Shown here piece by piece: positions 1 to 35,452 of a stretch of DNA of 35,452 nt (positions are counted from its first letter, which is position 1; each line of letters begins with the position of its first letter). Both the position numbers and the translations under genes were made by a program. The notes beneath the pieces were generated by a model. It saw only the letters and a program-made list of their open reading frames with translations, ran no database searches and was not told where the DNA came from. The stretch comes from a virus, in IMG/VR virus record IMGVR_UViG_3300043570_001468, positions 1 through 35,452 of that record; one strand, 5' to 3'.

Positions 1-2
1 AT

Positions 3-104
3 GGTGAAACAACTGAATTAAATGCTGAGGTTGTGGGTGATGTAAATGAAATTAACGTAACCGATGCTGAGGTTATAACAACAGAAATTGAAGTTGAGAA
101 CTAA
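3..104 (+). CDS. C-terminal end of an unidentified protein (5' partial)
   Basis: An open frame enters from the left edge and stops at TAA 102-104, giving 33 residues that begin GETTELNAEVVGDV. The tail is acidic and rich in Val, Glu and Thr, with no recognisable domain. It overlaps the likely start of the next gene by up to 17 bases, the tight packing seen throughout the window. The function cannot be judged from this fragment. Confidence 0.6.
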   Translation, partial: GETTELNAEVVGDVNEINVTDAEVITTEIEVEN

Positions 105-603
105 GATAATATCCGCATTTCCTGGTGTAGGAAAAACAACTTATCATAAAAATAATCCTAACACCACTTTGGATTCCGATTCAAGTGGGTTTAGTTGGGT
201 TATTGATGAACACGGTAATAAAACAAGAAATCCAAGTTTTCCACAGAACTACATTACCCATATCAAAGAGAATATTGGTAAGTACAAATACATCTTTGTT
301 TCTTCACATAAAGAAGTGAGAGATGCTTTGTTAGACAACTGTTTATACTTTTACTTGGTTTATCCGGATGATAGGAGAAAAGAAGAGTTTATCCAAAGAT
401 ATAAAGATAGAGGTAATGATGAGAACTTTATTAAATTAGTTGATTCTAAATGGGATGAATGGATGTCAGAATACTATTGGATGGATAGAGGTTGTGAGAA
501 ACTAACAGCATATGATGGTTGGAATTTAGATACTGTATTGGAGGCTCAAGACAGAAGAGATGGTGGTGATGCCATTCAAGAAGAAGTAGAAGAACTGAAT
601 TAA
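88..603 (+). CDS. P-loop NTPase / nucleotide-kinase-like phage protein
   Basis: This 171-residue protein has a Walker A motif close to its N-terminus (AFPGVGKTT, about residues 10-18), followed by an LDSDSS segment. That arrangement is usual for small phage P-loop proteins related to nucleotide or polynucleotide kinases, but no substrate can be assigned. No ATG lies in a suitable place: TTG at 88 or TTG at 94 must serve as start, and 94 would begin nearer the first beta strand. The C-terminus is acidic (EEVEELN). The gene sits 5 bases upstream of the recombination ATPase and is probably co-transcribed with it. The fold is well supported by the P-loop; the biochemical role is not known. Confidence 0.7.
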   Translation: MKLRTKIISAFPGVGKTTYHKNNPNTTLDSDSSGFSWVIDEHGNKTRNPSFPQNYITHIKENIGKYKYIFVSSHKEVRDALLDNCLYFYLVYPDDRRKEEFIQRYKDRGNDENFIKLVDSKWDEWMSEYYWMDRGCEKLTAYDGWNLDTVLEAQDRRDGGDAIQEEVEELN

Positions 604-608
604 AACAA

Positions 609-2978
609 ATGGATTTATTCAATCCCCAAATAGAATTTAATTACACAATAATGATAAAAGATTTAGATATCACAAGTTTTGATAATCCTTACCTACAGAT
701 TGTATGGGAGGACTATGCTGAAAACTTTACACAAGAAAAAATAAAAAGTGTTCGTCATTACTTTCAAAAAAAGTACAACACAACCAATGTTAATGTTATT
801 ACAAAGACAAAGGTTGCTGACGACACCACACATACCGTAGACATATCCTTTAACATCTTGGATGAGAACTATCAATTAGAGTTAGTTCGTTCATTCTTGG
901 AGTCAAAAGGGAATATGGAACACTACGATGATATCTACCAACTTAATAGTATTGTGGATAACAAATTGTTACAGGACCAAACCGATGCCACTCCGTTTAA
1001 GAGATGGTATATCAAAAACATTGAGTTCTCAAACTTTTTATCCTATGGTGAGAATCAGAAGATAGATTTTGAGAAGTGTGATGGGATTACGGTTGTGGAG
1101 TCAAACCCACCTAACTTTGGGGGTAAGACAGTTCTTACTGTTGATTTACTTATGTTCTTATTCTTTAATGAGACAACCAAGACATCAAAGGCGGAGGAAA
1201 TATTCAACAGGTTTACAGAGAGAAACAAAGTCGCCGTAAAAGGTGAGATTACAATCGATGGTGAGGAGTATATCATATTGAGAAATATTGAGAGAAAGTT
1301 ATCAAAGAAAAATGAATGGACGGTTAAGACCGAGTTGGACTTCTATAAAAGATTGTCTGATGGTAGTTTGCAGAACTTCACCGGAGAACAACGAAGAGAG
1401 ACCGAGGCGTTTATCAAAACATCTATCGGGACCAAAGAGGACTTCTTAATGACCATCCTAACAACTGCCACCAACTTGGAAGAACTAATAGATGCCAAAC
1501 CTACGGCGAGGGGTCAAGTTCTTTCAAGGTTTATGGGGTTGGATTTTCTTAAACGAAAGGAAGAAGCTGCCAAAGAAATTTATAGTGACTTCTCCAAAGG
1601 AATGTTATCAAACATCTATAACTCTGAAGAACTTAAAACAGATAACCAAACTAGTCAAGAAACGATTGATACTCTAACGGAGAGTAATCTTACGTTAGAT
1701 ACTCAATTGGAAGATGCTAAAGCAAGAATCCTTAAGGGTCAGGAGTATCGTGATGGATTGTTAAAATCCAAACACAATATTGATAGAGATTTAACATTGG
1801 TATCACCGGATAAAGTCCAAGAGGAAATTAATGGGTTGGACCTACAGAAATCCAAAGCCATTTCTGACAGAGATGGGGTTAAGGTTGTTGAACCATCCAA
1901 ATTTTATCACGAGGATAAACACGATGAGGTAAAACAAGAGATTAAGGACTTGATTACCAAACAAGCGGAGAACAACGCCAAGATTAAAAATATTGAAGAA
2001 CTTAAGAGTTCGGTTGATGGTGGAATCAAATGTGAACATTGTGGTATTGAACTAATGAATGCGGCAATTACCAACGCAAAAATTGGTGGACTTGCCGGTT
2101 TTATCACGCACAAAGTCGAATTAGAGGGGTTAATGCAGGATTTAACCATCAAAGAGTTAAGTTTTGTTAATCTTAAAAAAGAGTTTGATGAGTATGAGAA
2201 AAACAAACTTATCAAAGAGAAATATGAATTAAGTGTAGAACGTTTCCAATTGATGATTGATGCGTTAAAAACCAAATTGGAAAGATACTCTGAAGTTCAG
2301 GATAAGATTATTGAAAACAACAAGACAGATGGATTGTTAATTAAAGCGGGGATTAGAATTGATGAACTTGAGGGTGAGAAGAAAACTATTGAAACTAGTA
2401 TCTCAAACAATAAGTTTACAATGACTAACCTGACTACCAAGATAACTTCTAACTTGGAAACAATTAGAAAGATTGCGGAAGAGGCGGAGAGAGAAAGAGT
2501 CTACAAAATCTATTTGGAAATCTTTGGTAAGAATGGTGTGACCAAACTTATAATGAAGACGATGATGCCACTTATTAATAGCGAACTTCAAAGACTATTG
2601 GAAGATAGTTGTCACTTTAGATTAGAGGTTAAGATTAATGATAAGAATGAGGTTGACTTCCTTATGATAGACAACAACACTCAGGTTGAGAAACCGATGG
2701 CATCCGGTTCCGGGTATGAGAGAAGTATCGCTTCACTAGCGTTGAGAGCCGTGTTGAGTAAGATATGTTCATTACCAAGAGCAAATGTTGTTGTATTTGA
2801 TGAGGTGTTCGGAAAGATGTCCAACGACAACTTGGAGATGGTGTCAGAATTCTTTAATAAGATTAAAGAATATTTTGAGAAAATATTTGTAATCACACAC
2901 AACCCATTAGTAACAAATTGGGCGGATAATGTAGTGAGAATTAGAAAAGAAGAAAATATTAGTTATGTTTCCCAATAA
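609..2978 (+). CDS. 46: Recombination endonuclease subunit, T4 gp46 / SbcC-Rad50-like ATPase
   Basis: This 789-residue protein has the SMC/Rad50 layout: an ATP-binding half after a KNIEFSNFLSYGE strand, a P-loop at residues 164-174 (ESNPPNFGGKT), two long coiled-coil arms, a zinc-hook CEHC at 475-478, a signature loop (SGSGYERSIASLALRA) and Walker B VVVFDE with D731/E732. The T4 homologue works with nuclease gp47 to resect DNA ends for recombination-dependent replication; no gp47 partner is in the window and it may lie upstream. Two features are unusual. About 135 extra residues precede the ATPase domain, and the P-loop has Pro167 where the first Gly normally lies. The stop codon lies in the terminator hairpin shared with the next promoter. 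Family assignment is secure. Confidence 0.92.
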   Translation: MDLFNPQIEFNYTIMIKDLDITSFDNPYLQIVWEDYAENFTQEKIKSVRHYFQKKYNTTNVNVITKTKVADDTTHTVDISFNILDENYQLELVRSFLESKGNMEHYDDIYQLNSIVDNKLLQDQTDATPFKRWYIKNIEFSNFLSYGENQKIDFEKCDGITVVESNPPNFGGKTVLTVDLLMFLFFNETTKTSKAEEIFNRFTERNKVAVKGEITIDGEEYIILRNIERKLSKKNEWTVKTELDFYKRLSDGSLQNFTGEQRRETEAFIKTSIGTKEDFLMTILTTATNLEELIDAKPTARGQVLSRFMGLDFLKRKEEAAKEIYSDFSKGMLSNIYNSEELKTDNQTSQETIDTLTESNLTLDTQLEDAKARILKGQEYRDGLLKSKHNIDRDLTLVSPDKVQEEINGLDLQKSKAISDRDGVKVVEPSKFYHEDKHDEVKQEIKDLITKQAENNAKIKNIEELKSSVDGGIKCEHCGIELMNAAITNAKIGGLAGFITHKVELEGLMQDLTIKELSFVNLKKEFDEYEKNKLIKEKYELSVERFQLMIDALKTKLERYSEVQDKIIENNKTDGLLIKAGIRIDELEGEKKTIETSISNNKFTMTNLTTKITSNLETIRKIAEEAERERVYKIYLEIFGKNGVTKLIMKTMMPLINSELQRLLEDSCHFRLEVKINDKNEVDFLMIDNNTQVEKPMASGSGYERSIASLALRAVLSKICSLPRANVVVFDEVFGKMSNDNLEMVSEFFNKIKEYFEKIFVITHNPLVTNWADNVVRIRKEENISYVSQ

Positions 2979-3000
2979 AAGTTTGGGAAACATAATTTTA
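2963..3000 (+). terminator. Rho-independent terminator after the gp46-like gene
   Basis: A perfect 13-bp inverted repeat (2963-2975 with 2983-2995) encloses a 7-base loop and is followed by TTTTATTATT. The stem contains the stop codon region of the upstream gene. The 3' arm carries the TTTG used as the -33 element of the next promoter, so the two signals share bases. Confidence 0.8.
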
Positions 3001-3012
3001 TTATTATCTTTG
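2982..3012 (+). promoter_or_regulatory. Bacteroidota-type promoter
   Basis: TTTG (2982-2985), 19 bases, then TATCTTTG (3005-3012) match the Bacteroidota RpoD consensus TTTG-N19-21-TAnnTTTG. A start site just downstream would leave a leader of roughly 20-25 bases before the ATG at 3044. It should drive the hypothetical gene and the sigma factor. Confidence 0.8.
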
Positions 3013-3043
3013 TAACATAATACATAACTTAAACGTATAAAGT

Positions 3044-3613
3044 ATGAATGGTTTAACCAAATACATTTTATTTGTCTTTGCAAAAAACGACAACCCAAAA
3101 GAATTTACAGAACAAATCGCGGAAGAATTGTGTGTTATTTCTGACACACCAAATCTTAATTTTTATTTTGGACCGGAATCGTCTGTGTTCACAATCTCAA
3201 CATTGGATTCTCATCAGGATGTGAAAGACTACATTGATATGATTTTAGGTGTAGGGGACATTATGTATGTCTTACTACCTTATACGTCTGACAATTTGTC
3301 ATATGGTTTACCTAAAAAAATATCCGAACACCTTTTTAACGATGGGATTAGTGACTTTATGTCAGAAAAATCTAAACTTTCTGATAAAACTGAATTTGAG
3401 GTGCGAAAAATGATACAAGATGAGATTAAAGAAAGTTTTATGTTAAACATTGACGACTTTGACTTTGATTACGATGAGGAAGATGATATTGAAAAAATTA
3501 AAAATAAAACACGTAATCCATCTTTAGACCAATTGTTAGATAAAATTAAAGAAAAAGGTTTAAATTCGCTAACAGAAAAAGAATTAACACAATTAAACAA
3601 ATACTCAAATTAA
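3044..3613 (+). CDS. Conserved hypothetical protein with a DUF6576-like C-terminal tail
   Basis: This is a soluble 189-residue protein with no catalytic motif that I recognise. The N-terminal 110 residues look like a compact alpha/beta domain, followed by an acidic stretch (DDFDFDYDEEDDIE). The last 30 residues (SLDQLLDKIKEKG, then LTEKELTQLNKYS) resemble the short helical tail found at the ends of many Bacteroidota proteins, such as rhomboid-family proteins (DUF6576-like). It is the first gene after a host-type promoter and ends one base before the sigma factor start, so the pair is probably an operon. The tail resemblance is from memory of the family; the function is unknown. Confidence 0.75.
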   Translation: MNGLTKYILFVFAKNDNPKEFTEQIAEELCVISDTPNLNFYFGPESSVFTISTLDSHQDVKDYIDMILGVGDIMYVLLPYTSDNLSYGLPKKISEHLFNDGISDFMSEKSKLSDKTEFEVRKMIQDEIKESFMLNIDDFDFDYDEEDDIEKIKNKTRNPSLDQLLDKIKEKGLNSLTEKELTQLNKYSN

Positions 3614-3614
3614 T

Positions 3615-4415
3615 ATGAAAGAAAAGAGCTCAGGTATTCCAATTAATCAAGAAGAAATAAACCTGTATTTAAAGGACATCCGTAAAATTAAGGTAATGAC
3701 ACCGGAAAGAGAGAAAGAATTATCTAAGATGATTACATCCGGTACTTTATCCCCAAGGGAGATTGATGAGGTAAACCAAGAACTATTGGAAGGTAACTTA
3801 CGTTTTGTTATTACCGTGGCAAAACAATATCAAAATCAAGGATTAGACTTTCCTGACTTAATTGCTGAGGGTAATTTAGGATTAATGAAAGCCATCCAAA
3901 ATTTTGATTGGTCTAAGAACCTTAGATTTATATCTTACGCGGTATGGTGGGTTAAACAATCAATCCTTCAGTCATTAAATGATAATGCGAGAACCATCCG
4001 ACTACCTGTTAATGTGGTTCAGGATTTACATAGAGCCAAGAAAGCGATTGAATCCAACGGTGGTAAGTTGGAGGACAAGTTTCAAAATCTACCATCAATG
4101 GTTTGGTTAGATATGAGTATTAATGAAGATGGGGACACTCTTGTTGATATTGTTAGAAACGACCAAGCAGATATGCCTGACGAAGTTTTTGATACCAAGG
4201 ATGAATTAAAAAGACAATTACATTCACTGTTGAATGTTTTGGATGATAGAGAAAAAGTTATTGTGGGAGACTATTATGGGCTTACCGGGACACCAAGAAC
4301 TCTTGAAGACATTGGTGGTGACTTTAACCTAACAAAAGAACGTGTTAGACAAATTAAAGAGAAAGCCTTACGGAAATTAAGGAATGATAGTTCAATATTA
4401 TACGATTATATGTAA
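3615..4415 (+). CDS. RNA polymerase sigma factor, sigma-70 family (Bacteroidota RpoD-like)
   Basis: This 266-residue protein has the sigma-70 regions in order. Region 1.2 is near residues 13-45 (INLYLKDIRKIKVMTPERE). Region 2 runs from about 61 to 135 (NLRFVITVAKQYQNQG, FISYAVWWVKQSI and a region 2.4 RTIRLPVNV). Region 4 spans about 206-258, with a helix-turn-helix in LEDIGGDFNLTKERVRQIK. It is clearly closer to host primary sigma factors than to T4 gp55. The segment between regions 2 and 4 is shorter and more divergent than in Bacteroidota RpoD (about 287 residues), so region 3 is reduced. It should redirect host polymerase, possibly to the ATATTTATAA boxes found elsewhere in the window; that link is inference. 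A terminator follows immediately. Confidence 0.93.
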   Translation: MKEKSSGIPINQEEINLYLKDIRKIKVMTPEREKELSKMITSGTLSPREIDEVNQELLEGNLRFVITVAKQYQNQGLDFPDLIAEGNLGLMKAIQNFDWSKNLRFISYAVWWVKQSILQSLNDNARTIRLPVNVVQDLHRAKKAIESNGGKLEDKFQNLPSMVWLDMSINEDGDTLVDIVRNDQADMPDEVFDTKDELKRQLHSLLNVLDDREKVIVGDYYGLTGTPRTLEDIGGDFNLTKERVRQIKEKALRKLRNDSSILYDYM

Positions 4416-4424
4416 AAACTTTAC

Positions 4425-4456
4425 AACCTTCTATTTATTATGATAGAAGGTTTTTT
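4425..4456 (+). terminator. Rho-independent terminator after the sigma factor
   Basis: AACCTTCTAT (4425-4434) pairs perfectly with ATAGAAGGTT (4443-4452) around an 8-base loop, followed by a T run. It separates the sigma-factor operon from the membrane-protein block. Confidence 0.85.
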
Positions 4457-4462
4457 ACTTTT

Positions 4463-4756
4463 ATGATAAAACTAATACAAAAAATTATGAAAGCAATATT
4501 AAATTTTATTGATGCTTGGGGTGTTAGAATAATGTTTTTACTTGTGGTAATCATTTTCTTCAAAACCTGTACAACTAACACAAAAATTCAAAATGTTAAC
4601 GATAGTGTTGATTCATTATCGGTTAAACTTATTAAAGAAATAAAGATTGAAGGTCTTAAATCAGAGAAAAGAGCTATTCAAGCGTCAGATAGAAAAATAT
4701 TAGATGTTAATAGACAAACTGAGATTGACCAAGAAATATCTAAATTAGAAAAATAA
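4463..4756 (+). CDS. Small membrane protein with one transmembrane helix and a coiled-coil tail
   Basis: This 97-residue protein has an amphipathic N-terminus and one strong hydrophobic helix (MFLLVVIIFFKTC, about residues 24-36). A charged helical domain rich in Lys, Glu and Asp follows and is likely coiled coil. It starts just after a terminator and its last base is the A of the next gene's ATG, so the two are translationally coupled. A holin-associated or envelope role is possible because an amidase and a spanin candidate lie downstream. Nothing in the sequence proves this. Confidence 0.7.
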   Translation: MIKLIQKIMKAILNFIDAWGVRIMFLLVVIIFFKTCTTNTKIQNVNDSVDSLSVKLIKEIKIEGLKSEKRAIQASDRKILDVNRQTEIDQEISKLEK

Positions 4757-5517
4757 TGAAGAAAATATGGAATTGGGTTATTGAACACCCAAATAGAGCA
4801 ATGTTCTTAGTCCCAATTTTATTGGTTGCGGGAATATCAATATCACACGTTGTTTCTTGGTATAATTTAGCCAACCCAATAAGTTGGGCAATTTACTTAT
4901 CGATAGCTATTGAGATTGGTGCTATGACAGCATTGGTTGCCGCTACCAACAAAATTAAAGGTGGTGTGTGGTTTATGTTTGGATTAATAACATTCATCCA
5001 AATGATTGGTAATATCTTTTTCTGTTATAAAGAAATTGATGAAACAGGTGAATTATTTAAATCTTGGATGGAATTAACCGGACCGGTATGGGAAATGTTA
5101 GGTTCAAAAGCTAATGATGTTATTACGATGAAAAGATGGTTAGCGTTTTTAGAAGGTGGGTTACTTCCAATTATTTCATTGACTTCTTTACATTTCTTCA
5201 CCAAATACGATGATGGTAAAACTGATAAGGAAGAGGTAAAAGAGATAATTAAAGAAGTTATTGTAGAAAAAGAGGTAATTAAAGAAGTTCCGGTAGAAGT
5301 TGAAAAAATTGTTGAGGTTGAAAAAATTGTTGAGGTTGAAAAAATTGTTGAGGTTGAAAAAATAGTTGAGGTTGAGAAAATAGTTGAGGTTGAGAAAATA
5401 GTTGAAATTCCAGTTTATCAATCAGAATCTATTGATATAAAAGATGAATATGTTAGTCCGGGAATGGACACACACGAACCACCACGTCCAAATAGGTTAA
5501 GTTACGTTAAACCATAA
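4756..5517 (+). CDS. Polytopic membrane protein with C-terminal VEKIVE repeats
   Basis: This 253-residue protein has about four membrane segments, near residues 15-35 (MFLVPILLVAGISISHVV), 43-64, 69-91 (GVWFMFGLITFIQMIGNIFF) and 134-156. The hydrophilic C-terminal part, about residues 165-220, is a charged Val/Glu/Lys/Ile repeat of period six, likely a long helix or extended spacer. It ends in a Pro-rich tail. Similar membrane cores occur in related marine and flavobacterial phages, as far as I recall, without a known function. Its place before the amidase suggests an envelope or lysis-related job, but a nucleus- or superinfection-related membrane role fits equally well. Confidence 0.8.
   Translation: MKKIWNWVIEHPNRAMFLVPILLVAGISISHVVSWYNLANPISWAIYLSIAIEIGAMTALVAATNKIKGGVWFMFGLITFIQMIGNIFFCYKEIDETGELFKSWMELTGPVWEMLGSKANDVITMKRWLAFLEGGLLPIISLTSLHFFTKYDDGKTDKEEVKEIIKEVIVEKEVIKEVPVEVEKIVEVEKIVEVEKIVEVEKIVEVEKIVEVEKIVEIPVYQSESIDIKDEYVSPGMDTHEPPRPNRLSYVKP
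5299..5406 (+). repeat. Six tandem 18-bp coding repeats (VEKIVE)
   Basis: Six head-to-tail copies of GTTGARAAAATWGTTGAR encode VEKIVE units. The first three copies share nearly identical codons and the last three differ at the same two wobble positions (AAAATA, GAG), which suggests block duplication. Copy number should vary easily by slippage or recombination. Confidence 0.95.
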
Positions 5518-5535
5518 AACATTAATCTATATGGA

Positions 5536-6132
5536 ATGATAGACATAATTAAATATGGTGAATTCAAACCTGTTGGAAAACAAAAAAAGAAACACCAAAT
5601 AATACTTACACACACATCAAGAAACATCAACGACTATCTTCAGTCGTTGAAGTTTCGTTTTAACGGGGGTTTTAAAAGAATTCCTAACTACATTATTACC
5701 CGGGAGGGTAAAATTATACAATTATTGGGAAACACCGAACACTCGGAATACTTCAAAGACCCCAATATAAATCGTAATTCAATTATCATATCATTAGAAA
5801 ATTTAGGGTGGTTACAAAAAGAACCACTAACTGACCATTACATTAACTGGATTGGGGATATTTATAAGGGTAGCGTGTTTGAAAAAAAGTGGAGAGATTA
5901 CTTTTTTTGGCAACCATATACTGAAACTCAAGTTGATAATCTTGGGTTATTATGTAAGGAATTGTTTGAAAGTGTAAAGATTAAATCACAAATTGTTGAA
6001 CATAACACAAAAATAAGCGGGATTGAAAAATATTGTGGGATTGTAACTAAAAGTAATTTTGGTGTTGATTATACCGATGTTAGTCCGGCATTTAAATTTA
6101 ATGAACTTTTAAAAAAAATAGAAAATGAATAA
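5536..6132 (+). CDS. N-acetylmuramoyl-L-alanine amidase-like protein (probable endolysin)
   Basis: The 198-residue protein follows the amidase_2 / T7-lysozyme pattern. It has an early strand ending in His (IILTHTSR, His26), a YIITREGKIIQLL hairpin, an ISLENLGWL strand, a second His in VEHNTK (His156) and a final TDVSPAF segment (Asp181). The usual last ligand pattern (His or Cys plus DPG) is altered, so zinc binding by His26, His156 and Asp181 is a guess. No signal peptide is present, consistent with a cytoplasmic endolysin released by a holin or a virion-borne enzyme. It follows the membrane genes and overlaps the next gene by 8 bases. The fold call is fairly good; activity is uncertain. Confidence 0.75.
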   Translation: MIDIIKYGEFKPVGKQKKKHQIILTHTSRNINDYLQSLKFRFNGGFKRIPNYIITREGKIIQLLGNTEHSEYFKDPNINRNSIIISLENLGWLQKEPLTDHYINWIGDIYKGSVFEKKWRDYFFWQPYTETQVDNLGLLCKELFESVKIKSQIVEHNTKISGIEKYCGIVTKSNFGVDYTDVSPAFKFNELLKKIENE

Positions 6133-6742
6133 TTCACACGACGAAATTAAACAATTATTAAATGTTTCTCGAAGATTATTGGGGGATAATAATGTAAATG
6201 AAGATATCCGTAGACAATATGGGTTATTGACAGAACAGGGTGTTGATTTGACAGATAATAATGTTACATCAAAAGTTAATGTGACTAAATCTGTTGAGGA
6301 CAAAATTGATTATGATACCGCTGATACTGAAGAAGAACTTGAATCTGAGGATGATAAAAAGCAAGCGTATAGAATTTCCGGTGGATTATTGGTTTTACAC
6401 GGAAAAGAACAAACAGATTTAGAGTTAACGACAGATGAGAAGATAGCGTTTCAAGAAACAATGGATGAGTTTGTTTCTAACGTTTCTGATATGGTTGATT
6501 TTAATAAATTAAACGTATATTCCAATAATGTTGAATGGTCCGGGAAACTTATTGAATTTGATATTGAATTTTTCTTTTCGATAGGTGAAGAAAATGGTGT
6601 TTACATCAATGGAGAAATGTTAAACGCTGATAATGAATTCATCGCGTTAATTACTAAATTAAAAACTTATTACGAGAAATTCAAATCAAAATGGGCGGCT
6701 GTATTATCATCAAGAAAGAAAACAATTAAAACTGAAGAATAA
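6125..6742 (+). CDS. Probable late/virion protein with prohead-type leader, function unknown
   Basis: This 205-residue acidic protein opens with a charged helix followed by EDIRRQYGLLTEQG (about residues 28-41). That segment closely matches the leader DIRSRYGLVNEQ of the peptidoglycan-binding protein at 26616. The LTE just before Gln is a candidate T4-type prohead protease cut (aliphatic-x-Glu). The mature domain contains an ISGGLLVLHGKE strand and an EFDIEFFFSIGEENGVYINGE region, likely beta-rich, with no known motif. It overlaps the amidase gene by 8 bases and the next gene by one. Unlike most leader-bearing genes here, it has no ATATTTATAA box. Confidence 0.75.
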   Translation: MNNSHDEIKQLLNVSRRLLGDNNVNEDIRRQYGLLTEQGVDLTDNNVTSKVNVTKSVEDKIDYDTADTEEELESEDDKKQAYRISGGLLVLHGKEQTDLELTTDEKIAFQETMDEFVSNVSDMVDFNKLNVYSNNVEWSGKLIEFDIEFFFSIGEENGVYINGEMLNADNEFIALITKLKTYYEKFKSKWAAVLSSRKKTIKTEE

Positions 6743-7113
6743 TGGAAGATATTAGTAAAAATAAAGATGGTATTATTTTATTGGTAATTATTGCCTGTTT
6801 GGTAGGGTGGAATATTTTCACAACCAATACAATAAAAACGGATGTTAAAGGTTATGGGAAAAAAATTGAAAATATCCAAACAAAAATTGATTCCTCACAA
6901 GTTGTTAATAAACAAATTAACACTAAAATTGGTGAGGTAAAAGAAAATGTAACAACTATCAGTAATGAAATCCATCACATTGATAAAAACATAACAGTAA
7001 TTAAAAAACAAACAAATGAGAAAGTTAATAACGTTGATAATATTCCTGACAGTGAGCTTGAGTTGTTTTTCACAAACAAATACGAACAACCAACCCCAAA
7101 ATCAGGTAATTAG
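6742..7113 (+). CDS. Membrane-anchored coiled-coil protein (possible inner-membrane spanin-like or lysis protein)
   Basis: The 123-residue product has a short N-terminal cytoplasmic part, one transmembrane helix (IILLVIIACLVGWNIF, about residues 11-26) and a long heptad-patterned periplasmic helix (KIENIQTKIDSSQ onward). This type II topology is that of inner-membrane spanins (Rz). The next gene starts inside its 3' end in the +1 frame at 7016, like nested Rz/Rz1 pairs. However, the downstream protein carries both ends of a spanin by itself, so this one may have another role. It is coupled to the preceding gene by an overlapping TAATG. Confidence 0.75.
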   Translation: MEDISKNKDGIILLVIIACLVGWNIFTTNTIKTDVKGYGKKIENIQTKIDSSQVVNKQINTKIGEVKENVTTISNEIHHIDKNITVIKKQTNEKVNNVDNIPDSELELFFTNKYEQPTPKSGN

Positions 7114-7456
7114 TGATACAACAAGAGTTAAGTTAAAACCATCGACAGCTAGACTAGCGATAAAAGATATTGTTAGAGGTGAAGGTTGTGAATTAGAGTT
7201 AAAATTAACTCAAGAAAAAGTTATAAAGTTAGAATCTAGAGAATCTCAAAAGGATACTATCATTTCTTTATTAGAATCCAAAGATAAGAATAATCAATTT
7301 ATTATTAGTCAACAAGGATTACAGGTTGATGAATTTAGAAATATGACTAATGATTTGAAAAAAGAAATAAAACAAATGAGGGTTAAAACTTTTTTATACA
7401 AAGTGGGAACATTTGTTGGTATATTAACAACTTCGTATTTATTAATTGTAAGATAA
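7016..7456 (+). CDS. Candidate unimolecular spanin (u-spanin)
   Basis: This 146-residue protein has an N-terminal secretion signal (MRKLITLIIFLTVSLSCFSQ). The Cys at residue 17 could be a lipoprotein lipobox Cys, or FSQ could be a signal peptidase I site of the flavobacterial kind. A helical, charged middle follows (LTQEKVIKLESRE..). The C-terminal transmembrane helix is VGTFVGILTTSYLLIV, ending in Arg. An N-terminal lipid anchor plus a C-terminal inner-membrane helix is the defining layout of phage u-spanins such as T1 gp11, which is of similar length. It lies near the amidase and overlaps a coiled-coil membrane gene out of frame by 98 bases. The lipobox is imperfect (SLSC), so lipidation is uncertain. 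Confidence 0.7.
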   Translation: MRKLITLIIFLTVSLSCFSQTNTNNQPQNQVISDTTRVKLKPSTARLAIKDIVRGEGCELELKLTQEKVIKLESRESQKDTIISLLESKDKNNQFIISQQGLQVDEFRNMTNDLKKEIKQMRVKTFLYKVGTFVGILTTSYLLIVR

Positions 7457-7457
7457 T

Positions 7458-7703
7458 ATGTCACTAACTACAACAGATAAAAAGGAGATTGAAACGTTAG
7501 TTCGTAAAGAAATTAAAGATTTCTTTGGGAGTAATACTATGCAACAATATGAAAATAAACTAATAGATGTTATTTCCAAAGAACTTAAACGAGGTAAACT
7601 TGAGGGGGATGTTAAAGATATTACATTAAGAATGTTCCGTGAGTTCTACCAATTTATGTGGATGAATAGAAGTTATTGGGAACCAAGACTTAAAAACGCA
7701 TAA
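7458..7703 (+). CDS. Small conserved phage protein, function unknown
   Basis: The protein has 81 residues and looks mostly helical and charged, with an aromatic C-terminal motif FREFYQFMWMNRSYWEPRL. It has no membrane segment or known catalytic motif. It lies one base after the spanin candidate and four before a structural-looking protein, all in one direction, so it is probably co-expressed late. I recall similar proteins in other uncultured marine phages but know no function. Confidence 0.7.
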   Translation: MSLTTTDKKEIETLVRKEIKDFFGSNTMQQYENKLIDVISKELKRGKLEGDVKDITLRMFREFYQFMWMNRSYWEPRLKNA

Positions 7704-7706
7704 CAT

Positions 7707-8465
7707 ATGAGACTAAAAGAAAGTATTGGGACTGATTTGAAAAGCGCTATGTCAACTGAAATGGGAAAATTGTCTACAATTACTAGTGGTGGTATTGATG
7801 CGGCGGTTGCAGCTAACGAATTTAAAAATGAAATCCCGGAAAATAATAATAAAATAATTAAAAAACCAATGAAAAAGGTTGATATCGGCAAATTAGTGGG
7901 TAAGAGTAAACTTAAAACACCAACAGGTAAATTAACAATGGGACTACCAATAATGGGTGAAGATAGTGAAACATCTGAATCTACCGGTTCAGGTTCCGCA
8001 GGAGGGTTTGAGGCTCCATTATTCTCTGAAACTAAACAAGAGATGCAAGAAAAATGTTGGACAGGTTTTGAACAAAAGGGTATGAAAAAGAAAGGTACAC
8101 GAATGGTCCCTAATTGTGTAAGAGAAGGTGACGAGGGTGATATTAAAAAAGTTGAGGCTACTGAATCAACAGGTTCAGGTTCTTCCGGTTCTTATGAAAC
8201 TACCGCCGCTTGGGCTAAATCTCAAAGTAAAAAAGATTGGAGAGGAAAGTCTAAGACACAAATACCCGGAGGAAAGTTTGTTCAAGTTAAAAAGAAATGT
8301 CAAAAATTTCCATATTGTAATCAAGGAGATATTAAAGCTCTAAAAATATTTGAAAATGAAAAGGTTAAGAAAGCTATTCAAAATATTAGTGAGAGACATA
8401 ATATAAGTGAGAATGTTATTAAAACAATTATCGCTTATGAGTATGAAAATACCTTTTCAAAGTAA
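7707..8465 (+). CDS. Probable virion/head-associated protein with STGSGS spacers and Cys motifs
   Basis: The 252-residue protein is low in hydrophobic residues and modular. A Lys-rich N-terminal part is followed by a first unit (ESTGSGSAGGFEAPLFSE, then CWTGFEQKGMKKKGTRMVPNC) and a second (ESTGSGSSGSYETTAAWAK, then VQVKKKCQKFPYCNQGD). A helical C-terminus ends in AYEYENTFSK. The CWxGFxxKGxKxKGxRMVPNC pattern recurs in structural and prohead-region proteins of marine phages, as I remember them. Paired cysteines spaced like this could bind metal. The gly/ser linkers and tandem plan suggest a virion decoration or scaffold-related protein; the exact role is unknown. Confidence 0.75.
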   Translation: MRLKESIGTDLKSAMSTEMGKLSTITSGGIDAAVAANEFKNEIPENNNKIIKKPMKKVDIGKLVGKSKLKTPTGKLTMGLPIMGEDSETSESTGSGSAGGFEAPLFSETKQEMQEKCWTGFEQKGMKKKGTRMVPNCVREGDEGDIKKVEATESTGSGSSGSYETTAAWAKSQSKKDWRGKSKTQIPGGKFVQVKKKCQKFPYCNQGDIKALKIFENEKVKKAIQNISERHNISENVIKTIIAYEYENTFSK

Positions 8466-8483
8466 TAAAGTTAAAAACTAATA

Positions 8484-8491
8484 TATTTATA
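8484..8491 (+). promoter_or_regulatory. Candidate phage late promoter box (ATATTTATAA type)
   Basis: TATTTATA (core of ATATTTATAATAAAAAC) lies 13 bases before the ATG at 8505. No TTTG lies at the expected -33 position. The same extended motif precedes four other leader-bearing genes in this window. Confidence 0.5.
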
Positions 8492-8504
8492 ATAAAAACT
8501 AAAA

Positions 8505-9821
8505 ATGAAAAAATTAAATACAACTTATTTAGATAATTTAGTGTCTAAAATTTTAAAAGAAACTTTAGAAGAAAAGGCGGACACTCTTGTTTCAAAGATT
8601 AAAGGTGACGTTTGCGAATGTGGGGGTCAAATGTATGAAGGTGAATGTAATGAATGTGGTGGTATGTATGAGGATATGAGTGAAGGAATTTACGATGTTG
8701 ATAACACATTAGATGATGAGTTTGATTATGTTGGAGAAAGTGAAGACTTTGTTGGTGATGAAGAAAACACTGACGAAGATAGAGAAAAAACTTGTAGATA
8801 CCATATTGAAAATTTTGGTAAAGAAGACCCTGTTACTAAAGAAATGTGTCAAGGTATTAATATTACCGAGGCATTAAAAGGTCGTCAAAGAAAATTGGAT
8901 AAAAACAAAAACAATAAGATTGATGCTGAAGACTTTGAAATGTTAAGAAATAAATCAAAAAATAGTAAAGCCATTAAAAGAATTAACAAAATTTCTACAA
9001 CACACGGAATGGAAGAACAAGAAACGGAAGAAGGTAATGCTTTCTCAGGAGCGTTATCTAACGCTAAAAAAAGTGGTAAAGATTCTTTTGAAGTAGATGG
9101 TAAAAAATATCCGGTTAAAGAATCGTATAGATTGACTGAAAATGAAATGGTTGGGTTAATTGAGAAAATTGTGTTAGAACAAAAAAATAAAGAAGTTAAA
9201 GACCCTGCGGAAAAAAATAACATTAAAGGTTTTGGAGGTTCTCCAAGAGGATTAGAGGTTTATAAAAAAGCTCACAATGGTTCCGGAAAGGAAAATGATG
9301 ATAACATTAAAGCGGTTACCAAAAAAATGAAAGATTATCTTAAAGATGGTTCTAAAGGTGATTATGAAATGAACCCTAAAATGTTTCCTAAAGGAAATGG
9401 TGAAATAGAAAAGATGAAGAAAAAGGCTTATACTATGTCAGATGCGGGTCAAGAATTTATTGATGATTTTATGAGTCCTGGTATGGAAAATTTAGACTAT
9501 GACCAAATAGAACCGAATGAAGAACAAATAACTAATAACATTGAAGGTTCTTCTAAAACAGGTAATAACTCTGAATGGGGTAATGCTGTTGAAACAGATG
9601 TTAACAAAAAGATTAATGCCAAACGTAAAGCTAATAAATTTGCTAAAGTAAGAAATATGGCTTATCAAAAATCTGCTCAACCTATTAAAGATGCGACAGG
9701 TGAGGATAGTGGTAAAGGTATTAACCTTAAATTGGAATCTACTGAAAAGAAAACAAAACAAATCAACGAAGAGTTTGACAGAATGAAATCGTTAATTAGT
9801 TACGACCGAAAAACACAATAA
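8505..9821 (+). CDS. Leader-bearing virion-type protein with Cys4 and EF-hand-like motifs
   Basis: This 438-residue, very hydrophilic protein starts with a helical leader (KLNTTYLDNLVSKILKET; LKE at 17-19 is a possible cleavage site). A possible zinc site follows at Cys37, 39, 48 and 51. Next come an acidic region, an EF-hand-like calcium loop at residues 132-143 (DKNKNNKIDAED) and a second leader-like segment at 208-226 (YRLTENEMVGLIEKIVLEQ). The C-terminal half is Lys/Asn/Gly-rich and ends KQINEEFDRMKSLISYDRK, again like the leaders. Two internal leaders suggest proteolytic maturation into pieces, as for prohead core proteins. The gene has its own candidate late box and is followed by a terminator. 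No enzyme motif is visible. Confidence 0.8.
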   Translation: MKKLNTTYLDNLVSKILKETLEEKADTLVSKIKGDVCECGGQMYEGECNECGGMYEDMSEGIYDVDNTLDDEFDYVGESEDFVGDEENTDEDREKTCRYHIENFGKEDPVTKEMCQGINITEALKGRQRKLDKNKNNKIDAEDFEMLRNKSKNSKAIKRINKISTTHGMEEQETEEGNAFSGALSNAKKSGKDSFEVDGKKYPVKESYRLTENEMVGLIEKIVLEQKNKEVKDPAEKNNIKGFGGSPRGLEVYKKAHNGSGKENDDNIKAVTKKMKDYLKDGSKGDYEMNPKMFPKGNGEIEKMKKKAYTMSDAGQEFIDDFMSPGMENLDYDQIEPNEEQITNNIEGSSKTGNNSEWGNAVETDVNKKINAKRKANKFAKVRNMAYQKSAQPIKDATGEDSGKGINLKLESTEKKTKQINEEFDRMKSLISYDRKTQ

Positions 9822-9850
9822 TTTACAAACAAATATTTTAACTTATAATT

Positions 9851-9883
9851 TCTCCATAGACGAACTCTATGGAGAATTTTTTT
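9851..9883 (+). terminator. Terminator hairpin that contains the next gene's start codon
   Basis: TCTCCATAG (9851-9859) pairs with CTATGGAGA (9867-9875) around a 7-base loop and is followed by seven T (9877-9883). The ATG of the next gene (9869-9871) is inside the 3' arm, and the T run encodes its Phe-Phe. Confidence 0.75.
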
Positions 9884-10333
9884 AACTACATATCAAAACC
9901 TTTATTACCGGAAGACGTTGACGTTTGGTTCCGAGGTAATAATATAATTTCTGAAAAATTGGAATTATATTCTGATTTCACGCATTCACTCAATAGTCTG
10001 ATTTTAAATACTTATTTAGGTGAGAATGATGTTAACGAAACTAAAATTGTTTTAAGTGAATCTGATGATAAAAATCACTTCGAGTGGTGTTGGAATAAAA
10101 CCATAGATAATTTTGATAAAGAAAACATTAAATTTAATAAAAAAGGTGAACACTTTGATTATTTTGAATCTTTTTTTGGGGAGACATTTTACAATCAAAA
10201 AGACACTAAAGTAAAATCCTCAATAGGGTTCTTTTTTACGGACCTATTTAACAATGAAAAACTATTTACTAAATCAGATTTAGATATGATAACAACCATT
10301 TATAAATTGTTGGATAAGTATTTAAAACATTAA
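9869..10333 (+). CDS. Conserved phage hypothetical protein (starts inside a terminator)
   Basis: This 154-residue soluble protein, beginning MENFFNYISKPLLPEDVDVW, is rich in aromatic and acidic residues with no known catalytic motif. The segment LLPEDVDVWFRGNNIISEKLE, close to its start, looks like a conserved core, and the next in-frame Met is near the C-terminus. ATG 9869 is therefore the only sensible start even though it lies in a terminator-like hairpin. In an RNA coming from upstream, that hairpin would both stop transcription and hide the start codon. No separate promoter is obvious. The function is unknown. Confidence 0.75.
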   Translation: MENFFNYISKPLLPEDVDVWFRGNNIISEKLELYSDFTHSLNSLILNTYLGENDVNETKIVLSESDDKNHFEWCWNKTIDNFDKENIKFNKKGEHFDYFESFFGETFYNQKDTKVKSSIGFFFTDLFNNEKLFTKSDLDMITTIYKLLDKYLKH

Positions 10334-10412
10334 AAAGGGTGATAGTATTTACTATAGGGTAAAAAAAATTACTTTTACTATTATAAAAAATAAATAAATT
10401 AAAATTATTCAG

Positions 10413-10589
10413 ATGGAAACGTTAGAACAAATTAAGTCATTGGTAGAAGAACTATCAGTAGACACAACAAAATTTTTCGGTGGTAATAATAGCGCCGGAA
10501 CAAGAGCTAGAAAATCAGCACAAGATTTAAAAAAATTATTAGATGGTCTAAGAAAAGAGATTTTATCTGAAAGAAAAGGGGGAGAATAA
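10413..10589 (+). CDS. Histone H1-like (Hc1-type) DNA-binding protein
   Basis: The 58-residue protein, starting METLEQIKSLVEELSVDTTK, matches the pattern of Bacteroidota Hc1-like proteins: a helical N-terminus, an F-x-G-x-N-x-AGTRARK turn (residues 22-34) and a C-terminal basic helix (QDLKKLLDGLRKEI). Such proteins bind DNA non-specifically and are widespread in Bacteroidota genomes. A phage copy might compact phage DNA, help take over the nucleoid or interfere with host chromatin. It is coupled to the next gene by an overlapping TAATG and preceded by 79 AT-rich bases containing the inverted repeat ATAGTA-TT-TACTAT (10342-10355). Family resemblance is good; the role is inferred. Confidence 0.75.
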   Translation: METLEQIKSLVEELSVDTTKFFGGNNSAGTRARKSAQDLKKLLDGLRKEILSERKGGE

Positions 10590-10777
10590 TGACGGATATT
10601 AATACAATTTATTTATTTGTATTTATCTTTTCAACGTTAACTGTTGTTAAGACAGTTGGTAGAATAATGAGTTCCCTATTTTCAAACCCACCAAAACCAA
10701 TTGTATGGGGGAAATGGGAACTTATCTTTCTTGGATTGGCAATTACATATTGCTTAACATATATTATAAAAAATTAA
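10589..10777 (+). CDS. Small protein with two membrane segments
   Basis: This 62-residue protein has hydrophobic helices near residues 6-24 (TIYLFVFIFSTLTVVKTVG) and 43-60 (LIFLGLAITYCLTYII), with a short Pro-rich loop (NPPKPIVWGKW) between. The size and double-helix hairpin fit small phage membrane proteins, including class II-type holins. It is far from the amidase (4.5 kb) and sits between non-lysis genes, so holin is only one possibility. It is translationally coupled to the Hc1-like gene. Confidence 0.6.
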   Translation: MTDINTIYLFVFIFSTLTVVKTVGRIMSSLFSNPPKPIVWGKWELIFLGLAITYCLTYIIKN

Positions 10778-10779
10778 TT

Positions 10780-11214
10780 ATGAGTTTATATAAAGAATTT
10801 TCATCTCTATTACCTTATTTACAGTCTGTTAGAAAATTAGAAAACTATTTAAGTTTTGACGTTAGTTTCCCAACATCTTGGAAGTTACCTAAAAAATATG
10901 TAGATGAAGAAAAGGTAATGGAACAAACTAGTAAAATTGAAGAACATCGATTTTTTTCATTTGTTTCGGAAATATCTGAAGAAAATGTGGGGATTATTTC
11001 TAGTAATTTAAAAAGTATTATACAATACAATCTTGAGTTAGAAGAAAAAGATAGGTTATTCCAAAATAAAGTTAACGAATTAAAGTCAATATTTGAGAGA
11101 CAAAATTTAACAAATTTAAAAGATTTAAGTTTTGAGATGAGACCAAAGACAAAAAAAATAAAATTAGACGATGGGGAAGAAAGCGTTAAAGGAATTGGAG
11201 TTACTGAATCGTGA
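10780..11214 (+). CDS. Conserved phage protein of unknown function (144 aa)
   Basis: The gene begins MSLYKEFSSLLPYLQSVRKL at the ATG at 10780, two bases after the previous stop. An upstream extension in this frame would overlap the preceding membrane protein and is not needed. The N-terminal half (SLLPYLQSVRKLENYLSFDV, then FPTSWKLPK) looks well conserved in pattern with proteins I recall from other uncultured phages. The C-terminal half is a charged helix ending in a Lys-rich tail. There is no membrane helix or catalytic motif. It overlaps the next gene by 44 bases. Confidence 0.75.
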   Translation: MSLYKEFSSLLPYLQSVRKLENYLSFDVSFPTSWKLPKKYVDEEKVMEQTSKIEEHRFFSFVSEISEENVGIISSNLKSIIQYNLELEEKDRLFQNKVNELKSIFERQNLTNLKDLSFEMRPKTKKIKLDDGEESVKGIGVTES

Positions 11215-11365
11215 TATAATTAAAAATGACCTTATCTTAAAACGAGATAAGGAAATTTTAATTGATAAAATTAAACAAATTCGTAAAGAAGATGTTGTAC
11301 CAAAACAACCTGAACCACCTAAAAAATTAACATTATGGCAGAGAATAAAAGTATTGATGGGATAA
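11171..11365 (+). CDS. Small charged helical protein
   Basis: This 64-residue basic protein is made of one long charged helix (LELLNRDIIKNDLILKRDKE) followed by a Pro-rich linker (PKQPEPPKK) and a C-terminal amphipathic tail (LTLWQRIKVLMG). The tail may touch membrane or a partner protein. It starts inside the previous gene and ends inside the next one (overlaps of 44 and 31 bases), so the three genes are probably translated in sequence. The function is unknown. Confidence 0.6.
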   Translation: MGKKALKELELLNRDIIKNDLILKRDKEILIDKIKQIRKEDVVPKQPEPPKKLTLWQRIKVLMG

Positions 11366-11586
11366 TTGAAAAGTTGGCGCTTGTTGCAGATGGATTACAA
11401 ACATTATTTCCGGATGGGACTATGGCGATTGCGATGGAACTTAACTACGATGATTATAAGAAAGTTCAAAAAAACTTTAGAGATGTTGATAGAGATTTCA
11501 AACAATTTAAGATTGATATGTCCGGTGTTGAATTTATGTTTTTATTGAAGGATGGGTCGTTGTCTGACGCTGTAAGTAATTCTTAG
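11335..11586 (+). CDS. Small conserved hypothetical protein
   Basis: The 83-residue protein has an N-terminal helical part (SIDGIIEKLALVADGLQTLF), a PDGTMAIAMELNYDDYKKV strand-helix unit and a C-terminal FMFLLKDGS strand. No catalytic motif was recognised. It closes a forward run of genes. Its 3' end overlaps the converging reverse-strand gene by 53 bases, and no terminator is visible between them, so the two transcripts may run into each other. Confidence 0.65.
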   Translation: MAENKSIDGIIEKLALVADGLQTLFPDGTMAIAMELNYDDYKKVQKNFRDVDRDFKQFKIDMSGVEFMFLLKDGSLSDAVSNS

Positions 11587-12178
11587 AAAACCCATTCTCA
11601 ATTAATAAATTGTATAAGTATTTTCTTTGAGCGTTAGAATAATCTTTAACAAACATAGTGTCATATCTTTTTTGTTCTATAAAGAATTCAGATATCACAT
11701 CAATAAATCTACTTGAGTCGTAATCATTCTTCAATGTAAATAAATTAAATTTATCGTCATTTTGAACAATAATTTTATTATTTAATTTTGATACTAATTT
11801 AAGTCCCGGTGGGTCCAAATATAATTTAATAAACTCTTTTGAGTTTATTTTTTTATTTAAAGTAGTGTCTAAAATATTTTCTTCAGTATGGTATGTGGTG
11901 ATTTTTTTAATTGAAAAATCTTCATCATCTAAATTCACTTTTACATTTCTTCCTAACTCATCTTTTAAAAATACAGGTAGAAAAGTTCCCGATACCTTTT
12001 CGAGGATGGCAATTTCATAATTAAAAGAAAATCCATTTTCATATTGTTTGTTAAACAATACGTTGTTACTATTATCCAATAAAGATTCGTAGAAGTTATT
12101 TGCTCTATTTGAGGTCTTAAACTTCTTGATTATTTTCTTTTTTACTTTATTTTTAAATAGAACAATTAAATAATTCAT
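11534..12178 (-). CDS. Reverse-strand hypothetical protein (214 aa)
   Basis: This soluble, Lys/Asn-rich protein opens MNYLIVLFKNKVKKKIIKKF, then has alternating strands and helices with no catalytic motif (for example ENGFSFNYEIAILEKVSGTF). Its length, good coding character and divergent arrangement with dnaJ support it as real. The start at 12178 is 38 bases from the dnaJ ATG, so both start in a shared short AT-rich spacer. The C-terminal 17 codons overlap the opposing 83-residue gene. Its reverse orientation in a forward cluster hints at independent regulation or later insertion. Confidence 0.7.
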   Translation of the reverse strand: MNYLIVLFKNKVKKKIIKKFKTSNRANNFYESLLDNSNNVLFNKQYENGFSFNYEIAILEKVSGTFLPVFLKDELGRNVKVNLDDEDFSIKKITTYHTEENILDTTLNKKINSKEFIKLYLDPPGLKLVSKLNNKIIVQNDDKFNLFTLKNDYDSSRFIDVISEFFIEQKRYDTMFVKDYSNAQRKYLYNLLIENGFSKNYLQRQTTTHPSIKT

Positions 12179-12216
12179 AATAAATAATTTAACTTTAAAT
12201 ATAGTAGAAGTAAAGA

Positions 12217-13137
12217 ATGGAAGATTTTTATCAAATATTAGGTGTTAACCAAAATGCCACACAGGACGAAATAAAGAAGGCTTATAGGAAGTTAGCTGTA
12301 GAACATCACCCGGATAAAGGTGGTGATGAAAATAAGTTTAAAAAGATTTCAGAGGCGTATGATACGATAGGCGACGAAAATAAACGAAGTCAATACGATA
12401 ACCAAAAAAGAAACCCCTTTGCTAATATGGGTGGTGGTGGTGGAGGAGGATTTAATCCGTTTGAGGAGATGTTTAACCAAATGCACACTCAAAGAAAACG
12501 TGCTGTCCCGGATAAGATAATTGAGGTGGTTGTTAATGCTGTTGAATCTTTCTTGGGAGGTGAAAAAAACATTACATATGAGCGAAACCATAATTGTGGT
12601 GGGTGTAATGGAACAGGTGGTGAAAAAATAACTTGTTCTACTTGTAATGGACAAGGAATGATTACTCAACAAATTGGAACCGGATTATTTACACAAATAA
12701 TTAGAACACATTGTGGTAGTTGTAGTGGTAGAGGTTTTACATATAGAACAACTTGTGGTACTTGTCACGGAACCACAACAACATCCTCAAAGGAAACCAT
12801 ATCAATTAAATTACCACACGGAATTGATGAGGGTCAATTTTTAAGAGTTCAAGGTAAAGGAGATTTTAGAGATGGGATGTACGGTAATTTAGTAATTAAA
12901 GTTAACATTATCCCGGAAAATAATTTTGAAAAATCAATGGAGGATTTAATCTATAATGCTTATTTTGATTTAAATACTATTAAATTAGGTAGTGTTAAAG
13001 TTCCCCATCCTTTAGGGGACATTTCAATTAAACTACCACAGGAGTTTGACACGTCAAAACCATTACGAGTTAAAGGTAAAGGATATCACGGTAGAGGTGA
13101 TTTATATATAAAACTATTTGTTAAGTTTAAAAGATAA
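12217..13137 (+). CDS. dnaJ: DnaJ (Hsp40) co-chaperone
   Basis: The 306-residue protein has all class I DnaJ parts. The J domain (residues 1-65) has HPD at 31-33, which stimulates DnaK ATPase. A Gly-rich linker (GGGGGGGFNPF) follows, then a four-repeat zinc domain starting at Cys127, Cys140, Cys166 and Cys180, then two beta substrate-binding domains (SIKLPHGIDEGQFLRVQGKG and a second copy). The fourth Cys repeat is degenerate (CGTCHGTT). It is about 70 residues shorter than E. coli DnaJ, with a trimmed C-terminus and no DnaK in the window, so it probably recruits host DnaK for capsid or replication-complex assembly. A terminator follows. Confidence 0.95.
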   Translation: MEDFYQILGVNQNATQDEIKKAYRKLAVEHHPDKGGDENKFKKISEAYDTIGDENKRSQYDNQKRNPFANMGGGGGGGFNPFEEMFNQMHTQRKRAVPDKIIEVVVNAVESFLGGEKNITYERNHNCGGCNGTGGEKITCSTCNGQGMITQQIGTGLFTQIIRTHCGSCSGRGFTYRTTCGTCHGTTTTSSKETISIKLPHGIDEGQFLRVQGKGDFRDGMYGNLVIKVNIIPENNFEKSMEDLIYNAYFDLNTIKLGSVKVPHPLGDISIKLPQEFDTSKPLRVKGKGYHGRGDLYIKLFVKFKR

Positions 13138-13158
13138 CCCCTATAAAGGGGTTTTTTT
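13136..13158 (+). terminator. Terminator after dnaJ
   Basis: AACCCC (13136-13141), a 6-base loop, GGGG and seven T form a compact rho-independent terminator that overlaps the dnaJ stop codon. It also sits at the 3' end of the opposing gene. Confidence 0.8.
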
Positions 13159-13372
13159 ATGGGATATATTGAAGTAATTCTTGGATTATTTTTATTGTTC
13201 CGTATATCGCGGAGAACAATATGTAAAATGATGCTGATAACATAATCCACTGCCCTTTAGTTAAACCTCTTTGTTTACAGGTTTTACATTCCTCTTCAGG
13301 TTGTTCAGGTTGTTCAGGTGTAACATCTATGATGTCTCTTTCTTCAATAATTTGTCCTTCAACTGTTTCCAT
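13157..13372 (-). CDS. Small membrane protein with CxxC motif
   Basis: This reverse-strand 71-residue protein has an acidic, Pro/Glu-rich N-terminus (DVTPEQPEQPEEE) and a CKTCKQRGLTKGQW motif that could bind metal. One membrane helix follows (IMLSASFYILFSAIYGTIKI). The N-terminus is likely cytoplasmic. A Bacteroidota-type promoter lies upstream on the same strand, and the gene converges on the dnaJ terminator. I recall similar short proteins in related phages but know no function. Confidence 0.7.
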   Translation of the reverse strand: METVEGQIIEERDIIDVTPEQPEQPEEECKTCKQRGLTKGQWIMLSASFYILFSAIYGTIKIIQELLQYIP

Positions 13373-13393
13373 AGTAATAATATTAATTTAAAA

Positions 13394-13424
13394 CAAATAT
13401 AGTAAAAATTTTTTAAAAGAGAAA
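13394..13424 (-). promoter_or_regulatory. Candidate Bacteroidota-type promoter (reverse strand)
   Basis: On the reverse strand, TTTC (13424-13421), 19 bases, then TATATTTG (13401-13394) match TTTG-N19-TAnnTTTG with one mismatch in the -33 element. It would drive the 71-residue membrane protein. Confidence 0.5.
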
Positions 13425-13471
13425 CTTGCTTTTTCACTTTTTATTTCTTATACTTTAAAAAAAGAAAAATT

Positions 13472-14320
13472 ATGGCATTATCATACATCGGGGGTAAATC
13501 AAAGATAGGTAAATGGATTGTTCCGTTTATACCTCAAGACATTGAAACATACGTGGAACCATTTTCAGGTATGTTTTGGGTATTCTTTAATATGGACTTA
13601 TCCAAATACCCAAATCTAAAAGAAGTTGTCTACAATGACTTCAATCCACTTAACTACAATTTATTTCAGTGTCTTCAGAATCCTGAGAGATTATTGGAAG
13701 TTGTTAACTCAATTCCTTGTCAACAAAGAAATGAGTTTCCGACACCGGACATCTATAAAGAACAATTTATCAGGTTTCAGGCTGAAATATTTGAAACCAA
13801 TTTCAGCGTACAGGCTTACGATTATGTAGTTGCGGCTAAATACGCTTATGTGTTGGCTCAGGTATTCTCGGGCTCTAAACCTGAAACAAGTTCGTTTATT
13901 GACTTGAAAGGGAAATACAAATCAAAGTATCTAACATTCAGAGATAAGTTATCTAAACCTGATTGGGTGGAACATTTCTTAAAAATTACTAAGGTTGAGA
14001 ATATGGACTTTGAAGAGGTTATTCAAAAGTATGATAACCCATCTACATATGTTTATGCTGACCCACCATATTGGAAAACAGAGAACTATTATAACAACCA
14101 CGACTTTGATAGTGCTGACCACGAGAGACTTGCAGATTGTTTAAAAGGTATTCAAGGGAAGTTCTCTTTATCTTACTATGATTTTCCTCAGTTACATACT
14201 TGGTTCCCTCAGACTCAATATGTGTGGGAAAAGAAAGAATTTGCTAAGGCGGCTGCGGCTAAGAAAGGTAAGACTCAAAATATGGGGGAAGAACTTCTTA
14301 TTATGAATTACCGAAAATAG
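13472..14320 (+). CDS. DNA N6-adenine methyltransferase, D12 (Dam-like) class
   Basis: This 282-residue protein has the class alpha (Dam/D12) order. The AdoMet-binding motif comes first (KSKIGKW near residue 9, then YVEPFSGMF at about 27-35), then NDFNPLNYNLF, a target-recognition region and the catalytic DPPY at residues 197-200. It should methylate adenine N6 in a short site to protect phage DNA from restriction or alter its expression; the site is not predictable. The C-terminus (GEELLIMNYR) looks complete. Only weak promoter elements (TACTTTAA near 13451) precede it. A host-type promoter begins right after its stop codon. Confidence 0.92.
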   Translation: MALSYIGGKSKIGKWIVPFIPQDIETYVEPFSGMFWVFFNMDLSKYPNLKEVVYNDFNPLNYNLFQCLQNPERLLEVVNSIPCQQRNEFPTPDIYKEQFIRFQAEIFETNFSVQAYDYVVAAKYAYVLAQVFSGSKPETSSFIDLKGKYKSKYLTFRDKLSKPDWVEHFLKITKVENMDFEEVIQKYDNPSTYVYADPPYWKTENYYNNHDFDSADHERLADCLKGIQGKFSLSYYDFPQLHTWFPQTQYVWEKKEFAKAAAAKKGKTQNMGEELLIMNYRK

Positions 14321-14351
14321 TTTGGATAATTAAAAATATGTCTTATCTTTG
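14321..14351 (+). promoter_or_regulatory. Bacteroidota-type promoter
   Basis: TTTG (14321-14324), directly after the methylase stop codon, is followed by 19 bases and TATCTTTG (14344-14351). This is an exact consensus match. It gives a second possible start upstream of the late box of the first WCTA-LRR gene. Confidence 0.75.
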
Positions 14352-14402
14352 TCCCGTTGAATAAAGAAAATAACGTTTGTTAGATTATTTACAAAAAACA
14401 AA

Positions 14403-14410
14403 TATTTATA
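14403..14410 (+). promoter_or_regulatory. Candidate phage late promoter box (ATATTTATAA type)
   Basis: TATTTATA within ATATTTATAATAAAAAC lies 14 bases before the ATG at 14425. A TTTG at 14376-14379 is 21 bases upstream of the box, so partial use by host-type sigma cannot be excluded here. Confidence 0.5.
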
Positions 14411-14424
14411 ATAAAAACAATTAA

Positions 14425-15822
14425 ATGAAGATTATCCAAGTACTTTCAAATTTAATAACTGAAGACGCTCGTTTTCAGGTATTTTATAATAAATATATAC
14501 TACCTAGTGGTGATAGAAAAAAAGGATTACTTCCTTTTGAAATTGTTAAGCAAATAGTTTTTGCTGACCCAACAACAAGAGTTCCGGTTAACTATGACAA
14601 AAATGGTGCGTCCGTTGAAGATATGTTAAGTAATCAAATTAAGGTTGGGAAATATAGTCAATGGATGTTAAATATGTTTATTAAACCACATTTAACTAAT
14701 GACAATAATGATGTTATAGAAGTTAATACTGACGAATATAAATCAAAGGCAAATCAATATAGAAAACTTTTTTTAGAAGATTTACATTACTTTACTGAAT
14801 TACTAACAAAATTTGAAAGATTCAAAGGTAGTTTAGTAGATGCGTCTAAGAAAGATATTAATAATGTTAAATCTATTAACGAATTATCTCAATTACAAGT
14901 TGAGTATGGTGATACAACAGTTGATTTGGCTGTGTATCGTGGTAAAAAAGTTAAAAACGAAAAAGGTGCTGACGTTAAAACAAACTTTAATTTTCCCGGT
15001 GCGGAAATATTAAAGGTTGGTTCAGAATATACCTTGATTAGAATTTCTGATAAAGGTGACTTAGGTTCTAAGGCGGCTTCTTATTTTGGAGGTTACGAAG
15101 GAGGATTAGCAAGAGGTGAGTCTAATTGGTGTACGGCAGCAACAGGTTCTGACCACTCACATAGATATAGACAAAAAGGTCCATTATATATTATTATGGC
15201 TAATGACGATAAAGGTAAAGTAGGTGAGGTAACAGGATTACCTACAGAAAGATATCAACTTCACTTTCCAGCACCGAGTCAATTTAAATCTCGTGACCAA
15301 TATTCTGCTGAGGGTAATGTCCCAATTGTTGAATTTTTAAATGGTAAATGGAGTGAATTTAAAGAAATATTGAAACCTGAATTTGCTAAAGGGTTTGTTA
15401 CACCAAATAGTGAAAACGTTAACATTAGATATCCATCTGATGAAACAGGTAGATTTGTTGCGTTATATGGGTTTGAAGAATTATTTGAGGCGTTACCGGA
15501 CACGATTAAAAAATTAAATATTGTTAACACTTCAAATGAAAACATTAGTGTAGCACTTCCTAAGTCAATTGTTAGGTTTAAATCGTTAGTGGCGGTGATG
15601 TTTCAGAATATGATTAGTTCAATTCCTGATAACATCTGTGAGTTGAAGAACTTGACGTTATTGGCTTTCCCTGATAATAAAGAATTAAAATCAGTTCCGG
15701 ATTGCATACTGTCATTAAAAAACTTTACATTTTTAAATGTAAACGGATGTCCTAATGTTCAAGTACCAAAAGAATTGGAAAAATATAATGAAGGTAATGG
15801 TTATTACCATATGGAAGAATAG
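14425..15822 (+). CDS. Leader-bearing WCTA-domain / leucine-rich-repeat protein, copy 1
   Basis: This 465-residue protein begins MKIIQVLSNLITEDARFQ; ITE at about residues 11-13 is a candidate prohead-protease site. A helical region with a conserved LPSGDRKKGLLPFE follows. The central domain has NWCTAA (Cys236), GPLYIIMANDDKGKV and RYQLHF (His280); Cys and His are kept in the neighbouring copy, so a Cys-dependent activity is conceivable. The last 110 residues form short leucine-rich repeats (LPDTIKKLNIVN, IPDNICELKNLTLLAF, VPDCILSLKNFTFLNV) ending in YHMEE. I recall WCTA..YQFHF domains in other marine phages without known function. I infer a packaged, possibly injected protein with LRR-mediated binding. 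Confidence 0.85.
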   Translation: MKIIQVLSNLITEDARFQVFYNKYILPSGDRKKGLLPFEIVKQIVFADPTTRVPVNYDKNGASVEDMLSNQIKVGKYSQWMLNMFIKPHLTNDNNDVIEVNTDEYKSKANQYRKLFLEDLHYFTELLTKFERFKGSLVDASKKDINNVKSINELSQLQVEYGDTTVDLAVYRGKKVKNEKGADVKTNFNFPGAEILKVGSEYTLIRISDKGDLGSKAASYFGGYEGGLARGESNWCTAATGSDHSHRYRQKGPLYIIMANDDKGKVGEVTGLPTERYQLHFPAPSQFKSRDQYSAEGNVPIVEFLNGKWSEFKEILKPEFAKGFVTPNSENVNIRYPSDETGRFVALYGFEELFEALPDTIKKLNIVNTSNENISVALPKSIVRFKSLVAVMFQNMISSIPDNICELKNLTLLAFPDNKELKSVPDCILSLKNFTFLNVNGCPNVQVPKELEKYNEGNGYYHMEE

Positions 15823-15832
15823 ATAAAGAAAA

Positions 15833-15840
15833 TATTTATA
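15833..15840 (+). promoter_or_regulatory. Candidate phage late promoter box (ATATTTATAA type)
   Basis: TATTTATA within ATATTTATAACAAAAAAAC lies 17 bases before the ATG at 15858, in the 35-base gap between the paralogues. No TTTG precedes it at -33 distance. Confidence 0.5.
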
Positions 15841-15857
15841 ACAAAAAAACAATTAAA

Positions 15858-17249
15858 ATGAAGATTACAAAAGTATTATCGAACTTAGTTACTGAAGACG
15901 CTCGTTTTCAAATTTTATACAAAAAATATGTGTTACCTAGTGGTGATAGAAAAAAAGGTTTACTACCATTTGAGGTTGTTAAACAAATTGTTTTCGCTGA
16001 CCCAACAACGAGAGTTCCTGAGAACTACGATAAGGAAGGTGCGTCTATTGAGGATATGACAAGTGACAAAATTAAAGTTGGTAAATATACCCAATGGTTG
16101 TTGAATCTATTTGTTAAACCATACATAACTAGAGAAGGTTCTAATGAACCAATTGAGGTTGGGACTGATGAGTATAAATCAAAGGCGACTGAATACAGAC
16201 GACTTTTCTTAGAAGATTTATCTCAATTCACTGAATTATTAGTGAAATATGATAGATTTAAAGGTAGTTTAGAGGATGCCGCTAAAAAAGACATTAACAA
16301 TGTTAAATCACTTAATGATTTATCTCACTTGAAAGTTAAAGTGGGTGATGAAACGGTTGATTTAAATATGTATCGTGGTAAAAAAATTAAGAAAGAAGAA
16401 GGTGTTGCTGCTAACACAAACTTTAATATTCCCGGAGCTGAAATTTTAAAAGTTGGTTCTGAATACACACTAATTAAAATTGCTGACAAAGGTGCTTTAG
16501 GTTCTAAAGCGGCATCTTATTTCGGTGGTTATAGTGGAGGACTTGATAGAGGTGAAACTAACTGGTGTACGGCAGCAGAAAATTCAAGTTATTCAAACAC
16601 TTACAGACAACAAGGTCCATTATATATCTTTATTGCTAATGATGATAAAGGTAAGGTTGGTCAAGTTACGGGGTTACCATCAGAAAGATATCAATTCCAC
16701 TTCCCATCTAACCAATTTAAATTTGCTAACCAACACGGTGGTAACATTCCGGTTGTTGAGTATTTGAATGGTAAATGGTCTGAGTTTAAAGAAATATTCA
16801 AACCTGAGTTTGCGGCTGGATTTGTTAAACCAAATTCTGATAATGTTGAAATTAAATACCCGGACTCTGCTACAGGTAAGTTCGTGGCTTTATACGGATT
16901 TGATGAATTATTTACATCATTACCTATAACAATTAAAAGATTGAACATTATTAACACTTCAACAGAAAGTGTTACAATTGATGTTCCTGAGTCAATCAGT
17001 AGATTCCAATCATTAACAGCAATATTGTTTGAGAATATGATTAGTAAACTTCCAAACTCAATCTGTGAATTAAAGAACTTGGTGTTTATCGCTGTTCCGG
17101 GTAACAAAGAATTGAAAACAATTCCGGAATGTATTATGAATTTACCAAACCTTACATTTGTGAATGTAAGTAGATGTCCTAATGTTCAAGTGCCAAAAGC
17201 GTTAGAACAATACAATACGGGTGAAGGTTTCTACCATATGGAAGAATAA
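15858..17249 (+). CDS. Leader-bearing WCTA-domain / leucine-rich-repeat protein, copy 2
   Basis: This 463-residue protein is the tandem paralogue of the gene before it, colinear along its length and about 80% identical over the first 60 residues by eye. The leader is MKITKVLSNLVTEDARFQ. The central domain keeps NWCTAA (Cys237), GPLYIFIANDDKGKV and RYQFHF (His281). The C-terminal leucine-rich repeats and the YHMEE end are also kept. Divergence is concentrated around residues 120-135, just after the WCTA motif, and in the LRR surface, as expected for two paralogues with different partners. It carries its own late-type box, so the duplication included the regulatory region. Function as for copy 1 is unknown. 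Confidence 0.85.
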   Translation: MKITKVLSNLVTEDARFQILYKKYVLPSGDRKKGLLPFEVVKQIVFADPTTRVPENYDKEGASIEDMTSDKIKVGKYTQWLLNLFVKPYITREGSNEPIEVGTDEYKSKATEYRRLFLEDLSQFTELLVKYDRFKGSLEDAAKKDINNVKSLNDLSHLKVKVGDETVDLNMYRGKKIKKEEGVAANTNFNIPGAEILKVGSEYTLIKIADKGALGSKAASYFGGYSGGLDRGETNWCTAAENSSYSNTYRQQGPLYIFIANDDKGKVGQVTGLPSERYQFHFPSNQFKFANQHGGNIPVVEYLNGKWSEFKEIFKPEFAAGFVKPNSDNVEIKYPDSATGKFVALYGFDELFTSLPITIKRLNIINTSTESVTIDVPESISRFQSLTAILFENMISKLPNSICELKNLVFIAVPGNKELKTIPECIMNLPNLTFVNVSRCPNVQVPKALEQYNTGEGFYHMEE

Positions 17250-17267
17250 TTTAAAAAAAATACTACT

Positions 17268-17558
17268 ATGAAAAATGTTGACGTTGAAATCTACATTAAT
17301 CAATTTATAACTTTCTTTAATAACAACCCCAATGACTTACTTGAGTTAATTGGGGATGTTTTGAAGGACGACTTCTACGACAGAGTTAAACAACAATCTT
17401 TGGATAATGTTAATAACGGTGAGGATGTTTCCTTAACCCAAAAACAAATTATATCTATTGTTGTGGCTCTTAAACAATCTCAAAATGATGAGGTTGATAT
17501 GGATAAGATTAAGTCCATAATTTATCACACACAATTCGGACATTTTTCCCTTAATTAA
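17268..17558 (+). CDS. Small conserved phage protein, function unknown
   Basis: This acidic, helical 96-residue protein starts MKNVDVEIYINQFITFFNNN, has a NPNDLLELIGD helix, a SLTQKQIISIVVALKQS helix and ends TQFGHFSLN. It lacks membrane or catalytic motifs. I recall proteins with a similar plan in related phages, uncharacterised. It follows the second LRR gene by 18 bases and may be read from its promoter. The next gene has its own host-type promoter starting at this gene's end. Confidence 0.7.
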   Translation: MKNVDVEIYINQFITFFNNNPNDLLELIGDVLKDDFYDRVKQQSLDNVNNGEDVSLTQKQIISIVVALKQSQNDEVDMDKIKSIIYHTQFGHFSLN

Positions 17559-17590
17559 TTTGTATATTCAAATTTAATATCTTACTTTTG
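17559..17590 (+). promoter_or_regulatory. Bacteroidota-type promoter
   Basis: TTTG (17559-17562), 20 bases, then TACTTTTG (17583-17590) match the TAnnTTTG consensus. Because transcription would begin after about 17596, a TTG start at 17588 inside the -7 element is excluded in favour of ATG 17609. Confidence 0.7.
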
Positions 17591-17608
17591 TGGTTCAAAA
17601 TAAACCTG

Positions 17609-19372
17609 ATGAAAGAAGAATTATTTAATTATACCGTAAAGAAATATCAAGTATCGGAATACTTGGATACCAATCCTATTCGACCTCTTAAAAAAGAGGT
17701 TCAGGATGATTTTTGGGGGGTAATTGAAACTACTATGAGTTCAACTAAAAACTCAAGTTATACGCCTTGGGGTGACTTTACTTTTAAGGAGGATTATGAT
17801 ACAGAAGAAAAATTTGTAGAACATTACGGGAACCCACTTACTTCATTATATTTGAATAGGGTGATTATCTGTGTGACTAAAGAGAATGATAAAGTTTCCT
17901 TTAAGATATTCAATTACAGTAAAACAAGACGTGTTGCGGGTAAATGGTTTAAATTAAGAACTAATTGTAGGTTCATTACTTTTAACTATAAAACAAATGC
18001 GTTATATACCGGTTCATTAGATAATTACCATTTGAAGAGAAAATGTCGTAAAAATATTAGAAGAGTCCTTTTTAATAATGACCCTATCAATAATATGAGA
18101 CGATATTTGAGAGAGTCATTCAACTCAATAGTTGATAAAGATAAAGTTGATATCCCAACAATAGTTAATCAGGTTATCTCAACCTTTGTTAACGCCATTC
18201 CCGGAACTGAACTATACTCTGATTTACTTCCTGAACAAAGAATCTATAAAAGATATTTGGACGTTCAAGGAATTAAAGTCCCAAACAATTGGTTTGAGCT
18301 TATGAATGTTTATCCCCAACCAAAGAAGAAAGATTTGGTGAAGTGTGAGTATAAGTATATTGATGCTCTAATGAGGGTTCATAATTTAAAGGGGGATAAA
18401 GTTAAAAGGGTATTACATAACGTTAAATCATTTGAGGGTGTAAATAATTTAACCAATGCTTGTTCAATATTTGGAGATAAGTTTATTTTAAATCAACCGG
18501 ACGAGTTTGTTCAATTGTTACTGGAGAAGTCTCAACCCGGATTTCATAATAATATTGGAAAAGGATTGTTAACCAAAAAAGAATTCTCTAATTTCTTTGA
18601 AATATATAAATTATTTCAAAAAGGATTAGTTAATAATAATGTGATTGAAGACCACTTTAGATTTTATCGTTTATTGGACGAAATGGAACCGGTTAAATGG
18701 ACTTCAAGGACTCACGATGAGTTTGTTCAAGAACATTATGATTGGTCGGAAAAATATAACCATTACACAAACGGAGATTTCAATAGAATTTACAACCGAG
18801 GGTTTGTAGATAAAATAAATGAGGTTATCTTAACCAAAGATGGTCCATATTTCCCGGAGGTGTTAACAACATCCAAACGATATAACAACGAGTCGTTCTT
18901 CCAAAACAATTGTGTTAAGACATATGTTAAACGTGTGGGTTCTGTGTTGATATCACTAAGACGTGGTGAGGGAGAAACTGAAGAAAGAGCGTCAATTGAA
19001 ATTGAAGTAACTCCGCTTGTGTGGCTGGATGAAATGTATTTTAATTTAAGACGAGTTCAAACCTTGGGAAAACGTAACAGTAGGTTAGATAATAGTTGGG
19101 ATGATGTTTTGGGTAAATTAGATGATAGAATTGAATATATTGTTCGTGAGAAATTGTTTGATACATTACAGATTGATGGTGAATTTGGGGGGAGAAAAAT
19201 TTTCTCAGATTACGAAATTAAAGAGTATGACAGAACCGGATACAATACGGGTGTAACAAATATCAAAAAAGGTGTTTATTTAGGGTGGAAAAACGATTCA
19301 ATTATGAAATTAAATTCATATAATTATAATGTTGTTCCGATAGAGAATGATGAAAACTTATTTGATTATTAA
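17609..19372 (+). CDS. PcfJ-like protein
   Basis: The 587-residue protein begins MKEELFNYTVKKYQ. The C-terminal third holds the PcfJ-type signature: FFQNNCVKTYVKRVGSVLIS (Cys435), then LRRGEGETEERASIEIEV, then LRRVQTLGKRN. In PcfJ-family proteins a C-V-x-x-Y core is followed by a basic strand and an Ile/Leu-Glu-Ile strand. The family is named from a conjugative plasmid gene and occurs in many phages, with no established biochemistry. The start was chosen because the promoter's -7 element covers the only upstream alternative. The N-terminal 400 residues are basic and helical. It overlaps no upstream gene and is followed directly by a short hypothetical. Confidence 0.7.
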   Translation: MKEELFNYTVKKYQVSEYLDTNPIRPLKKEVQDDFWGVIETTMSSTKNSSYTPWGDFTFKEDYDTEEKFVEHYGNPLTSLYLNRVIICVTKENDKVSFKIFNYSKTRRVAGKWFKLRTNCRFITFNYKTNALYTGSLDNYHLKRKCRKNIRRVLFNNDPINNMRRYLRESFNSIVDKDKVDIPTIVNQVISTFVNAIPGTELYSDLLPEQRIYKRYLDVQGIKVPNNWFELMNVYPQPKKKDLVKCEYKYIDALMRVHNLKGDKVKRVLHNVKSFEGVNNLTNACSIFGDKFILNQPDEFVQLLLEKSQPGFHNNIGKGLLTKKEFSNFFEIYKLFQKGLVNNNVIEDHFRFYRLLDEMEPVKWTSRTHDEFVQEHYDWSEKYNHYTNGDFNRIYNRGFVDKINEVILTKDGPYFPEVLTTSKRYNNESFFQNNCVKTYVKRVGSVLISLRRGEGETEERASIEIEVTPLVWLDEMYFNLRRVQTLGKRNSRLDNSWDDVLGKLDDRIEYIVREKLFDTLQIDGEFGGRKIFSDYEIKEYDRTGYNTGVTNIKKGVYLGWKNDSIMKLNSYNYNVVPIENDENLFDY

Positions 19373-19373
19373 T

Positions 19374-19697
19374 ATGAAAGAAATACCACAACATTGCGTA
19401 GATACCTTTAAAGAAAGATTTGGGGTTCACCCTAGTTTAGTTGAATATTCTACGGTATTGAATAAAACTGATGTTGATTCATTATTAAGTAAATCACACT
19501 TAATTTGGTATCAAGATTTTATTGATGATAATAAAAATGTTGTTCCAAGACATAAGTTATACGAATATGATTCAACCGGGGTTTTAATATATATAAAATA
19601 TGTTGGAAAGATATTTATTTTGACAAAGGTGGATAAAAAAAATGTGGTGGATTATACACTACAACAATTAAAACGATTAACAACAAAAAAAATTTAA
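19374..19697 (+). CDS. Small hypothetical protein (107 aa)
   Basis: This basic, soluble protein begins MKEIPQHCVDTFKERFGVHP at ATG 19374, one base after the PcfJ-like stop. A longer version starting at 19347 would overlap that gene and is unlikely. It has alternating short helices and strands (LIWYQDFIDD, GVLIYIKYVGKIFILTKV), suggesting a small alpha/beta fold. No motif is recognised. It lies two bases before thioredoxin and is probably in the same operon. Confidence 0.65.
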   Translation: MKEIPQHCVDTFKERFGVHPSLVEYSTVLNKTDVDSLLSKSHLIWYQDFIDDNKNVVPRHKLYEYDSTGVLIYIKYVGKIFILTKVDKKNVVDYTLQQLKRLTTKKI

Positions 19698-19699
19698 GA

Positions 19700-20023
19700 A
19701 TGGAAATTACAACAGAAGAGTTAAAACAAAAAATTGAAAATGGGGATAAATTAATAATTGATTTTTGGGGGGTTCATTGTGGTCCATGCAAAGTTATGAA
19801 ACCTATTTTTGATAAAGTATCCGAAGAAATGAGAGGTAAAAATTCAGAAGTTCAACTTTATACTATGGATGTTGCAAACAATAGAGATTATGCGGTTGAA
19901 TTAGGTATTCGTGCTGTCCCCACCGTTAAATCATTCTCAGGTGGTAAAGAAGTTTATTCTCAACCGGGAATGCAAATGGAAGGACAGATTAAACAATTGG
20001 TAACTAATTTAATCAATGGATAA
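19700..20023 (+). CDS. Thioredoxin
   Basis: The 107-residue length and fold pattern are those of thioredoxin. It has an LIIDFWGVHCGPCK active site with Cys27 and Cys30, a cis-proline region (IRAVPTVKSF) and a final helix QIKQLVTNLI. It probably reduces phage or host ribonucleotide reductase, or works with the adjacent glutaredoxin. T7 instead recruits host thioredoxin as a polymerase processivity factor; nothing here shows that use. The final codons overlap the glutaredoxin start by 8 bases, so the two are co-translated. Confidence 0.93.
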   Translation: MEITTEELKQKIENGDKLIIDFWGVHCGPCKVMKPIFDKVSEEMRGKNSEVQLYTMDVANNRDYAVELGIRAVPTVKSFSGGKEVYSQPGMQMEGQIKQLVTNLING

Positions 20024-20303
20024 GTTAGTAATACTTTTCACGATGAAAGGTTGTCCCCACTGTGAAACAATGAAGAACCAATTAACGGAATCAAATATTC
20101 CATTTGAAGTTAGAGATATTAACGAACACGAAGATGAATATGAGATGTTTGTTGAAATCACCGAGAATGAATTTGTTCCGGCATTTATGGTGGTTGAATC
20201 ACCGGACACAGATGACCACAAGAGTTATTTATACGCTCCGGATAGAGATTACAACGAGATTGAAGAAGGTGTTGAAATTATTAAAGAACATTTTAGAGTA
20301 TAA
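20016..20303 (+). CDS. Glutaredoxin-like protein
   Basis: This 95-residue protein starts MDKLVILFTMKGCPHCETMK, with a CPHC active site at Cys13-Cys16. It then has the fold's second strand (IPFEVRDINE) and a VPAFMVV cis-proline strand. Compared with classical CPYC glutaredoxins it has His at the fourth position, as in some phage and NrdH-like proteins. An acidic C-terminal insert (ESPDTDDHKSYLYAPDRDYNE) is unusual. It is likely an electron donor for deoxynucleotide synthesis with thioredoxin. A symmetric terminator follows at once. Confidence 0.85.
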   Translation: MDKLVILFTMKGCPHCETMKNQLTESNIPFEVRDINEHEDEYEMFVEITENEFVPAFMVVESPDTDDHKSYLYAPDRDYNEIEEGVEIIKEHFRV

Positions 20304-20332
20304 AAAAATCCCCATTTTATTGGGGATTTTTT
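20303..20332. terminator. Bidirectional terminator between convergent genes
   Basis: AAAAAATCCCCA (20303-20314) pairs with TGGGGATTTTTT (20321-20332) around TTTTAT. The A and T runs on both sides let it stop transcription from the glutaredoxin side and from the reverse-strand gene. Confidence 0.85.
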
Positions 20333-20334
20333 AT

Positions 20335-21153
20335 TTAAAATAGTATCAGGTCTTTTATCTTATCTCTAATAAGCCAAGGTTTCTCATCAAATGGTTTAGT
20401 GATATCATCGATGATATTATAACCTTTAATCATATCATTAAATTTTAACATATCAAAATCAAACACATCCAATATCATAGAAATAACATCTTTTCGTGGG
20501 AATAAACTCATTGAATGAATATCTATTTGGTTATCCTCGTCTTGTTTAACGGACGAATATTTAAAAGTTAACCTGTTAGTTAGTATTACATCAAATAATT
20601 GATTACAGATGTATTCTGAGTAATACATCTCTTGTCTTCCCATACTCAAACTATATCCGTGTGGGAACTCTGATGAGATGTTTAATGGTGAGTAGATGTA
20701 ATACTCTAAATTACTTGTATCGTCTTCAGAATAGTCTAATTCATATTCTAATCGGGAGGTGTAAGAAATGGAGTTGAATTTAGGTTGGGGTGACTCAATA
20801 ATAGAGTTAATTAATGTGTGATGGTAAATAGGTCTTATTGAATTATAAAAATCAAAAGTATAATCGGTCTTCTTAGATAATTCTTTACCATACATTATTA
20901 GGTCAATCACATTAACATTCTCATAACCAAAATTAGTTAATAATGATTTATGGGATTCAAGGAAAGATTCTTTTACTTTAACCATATCCAAAATCTTATC
21001 AGTGTTGGTCATCCCATTAATCACAAAGAATTTACCACAATCGGTTACTTCAATAACAACATCATATTGTTTATCTTTATTTATTTGATTGACGATGTAG
21101 TCGGAGAATAAATTAACCAATCCTCTGTTTGAGTTTTCATTTATGTATTTCAT
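20335..21153 (-). CDS. Reverse-strand conserved phage protein (272 aa), function unknown
   Basis: This protein starts MKYINENSNRGLVNLFSDYI and has a well-formed alpha/beta pattern (YDVVIEVTDCGKFFVINGMT; VNVIDLIMYGKEL). A later conserved-looking block (PLNISSEFPHGYSLSMGR, then YYSEYICNQLFDVI) precedes a C-terminal KPWLIRDKIKDLILF. The middle order of strands vaguely recalls S-adenosylmethionine synthetase domains, but the ATP and metal motifs of that enzyme are missing, so I do not assign it. I recall similar proteins in related phages. It ends in the shared bidirectional terminator. Upstream lies the end of another reverse-strand operon. Confidence 0.75.
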   Translation of the reverse strand: MKYINENSNRGLVNLFSDYIVNQINKDKQYDVVIEVTDCGKFFVINGMTNTDKILDMVKVKESFLESHKSLLTNFGYENVNVIDLIMYGKELSKKTDYTFDFYNSIRPIYHHTLINSIIESPQPKFNSISYTSRLEYELDYSEDDTSNLEYYIYSPLNISSEFPHGYSLSMGRQEMYYSEYICNQLFDVILTNRLTFKYSSVKQDEDNQIDIHSMSLFPRKDVISMILDVFDFDMLKFNDMIKGYNIIDDITKPFDEKPWLIRDKIKDLILF

Positions 21154-21202
21154 ATTTTTAAATTATACGAAATTATATAGAAATTAATTTTAATTATAAA
21201 TG

Positions 21203-21227
21203 AAAAAAGGGAACTAAATTGTTCCCT
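21203..21227 (-). terminator. Reverse-strand terminator after the small Cys/Gln-rich gene
   Basis: On the reverse strand AGGGAAC (21227-21221), loop AATTTA, GTTCCCT (21214-21208) and a T run (complement of 21203-21208) form a terminator for the reverse operon that includes the homing endonuclease. Confidence 0.75.
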
Positions 21228-21255
21228 CTAATTTTTTACCCCAAACGTTTAGTAA

Positions 21256-21396
21256 TTACTTTTTGTAATATCGTTCAACCACTTTACGAATTGACTCTTG
21301 AATAGGTTGTGAAGTCGGTTGACTTTGACCTGTTTGAGTATTCGTTTGTGGTGGTGGAGGAGTCTGATTTCCTTGATTTTTGCATCCGCAAGCCAT
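21256..21396 (-). CDS. Small Cys- and Gln-rich protein (46 aa)
   Basis: A 46-residue reverse-strand frame reads MACGCKNQGNQTPPPPQTN and ends with ESIRKVVERYYKK. It has two N-terminal cysteines, a Pro/Gln/Thr linker and a basic C-terminal helix. The C-terminal helix pattern resembles short proteins of the same plan I recall from other flavobacterial phages. It lies 18 bases downstream of the GIY-YIG gene and just before a terminator. The short Cys-x-Cys start could bind metal or be modified. The function is unknown. Confidence 0.6.
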   Translation of the reverse strand: MACGCKNQGNQTPPPPQTNTQTGQSQPTSQPIQESIRKVVERYYKK

Positions 21397-21414
21397 AATT
21401 AAATTATTTTAAGT

Positions 21415-22002
21415 TTAGTTTATTATTTCAAAGTTATGTTTATAACAAGTTTTACGAATTGACCCATTATTACCATTATTAACTTTTTTTCCTCTTAATG
21501 AATTTGAAAGTTTCATTCTAACATTTCTTGGGCTACCTTTAGTAAATCCATTCTGAATTAAATAATCAGCCCCATCAACTAAAGAATCAAATATAAATTC
21601 TTGATTGGTTTCAATATTTGTTAATGAAAATGTTTTAATATTTCCATTTTTCTGTAAATTATATTTAGATAATTTAATTTTAACCTCATTATTAAAAGTA
21701 TTTCGTCTAAATTCATTTACTGTTGCTAAATTATAACCAAATGATAAATTGTTTGAATTGTATTTGTTAATATAAAAATTTTCTTTAACAATTAATTCTT
21801 CAAAAGAACAAATTTCTATTATATCAAATAAAAATGTGTCTTTACCATATTTGTTATAAGAATTTTGTAAATATTCATTATCGTGAATATTTTTACGTAA
21901 CATCCAAAAATGTTTTTTTTCTCTATTTTTTAAATTTACGGAACTACCAATATAAATTTTATTGTCTTTAACATTTAATATTTTATATATTCCACAATTC
22001 AT
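21415..22002 (-). CDS. GIY-YIG homing endonuclease (free-standing)
   Basis: The 195-residue protein opens MNCGIYKILNVKDNKIYIGS, holding the GIY and YIG elements, then the catalytic Arg region (SVNLKNREKKHFWML) and a Glu in KENFYINKYNS. That is a complete GIY-YIG nuclease domain over the first 95 residues. The C-terminal 90 residues are basic, with an IQNGFTKGSPRNVRMKLSN segment like a nuclease-associated modular DNA-binding region. ATG at 22002 places GIY at the usual distance; an upstream start would add six unneeded residues. It sits between a leader-bearing gene and a small gene on the opposite strand from most of the window, as mobile endonuclease genes often do. No intron borders were found. 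Confidence 0.88.
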   Translation of the reverse strand: MNCGIYKILNVKDNKIYIGSSVNLKNREKKHFWMLRKNIHDNEYLQNSYNKYGKDTFLFDIIEICSFEELIVKENFYINKYNSNNLSFGYNLATVNEFRRNTFNNEVKIKLSKYNLQKNGNIKTFSLTNIETNQEFIFDSLVDGADYLIQNGFTKGSPRNVRMKLSNSLRGKKVNNGNNGSIRKTCYKHNFEIIN

Positions 22003-22072
22003 ACTACTAATAAATATCAATAATAATGATAATAAGTAAATAAATTTTGTATCTTAGCTGATATTTATTGTT

Positions 22073-23440
22073 ATGAGAAGAAAATTGAGACTTACGGAAT
22101 CCGAATTATATAAAGTTATTAAACGAATCGTTGAGCAAACTGAGGATGAATATTATAAAATATCTCCTGAGGAATACTTGAATATAATGAAATATGCTAG
22201 TAATAATGGTAATATATTCAGAAAAATGAAACAATATGGTGGAAAACCATTATATGTTACGGGAGATTTAAATTTAAGTGGTACGAATGTTAAAGATATT
22301 GGACCGATTGCTTATGTCGATGGTAAATTGGATATTAGTCAAACTAATGTGTCTAATATTGGTGATTTAAAGGCTAAATCATATATTAGTGATTACGGTT
22401 CTCCTCGTGAAAGAATTAGAGATAGACAAGAACTTTTGGGTAAAAAGGCTGAGATGGATTCTAAAAGGGAAGATGATGAGTGGAACTTTCAAAATCAAGA
22501 TGATGATGGGTTGAAAGCTATGGCTTTATTAGAATGGCTTGAGGGTAATGGTGATATTAAAGTATTGGATGATAGTCAAAAAGAAGAGTTAAGAATATTA
22601 ACTCAACAATTAGATGAGCTTAATGCTCGCTATGATGATGAAGATAGAGATGGCGACCCAGATGAGAATGTTGAAATATTAAATCAAATTGAGGAGGTTG
22701 AAGAAAAAGTTGGTGAATTAACCGAAGATGTTGCGGATATATATGATATATACCCAACAGGGTATGAACATTATGGTTTAACCACATTTGAAGTTTTAGT
22801 GGGTGGATTTAAAGATAGGTCATATAGTGTTGGTATTGAAGAAGAAATGGAAAAAGCGGCATTAGAATATGCGGAATCAATAATAGATGAGAACGGAGTT
22901 CAAGGATTCAGACAAGAATTTCTTCAGAATTATTTAGATGAAAATGCGATTATTGAATTTGCTAGAGAAGATTATGAATACACAGTTAGGGATAGTCCTG
23001 ATAGTTACTTTAATGATAATGATTTTGAATTGACTCCGGAGCAAGAAGAAAGAATATCTCAAATTGAATCACAAATTGAAGATTTAGAAGAACAACAAAA
23101 AGAATTAGATTCTGACGATGAGAATTATTATGATTATGAAGAAGATATACAAAATCAAATTGACGCTCTTCAAGAAGAATTAGATAATATTGAGGTTGAT
23201 ACTGAACCAACAGAAGATATGATAGATAATAAGGTTGAGGAATTGGTTCGATACGTTAAAAGAGACCCATTAGATTATCTAATTGAATATGGAATGGAAA
23301 TTAAAGAATTTGTTGATACTGATGCTTTGGCTCAAGGATTAGTTGATGCTGATGGTTGGGGTATGATAAGTAGTTACGATGGTAATTATGATAGTGTTAA
23401 TATCGCCGGTGAGACATATTACGTAATGAGAATTAGTTAA
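22073..23440 (+). CDS. Leader-bearing solenoid/coiled-coil protein (probable virion protein)
   Basis: This 455-residue, strongly acidic protein starts with the leader RKLRLTESELYKVIKRIVEQ (IVE then Gln is a candidate cut). Residues 58-100 form LRR-like short repeats (YVTGDLNLSGTNVKDIG, then YVDGKLDISQTNVSNIG). Charged regions with strong coiled-coil patterns follow (ILTQQLDELNARYDDED; ISQIESQIEDLEEQQKELDS), with Asp/Glu-rich linkers between. The C-terminus (VNIAGETYYVMRIS) is a compact strand. The upstream TTTTG and TATCTTAG at 22045-22057 are imperfect promoter elements, and a TATTTATT lies 3 bases before the ATG. It probably acts as a packaged scaffold or internal protein; the function is unknown. 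Confidence 0.8.
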   Translation: MRRKLRLTESELYKVIKRIVEQTEDEYYKISPEEYLNIMKYASNNGNIFRKMKQYGGKPLYVTGDLNLSGTNVKDIGPIAYVDGKLDISQTNVSNIGDLKAKSYISDYGSPRERIRDRQELLGKKAEMDSKREDDEWNFQNQDDDGLKAMALLEWLEGNGDIKVLDDSQKEELRILTQQLDELNARYDDEDRDGDPDENVEILNQIEEVEEKVGELTEDVADIYDIYPTGYEHYGLTTFEVLVGGFKDRSYSVGIEEEMEKAALEYAESIIDENGVQGFRQEFLQNYLDENAIIEFAREDYEYTVRDSPDSYFNDNDFELTPEQEERISQIESQIEDLEEQQKELDSDDENYYDYEEDIQNQIDALQEELDNIEVDTEPTEDMIDNKVEELVRYVKRDPLDYLIEYGMEIKEFVDTDALAQGLVDADGWGMISSYDGNYDSVNIAGETYYVMRIS

Positions 23441-23488
23441 AACTATTCCTTTTTCCAATTTTTTCCTGTATATTTTAAGTAATATAAT

Positions 23489-24250
23489 ATGGGAATGAAA
23501 CAGAAAAATAAATTTATAATGGATACCGATTGGTTGTTTGACGGTATTCTCGATGCTGAACAAAAACAATATGTATTGTTAGATTACTTCCAAAAGATGA
23601 ATAAACATCTTGAAAGAATGGAGGTTTACCCAATGTTTATTGAACTTTCATTACATTTAGGTAACATACAGACCTTACTTACACAAAATAAAATTTTATA
23701 TGTTGATAAAAAATTAACCTCCAATGATGATGAACTAGTATTGTCTGATTTGAAGGTTAAAGATATTCCCGTTTTAGATGATGAGGAAGTAATTGAGTAT
23801 CACAAAATTTTAAAAAGTAGTCAGCCACAACTGCACGACTATTTCAATTTCGCAAAATCAATTTGGAGTATTGTATATGATTCAATTGATGTTGTGGTAA
23901 AGAAAAATAAAAACAATTTACAGAGTAAATCGGGGTTTTTTTCTTATAAAACCTCGGATAATTTATATATTTGGCAATATACGACAAGAAAAATATATAA
24001 AACCAAAGGACAAACAAAAACATCTTTAAAATTAATCTACAAAGGACAGAAAGATAATTTGACTATCCCGGAAATTATCTCTACTTTTTCAAAAACATAT
24101 GAAAAAAACAACGAGTCAGATTACCCAATCTTTGAGGTGTTTTGTAATGATGTATTTCCGTTAGAACAAACATTAATACCAATTTTTAAACGAAAAATAT
24201 TATCATATGTTAATCAGAATATTAAAATAACTAGAAAACTATTATCATAA
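23489..24250 (+). CDS. Conserved phage hypothetical protein (253 aa)
   Basis: The protein opens MGMKQKNKFIMDTDWLFDGI and then has a helical stretch with AEQKQYVLLDYFQKMNKHLE and YPMFIELSLHLGNIQTLL, a basic central part and a helical end (IPIFKRKILSYVNQNIKI). I recall this DTDWLF..KYVLLDYLQK plan from related phages, without function. No membrane segment or catalytic motif is visible. A possible -7 element (TATATTTT near 23469) precedes it. Its stop overlaps the next start (TAATGG), showing coupling. ATG 23498 or 23519 (second and third Met) could equally serve. Confidence 0.7.
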   Translation: MGMKQKNKFIMDTDWLFDGILDAEQKQYVLLDYFQKMNKHLERMEVYPMFIELSLHLGNIQTLLTQNKILYVDKKLTSNDDELVLSDLKVKDIPVLDDEEVIEYHKILKSSQPQLHDYFNFAKSIWSIVYDSIDVVVKKNKNNLQSKSGFFSYKTSDNLYIWQYTTRKIYKTKGQTKTSLKLIYKGQKDNLTIPEIISTFSKTYEKNNESDYPIFEVFCNDVFPLEQTLIPIFKRKILSYVNQNIKITRKLLS

Positions 24251-24432
24251 TGGACAAAAAACAGATTAAAATCTTAATGGATAAGTTACGACAACCAATC
24301 CACATCAGTTACATCTCTAAATATATTCTTAGAGAGAATATGGATAAAACCAAACAACAATTAGATACTTTAATATCTGAGGGTTATGTTAAGGAAAGTA
24401 AATTAAGTGAAGGGTTCTATGTGGCTATCTAA
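24250..24432 (+). CDS. Small winged-helix-like protein
   Basis: This 60-residue protein begins MDKKQIKILMDKLRQPIHIS. Its helix, helix-turn-helix-like segment (YISKYILRENMDKTKQQLDTL) and final strand pair (GYVKESKLSEGFYVAI) look like a minimal winged helix. A DNA-binding or transcription role is therefore possible but unproven. It is translationally coupled to the preceding gene and overlaps the next by 14 bases. Confidence 0.6.
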   Translation: MDKKQIKILMDKLRQPIHISYISKYILRENMDKTKQQLDTLISEGYVKESKLSEGFYVAI

Positions 24433-24640
24433 AAAAACATATCATATAGGTGATGGTTGTCGTCAAACTGTTATTAAATTCTTTAATAACGATATTCTAT
24501 TTAGTACATCACCATCTGGATGGTTTATTAAATTTAATAGTGGGGTTGGAATTAATGTCACAACAAAACCATTATTCTCTGTGAGAAATGGTTATAAAAA
24601 ATCCCTTAAATTGGGTAAATATTATTTAGTAAAATTATGA
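24419..24640 (+). CDS. Small beta-rich hypothetical protein
   Basis: This 73-residue basic protein starts MWLSKKTYHIGDGCRQTV at ATG 24419. A GTG at 24407 is possible but adds only four residues. It has repeated short strands (TVIKFFNNDILFSTS; GWFIKFNSGVGINV) and a Lys-rich end (KKSLKLGKYYLVKL). It overlaps the preceding gene by 14 bases and the next by 4 (ATGA). There is no known family. Confidence 0.55.
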   Translation: MWLSKKTYHIGDGCRQTVIKFFNNDILFSTSPSGWFIKFNSGVGINVTTKPLFSVRNGYKKSLKLGKYYLVKL

Positions 24641-25035
24641 GTGATATCACAAATGAAGTTTTTAAAACAATTGAACCGTTAAAAGAAAATAGGTTTCTTA
24701 TTAATGTTAATGATGAAGTTAACATTCCGGAATATTTGTTCCGTAAATTCCATATTGAAAATATTGGAGAAGATTTTATTTTCACAACAGAAATTTATCA
24801 AACCGTACAATATACATTTAATCCTGTGGATTTAACCAAGATTACGACTATTGTTCTTAAATTTTTAGGTCCGGTAGGTGATTTAGTTGGTGGGTTACAT
24901 ATGTTAGTTAAGGGTTCTAATATGGAAATGATTGGAGATTATGGTAGTGATGAATTATTAAATGTTAGATTTAGATTTGTTGTTAAACCGAACGATATTA
25001 ACCTATTATGTCAAGATATTAAGAAAGATGAATAA
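24637..25035 (+). CDS. Possible virion (tail-associated) protein
   Basis: This 132-residue protein, starting MSDITNEVFKTIEPLKENRF, has a beta-sandwich-like strand order: RFLINVNDEVNIPEY, DFIFTTEIYQTVQYTF, TTIVLKFLGPVGDLVGG and a final VRFRFVVKP. The IVLKFLGPVGD-type strand followed by a loop and a long strand resembles small tail-tube or baseplate-like proteins of related phages as I remember them; this is weak evidence. It overlaps the upstream gene by 4 bases and the DUF3310 gene by 8, so its expression is tied to early-looking neighbours. That fits poorly with a pure late role. Confidence 0.55.
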   Translation: MSDITNEVFKTIEPLKENRFLINVNDEVNIPEYLFRKFHIENIGEDFIFTTEIYQTVQYTFNPVDLTKITTIVLKFLGPVGDLVGGLHMLVKGSNMEMIGDYGSDELLNVRFRFVVKPNDINLLCQDIKKDE

Positions 25036-25258
25036 AGAAATGGTAAACCACCCGGAACATTACGGTGGACAAGATAACCCATATGAGGTTGTAAAAGTGT
25101 GTGAGGCTTGGAATCTTGACGCGGATGCTTACATTTTCAACGTAGTTAAATATGTTGCGAGAGCGGGATTAAAAGATTCGGATAAAGAAATACAAGATTT
25201 AAAGAAAGCGTTGTGGTATTTGAATCGTAAAATTGAACGATTAGAAAATGGAAATTAA
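25028..25258 (+). CDS. DUF3310 family protein
   Basis: This 76-residue protein carries the DUF3310 signature in order: VNHPEHYGGQDNPYEVVKVC, a WNLDADAYIFNVVKYVARAG core and a KKALWYLNRKIERL helix. The family is very common in phages, often annotated as nucleotide-kinase-related, but its function is not established. ATG 25028 was chosen; ATG 25040 would also keep the whole domain. A longer frame starting at 24962 would read into the previous gene and is unnecessary. It overlaps both neighbours. Confidence 0.85.
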   Translation: MNKEMVNHPEHYGGQDNPYEVVKVCEAWNLDADAYIFNVVKYVARAGLKDSDKEIQDLKKALWYLNRKIERLENGN

Positions 25259-25424
25259 TAAAGAGTATTTAGAAATTTTATTAGGAAAAGAAATTTTAGA
25301 TTTCAAAGTGGGGATTACTAAAAATAAGATTACTGAGGTTAAAGTTATTCCTAAATCAAAGGTTCAAGAGATTGAAGTGATGATTTATGTTAATAATGAA
25401 AGAATAGATGAGAATGTTGATTGA
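25248..25424 (+). CDS. Small hypothetical protein (58 aa)
   Basis: A 58-residue frame starts MEINKEYLEILLGKEILDFK at ATG 25248, inside the last codons of DUF3310, and stops at TGA 25422-25424 inside the next gene. It has one helix followed by strands (EVKVIPKSKVQEIEVMIYV). It fills an otherwise empty 150-base gap, and its overlaps of 11 and 17 bases follow the local pattern of coupled genes. No homologous family is known to me. Confidence 0.6.
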   Translation: MEINKEYLEILLGKEILDFKVGITKNKITEVKVIPKSKVQEIEVMIYVNNERIDENVD

Positions 25425-25710
25425 TATTGATGAATACGCGGAAGGTGCGGTCCTATTGGATGGTTTAGAGGATGCTATCATAGGTATTGTTGAGGACTTT
25501 GGTTCTCCGGGAAGGAAAATGTTATATTCCAAACCAAGAATATTAAAAATCCTACAAGAAAGAGACCTAATGACTTATGGTGAAGCGGAAGAGTTTTACG
25601 ATTATAATATATTAGGGTTACACGCAGGTGAGCAGAACGCAGTATTTTTAGATTTAGAGATTACACCAATAAAAAAAGAAGATGGTTGGGAATATAAATT
25701 AACAGAGTAA
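25408..25710 (+). CDS. Small conserved phage protein (100 aa)
   Basis: This protein starts MRMLIDIDEYAEGAVLLDGL at ATG 25408, though ATG 25414 would also serve. It has a central AIIGIVEDFGSPGRKMLYSK segment, then ILKILQERDLMTYGEAEEFY and YNILGLHAGEQNAVFLDLE. I recall this arrangement in many phages and some plasmids, uncharacterised. It is acidic and soluble. The gene is one base before the methyltransferase start and is likely in the same operon. Confidence 0.75.
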   Translation: MRMLIDIDEYAEGAVLLDGLEDAIIGIVEDFGSPGRKMLYSKPRILKILQERDLMTYGEAEEFYDYNILGLHAGEQNAVFLDLEITPIKKEDGWEYKLTE

Positions 25711-25711
25711 T

Positions 25712-26569
25712 ATGATAGAGACAGGAAAGATAATTAATGGTGATTGTGTTGAGGTTATGAAAACATTTCCTGAAGGGTGTGTGGATTTAATTTGTACTAG
25801 TCCCCCATATTCAGTTAACATCAAATATGATGTTTATGACGATACTATTCCCATGGACGAGTATTGGGATTTTACGACTAAATGGCTAACGGAAGCTTAC
25901 AGGGTATTAAAAGATGATGGTAGAGTTGCGATTAATGTTCCGATAGAGACTAATGTCCAAGAGAGGGGTGGTAGAATATTATTCAATGCGGAATTTTGGA
26001 TGAAGATGAAAGAAGTTGGGTTTAAGTTTTTTGGTATGATTGATTTAAATGAAGATAGTCCTCATAGAGTTAGACAAACTGCGTGGGGTTCTTGGATGTC
26101 AGCATCCAGTCCCTACTTATACAATCCAAAAGAATGTGTTATATTGGCTTATAAGAAAACTAGTAAAAAACTAACTAAAGGTGAGTCACAATGGAAAGGT
26201 ACCCCAACGGAAATAATTACAGAAGAGGGGAAAGTTAAAAACAAGATGGTTTATAAGGATGAGGATAAAAAAGAATTTATGAATTTGGTTTTTGCTAGAT
26301 GGGATTATTTTTCAGATACTAAATCATTAACTAAGGCTACATTTAGCTTAGATATCCCATCAAAGGCAATTAAGATATTATCATATAAGAACGATATTGT
26401 TCTTGACCCCTTCATGGGTAGCGGGACTTCGGCGGTCGCGGCGGAAATGTTACAAAGACGATGGATTGGAATTGAGTTGTCTCCGGATTACACGGAGATT
26501 GCACGTAAAAGAGTTCAGTCGTTAATTGATGAGAGAAAACAATTAGAATTAGAATTAAAAGAGGTTTAA
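25712..26569 (+). CDS. Site-specific DNA methyltransferase, beta class (N4-cytosine or N6-adenine)
   Basis: This 285-residue protein has the catalytic motif first (ICTSPPYSVNIKYD; TSPPY at 29-33) and the AdoMet-binding motif near the end (LDPFMGSGTSAVAAE; D232, GSGT to residue 239). This order marks the beta class of amino-methyltransferases. SPPY rather than DPPY favours N4-cytosine, without excluding N6-adenine. The sequence between (RVLKDDGRVAINVP, WGSWMSASSPYLYNP) is typical of stand-alone phage enzymes. Together with the Dam-like enzyme it would give two methylation marks, useful against several restriction systems. No restriction partner is in the window. The stop codon is in the loop of its terminator. 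Confidence 0.93.
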   Translation: MIETGKIINGDCVEVMKTFPEGCVDLICTSPPYSVNIKYDVYDDTIPMDEYWDFTTKWLTEAYRVLKDDGRVAINVPIETNVQERGGRILFNAEFWMKMKEVGFKFFGMIDLNEDSPHRVRQTAWGSWMSASSPYLYNPKECVILAYKKTSKKLTKGESQWKGTPTEIITEEGKVKNKMVYKDEDKKEFMNLVFARWDYFSDTKSLTKATFSLDIPSKAIKILSYKNDIVLDPFMGSGTSAVAAEMLQRRWIGIELSPDYTEIARKRVQSLIDERKQLELELKEV

Positions 26570-26582
26570 CAACCTCTTTTTT
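26558..26582 (+). terminator. Terminator overlapping the methyltransferase stop codon
   Basis: AAAGAGGTT (26558-26566) pairs with AACCTCTTT (26571-26579) around a TAAC loop that contains the stop TAA, followed by a T run. It isolates the downstream late-type gene. Confidence 0.85.
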
Positions 26583-26592
26583 AATTTCAGTA

Positions 26593-26600
26593 TATTTATA
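26593..26600 (+). promoter_or_regulatory. Candidate phage late promoter box (ATATTTATAA type)
   Basis: TATTTATA within ATATTTATAACTAAAAC lies 15 bases before the ATG at 26616, directly after a terminator. Since readthrough is blocked, this is the best-isolated example that a promoter should lie here. No TTTG is found at -33. Confidence 0.6.
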
Positions 26601-26615
26601 ACTAAAACAAATACT

Positions 26616-26975
26616 ATGTCAAAAAGATTTATAATTTCAGAAGATGAAAAAAGAGATATCCGTTCAAGATACGGATTGGTTAATGAACAAAATGAAAGTC
26701 CTGAACTTAAAAAGGGGATTCAATGTTTTCTTAATAAAAAAGGGTTTAGAGACGATAAGAATCAACCATTAAAGATTGATGGGTTATTAGCTGGTAAAAC
26801 AGCAGCGGCTTTAAGTAAATATCAATCTAAGATTGGTGTGTCTCCGGCTGATGGTGTTTGGGGTCCAATGACTCAAAATAAAATGCCGGATAGTGACGTT
26901 CAAATTTTTAAACAATGTGTTTCTGATGAAGGTAGTTTTATCGATAAAGGGTTACATATGTTTGGATTAGATTAA
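26616..26975 (+). CDS. Leader-bearing peptidoglycan-binding protein
   Basis: This 119-residue protein starts KRFIISEDEKRDIRSRYGLV and then NEQ; the DIRSRYGLVNEQ segment matches EDIRRQYGLLTEQ of the protein at 6125. VNE then Gln is a candidate processing site at about residue 24. The rest is a PG_binding_1-type helical repeat (LKIDGLLAGKTAAALSKYQS, then VSPADGVWGPMTQNKM), which binds cell-wall peptidoglycan. No hydrolase domain is attached, so it could be a processed virion component that holds the wall or helps entry. It is transcribed alone from a late-type box and converges on a reverse-strand DUF192 gene with a 4-base overlap. Confidence 0.8.
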   Translation: MSKRFIISEDEKRDIRSRYGLVNEQNESPELKKGIQCFLNKKGFRDDKNQPLKIDGLLAGKTAAALSKYQSKIGVSPADGVWGPMTQNKMPDSDVQIFKQCVSDEGSFIDKGLHMFGLD

Positions 26976-27319
26976 TCTAAGTGATTAATATTGTCTCCGG
27001 ACTTAATTCCTAATTTTTTACAGGTACCACCTTGAAGTTCAAGTATCATATCACCTTCACCACAATAGTTTCCACAATCTTTGGTTTTACAAGGGGGACA
27101 GTTGTGGTGAATTTTTGTTATAACATCATCTTCAATAAAGATTATATCGAGATTTGTTATACAATTCTTCATCCAAAAACAATGTTGTCCTTCGGACATA
27201 ATAAATAACATACCATTAAAGGTATCGTCAAATCGTTTGTTCATCATACCTTGACTTGTGTCTTTGGATGATATTACAGTTTTGACTTTGAATTTATTTT
27301 TGTTTATAGTTAATTCCAT
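26972..27319 (-). CDS. DUF192 family protein with extra cysteines
   Basis: This 115-residue reverse-strand protein opens MELTINKNKFKVKTVISSKD and has the DUF192 signature: GMMNKRFDDTFNGMLFIM, then HCFWMKNCITNLDIIFIED, a Pro-Cys region and a final LELQGGTCKKLGIKSGD. Between the strands it carries five clustered cysteines (NCPPCKTKDCGNYCGEGD has four of them), unusual for the family and suggestive of metal binding. The family function is unknown. Most bacterial members have a signal peptide; this one starts at the domain, so it is cytoplasmic. I chose ATG 27319 because the longer frame would add a hydrophobic run lacking a good signal and overlapping the divergent Nudix gene. Confidence 0.8.
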   Translation of the reverse strand: MELTINKNKFKVKTVISSKDTSQGMMNKRFDDTFNGMLFIMSEGQHCFWMKNCITNLDIIFIEDDVITKIHHNCPPCKTKDCGNYCGEGDMILELQGGTCKKLGIKSGDNINHLD

Positions 27320-27348
27320 ATACATATAAATACACAAAAAAATATAAA

Positions 27349-27771
27349 ATGAAAGATATAAATACATTTGCTGGTGTAATTGTTAAATCGGGTGATGAGG
27401 TTTTATTAGGTAAAAGGAATAAACATAAAACACTACCGGGAGAATGGTCTATTTTTGGGGGACATCTTCACGAGGGTGAGGCTCCGATTGATGCTAGTCG
27501 TAGAGAATTTTATGAGGAAACAAACATAAAACTTGATGGTAAGTTAAAACTTGCGGGGTTTATTAACAGACATAGGGATGGGACAAAGACCAAAGGACTT
27601 ATGTATGTATTCTTTTATGATAGTGATGAGAAGTTAATACCTGATTTAAATTCTGCGAAAGACGGGAATGAACATTCGGAATTTAAGTACTTTAACCTTA
27701 AAAACTTACCATTCAACAATAAAACGGACCAATTATATAAAATAATTACGAGAATCTTAGAAAAAGATTAA
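27349..27771 (+). CDS. Nudix hydrolase
   Basis: This 140-residue protein starts MKDINTFAGVIVKSGDEVLL and has a complete Nudix box at residues 38-60 (GHLHEGEAPIDASRREFYEE, followed by TNI) with the catalytic REFYEE glutamates E53, E56 and E57. It hydrolyses a nucleoside diphosphate linked to another moiety. A phage enzyme might clean oxidised nucleotides, degrade signalling nucleotides or decap RNA; the sequence does not decide. It diverges from the DUF192 gene with 29 bases between starts, a spacer containing ATATAAATA (27324-27332). Confidence 0.92.
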   Translation: MKDINTFAGVIVKSGDEVLLGKRNKHKTLPGEWSIFGGHLHEGEAPIDASRREFYEETNIKLDGKLKLAGFINRHRDGTKTKGLMYVFFYDSDEKLIPDLNSAKDGNEHSEFKYFNLKNLPFNNKTDQLYKIITRILEKD

Positions 27772-27790
27772 CTTTTTTGATTTTACTATA

Positions 27791-27798
27791 TATTTATA
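27791..27798 (+). promoter_or_regulatory. Candidate phage late promoter box without a following gene
   Basis: TATTTATA (27791-27798, within TATATATTTATATTC) is followed not by an ATG but by a 42-base spacer and a terminator. It could make a short RNA. This box lacks the AAAAAC extension of the others. Confidence 0.35.
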
Positions 27799-27876
27799 TT
27801 CTCATAAGCCAACAGCCCCTTTCTTAGCTGGTATAGTAAAAACCTCAACAGAGTAAAATTTGTTGAGGTTTTTTTT
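27799..27876 (+). ncRNA. Candidate small RNA ending at a terminator
   Basis: After the late-type box, about 40 bases with relatively high G+C (AAGCCAACAGCCCC onward) run to a rho-independent terminator with no start codon or frame. CAGC (27810-27813) can pair with GCTG (27825-27828). A 50-80 nt RNA is possible; an alternative is a mere 3' untranslated region of the Nudix gene. Confidence 0.3.
27841..27876 (+). terminator. Rho-independent terminator, fused to the next promoter
   Basis: AACCTCAACA (27841-27850) pairs perfectly with TGTTGAGGTT (27861-27870), followed by TTTTTT. The end of the T run plus G is the -33 TTTG of the downstream promoter. Confidence 0.85.
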
Positions 27877-27904
27877 GTTTATATCAAAAATAGTTTTATC
27901 TTTG
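27874..27904 (+). promoter_or_regulatory. Bacteroidota-type promoter
   Basis: TTTG (27874-27877), 19 bases, then TATCTTTG (27897-27904) match the consensus exactly. Transcription should begin close to 27910, in front of ATG 27929. Confidence 0.8.
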
Positions 27905-27928
27905 TCGGGAATTAAAAATTTAGATAAG

Positions 27929-28309
27929 ATGGAAAAAGAGTTCATAGGTTACACAGAAGCATTATCTTTAAAAGAATTAGGATTTGATGAACCTTGTTTA
28001 GGGTTTTATGATGACCTTGATAACAATAAACCAATAGGAGGTAATTTTCCTTGTGACGGAAAAAATTCAGCACCAACATTCTCACAATGCTTTAGATTTT
28101 TTAGAGAGGAGTATGGTTTGAGAGGATTTATTGGGTTTAGACCGAATGTAAAACAATTTGATTGTCACATTTATGATATGTCTTTGTCAGGTAAAGAATA
28201 TGTTAAACAAAGAACAATGGAAGAGTTTAACAAAGACCCTAAAGTTGGGACTTATGAAGAAGCAGAACTTGAATGTTTGGTCAAGCTGATAGATATTGTT
28301 AAGAAGTAG
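27929..28309 (+). CDS. Conserved hypothetical protein (126 aa)
   Basis: This protein starts MEKEFIGYTEALSLKELGFD. ATG 27929 is used because the longer frame from 27860 runs through the terminator and promoter. It has a recognisable pattern: ALSLKELGFDEPCLGFYD, then FSQCFRFFREEYGLRGF. I recall LKELGFDEPC..AFRWFREKY proteins as a family common in phages and mobile elements of Bacteroidota, with no known function. The C-terminal GTYEEAELECLVKLIDIVK is helical. It begins the early-type gene run. Confidence 0.8.
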   Translation: MEKEFIGYTEALSLKELGFDEPCLGFYDDLDNNKPIGGNFPCDGKNSAPTFSQCFRFFREEYGLRGFIGFRPNVKQFDCHIYDMSLSGKEYVKQRTMEEFNKDPKVGTYEEAELECLVKLIDIVKK

Positions 28310-28353
28310 AACTTAAAAGGTTAATTGGTATGGTTTTTGTGATATATATATGT

Positions 28354-29148
28354 ATGAAAACATATATATACATATTACAAGACCCTGACACATTATCTGT
28401 AAGATATGTAGGGAAAACTACAAACTTTAAGAAAAGATTGTATCAACATACTAATAAAAAAGTTCAAGAATACTCAAGAAAAAGACATCTTTCAAATTGG
28501 TTATTAAAATTAATAAAAAATAACAAAAAACCAATTATGACAATTATAGATGAAACAGAAGATGATTGGAGAAGTCTTGAAATATATTGGATAAGTCAGT
28601 TTAAATCATGGGGTTTTAATTTAGTAAACTTAACAATAGGTGGTGATGGTACTGATGGTTATAATCATACTAAAGAAACAATTGATAAGTTGTCTGAAAT
28701 GATTACTTGTGTATCACCTAATGGAATACATTATTCAGGTAATTGTAAAGAAATTGCTAATATAATTGGTGTAACAAGTTCAGCTATTTATAATACTTTG
28801 TATAAATCTATAACAGGTAAAGTAAAAGGTTATCATAGTTTTAAAATGCTTACACCTAATGATAGATATTTAGCTAATTTAGAAATAATAAAACAAGATA
28901 AACCTAAAATATCAGAATTATGTAAACAAGTATCATCAGCAAATTGTAAAAGATTGTTTAGTAAACCAATAGTTCAATATGATAAATCAATGAATATCAT
29001 AACTGAATATGAATCTCTTTCAGAAGCTGCAAGACAAACAAATATAAATACTCAAAATATATCTTCTGTGTGTTTAGGTAAAAATAAATCGGCAGGAGGT
29101 TATATATGGAAGTATAAAAAATTAATAGAAATAGTAAAAGAAAAATAA
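28354..29148 (+). CDS. GIY-YIG homing endonuclease with C-terminal NUMOD1-like domain
   Basis: The 264-residue protein starts MKTYIYILQDPDTLSVRYVG, holding the YIY and YVG elements (variant of GIY-YIG). The Arg region (KTTNFKKRLYQHTN) and a catalytic Glu in RSLEIYWISQF follow. The C-terminal end (KPIVQYDKSMNIITEYESLS, then EAARQTNINTQNISSVCLGK and YIWKYK) is a NUMOD1-type DNA-binding repeat, and an earlier copy-like segment (ITCVSPNGIHYSGNCKEIAN) precedes it. This is a mobile free-standing nuclease gene. Its codon use and A-rich composition differ slightly from the neighbours, consistent with recent insertion. ATG 28354 fits the domain start. Confidence 0.9.
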   Translation: MKTYIYILQDPDTLSVRYVGKTTNFKKRLYQHTNKKVQEYSRKRHLSNWLLKLIKNNKKPIMTIIDETEDDWRSLEIYWISQFKSWGFNLVNLTIGGDGTDGYNHTKETIDKLSEMITCVSPNGIHYSGNCKEIANIIGVTSSAIYNTLYKSITGKVKGYHSFKMLTPNDRYLANLEIIKQDKPKISELCKQVSSANCKRLFSKPIVQYDKSMNIITEYESLSEAARQTNINTQNISSVCLGKNKSAGGYIWKYKKLIEIVKEK

Positions 29149-29149
29149 T

Positions 29150-29671
29150 ATGAATGGATTAGTAGTTGTATTGGGGGTTATACTTATTATTGTTTTAGGA
29201 TTTTTGGTGTCAATAATAATTGGTAAATCTATTTTAGCCAAAAACAGAAAGAAAAAATGTGTGAATTGGAAGGTTGGTGATAAATTGATTCTAACCCGAG
29301 TTGGTGATTATGGGTCGATTTTAACTAAAAATCATAAAGAGTTTGCAATCCTCAAAGGTTGGTCTTTAACTGATTTATATATTGATTGTGGTGATGGTTC
29401 GGTACATAAAGTTGATTGGGATGTATTACTTCATAATAAATCCGATTCATGGAGACAAAACTATGAGGATGCTAAAAAAGTAATGGGTGTTAATCCTGGT
29501 TTTACCGGTAATATTGGTGATGAATCAGAAACTACCGGTAAAAAAGTTGATGGTAAATCTGTTGACTTGATGAGTGAGATTGAGTGTGAGGTTTATTTGA
29601 AACAAGCGATTGAGAATGAGGATTATGATACGGCGGAGTTGATTAAAAAAAGAATGGAAAAATTTAGATAA
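29150..29671 (+). CDS. Membrane-anchored protein with a UVR-like C-terminal motif
   Basis: This 173-residue protein has an N-terminal membrane helix (VVVLGVILIIVLGFLVSIII) and a basic stop-transfer (KNRKKK). A small beta domain (WKVGDKLILTRVGDYGSIL; GWSLTDLYIDCGDGSVHKVD) precedes an Asp/Gly linker. The C-terminal helix pair YLKQAIENEDYDTAELIKKR matches the UVR motif seen in UvrB/UvrC and Clp-associated proteins, a protein-protein interaction element. The soluble part likely faces the cytoplasm. It is one base after the homing endonuclease. The role is unknown. Confidence 0.7.
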   Translation: MNGLVVVLGVILIIVLGFLVSIIIGKSILAKNRKKKCVNWKVGDKLILTRVGDYGSILTKNHKEFAILKGWSLTDLYIDCGDGSVHKVDWDVLLHNKSDSWRQNYEDAKKVMGVNPGFTGNIGDESETTGKKVDGKSVDLMSEIECEVYLKQAIENEDYDTAELIKKRMEKFR

Positions 29672-29672
29672 G

Positions 29673-29855
29673 ATGAAAAAAATGTTAAGAGGAATGGGTA
29701 TCTCCATTCTAGTTTATTGTGTGGTGATTGGAATCATTTGGGTTACAATTGATTTGTGTGGTGGTGATATGTTTAAATCTCCTATGGGTTTATTTATAGG
29801 TGTTGGTGTTATTTGTGGGATTTTTGCAACTTATATTAATAATGAAATAGATTAA
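29673..29855 (+). CDS. Small protein with two membrane helices
   Basis: This 60-residue protein starts MKKMLRGMGISILVYCVVIG and has two hydrophobic helices, about residues 8-26 and 38-54 (MGLFIGVGVICGIFATYI), with a short loop holding LCGGDMFKSP. A small hairpin membrane protein in the early region could alter the host envelope or act in superinfection exclusion, but no motif shows this. It sits one base from both neighbours, typical of this operon. Confidence 0.65.
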   Translation: MKKMLRGMGISILVYCVVIGIIWVTIDLCGGDMFKSPMGLFIGVGVICGIFATYINNEID

Positions 29856-29856
29856 G

Positions 29857-30111
29857 ATGAGAAATAGTATACTAGGGTTTATGTTGATAGTTTTTTTACT
29901 TGTAATTACCTCAGTTGGTTACAAAGTTTATTTAGTTAGTGGGATAAAAAAGGGTGGTCATTTATATGAAATATCCATTCCCGGTAATAAACAACAAGAG
30001 ACAAGTTTCTATACTGAAAAGTATGTAGAGAAAGACGGATGTATAACATTCAAGGATGAGTTTGGTAGGTCACATAGAATATGTGGTATGTATAACATTA
30101 CAGAATATTAA
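29857..30111 (+). CDS. Small single-pass membrane protein
   Basis: The 84-residue protein starts MRNSILGFMLIVFLLVITSV, an N-terminal hydrophobic helix, and continues with a beta-rich exported-looking domain (YEISIPGNKQQETSFYTEKY; DGCITFKDEFGRSHRICGM). The helix could be an uncleaved anchor or a poor signal peptide. Two cysteines flank the last strands and might form a disulfide outside the cytoplasm. There is no recognised family. Confidence 0.65.
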   Translation: MRNSILGFMLIVFLLVITSVGYKVYLVSGIKKGGHLYEISIPGNKQQETSFYTEKYVEKDGCITFKDEFGRSHRICGMYNITEY

Positions 30112-30112
30112 G

Positions 30113-30370
30113 ATGGAAAAAACGTATATTGAAAAGATTAAGGAAACAGTTGATGGGATTTGTGATGAGTATAACATAGGACAACCAATTGTGGTACCGG
30201 CAGCGGCAAAAATGATTGCGGAACATAAAGGAGTTGATGTGGCTATTGAATTGTTTGAGGGGGCATATGATGAGTGTGTGAAAAATACAGATAGGGATAA
30301 CCCTTTTGCTTTCGCGGCATACAAATCAACATTAGAAAAACTTTTAATACCAATGAGAGATAATAAATAA
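30113..30370 (+). CDS. Small helical hypothetical protein
   Basis: This 85-residue acidic protein starts MEKTYIEKIKETVDGICDEY at ATG 30113, one base after the previous stop; the longer frame from 30056 would overlap that gene. It is wholly helical (VPAAAKMIAEHKGVDVAIEL; PFAFAAYKSTLEKLLIP) with no motif. It ends a tightly spaced group of genes closed by a terminator. Confidence 0.6.
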   Translation: MEKTYIEKIKETVDGICDEYNIGQPIVVPAAAKMIAEHKGVDVAIELFEGAYDECVKNTDRDNPFAFAAYKSTLEKLLIPMRDNK

Positions 30371-30375
30371 AATTT

Positions 30376-30407
30376 AATCCCAAATAATTTTTTGTTTGGG
30401 ATTTTTT
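30376..30407 (+). terminator. Rho-independent terminator, fused to the next promoter
   Basis: AATCCCAAA (30376-30384) pairs with TTTGGGATT (30395-30403) around a 10-base loop, followed by TTTTTT (30402-30407). TTTG sequences in the loop and 3' arm serve the next promoter. Confidence 0.8.
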
Positions 30408-30419
30408 ATTATATCTTTG
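30391..30419 (+). promoter_or_regulatory. Bacteroidota-type promoter
   Basis: TTTG (30391-30394), 17 bases, then TATCTTTG (30412-30419). The spacing is slightly short for the consensus, but the -7 element is exact and the position between a terminator and the ATG at 30445 is as expected. Confidence 0.6.
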
Positions 30420-30444
30420 TAGAATAATTAAAAAAAAATAATTT

Positions 30445-30789
30445 ATGAGAACTCTATCTTTTAAAAAATGTGGTATATCTTATGGTCGTGGTTCGGTAAC
30501 AATTAATACTTCTGACTATAATAATTTTGATAAACATTATAATGTTGTTGTTGAGATTGATGATGAACTTGGTAAAGTTAATATTACTGGTGAAAAATGT
30601 ATTATTATGTGTAATGTGTTTGGTAGTGAATTTGGTAAGGAAGAATTATTTGTGGAGAGTGCGTTTAAGGACCATAAAACTTGGTTTGGGTTAGGTCCGG
30701 TAGAACGAGTATTAAGAGAAGGTTGGATTGAAAAGAAAGAAAGAGAAAGTGTTTCTTATCAGTCAAATAACTATGTAATAAAAATGTGA
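30445..30789 (+). CDS. Hypothetical protein (114 aa)
   Basis: This beta-rich protein starts MRTLSFKKCGISYGRGSVTI and contains HYNVVVEIDDELGKVNITGE, a Cys-containing strand (KCIIMCNVF) and a C-terminal helical region (GLGPVERVLREGWIEKKE). It has no recognised motif. It is the first gene after a terminator-promoter module, and its TGA overlaps the ATG of the nucleotidyltransferase gene, showing coupling. Confidence 0.65.
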   Translation: MRTLSFKKCGISYGRGSVTINTSDYNNFDKHYNVVVEIDDELGKVNITGEKCIIMCNVFGSEFGKEELFVESAFKDHKTWFGLGPVERVLREGWIEKKERESVSYQSNNYVIKM

Positions 30790-31529
30790 TGGAAAATATG
30801 TTTAAATTTTACGAGGTAGGTGGGAAAGTTAGAGATGAGATATTAGGTCTCCAATCTAAGGATGTTGATTACACAGTGGTTCCTAGTGATTCTCTATTGG
30901 AACAATACACCGAAGCAGAAGAGATGTTTAAGATATTGGTGACTTATTTAAGAGAAACCAAATTTGAAATCTTCTTAATCACTCCGGATTGTTTTACCAT
31001 TAGAGCGATGTTCCCAAAAGACCACAAGTATAGTGGGGTCGCGGATTTCGTAATGAGTAGAAAGGAAATTGGTTACATTCCGGGGACAAGAACACCAATC
31101 GTTAAACCGGGGACTTTATATGATGATTTAATGAGACGTGACGCTACGTTGAACGCGTTGGCAAAAGACGAAGATGGGACAATTATCGATTACTTTGGTG
31201 GGTTGGAAGATTTGACTAATAGAGTGTTACGAACTCCATTAGAGCCAATTAAAACTTTTGATGATGATGCGTTAAGAATCATCAGATTCATCAGATTCTC
31301 CATTACAAAAGGGTTTTCAATACCTAATGATATTACAAACGTAATTAGAAATTACGATTACGAATCTAAAATGGGTGTTGTCTCAACTGAAAGAATTCGT
31401 GAGGAGTTGTTCAAATGTTTTAAGTTTAACACATTAAAAACCTTACACGAATTAAATAGATTCCCTGATTTAAGAGATTACATCTTCAAAAACAATCTGC
31501 TGTGGTTAAAACCAACTATGGAACAATAA
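30789..31529 (+). CDS. tRNA nucleotidyltransferase / poly(A) polymerase-like protein
   Basis: The 246-residue protein has the class II nucleotidyltransferase head. FYEVGGKVRDEILG contains the G-G-x-V-R-D signature (residues 11-16). KDVDYTVV holds the metal-binding Asp25 and Asp27, and RRDATLNALAKDEDGTIIDY then the YFGGLEDL flexible-loop region match CCA-adding enzymes. The C-terminal RNA-binding domain is short (about 90 residues), so the protein is smaller than bacterial CCA enzymes (about 400). It could repair CCA ends of host tRNAs cut by defence nucleases; no tRNA gene is in the window. ATG 30789 is preferred over the preceding GTG. Confidence 0.88.
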   Translation: MENMFKFYEVGGKVRDEILGLQSKDVDYTVVPSDSLLEQYTEAEEMFKILVTYLRETKFEIFLITPDCFTIRAMFPKDHKYSGVADFVMSRKEIGYIPGTRTPIVKPGTLYDDLMRRDATLNALAKDEDGTIIDYFGGLEDLTNRVLRTPLEPIKTFDDDALRIIRFIRFSITKGFSIPNDITNVIRNYDYESKMGVVSTERIREELFKCFKFNTLKTLHELNRFPDLRDYIFKNNLLWLKPTMEQ

Positions 31530-31546
31530 AAAATAAATTATATATT

Positions 31547-31906
31547 ATGTCAGAATTAAAATTTAGGGTTAAACCATATGGGTGTTATGGTAGTAGAATT
31601 GAAATTTATTACTATTCAATAGAATATCGGGAAGAAAATGTTGGTTTTTGGTCAATATTAAATTTTTTAATCTCATGGAATTATCATAATAGAACATACC
31701 ATATTGGGTTATTAAGTTCATATCCGGATAGAGACCATCCGGTTTTATATAATCACTTTGATGATGCGGTTAAGGATGCTGAAAAATATAAGAATAACCC
31801 AAAAATGTTAGATGAATACATTAAACAACAGGACATTGAGTATAAGAGAATTTACGACGAGTGTGACAAGTATCATAACAAGAGAAATAAAAGTAAAATA
31901 ATTTAA
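31547..31906 (+). CDS. Hypothetical protein (119 aa)
   Basis: This protein starts MSELKFRVKPYGCYGSRIEI at ATG 31547, 17 bases after the nucleotidyltransferase. It is rich in Tyr and Asn, with a segment YYYSIEYREENVGFWSILNF and a DHPVLYNHFDDAVKDAEKYK helix whose position and spacing recall small DUF-type phage proteins. The basic tail is KYHNKRNKSKII. No membrane or catalytic motif was found. Confidence 0.65.
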   Translation: MSELKFRVKPYGCYGSRIEIYYYSIEYREENVGFWSILNFLISWNYHNRTYHIGLLSSYPDRDHPVLYNHFDDAVKDAEKYKNNPKMLDEYIKQQDIEYKRIYDECDKYHNKRNKSKII

Positions 31907-31908
31907 AT

Positions 31909-31986
31909 ATGAAAGATGTTACAATTCTTTTGTGGTCGGTATTAATGGGTTACTTGATGTATAGAAAACTAACTAATAAAAAATAA
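31909..31986 (+). CDS. Very small membrane-like peptide (25 aa)
   Basis: ATG 31909 opens a 25-codon frame, MKDVTILLWSVLMGYLMYRK and four more residues, ending at TAA 31984-31986. It is a single hydrophobic helix with a Lys-rich end. It sits two bases from both neighbours, at the same spacing as the surrounding genes, which is the main reason to accept it. Confidence 0.5.
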   Translation: MKDVTILLWSVLMGYLMYRKLTNKK

Positions 31987-31988
31987 AT

Positions 31989-32300
31989 ATGGAAGATACA
32001 AAATCACCAAATAAAATCACCAAAGAAAAACAAATATTTCGTGGATATAATAATAGTCCAATGAAATGGTCAGATATCAAAAATCTACAATTGGAAGATG
32101 ATGACATTATCCATTCCGGATGGGTTGATGATGAAAATTTTGACTATCACGGATATTGGAATAATCAGATTACTCGTATGGTCGAAGAAACTGATGAACA
32201 ATTTGAAAAGAGAATTGCTTCTAATAAAAGAAGTGAAGAAGAGATGAAAAAACGTCGTTACGAAAGTTATCTTAGACTTAAAAAAGAATTTGAACAATAA
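31989..32300 (+). CDS. Small conserved phage protein (103 aa)
   Basis: This charged protein starts MEDTKSPNKITKEKQIFRGY. It has a MKWSDIKNLQLEDDDIIHSG segment, an acidic/aromatic turn (WVDDENFDYHGYW) and a long charged C-terminal helix (KKRRYESYLRLKKEFEQ). I recall a KWSDIKNLNLxDEDI..GWVDGE family in related phages, uncharacterised. It may bind a nucleic acid or protein partner through the helix. Confidence 0.7.
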   Translation: MEDTKSPNKITKEKQIFRGYNNSPMKWSDIKNLQLEDDDIIHSGWVDDENFDYHGYWNNQITRMVEETDEQFEKRIASNKRSEEEMKKRRYESYLRLKKEFEQ

Positions 32301-32307
32301 TATTATT

Positions 32308-32952
32308 ATGGATAAAGAAACAAAACAAATGTTAGACGTAATGACGTTAGCGTCAGAGATGATTTCCAACGGAGGACTTTATAGTATATTTGGTGGGTTA
32401 ACCAAAGAACCAAAAAAAGTAAATCCTTATGAGGATTTGAATGATGGGTTTGAACTTAGACCAATTAAGTTATCAAAGAAAGAATCTGAAAATTCAAGAA
32501 TTGTTAATTCAAAATACTCGCATCTATATAAAGATGGTGTGAAAATTTCTGATGAAATATTCCGTAAAGGTGGTTTATGTCACGGATTCAAAGAGGGGTA
32601 TTGTGGGTTAATTCATTATACAAGAACAAAGGAACCGAAGAAGAATGATAGTGGGTTTAGTTTTGGTGATTCAGTAATTATCAATACCGAAGGTAAGATT
32701 TGTTTATCTCGTACTGGTCTTGATTACCCATATCACGTTGGTGGGAATGTGGGTTCTATTGGTAATTACTATTATAATTTACTTACCGGTGAGAAGATTT
32801 GTTACAGACCATCTTCAGTAATTGTGGGTGTGGAATGTCTTTACCTTGACAGTAGATATGATTTTGGATATTATGAAGTAAAAATCCCTGTTGGTGTGTA
32901 TAAATTGAATAAGATTACGTTGGAACTAATAAAAATTGATGAAATAAAATAA
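32308..32952 (+). CDS. Hypothetical protein (214 aa), beta-rich
   Basis: This protein starts MDKETKQMLDVMTLASEMIS at ATG 32308. The N-terminal helix is followed by a Gly/Tyr-rich part: RKGGLCHGFKEGYCGLIHYT, FGDSVIINTEGKICLSRTGL and NYYYNLLTGEKICYRPSS. Six cysteines and repeated strands suggest a compact beta domain. No motif was recognised and no membrane segment is present. It ends six bases before a host-type promoter. Confidence 0.65.
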   Translation: MDKETKQMLDVMTLASEMISNGGLYSIFGGLTKEPKKVNPYEDLNDGFELRPIKLSKKESENSRIVNSKYSHLYKDGVKISDEIFRKGGLCHGFKEGYCGLIHYTRTKEPKKNDSGFSFGDSVIINTEGKICLSRTGLDYPYHVGGNVGSIGNYYYNLLTGEKICYRPSSVIVGVECLYLDSRYDFGYYEVKIPVGVYKLNKITLELIKIDEIK

Positions 32953-32958
32953 AAAAAG

Positions 32959-32989
32959 TTTGGTATAATCAAAAATAGTATTATCTTTG
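32959..32989 (+). promoter_or_regulatory. Bacteroidota-type promoter
   Basis: TTTG (32959-32962), 19 bases, then TATCTTTG (32982-32989) match the consensus exactly. It drives the group of genes starting at 33010. Confidence 0.8.
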
Positions 32990-33009
32990 TCCCATAGAAA
33001 ATTAAACAT

Positions 33010-33285
33010 ATGAAAACAAATACTTACTCTATCAGAATTGAGAACGAAAAGTTCGGAAAACTATTACACGAGACATTCGTGGATGCAATCCAATTCAAAT
33101 TATTCTTGAAGACGGTTCAGGGTTGTATTGAGTTGAAAAATGATTTAACATTCTTCAACGGAAGTGACTTCTTAATTCACGTCCCACACAAATACTTGGT
33201 TGATTCAATCATCGTAACGTCAGTTAATGACTACGACTTGGCTGACCATATGAGAAGTAAAGTAGAAGCGTTAGTAACTAAATAA
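33010..33285 (+). CDS. Hypothetical protein (91 aa)
   Basis: This small alpha/beta protein starts MKTNTYSIRIENEKFGKLLH. It has an ETFVDAIQFKLFLKTVQGCI helix-strand unit and a DFLIHVPHKYLVDSIIVTSV region. No motif is recognised. It has the same codon style as its neighbours and is the first gene of an operon from a strong host-type promoter, so it is probably expressed early. Confidence 0.65.
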   Translation: MKTNTYSIRIENEKFGKLLHETFVDAIQFKLFLKTVQGCIELKNDLTFFNGSDFLIHVPHKYLVDSIIVTSVNDYDLADHMRSKVEALVTK

Positions 33286-33293
33286 TTAAAGAG

Positions 33294-33482
33294 ATGAATA
33301 CAGATAAACTTGCTGGTGTATTTATGGTGGGGTTTTGGATTGGAGTATTAACTTGTGTTATGGTAACATTATTCGCATTGTCCGGTGAAACAATAATCCA
33401 AAGTAATAAACCAATCATCCCTGAAAAGAAACTTACTACTGATGGAAAGACGGTAGATACGTTATACATCTATAAACAATAA
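33294..33482 (+). CDS. Small single-pass membrane protein
   Basis: This 62-residue protein starts MNTDKLAGVFMVGFWIGVLT. Its membrane helix covers about residues 6-27 (LAGVFMVGFWIGVLTCVMVT and the following LFAL). A short periplasmic part follows (IIPEKKLTTDGKTVDTLYIY). It is coupled to neighbours by short spacing and the function is unknown. Confidence 0.6.
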   Translation: MNTDKLAGVFMVGFWIGVLTCVMVTLFALSGETIIQSNKPIIPEKKLTTDGKTVDTLYIYKQ

Positions 33483-33485
33483 GAT

Positions 33486-33986
33486 ATGAGCACAAATTAC
33501 CAAAGAATACCCAAATCAAGTGAGATTAGAGTTAAATACCTTGAGTTGGTTGAAAATATAAATAGTTTGGATATATGGAGTCCAAATAACATAAAGAATG
33601 AATTTAAAGACATTGAAAAAGGTTTTGAGAGATGGTCTGTGTGGGATGAATTTACTGATGGATTGAGTATTCATTTAGGTCAAAGAGCTTCCGGGTGGAA
33701 ATTCTGTTGGAACTTCCACGATAACAAATACTATACTAATAAGGAAGAGTTATTGGAGTTCATTCGTTCCGGGAGAGTGATTGATGAGTATGGTGAATTA
33801 CAAGATACCGAAGAGTTCATTAAGATGGCTTTGGAATGGTCACAACCTGATGGTAAAGTTTTGAATAAAGATTATTATGATATTGAAGAAAGAGATTCAA
33901 AACATATCTATTCGTTCAATATGACACCATATTATGATAAGATAATCGATGGTCTTAGAGTTTCTAATTCGACAGAGTTTTCCTAG
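33486..33986 (+). CDS. Conserved phage protein of unknown function (166 aa)
   Basis: This protein starts MSTNYQRIPKSSEIRVKYLE. The centre holds WDEFTDGLSIHLGQRASGWK, a NFHDNKYYTNKEELLEFIRS helix and a VIDEYGELQDTEEFIKMALE segment. The GW..F..H..ELL..I..G.V.DEYG plan recalls a widespread phage family of small hypothetical proteins, still uncharacterised. It is soluble and acidic. Its stop TAG lies at the edge of a structured intergenic stretch. Confidence 0.7.
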   Translation: MSTNYQRIPKSSEIRVKYLELVENINSLDIWSPNNIKNEFKDIEKGFERWSVWDEFTDGLSIHLGQRASGWKFCWNFHDNKYYTNKEELLEFIRSGRVIDEYGELQDTEEFIKMALEWSQPDGKVLNKDYYDIEERDSKHIYSFNMTPYYDKIIDGLRVSNSTEFS

Positions 33987-34037
33987 TTCTCGCAAAACAG
34001 GATGGTGGAGTCGCCGACTTTATGTCGGCCCAAAATT
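33987..34037 (+). ncRNA. Structured intergenic RNA element (not a tRNA)
   Basis: The region between the previous stop and the terminator has a perfect GCCGAC-TTTAT-GTCGGC hairpin (34013-34029). A second, competing pairing uses GTCG (34010-34013) with CGAC (34015-34018). A GTTTT/AAAAC pairing (33977-33981 with 33994-33998) could also form. It is GC-rich against an AT-rich background. Possible roles are an attenuator, a processed 3' end or a small RNA; no riboswitch class was recognised. Confidence 0.35.
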
Positions 34038-34063
34038 AACCCTCACTTTGGTGGGGGTTTTTT
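34038..34063 (+). terminator. Rho-independent terminator
   Basis: AACCCTCAC (34038-34046) pairs with GTGGGGGTT (34051-34059), with one T-G pair, around a TTTG loop and a following T run. It closes the early-type operon just before the late-type box at 34075. Confidence 0.85.
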
Positions 34064-34074
34064 ATTTTATATGA

Positions 34075-34082
34075 TATTTATA
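34075..34082 (+). promoter_or_regulatory. Candidate phage late promoter box (ATATTTATAA type)
   Basis: TATTTATA in GATATTTATAAATAAACTG lies 12 bases before the ATG at 34095 and after a terminator. The overlapping TATAAATA (34079-34086) is the T4 late promoter core in the standard orientation, so the true polarity of this motif is ambiguous here. Confidence 0.55.
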
Positions 34083-34094
34083 AATAAACTGAAG

Positions 34095-34415
34095 ATGAAG
34101 GATATTATATTAACAGAAAAACAACTTGAAAAGTTGGTTACCAAAATGAAAACCATTAAAGAAGATGAAGGTAAAGGTTCATATATGGCAAAACAACAGA
34201 TGTATGTAATTGCTAAGATGGCTGAGAAGATGTGGGAAAAAATGGAAGAAGATGAAAATTGTCAGTTAGACGATTGGATGGAAAGCAAAATAGCTCAAGC
34301 TGAACAAAGTATTTCATCTGTGGTTAAAGCATTTATGTATGATGATTTAAAAGATAATGAAGAAATTGGGGGAATGAATAAACTAGGGTTTGACGACCTG
34401 ATAATAGGTAAATAA
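34095..34415 (+). CDS. Leader-bearing virion-type protein (106 aa)
   Basis: This protein starts MKDIILTEKQLEKLVTKMKT, then IKED: IKE then Asp is a candidate processing site. The mature part is helical (MAKQQMYVIAKMAEKMWEKM; DDWMESKIAQAEQSISSVVK). I recall the WMESKIAQAEQSI pattern from several uncultured phages, where it occurs near structural genes. ATG 34095 is chosen because an upstream frame would cross the terminator and the box. It is two bases before the ferritin-like gene and the two are probably co-transcribed. Confidence 0.75.
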   Translation: MKDIILTEKQLEKLVTKMKTIKEDEGKGSYMAKQQMYVIAKMAEKMWEKMEEDENCQLDDWMESKIAQAEQSISSVVKAFMYDDLKDNEEIGGMNKLGFDDLIIGK

Positions 34416-34416
34416 A

Positions 34417-35013
34417 ATGGGGGAAGATACATTAAAAGACAAATTTATAGATAATATTAAAAAAATGGATTCATCAAAGGAAACCAAAGAAGATACTAAA
34501 CCTGCTGAAGTAAAAATAGGTAAAGTTGAGTTATATAAATTGGATTCAAAAACGATTCAAATATTAACAGATAGAATTAAAGATGAGTACATTGCTCATT
34601 ATTACTACAGAGCGGCAGCCAATTGGTGTCAGGATAAAAATTATAAGAAAGCGTTTGATTTCTTCGTTGCTGAGGCAGATGATGAGTTAGTTCACGCTAA
34701 AGGACTTCAAGAATACATGGCAGATTTTAATATCATTGCTCAAATACCTCAAGCTCCAACATCACATAGTTTTGATAGTTTGGTTGATATTATTTATGGG
34801 GCATATGCTGTTGAGCTGGCACTTATGAAAGAATATAATAAAAATTCTCAAGAGTTATTTGCTTCTGATATAACAACATTTGATTTCTTAAAAAAATATA
34901 GAAAATTTCAAAAAGATGCTGTGGTTGAGTATAATGATTTCATCAACGCAATTGATTTGATTGATAAAACAGATAAGTTCCAAGTATTATACTTTGAGCA
35001 AACATATTTCTAA
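34417..35013 (+). CDS. Ferritin-like diiron protein
   Basis: This 198-residue protein has a 40-residue Lys/Asp-rich N-terminal extension and a four-helix bundle with ferritin-like ligands: E57 in IKDEYIAHYYYRA, E90 and H93 in AEADDELVHAKGL (ExxH), E133 in AYAVELALMKEYN, and E171 in DAVVEYNDFI. The Ala/Tyr-rich helix A and ExxH in helix B resemble bacterial ferritins and Dps-like proteins. It may store iron or protect phage DNA from oxidation; a packaged role is possible because it follows a leader-bearing gene. It has no leader of its own. The iron site is inferred from four or five ligand positions. Confidence 0.8.
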   Translation: MGEDTLKDKFIDNIKKMDSSKETKEDTKPAEVKIGKVELYKLDSKTIQILTDRIKDEYIAHYYYRAAANWCQDKNYKKAFDFFVAEADDELVHAKGLQEYMADFNIIAQIPQAPTSHSFDSLVDIIYGAYAVELALMKEYNKNSQELFASDITTFDFLKKYRKFQKDAVVEYNDFINAIDLIDKTDKFQVLYFEQTYF

Positions 35014-35014
35014 A

Positions 35015-35452
35015 ATGAAAGAATTAATTAAACGTGTATTAAAGGAAGAACAAGAGGCTCCTGTCTTAAATAGGAGTGAAATTATATTATTCAAACAGAT
35101 TAATAATAATAAAAAAAATATTGGGACCAAACAAAAAATGGTTGAGTTTATTAAGGGGTTGTTAAGATATTTTAGTATTCCCCAAGATAAGGCGACATTT
35201 TACTATGAGGTTTATACTGCAAATTTCAGACCGGATGGTGATTACGAGAATTTAACGAAAGAGAATTTCAAGGATTATAAGTACTTCAAACAACAAAAAG
35301 TTGCAAACAATTCTGCTTACGAATACGCTAATGCTAAGATGCCGTTTAAAGGTTCTAATATTGAAGGTAAGTGGGATGTTAATAAAAATAATGATTGGTA
35401 TTATGTGATTATATCTTGGGGATGGTATCCGGTATTTTTATATATAAATGAT
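35015..35452 (+). CDS. Leader-bearing protein (3' partial), family known from related phages
   Basis: The frame starts MKELIKRVLKEEQEAPVLNR and is open to the right edge (146 codons). The leader ends LKE then Glu, a candidate prohead-protease site at residue 11. Later segments TFYYEVYTANFRPDGDYENL, NSAYEYANAKMPFKGSNIEG and IISWGWYPVFLYIND look like a beta-rich family I recall from several uncultured flavobacterial phages, with unknown function. It starts one base after the ferritin-like gene and has no visible late box of its own. Confidence 0.75.
   Translation, partial: MKELIKRVLKEEQEAPVLNRSEIILFKQINNNKKNIGTKQKMVEFIKGLLRYFSIPQDKATFYYEVYTANFRPDGDYENLTKENFKDYKYFKQQKVANNSAYEYANAKMPFKGSNIEGKWDVNKNNDWYYVIISWGWYPVFLYIND

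Follow-up and report, generated by a model that had tools for sequence, protein, structure and literature searches.

Short aliphatic-x-Glu leaders on dozens of proteins suggest an enlarged T4-type internal-protein system in giant freshwater phages

Dozens of otherwise unrelated proteins in a group of giant freshwater T4-like phages carry a short N-terminal leader ending in aliphatic-x-Glu, a scale of tagging that appears from sequence to go far beyond that of the model phage T4 and that most likely serves head loading and delivery with the DNA. The leaders are probably prohead-targeting propeptides of an enlarged T4-style internal-protein system, in which gp21 cuts them and the bodies are packaged. 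In such a system, the leader proteins would be made late, alongside the head and tail proteins, and the amphipathic leader would dock each of them onto the scaffolding core. As the head matures, a gp21-type protease would then cut after the Glu of (L/I/V)-x-Glu, and the mature bodies would remain in the head beside the DNA and reach the host upon infection. Cleavage, packaging, and injection of the leader proteins are predicted here, and the bodies may have early-takeover or anti-defence roles; that most of them are injected effectors is less certain than targeting, cutting, and packaging.

The window, meaning the whole stretch of DNA that was analysed, is a complete virus record of 35,452 bases and, as its relatives indicate, is a piece of a T4-type phage genome of 270-320 kb. 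Relatives of up to 322 kb were fetched using the gp46-like protein of the window, and no close cultured phage was found with gp46. The 272-kb relative G001 matches positions 607-20337 of the window (19.7 kb) at 98.4% identity. Four large relatives (G001, G002, G010, and G011) were fetched and gene-called. Because the window is a fragment, the S77 protease is missing from its 35,452 bases. Absence of a gp21-type protease had been set beforehand as a possible refutation of prohead processing, and the protease was found in every relative that contains a head module, G001 among them: the S77 family (PF03420) scored above cut-off in six of six (E 3e-23 to 1.5e-25), and gp23 (PF07068) was encoded in all six. 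The T4 head-gene order 20-21-22-23 was present in G001, G010, and G011, the three that were read completely. Relatives without a match to S77 or gp23 lack both genes in each case and are therefore probably fragments.

The initial annotation had listed eight window proteins with such leaders, and reading of all eight N-termini bore out both their starts and the terminal aliphatic-x-Glu (Table 1; proteins are named by start position). Its description of the bodies as unrelated stands for seven families, not eight, since the 14425 and 15858 proteins are paralogues of about 71% identity. Only the 26616 protein has a clear domain, PG_binding_1 (PF01471, residues 35-90, E 4.6e-6). The WCTA-LRR pair gave weak LRR matches, and an AlphaFold2 model of a WCTA-LRR protein had a mean pLDDT of 53, too poor for use. 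In counts read off the alignment listing, aliphatic-x-Glu was kept in 34 of 34 distinct N-termini of 6125 orthologues and [aliphatic]xE↓[TN] in 35 of 35 of 8505 orthologues (↓, putative cut), in both cases despite varying spacing; in the 14425/15858 family aliphatic-x-Glu was found in eight of eight homologous N-termini. The G011 orthologue of the 6125 protein matched class A (24.8 bits), and the G001 counterpart of the 35015 protein is 307 aa long. The 8505 protein has a second leader-like stretch inside (residues 209-227, class B HMM), which is conserved in G002 and G011.

Table 1. Leaders and late-gene elements of the window, with the consensus patterns of the leader classes (↓, putative cut)
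Feature	Position	Strand	Sequence or pattern	Remarks
Leader, 205-aa protein	6125..6235	+	...QYGLLTE↓Q (LLTE↓Q)	34 distinct orthologous N-termini
Leader, 438-aa Cys-rich protein	8505..8561	+	...SKILKE↓T	35 distinct orthologous N-termini
Leader, WCTA-LRR protein 1	14425..14463	+	MKIIQVLSNLITE↓D (LITE↓D)	homologous N-termini
Leader, WCTA-LRR protein 2 (paralogue of 14425)	15858..15896	+	MKITKVLSNLVTE↓D (LVTE↓D)	
Class B leader, 455-aa protein	22073..22135	+	MRRKLRLTESELYKVIKRIVE↓Q (RIVE↓Q)	class B HMM 31.0 bits
Class A leader, before PG_binding_1	26616..26687	+	MSKRFIISEDEKRDIRSRYGLVNE↓Q (LVNE↓Q)	class A HMM 38.4 bits
Class C leader	34095..34163	+	MKDIILTEKQLEKLVTKMKTIKE↓D (TIKE↓D)	class C HMM 19.2 bits
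Class D leader, ORF cut by window end	35015..35047	+	MKELIKRVLKE↓E	class D HMM 23.2 bits
Late-gene element	8483..8497	+	ATATTTATAATAAAA	PWM 13.7 bits
Late-gene element	14402..14416	+	ATATTTATAATAAAA	PWM 13.7 bits
Late-gene element	15832..15846	+	ATATTTATAACAAAA	PWM 11.1 bits
Late-gene element	26592..26606	+	ATATTTATAACTAAA	PWM 11.2 bits
Late-gene element	34074..34088	+	ATATTTATAAATAAA (includes TATAAATA)	PWM 14.6 bits
Class A leader pattern			ISEEEK.RIL..H....YLSE↓Q	
Class B leader pattern			K.I.LTESDL..IVKRVINE↓x	
Class C leader pattern			MK.IITESQ	
Class D leader pattern			MKELI..ILRE↓x	

A bare [LIVM]xE triplet is common and by itself weak evidence. It occurred 25-28 times per 1000 positions near N-termini vs 16.5-18 internally, and this modest enrichment (about 1.5-1.7-fold, no more), which would suit an origin of the leaders by chance or annotation artefact from Lys-rich starts and common LxE triplets, meant that the claim needed testing in relatives. 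HMMs for classes A-D and F were therefore built from the four large relatives, with a match threshold of at least 9 bits. Matches at N-termini and at internal positions, window included, numbered 29:0 for class A, 35:6 for B, 55:1 for C, 42:3 for D, and 5:0 for F. Leader proteins numbered 30 in G001, 38 in G002, 45 in G010, and 25 in G011 (10.5%, 11.9%, 13.6%, and 9.1% of called genes), and these counts are probably lower bounds, since the leaders of 8505, 14425, and 15858 fall outside the HMM classes. The leader HMMs had no N-terminal match in eight other phages (T4, S-ShM2, HTVC008M, Mel-JY01, crAss001, SPO1, BM15, and immuto), which were searched with 1,326 proteins in total. The HMM comparison across related phages that the initial annotation had proposed thus found N-terminal matches predominating in the relatives and none at the N-termini of other phages.

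Seeds for the leader classes were picked by eye in the genomes that were then scored; the control phages and a score-based pair test, which sought well-aligning 30-residue segments between proteins with non-matching bodies, are independent of that seeding. The pair test gave 58, 86, 61, and 137 N-terminal pairs in the relatives vs 3-17 internal and 10-13 C-terminal pairs, and 0, 2, and 1 N-terminal pairs in three phages without S77. In T4 it found the internal-protein leader MKTYQEFIAE↓A, alongside ordinary N-terminal domain pairs. No leader families were found by the pair test in the cyanophage S-ShM2, the pelagiphage HTVC008M, or the Microcystis phage Mel-JY01, all of which bear S77; having S77 is thus not enough to predict an expanded set. 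The cultured Flavobacterium phage immuto gave 16 N-terminal pairs vs 0-1; part of its pairs are ordinary (tail fibres and signal peptides). A chance or artefactual origin, to which next to no credence was given, was ruled out by the HMM and pair tests, the orthologue conservation, and the control phages.

A tblastn search of a 23-residue leader against a phage collection gave no match, and none of the papers searched contained the exact leader strings. With a degenerate DNA string encoding the class B leader, an exact search gave at least 120 matching viral contig stretches. Among the matches listed, 13 of the 14 large contigs hold gp21 and gp23 and the remaining one holds neither, a co-occurrence with S77 that is partly expected because the 14 probably belong to one phage clade.

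The leader ends were compared with processing sites in the head proteins of the same phages. In class B the final Glu is present in 97%, with I, L, M, or V two positions earlier and an internal L-T-E-S; [IL]xE is present in 100% of class C and [LI][RK]E in 100% of class D. V occurs besides L and I at the first site position. Class C has no conserved second Glu, and therefore only the first site, at about residue 7, could serve. When 61 representatives with unrelated bodies were aligned, two Glu were the sole near-invariant columns after M1; a length-matched control alignment had no near-invariant Glu columns. The gp23 propeptide ends in ...ENQAS(F/H/Y)LINE↓(A/S) in all gp23 listed, and this LINE↓ end presumably corresponds in position to the cut in T4 gp23. 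All gp22 listed have LV(K/R)E↓S and most have SL[TNSK]E↓Q, and in gp21 an aliphatic-x-E↓(S/N) site precedes the catalytic domain; these gp23, gp22, and gp21 cut sites are predicted from sequence and by analogy with T4. At P1', the leaders frequently have Q, N, D, E, or T, and gp23 and the T4 internal proteins have A or S. T4 gp21 cleaves at L/I-x-E, and in the T4 IPIII leader residues 4 and 7 influence targeting and residues 8 and 10 govern processing, which is blocked by Asp at position 10 (PMC9026906). Targeting and processing are supported because the leader ends fit both this published specificity and the gp23, gp22, and gp21 sites of the same phages.

Leaders and bodies behave as separate modules. 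The 138 leader proteins fall into 91 body clusters, several of which have mixed leader classes; as part of these rest on weak matches, reliance is placed on two cases. G010_48611 (class B, VINE↓NQEEVDRILDKIS) and G010_72090 (class C, LIE↓NQKYVDSLLDKIS) have homologous bodies behind different leaders, with body similarity starting directly after the Glu, and AVGVP bodies are preceded by leaders of either 15 or 23 residues. The leaders are amphipathic, as the initial annotation had held (0.573 vs 0.448 for their own shuffles), and conservation runs along the helix, beyond the site. Both features would suit an uncut interaction helix that ties late proteins to a virion or host component, with aliphatic-x-Glu as its binding face. 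We regard this reading as very unlikely: conserved site positions hold Glu and never Asp (116:0), the site is identical to the gp23 propeptide end, spacing from helix to site is variable within class A and among the orthologues of 6125, and body homology begins straight after the Glu.

If the leaders are cut prohead-targeting sequences, many of the tagged proteins might still be head-assembly factors (core, vertex, or size-determining) that are consumed or retained in the capsid and not injected. Leader carriers do lie in the head locus, one between gp20 and gp21 (MNFGILKTKIERVLLE↓SY) and one downstream of gp23 (MLNDIIKKILRE↓ATSDS in G010, MNKNNKIQIKE↓ATGES in G001), and there is a T4 precedent in the degradation of gp67, gp68, and gp22 and the processing of gp24 (PMC9026906, PMC5694885). 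Assembly factors would nevertheless hardly be expected to number 25-45 per genome or to have bodies so highly variable, and so often confined to one genome, as the 91 clusters show them to be. Only two Pfam families were matched among the 61 leader representatives vs 34 in a length-matched non-leader set, where they included thymidylate synthase, a sigma factor, and the portal; this reading was accordingly judged unlikely. The scarcity of matches indicates that few of the bodies can be recognised as proteins of replication, metabolism, or virion structure, and almost no function was assigned to them using Pfam and PHROGs. Basic bodies (pI >8) made up 38% vs 18%, and the overall shift in pI was not significant (p 0.06).

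The packaged-protein model also has the leader genes expressed late, and a 15-base element, ATATTTATaAAtAAA, is located about 21-26 bases upstream of the ATG in the window. Head and tail genes without leaders from G001 and G010 served to train a PWM of the element, and G002 and G011 were the test genomes. Genes with an upstream gap of at least 30 were counted, and they were assigned to groups from their position in G001 and from similarity in the other genomes; the choice of element is not fully independent, since it was first noticed in leader genes, though training used non-leader genes. In G002 and G011, it was found upstream of 18 of the 39 leader genes and 27 of the 55 virion (late) genes, vs 1 of 17 for replication and 38 of 235 for the remaining genes. 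Its frequency in leader genes was similar to that in virion genes (p 0.84) and differed from that in replication genes (p 0.005) and in the others (p 7e-5). All five window sites above 10 bits lie upstream of the eight leader genes (P 2.4e-5, hypergeometric). This common element suggests that leader genes are expressed with the late virion genes; given its closeness to the ATG, it may act in translation instead of being a promoter. Prohead targeting and processing, as put forward in the initial annotation, thus appears supported by S77 and gp23 in the relatives, the motif match, the common element, and the leader-string contigs.

The T4 proteins Ip1-3 are injected anti-restriction factors, each of which blocks a different GmrSD enzyme, and further T-even internal proteins were discovered through their leader (PMC12373910). 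If the present leaders act as in T4, each environmental phage would encode tens of proteins that are candidates for injection; nearly all lack a known family, and they could be listed from a signature of 10-25 residues. The leader would then reveal unknown early-takeover and anti-defence proteins from sequence alone, and what phages inject besides DNA would become directly testable beyond E. coli. More tentatively, and at somewhat below even chances in our estimate, these phages may have more head-packaged, injected proteins than any other known phage, with dozens of bodies per virion encoded by about one-tenth of the genes, and with swappable leader families as zip codes that might direct bodies to distinct sites within the prohead.

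The closest known system is that of T4 IPI-III, whose capsid targeting sequence, MKTYQEFIAE↓A, is established as a targeting leader and is processed by gp21. Shared with it are a short N-terminal leader on unrelated bodies, an L/I-x-E site, a gp21-type protease, and the T4 head operon. The present phages differ in having several leader families where T4 has one, and 25-45 leader proteins per genome vs three IPs in T4; the T-even phages overall have at least ten internal proteins (PMC12373910). An HMM search of T4 N-termini detected no homology to the T4 leader, and because the likeness is confined to architecture and motif, the leaders are said to work like those of T4 and homology is not claimed. 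In length and motif, class C (MKIIITE↓S) resembles T4 Alt (MMELITE↓L) and class D (MKELIRHILRE↓D) resembles T4 gp24 (MAKINELLRE↓S), with cut sites inferred from the motif; the Alt propeptide has 7 residues (PMC9026906) and those of T4 head proteins such as gp24 have 10-20 (PMC5694885). Alt and gp24 are one protein each, whereas whole families are found here. The phages phiKZ, 201phi2-1, and SPN3US are likewise giant, with many processed head proteins (8 in SPN3US and 19 in 201phi2-1) and Glu at P1, but the phiKZ motif is S/A-x-E, unlike here, and the propeptides are often long (PMC5694885, PMC9026906). The cultured, T4-like Flavobacterium phage immuto (MW353175), whose host is Flavobacterium sp. 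LMO8, bears S77 and likewise has shared leaders of its own, one of which, MENFDLKKFLVENKLTxNSKLLxE, is present on four proteins; its leader sequences are other than those described here, and its set is smaller.

The late-gene element, a 15-base sequence 5' of late and leader genes in four large relatives of the window phage (G001, G002, G010, and G011), is nearly palindromic, TATTTATAAATA, and contains TATAAATA, a string known from T4 late promoters. Given how near the element lies to the ATG, it may act either in transcription or in translation. The ferritin-like gene and the two leader genes that flank it probably form a single operon.

Features in the window and in relatives
Feature	Location	Remarks
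Protein bearing CWTGFEQKGMKKKGTRMVPNCV motif	window 7707-8465	matches phrog_9737, phrog_727, and other PHROGs without assigned function
Internal leader-like stretch	window 8505-9821, residues 209-227	
Late-gene element, example copy	window 34074-34088	
Ferritin-like protein	window 34417-35013	leader absent; flanked by leader genes 34095 and 35015
Pro-rich protein	G001 112920; G010 231348; G011 238169	KILEEI.RY..IN.YI.E|Q family

Within the 8505 leader protein, a second leader-like stretch, RLTENEMVGLIEKIVLEQ, was observed; it is kept in the orthologues from G002 and G011 and, by analogy with T4 core proteins, may be a second cut site. The two named PHROGs matched by the protein bearing CWTGFEQKGMKKKGTRMVPNCV each also match single leader proteins in relatives. 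An additional leader-like family, which the HMM leader classes leave out, is carried by a Pro-rich protein encoded among the tail genes of G001, G010, and G011.

The T4-like Flavobacterium phage immuto (MW353175, L178-L181) has leader families of its own, namely MENFDLKKFLVENKLT..., MKKQILSEQF.RMQ.LAGIITES, and MKKSQLR.IIKE, and a small protein encoded in its head operon between the protease and the scaffold-like gene has a start related to these leaders. Immuto, a cultured phage, can serve as a test case for the leader model.

Follow-up and report, generated by a model that had tools for sequence, protein, structure and literature searches.

Tandem WCT-domain leucine-rich-repeat proteins as candidate packaged head proteins of a jumbo phage

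A viral stretch of 35,452 nucleotides (IMG/VR record IMGVR_UViG_3300043570_001468; hereafter the window) carries two adjacent, similar genes whose products end in leucine-rich repeats (LRRs), raising the question of whether these proteins travel in the virus head and act in the host. ORF A (14425–15822, 465 aa) and ORF B (15858–17249, 463 aa) have exact coordinates and lie on the same plus strand, separated by a gap of 35 nt. Both were identified as WCT-LRR proteins from their reading frames, from a pairwise alignment in which 327 of 466 positions are identical (70%), and from alignment (A) or comparison (B) with the family. Each protein runs from a leader through a helical N-terminal part and a WCT domain to four SHOC2-like leucine-rich repeats; a YQ[LF]HF strand is found in both. 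The sequence-only reading had described two colinear paralogues with a leader, a WCT/YQxHF domain and C-terminal LRRs; all of these parts were recovered, and the genes are a real tandem pair. The same pair, with an identical A, is present in the 272-kb contig L001 (genome G001), which was taken to be the same phage species as the window. The downstream neighbour (17609–19372, plus strand) is PcfJ-like by motif (QxNCVxxY...SxR...Q...N) and is treated here only as a conserved neighbourhood member; it carries the motifs QSNCVKxY...SLIISLR...ERATIEY...RVQTLGRFN, follows the WCT-LRR gene on its 3′ side at almost every locus and had no match in Pfam or PHROG. A relationship between the WCT domain and this neighbour, whose motifs look similar by eye, was rejected (hhalign probability of 0.1% or less).

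The LRRs occupy about residues 346–465 of ORF A (15460–15819, plus strand; from Pfam, AF2, Foldseek and reading of the repeats) and about residues 344–463 of ORF B (16887–17246, plus strand; from Pfam and the alignment). The Pfam LRR_14 matches are weak and below the curated cut-off of that family (5e-5 and 1.5e-5 for the two ORFs). The AF2 model of whole A (mean pLDDT 84, LRR >90) ends in a C-terminal LRR solenoid, and a Foldseek search of the PDB with whole A matched LRR proteins and no others. Four LRR-like repeats of the LxxLxLxxN type start at residues 357, 378, 400 and 424. With tandem repeats and an LRR fold both found, the proteins belong among the leucine-rich repeat proteins.

At the other end of ORF A, the leader MKIIQVLSNLITE (14425–14463, plus strand) is a predicted capsid-targeting propeptide with a putative cut after E13, as judged from conservation and low pLDDT; AF2 gave residues 1–11 a pLDDT <50, followed by a helix. 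The leader of ORF B, MKITKVLSNLVTE (15858–15896, plus strand), was read from its sequence, and in both proteins DARF follows directly (MKIIQVLSNLITE-DARF and MKITKVLSNLVTE-DARF). The L-I-T-E motif of A matches the T4-type L/I-x-E criterion, whereas the V-T-E of B is a V-x-E variant, a conservative departure from the strict motif. In T4, gp21 cleaves at L/I-X-E, and in IPIII a stretch of 10 residues at the N-terminus is enough for capsid targeting (PMC9026906); in the T4 record, Alt starts MELITE-LFDE and gp24 starts MAKINELLRE-S. E13 and R16 are invariant in an alignment of 37 nonredundant full-length family members. Across a broader set of divergent WCT proteins, [LI]xE with its Glu at residues 6–30 occurs in 75 of 80 nonredundant leaders, compared with 23% of internal windows of the same proteins; these leaders are related by descent, so the 75 are not independent events, and the automatic starts in two loci (L016 and L017) were placed upstream of the likely start. 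The annotated start of the homologue in phage PA5oct gives MKLFEVFTLYE-DKAE.

Each gene also has its own late-type box, as the sequence-only reading had noted. The box TATTTATAA lies at 14403–14411 (plus strand), 22 nt before the start codon of A, and at 15833–15841 (plus strand; upstream-region scan), 25 nt before that of B, and it also precedes structural genes in G001. The form TATTTATA is enriched genome-wide in G001, where it was found in 48 of 332 upstream regions (8.6 expected; a maximum of 17 in 200 Markov simulations), and the genes behind it include those for the portal, prohead protease, scaffold-like and tail-tube proteins as well as both WCT-LRR genes. This excess and the position of the box before such genes indicate a genuine late-gene box. 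Its genome-wide association with leaders is weak (30/49 versus 128/283, p 0.04) and disappears for the short leader (p 0.53); the box is therefore a marker of late genes rather than of cargo.

Similar-looking leaders occur elsewhere. In the window, the ORFs at 22073–23440, 26616–26975, 34002–34415, 6125–6742 and 8505–9821 carry RLTESELYKVIKRIVEQ, SEDEKRDIRSRYGLVNEQ, ILTEKQLEKLVTKMKTIKE, RRQYGLLTEQ and LVSKILKE, respectively, and three of the five have a TATTTATAA box just upstream. In G001, 21 ORFs start with M[KRD][IVLF]..[IVL][TKS]E (MKIIITES-type; 0.05 expected by chance). These ORFs (L184–L198; for example at 90376, 198224, 219016–220353, 234059–235400, 240068 and 267601) are almost never alike beyond the leader; their shared start is a modular N-terminal tag and may be a short capsid-targeting sequence.

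An S77 prohead protease was found in 19 of 29 records with WCT proteins (7 of the 10 large records with WCT-LRR proteins and 12 of the other 19), with all matches above the family cut-off; the misses are possibly fragments, except for Caulobacter phage CcrBL9, whose genome is complete and encodes a WCT protein but gave no S77 match. The G001 protease matches PF03420 with an E value of 5e-25 and lies in a head cluster ordered portal, protease, scaffold-like protein (no PHROG match) and major head protein. The major head protein contains SFLINE-ATGEG at residue 60, which by eye resembles SFLTE-AEIGG at residue 65 of T4 gp23. A motif, E[AS]TG.GS.G.[FY]E, follows this predicted cleavage site (SFLINE-ATGEGSNGSFET) and recurs twice in the window ORF at 7707–8465 and at the start of a further ORF of G001 (loci: window 7707–8465; L185:12137–14008; L185:16526–17755).

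In PA5oct, the distant WCT homologue EST35_0205 carries the annotation of a structural protein, based on ESI-MS/MS of virions. The same MS-annotated list includes ribonucleotide reductase and thymidylate synthase; such soluble enzymes make contamination possible, and the detection of EST35_0205 therefore counts as support and not as proof. As a general predictor of virion proteins, [LI]xE was rejected in PA5oct, where it occurs in 15 of 75 MS-positive and 28 of 102 hand-picked MS-negative proteins, although its carriers include the head precursor (MSNRLFE-S), the annotated prohead scaffold (MARQLYE-Y) and the WCT protein. Since the bare motif does not discriminate, it is given weight here only together with family conservation. 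Both this result and the possible contaminants would suit an account in which the leader is simply a conserved N-terminal helix and the proteins, never packaged, act late inside the infected cell. We regard that account as unlikely: [LI]xE persists across very divergent WCT proteins, AF2 has low confidence at residues 1–11, and a homologue was detected in virions. The earlier claim that A and B are packaged is well supported, if not proven, by the [L/I]xE leaders, the S77 proteases, the late boxes and the PA5oct homologue, and we consider it quite probable that both are carried in the virus head.

The WCT domain spans about residues 185–300 of ORF A (14977–15324, plus strand; delimited by AF2 of residues 175–330) and about residues 186–298 of ORF B (16413–16751, plus strand; from sequence). 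The isolated region of A (residues 175–330) was modelled with a pLDDT of 88.8 and a pTM of 0.85. Foldseek found no PDB match to the isolated domain better than E 0.15, the best hit of a PDB profile search had an E value of 0.18, and Pfam contains no family for the domain and returned one stray Agglutinin match. Cys236 is invariant in the 37 full-length members, which were recruited without any WCT search pattern, and the invariant positions include, besides E13 and R16, W235, C236, T237, Q278 and H280. The family scan was seeded around residues 75–84, and the initial search patterns also lacked WCT, so the conservation of WCT in the WCT-LRR subfamily is not a search artefact; the pattern for the wider set did contain WCT, and its invariance there is partly due to selection. 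His280 is conserved in the subfamily but not in the wider family, with W, S, Q, Y or F in its place in 7 of 72 readable members. The proposed conserved Cys and His thus stood for Cys236, and for His280 within the subfamily alone.

The further proposal of a Cys-dependent or ADP-ribosyltransferase domain fared worse. A T4 Alt-type ADP-ribosyltransferase was rejected, with no ADP-ribosyltransferase match in Pfam and no PDB fold match for either the whole protein or the isolated domain. So was a papain-like, NlpC or transglutaminase Cys hydrolase, with no fold match and with the invariant Cys paired with a His that is replaced in the 7 members above. These results place the WCT domain outside the known Cys-hydrolase and ADP-ribosyltransferase folds, and it may have a new activity or a new enzyme fold. 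A Cys-dependent enzyme built on Cys236 and His280 would be compatible with packaging and could draw on the invariance of W-C-T, including in members recruited without that pattern, and on the high conservation of His280 and Gln278; since neither fold nor profile searches matched any enzyme and His280 is replaced as described, we consider it improbable.

In viral contigs, the protein by itself retrieved 15 loci and an alignment 78; the 37 aligned sequences come from contigs of up to 322 kb. A search with only the WCT domain added 80 more loci. The WCT-LRR family is common in uncultured jumbo phages, usually in single copy. WCT members also occur in cultured phages, namely CcrBL9, Salicola phage SCTP-2 and P. 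aeruginosa jumbo phages that include PA5oct, MIJ3 and Paride. PHROG 17056 and 28193, both without assigned function, match 30 of 32 WCT-domain sequences, whereas A and B themselves match only PHROG 6688, within the LRR part. Two scans seeded on patterns, covering the genomes of 84,980 bacterial and archaeal species, returned no prokaryotic relatives; within the limits of such scans, which depend on a short conserved stretch and may overlook distant copies, the domain seems to be confined to viruses. Foldseek of A against a viral library matched PA5oct (E 9e-8), CcrBL9 and two proteins of Marseillevirus LCMAC202, suggesting that the domain may also occur in viruses of eukaryotes. The two LCMAC202 matches (BFVD A0A481Z016 and A0A481YZT2; E 1.4e-7 and 9.6e-7) include one annotated as an ankyrin-repeat protein. 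A literature search found no paper that deals with the WCT domain or with LRR proteins carried as cargo in phage heads. Divergent WCT proteins stand in tandem arrays in L122 (2199–7574), L200 (SCTP-2), L099, L107, L128, L131 and L135, with four WCT ORFs each in the L122 and SCTP-2 arrays.

Copy number varies among phages, as a check proposed in the sequence-only reading brought out: most loci have one gene, whereas two are present in the window clade, in L090 (an independent pair) and in L014 (a strongly divergent pair), and L025 has only a B-like copy. Between A and B, identity falls to 0.39 at residues 283–300, 0.53 just after WCT, 0.62 in the linker (157–193) and 0.63 in the LRR, and is 0.73–0.86 elsewhere. 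The suggestion that divergence concentrates after WCT and in the LRRs therefore holds for this pair. As a family rule it was ruled out by L007 and L011, whose LRRs are 100% identical while their N-terminal parts share 61%. This pair (L007 8001–9392; L011 8001–9365) is a mosaic in which the DNA of the leader and LRR is about 97% identical, the middle ranges from 0.40 to 0.82 in 60-nt windows and the aligned flanks share 74% to 89%. The reverse pattern was found between L067/L091 and L097 (N-terminal part 72%, LRR 39%). Such module exchange is expected of cargo that faces variable hosts, an indirect argument.

These patterns also bear on whether the proteins are effectors at all. They could be head proteins that are processed but serve in structure or assembly, in the prohead core, in DNA condensation or in scaffolding, with the LRR contacting other head proteins. 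The evidence for packaging serves this possibility equally well, the gene is widely conserved and mostly single-copy in its clade, and in Paride the WCT gene adjoins the large terminase gene. The variable copy number, the module exchange and the much greater divergence of the L007/L011 middle than of its flanks would be unusual for a lattice component, however, and the WCT-LRR gene is far from the head cluster in G001; we hold a structural role to be a distinctly weaker candidate than delivery into the host. The LRRs could instead bind a cell surface as part of a tail fibre or adhesin, since LRRs can be adhesive and the PDB matches include internalin types. No result pointed to a tail fibre: Pfam and PHROG gave no fibre domain, the genes lie outside the G001 structural clusters, and a prohead-protease-type leader is a feature of heads, which makes this placement very improbable.

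The reading that we favour, by a modest degree over even chances, is that A and B are late, protease-processed internal head proteins that are ejected into the host and use the LRR as a binding module; the injected host-targeting factor of the sequence-only reading, like the cleavage, ejection, host target and WCT activity assumed here, is inferred. They would be expressed late by a jumbo phage with a T4-like head, its host probably being a member of the Bacteroidota. The first 13 residues would serve as the capsid-targeting propeptide and carry the protein into the core of the prohead, where the S77 protease would cut after [L/I/V]-x-E. The mature protein would stay with the packaged DNA and be ejected at infection, and in the host the LRR, probably together with the WCT and N-terminal parts, would attach to a molecule or defence factor of the host. 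Through tandem duplication, loss and module exchange, the genes may track host variation.

A more speculative extension, to which we give rather little weight, is that WCT proteins belong to a much broader cargo system. Jumbo phages of this group would tag dozens of otherwise unrelated proteins at the N-terminus with short sequences that end in [I/L]-[T/K]-E (MKIIITE-S, MRAREFLIE-Y and LITE-type leaders), package them through a T4-type prohead core and deliver them as a bolus; the WCT domain would be a fold specific to viruses that interacts with the host and is combined with interchangeable targeting modules at the C-terminus. If delivery of A and B into the host is correct, the packaging logic of T4 would extend to a large family that is apparently limited to viruses and whose fold has no match in the PDB. 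As the family spans uncultured jumbo phages and the culturable P. aeruginosa phages PA5oct, MIJ3 and Paride, injected cargo would be testable in the laboratory, and the leader and domain signature would offer a route to candidate injected proteins in metagenomic phages.

Among known systems, IPI–IPIII and Alt of T4 share with the WCT-LRR proteins a short N-terminal leader ending in [L/I]-x-E, an S77-type protease in the genome and late expression. Of the few internal proteins that T4 packages in this manner, two are known to act on the host: Alt modifies RNA polymerase, and IPI inhibits a type IV restriction enzyme (PMC9026906). The mature T4 proteins showed no relation to the WCT-LRR proteins in sequence or fold; the latter are about 52 kDa with a predicted binding module, and would be ejected by analogy. 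The earlier likening to Alt is thus reasonable for packaging and processing, given the start of Alt, but does not extend to an ADP-ribosyltransferase fold or profile. PA5oct EST35_0205 and Paride gp0002 share a homologous WCT domain and N-terminal part, the leader MKLFEVFTLYE and an S77 protease, and differ in having no detected LRR, an unrelated C-terminal part and about 25% identity. In phiKZ and SPN3US, too, many head ejection proteins lie inside the head and are cleaved after Glu by a prohead protease of the phage; their propeptides end at S/A-x-E sites and often exceed 100 residues (PMC5694885, PMC9026906), whereas WCT leaders use L/I-x-E after about 9–20 residues. Bacterial and SHOC2-like LRR proteins (Pfam LRR_14; 4tzh, 7sd1) share the LRR fold of the C-terminal 120 residues; in A and B only four such repeats are present, fused to a leader, a helical part and the WCT domain.
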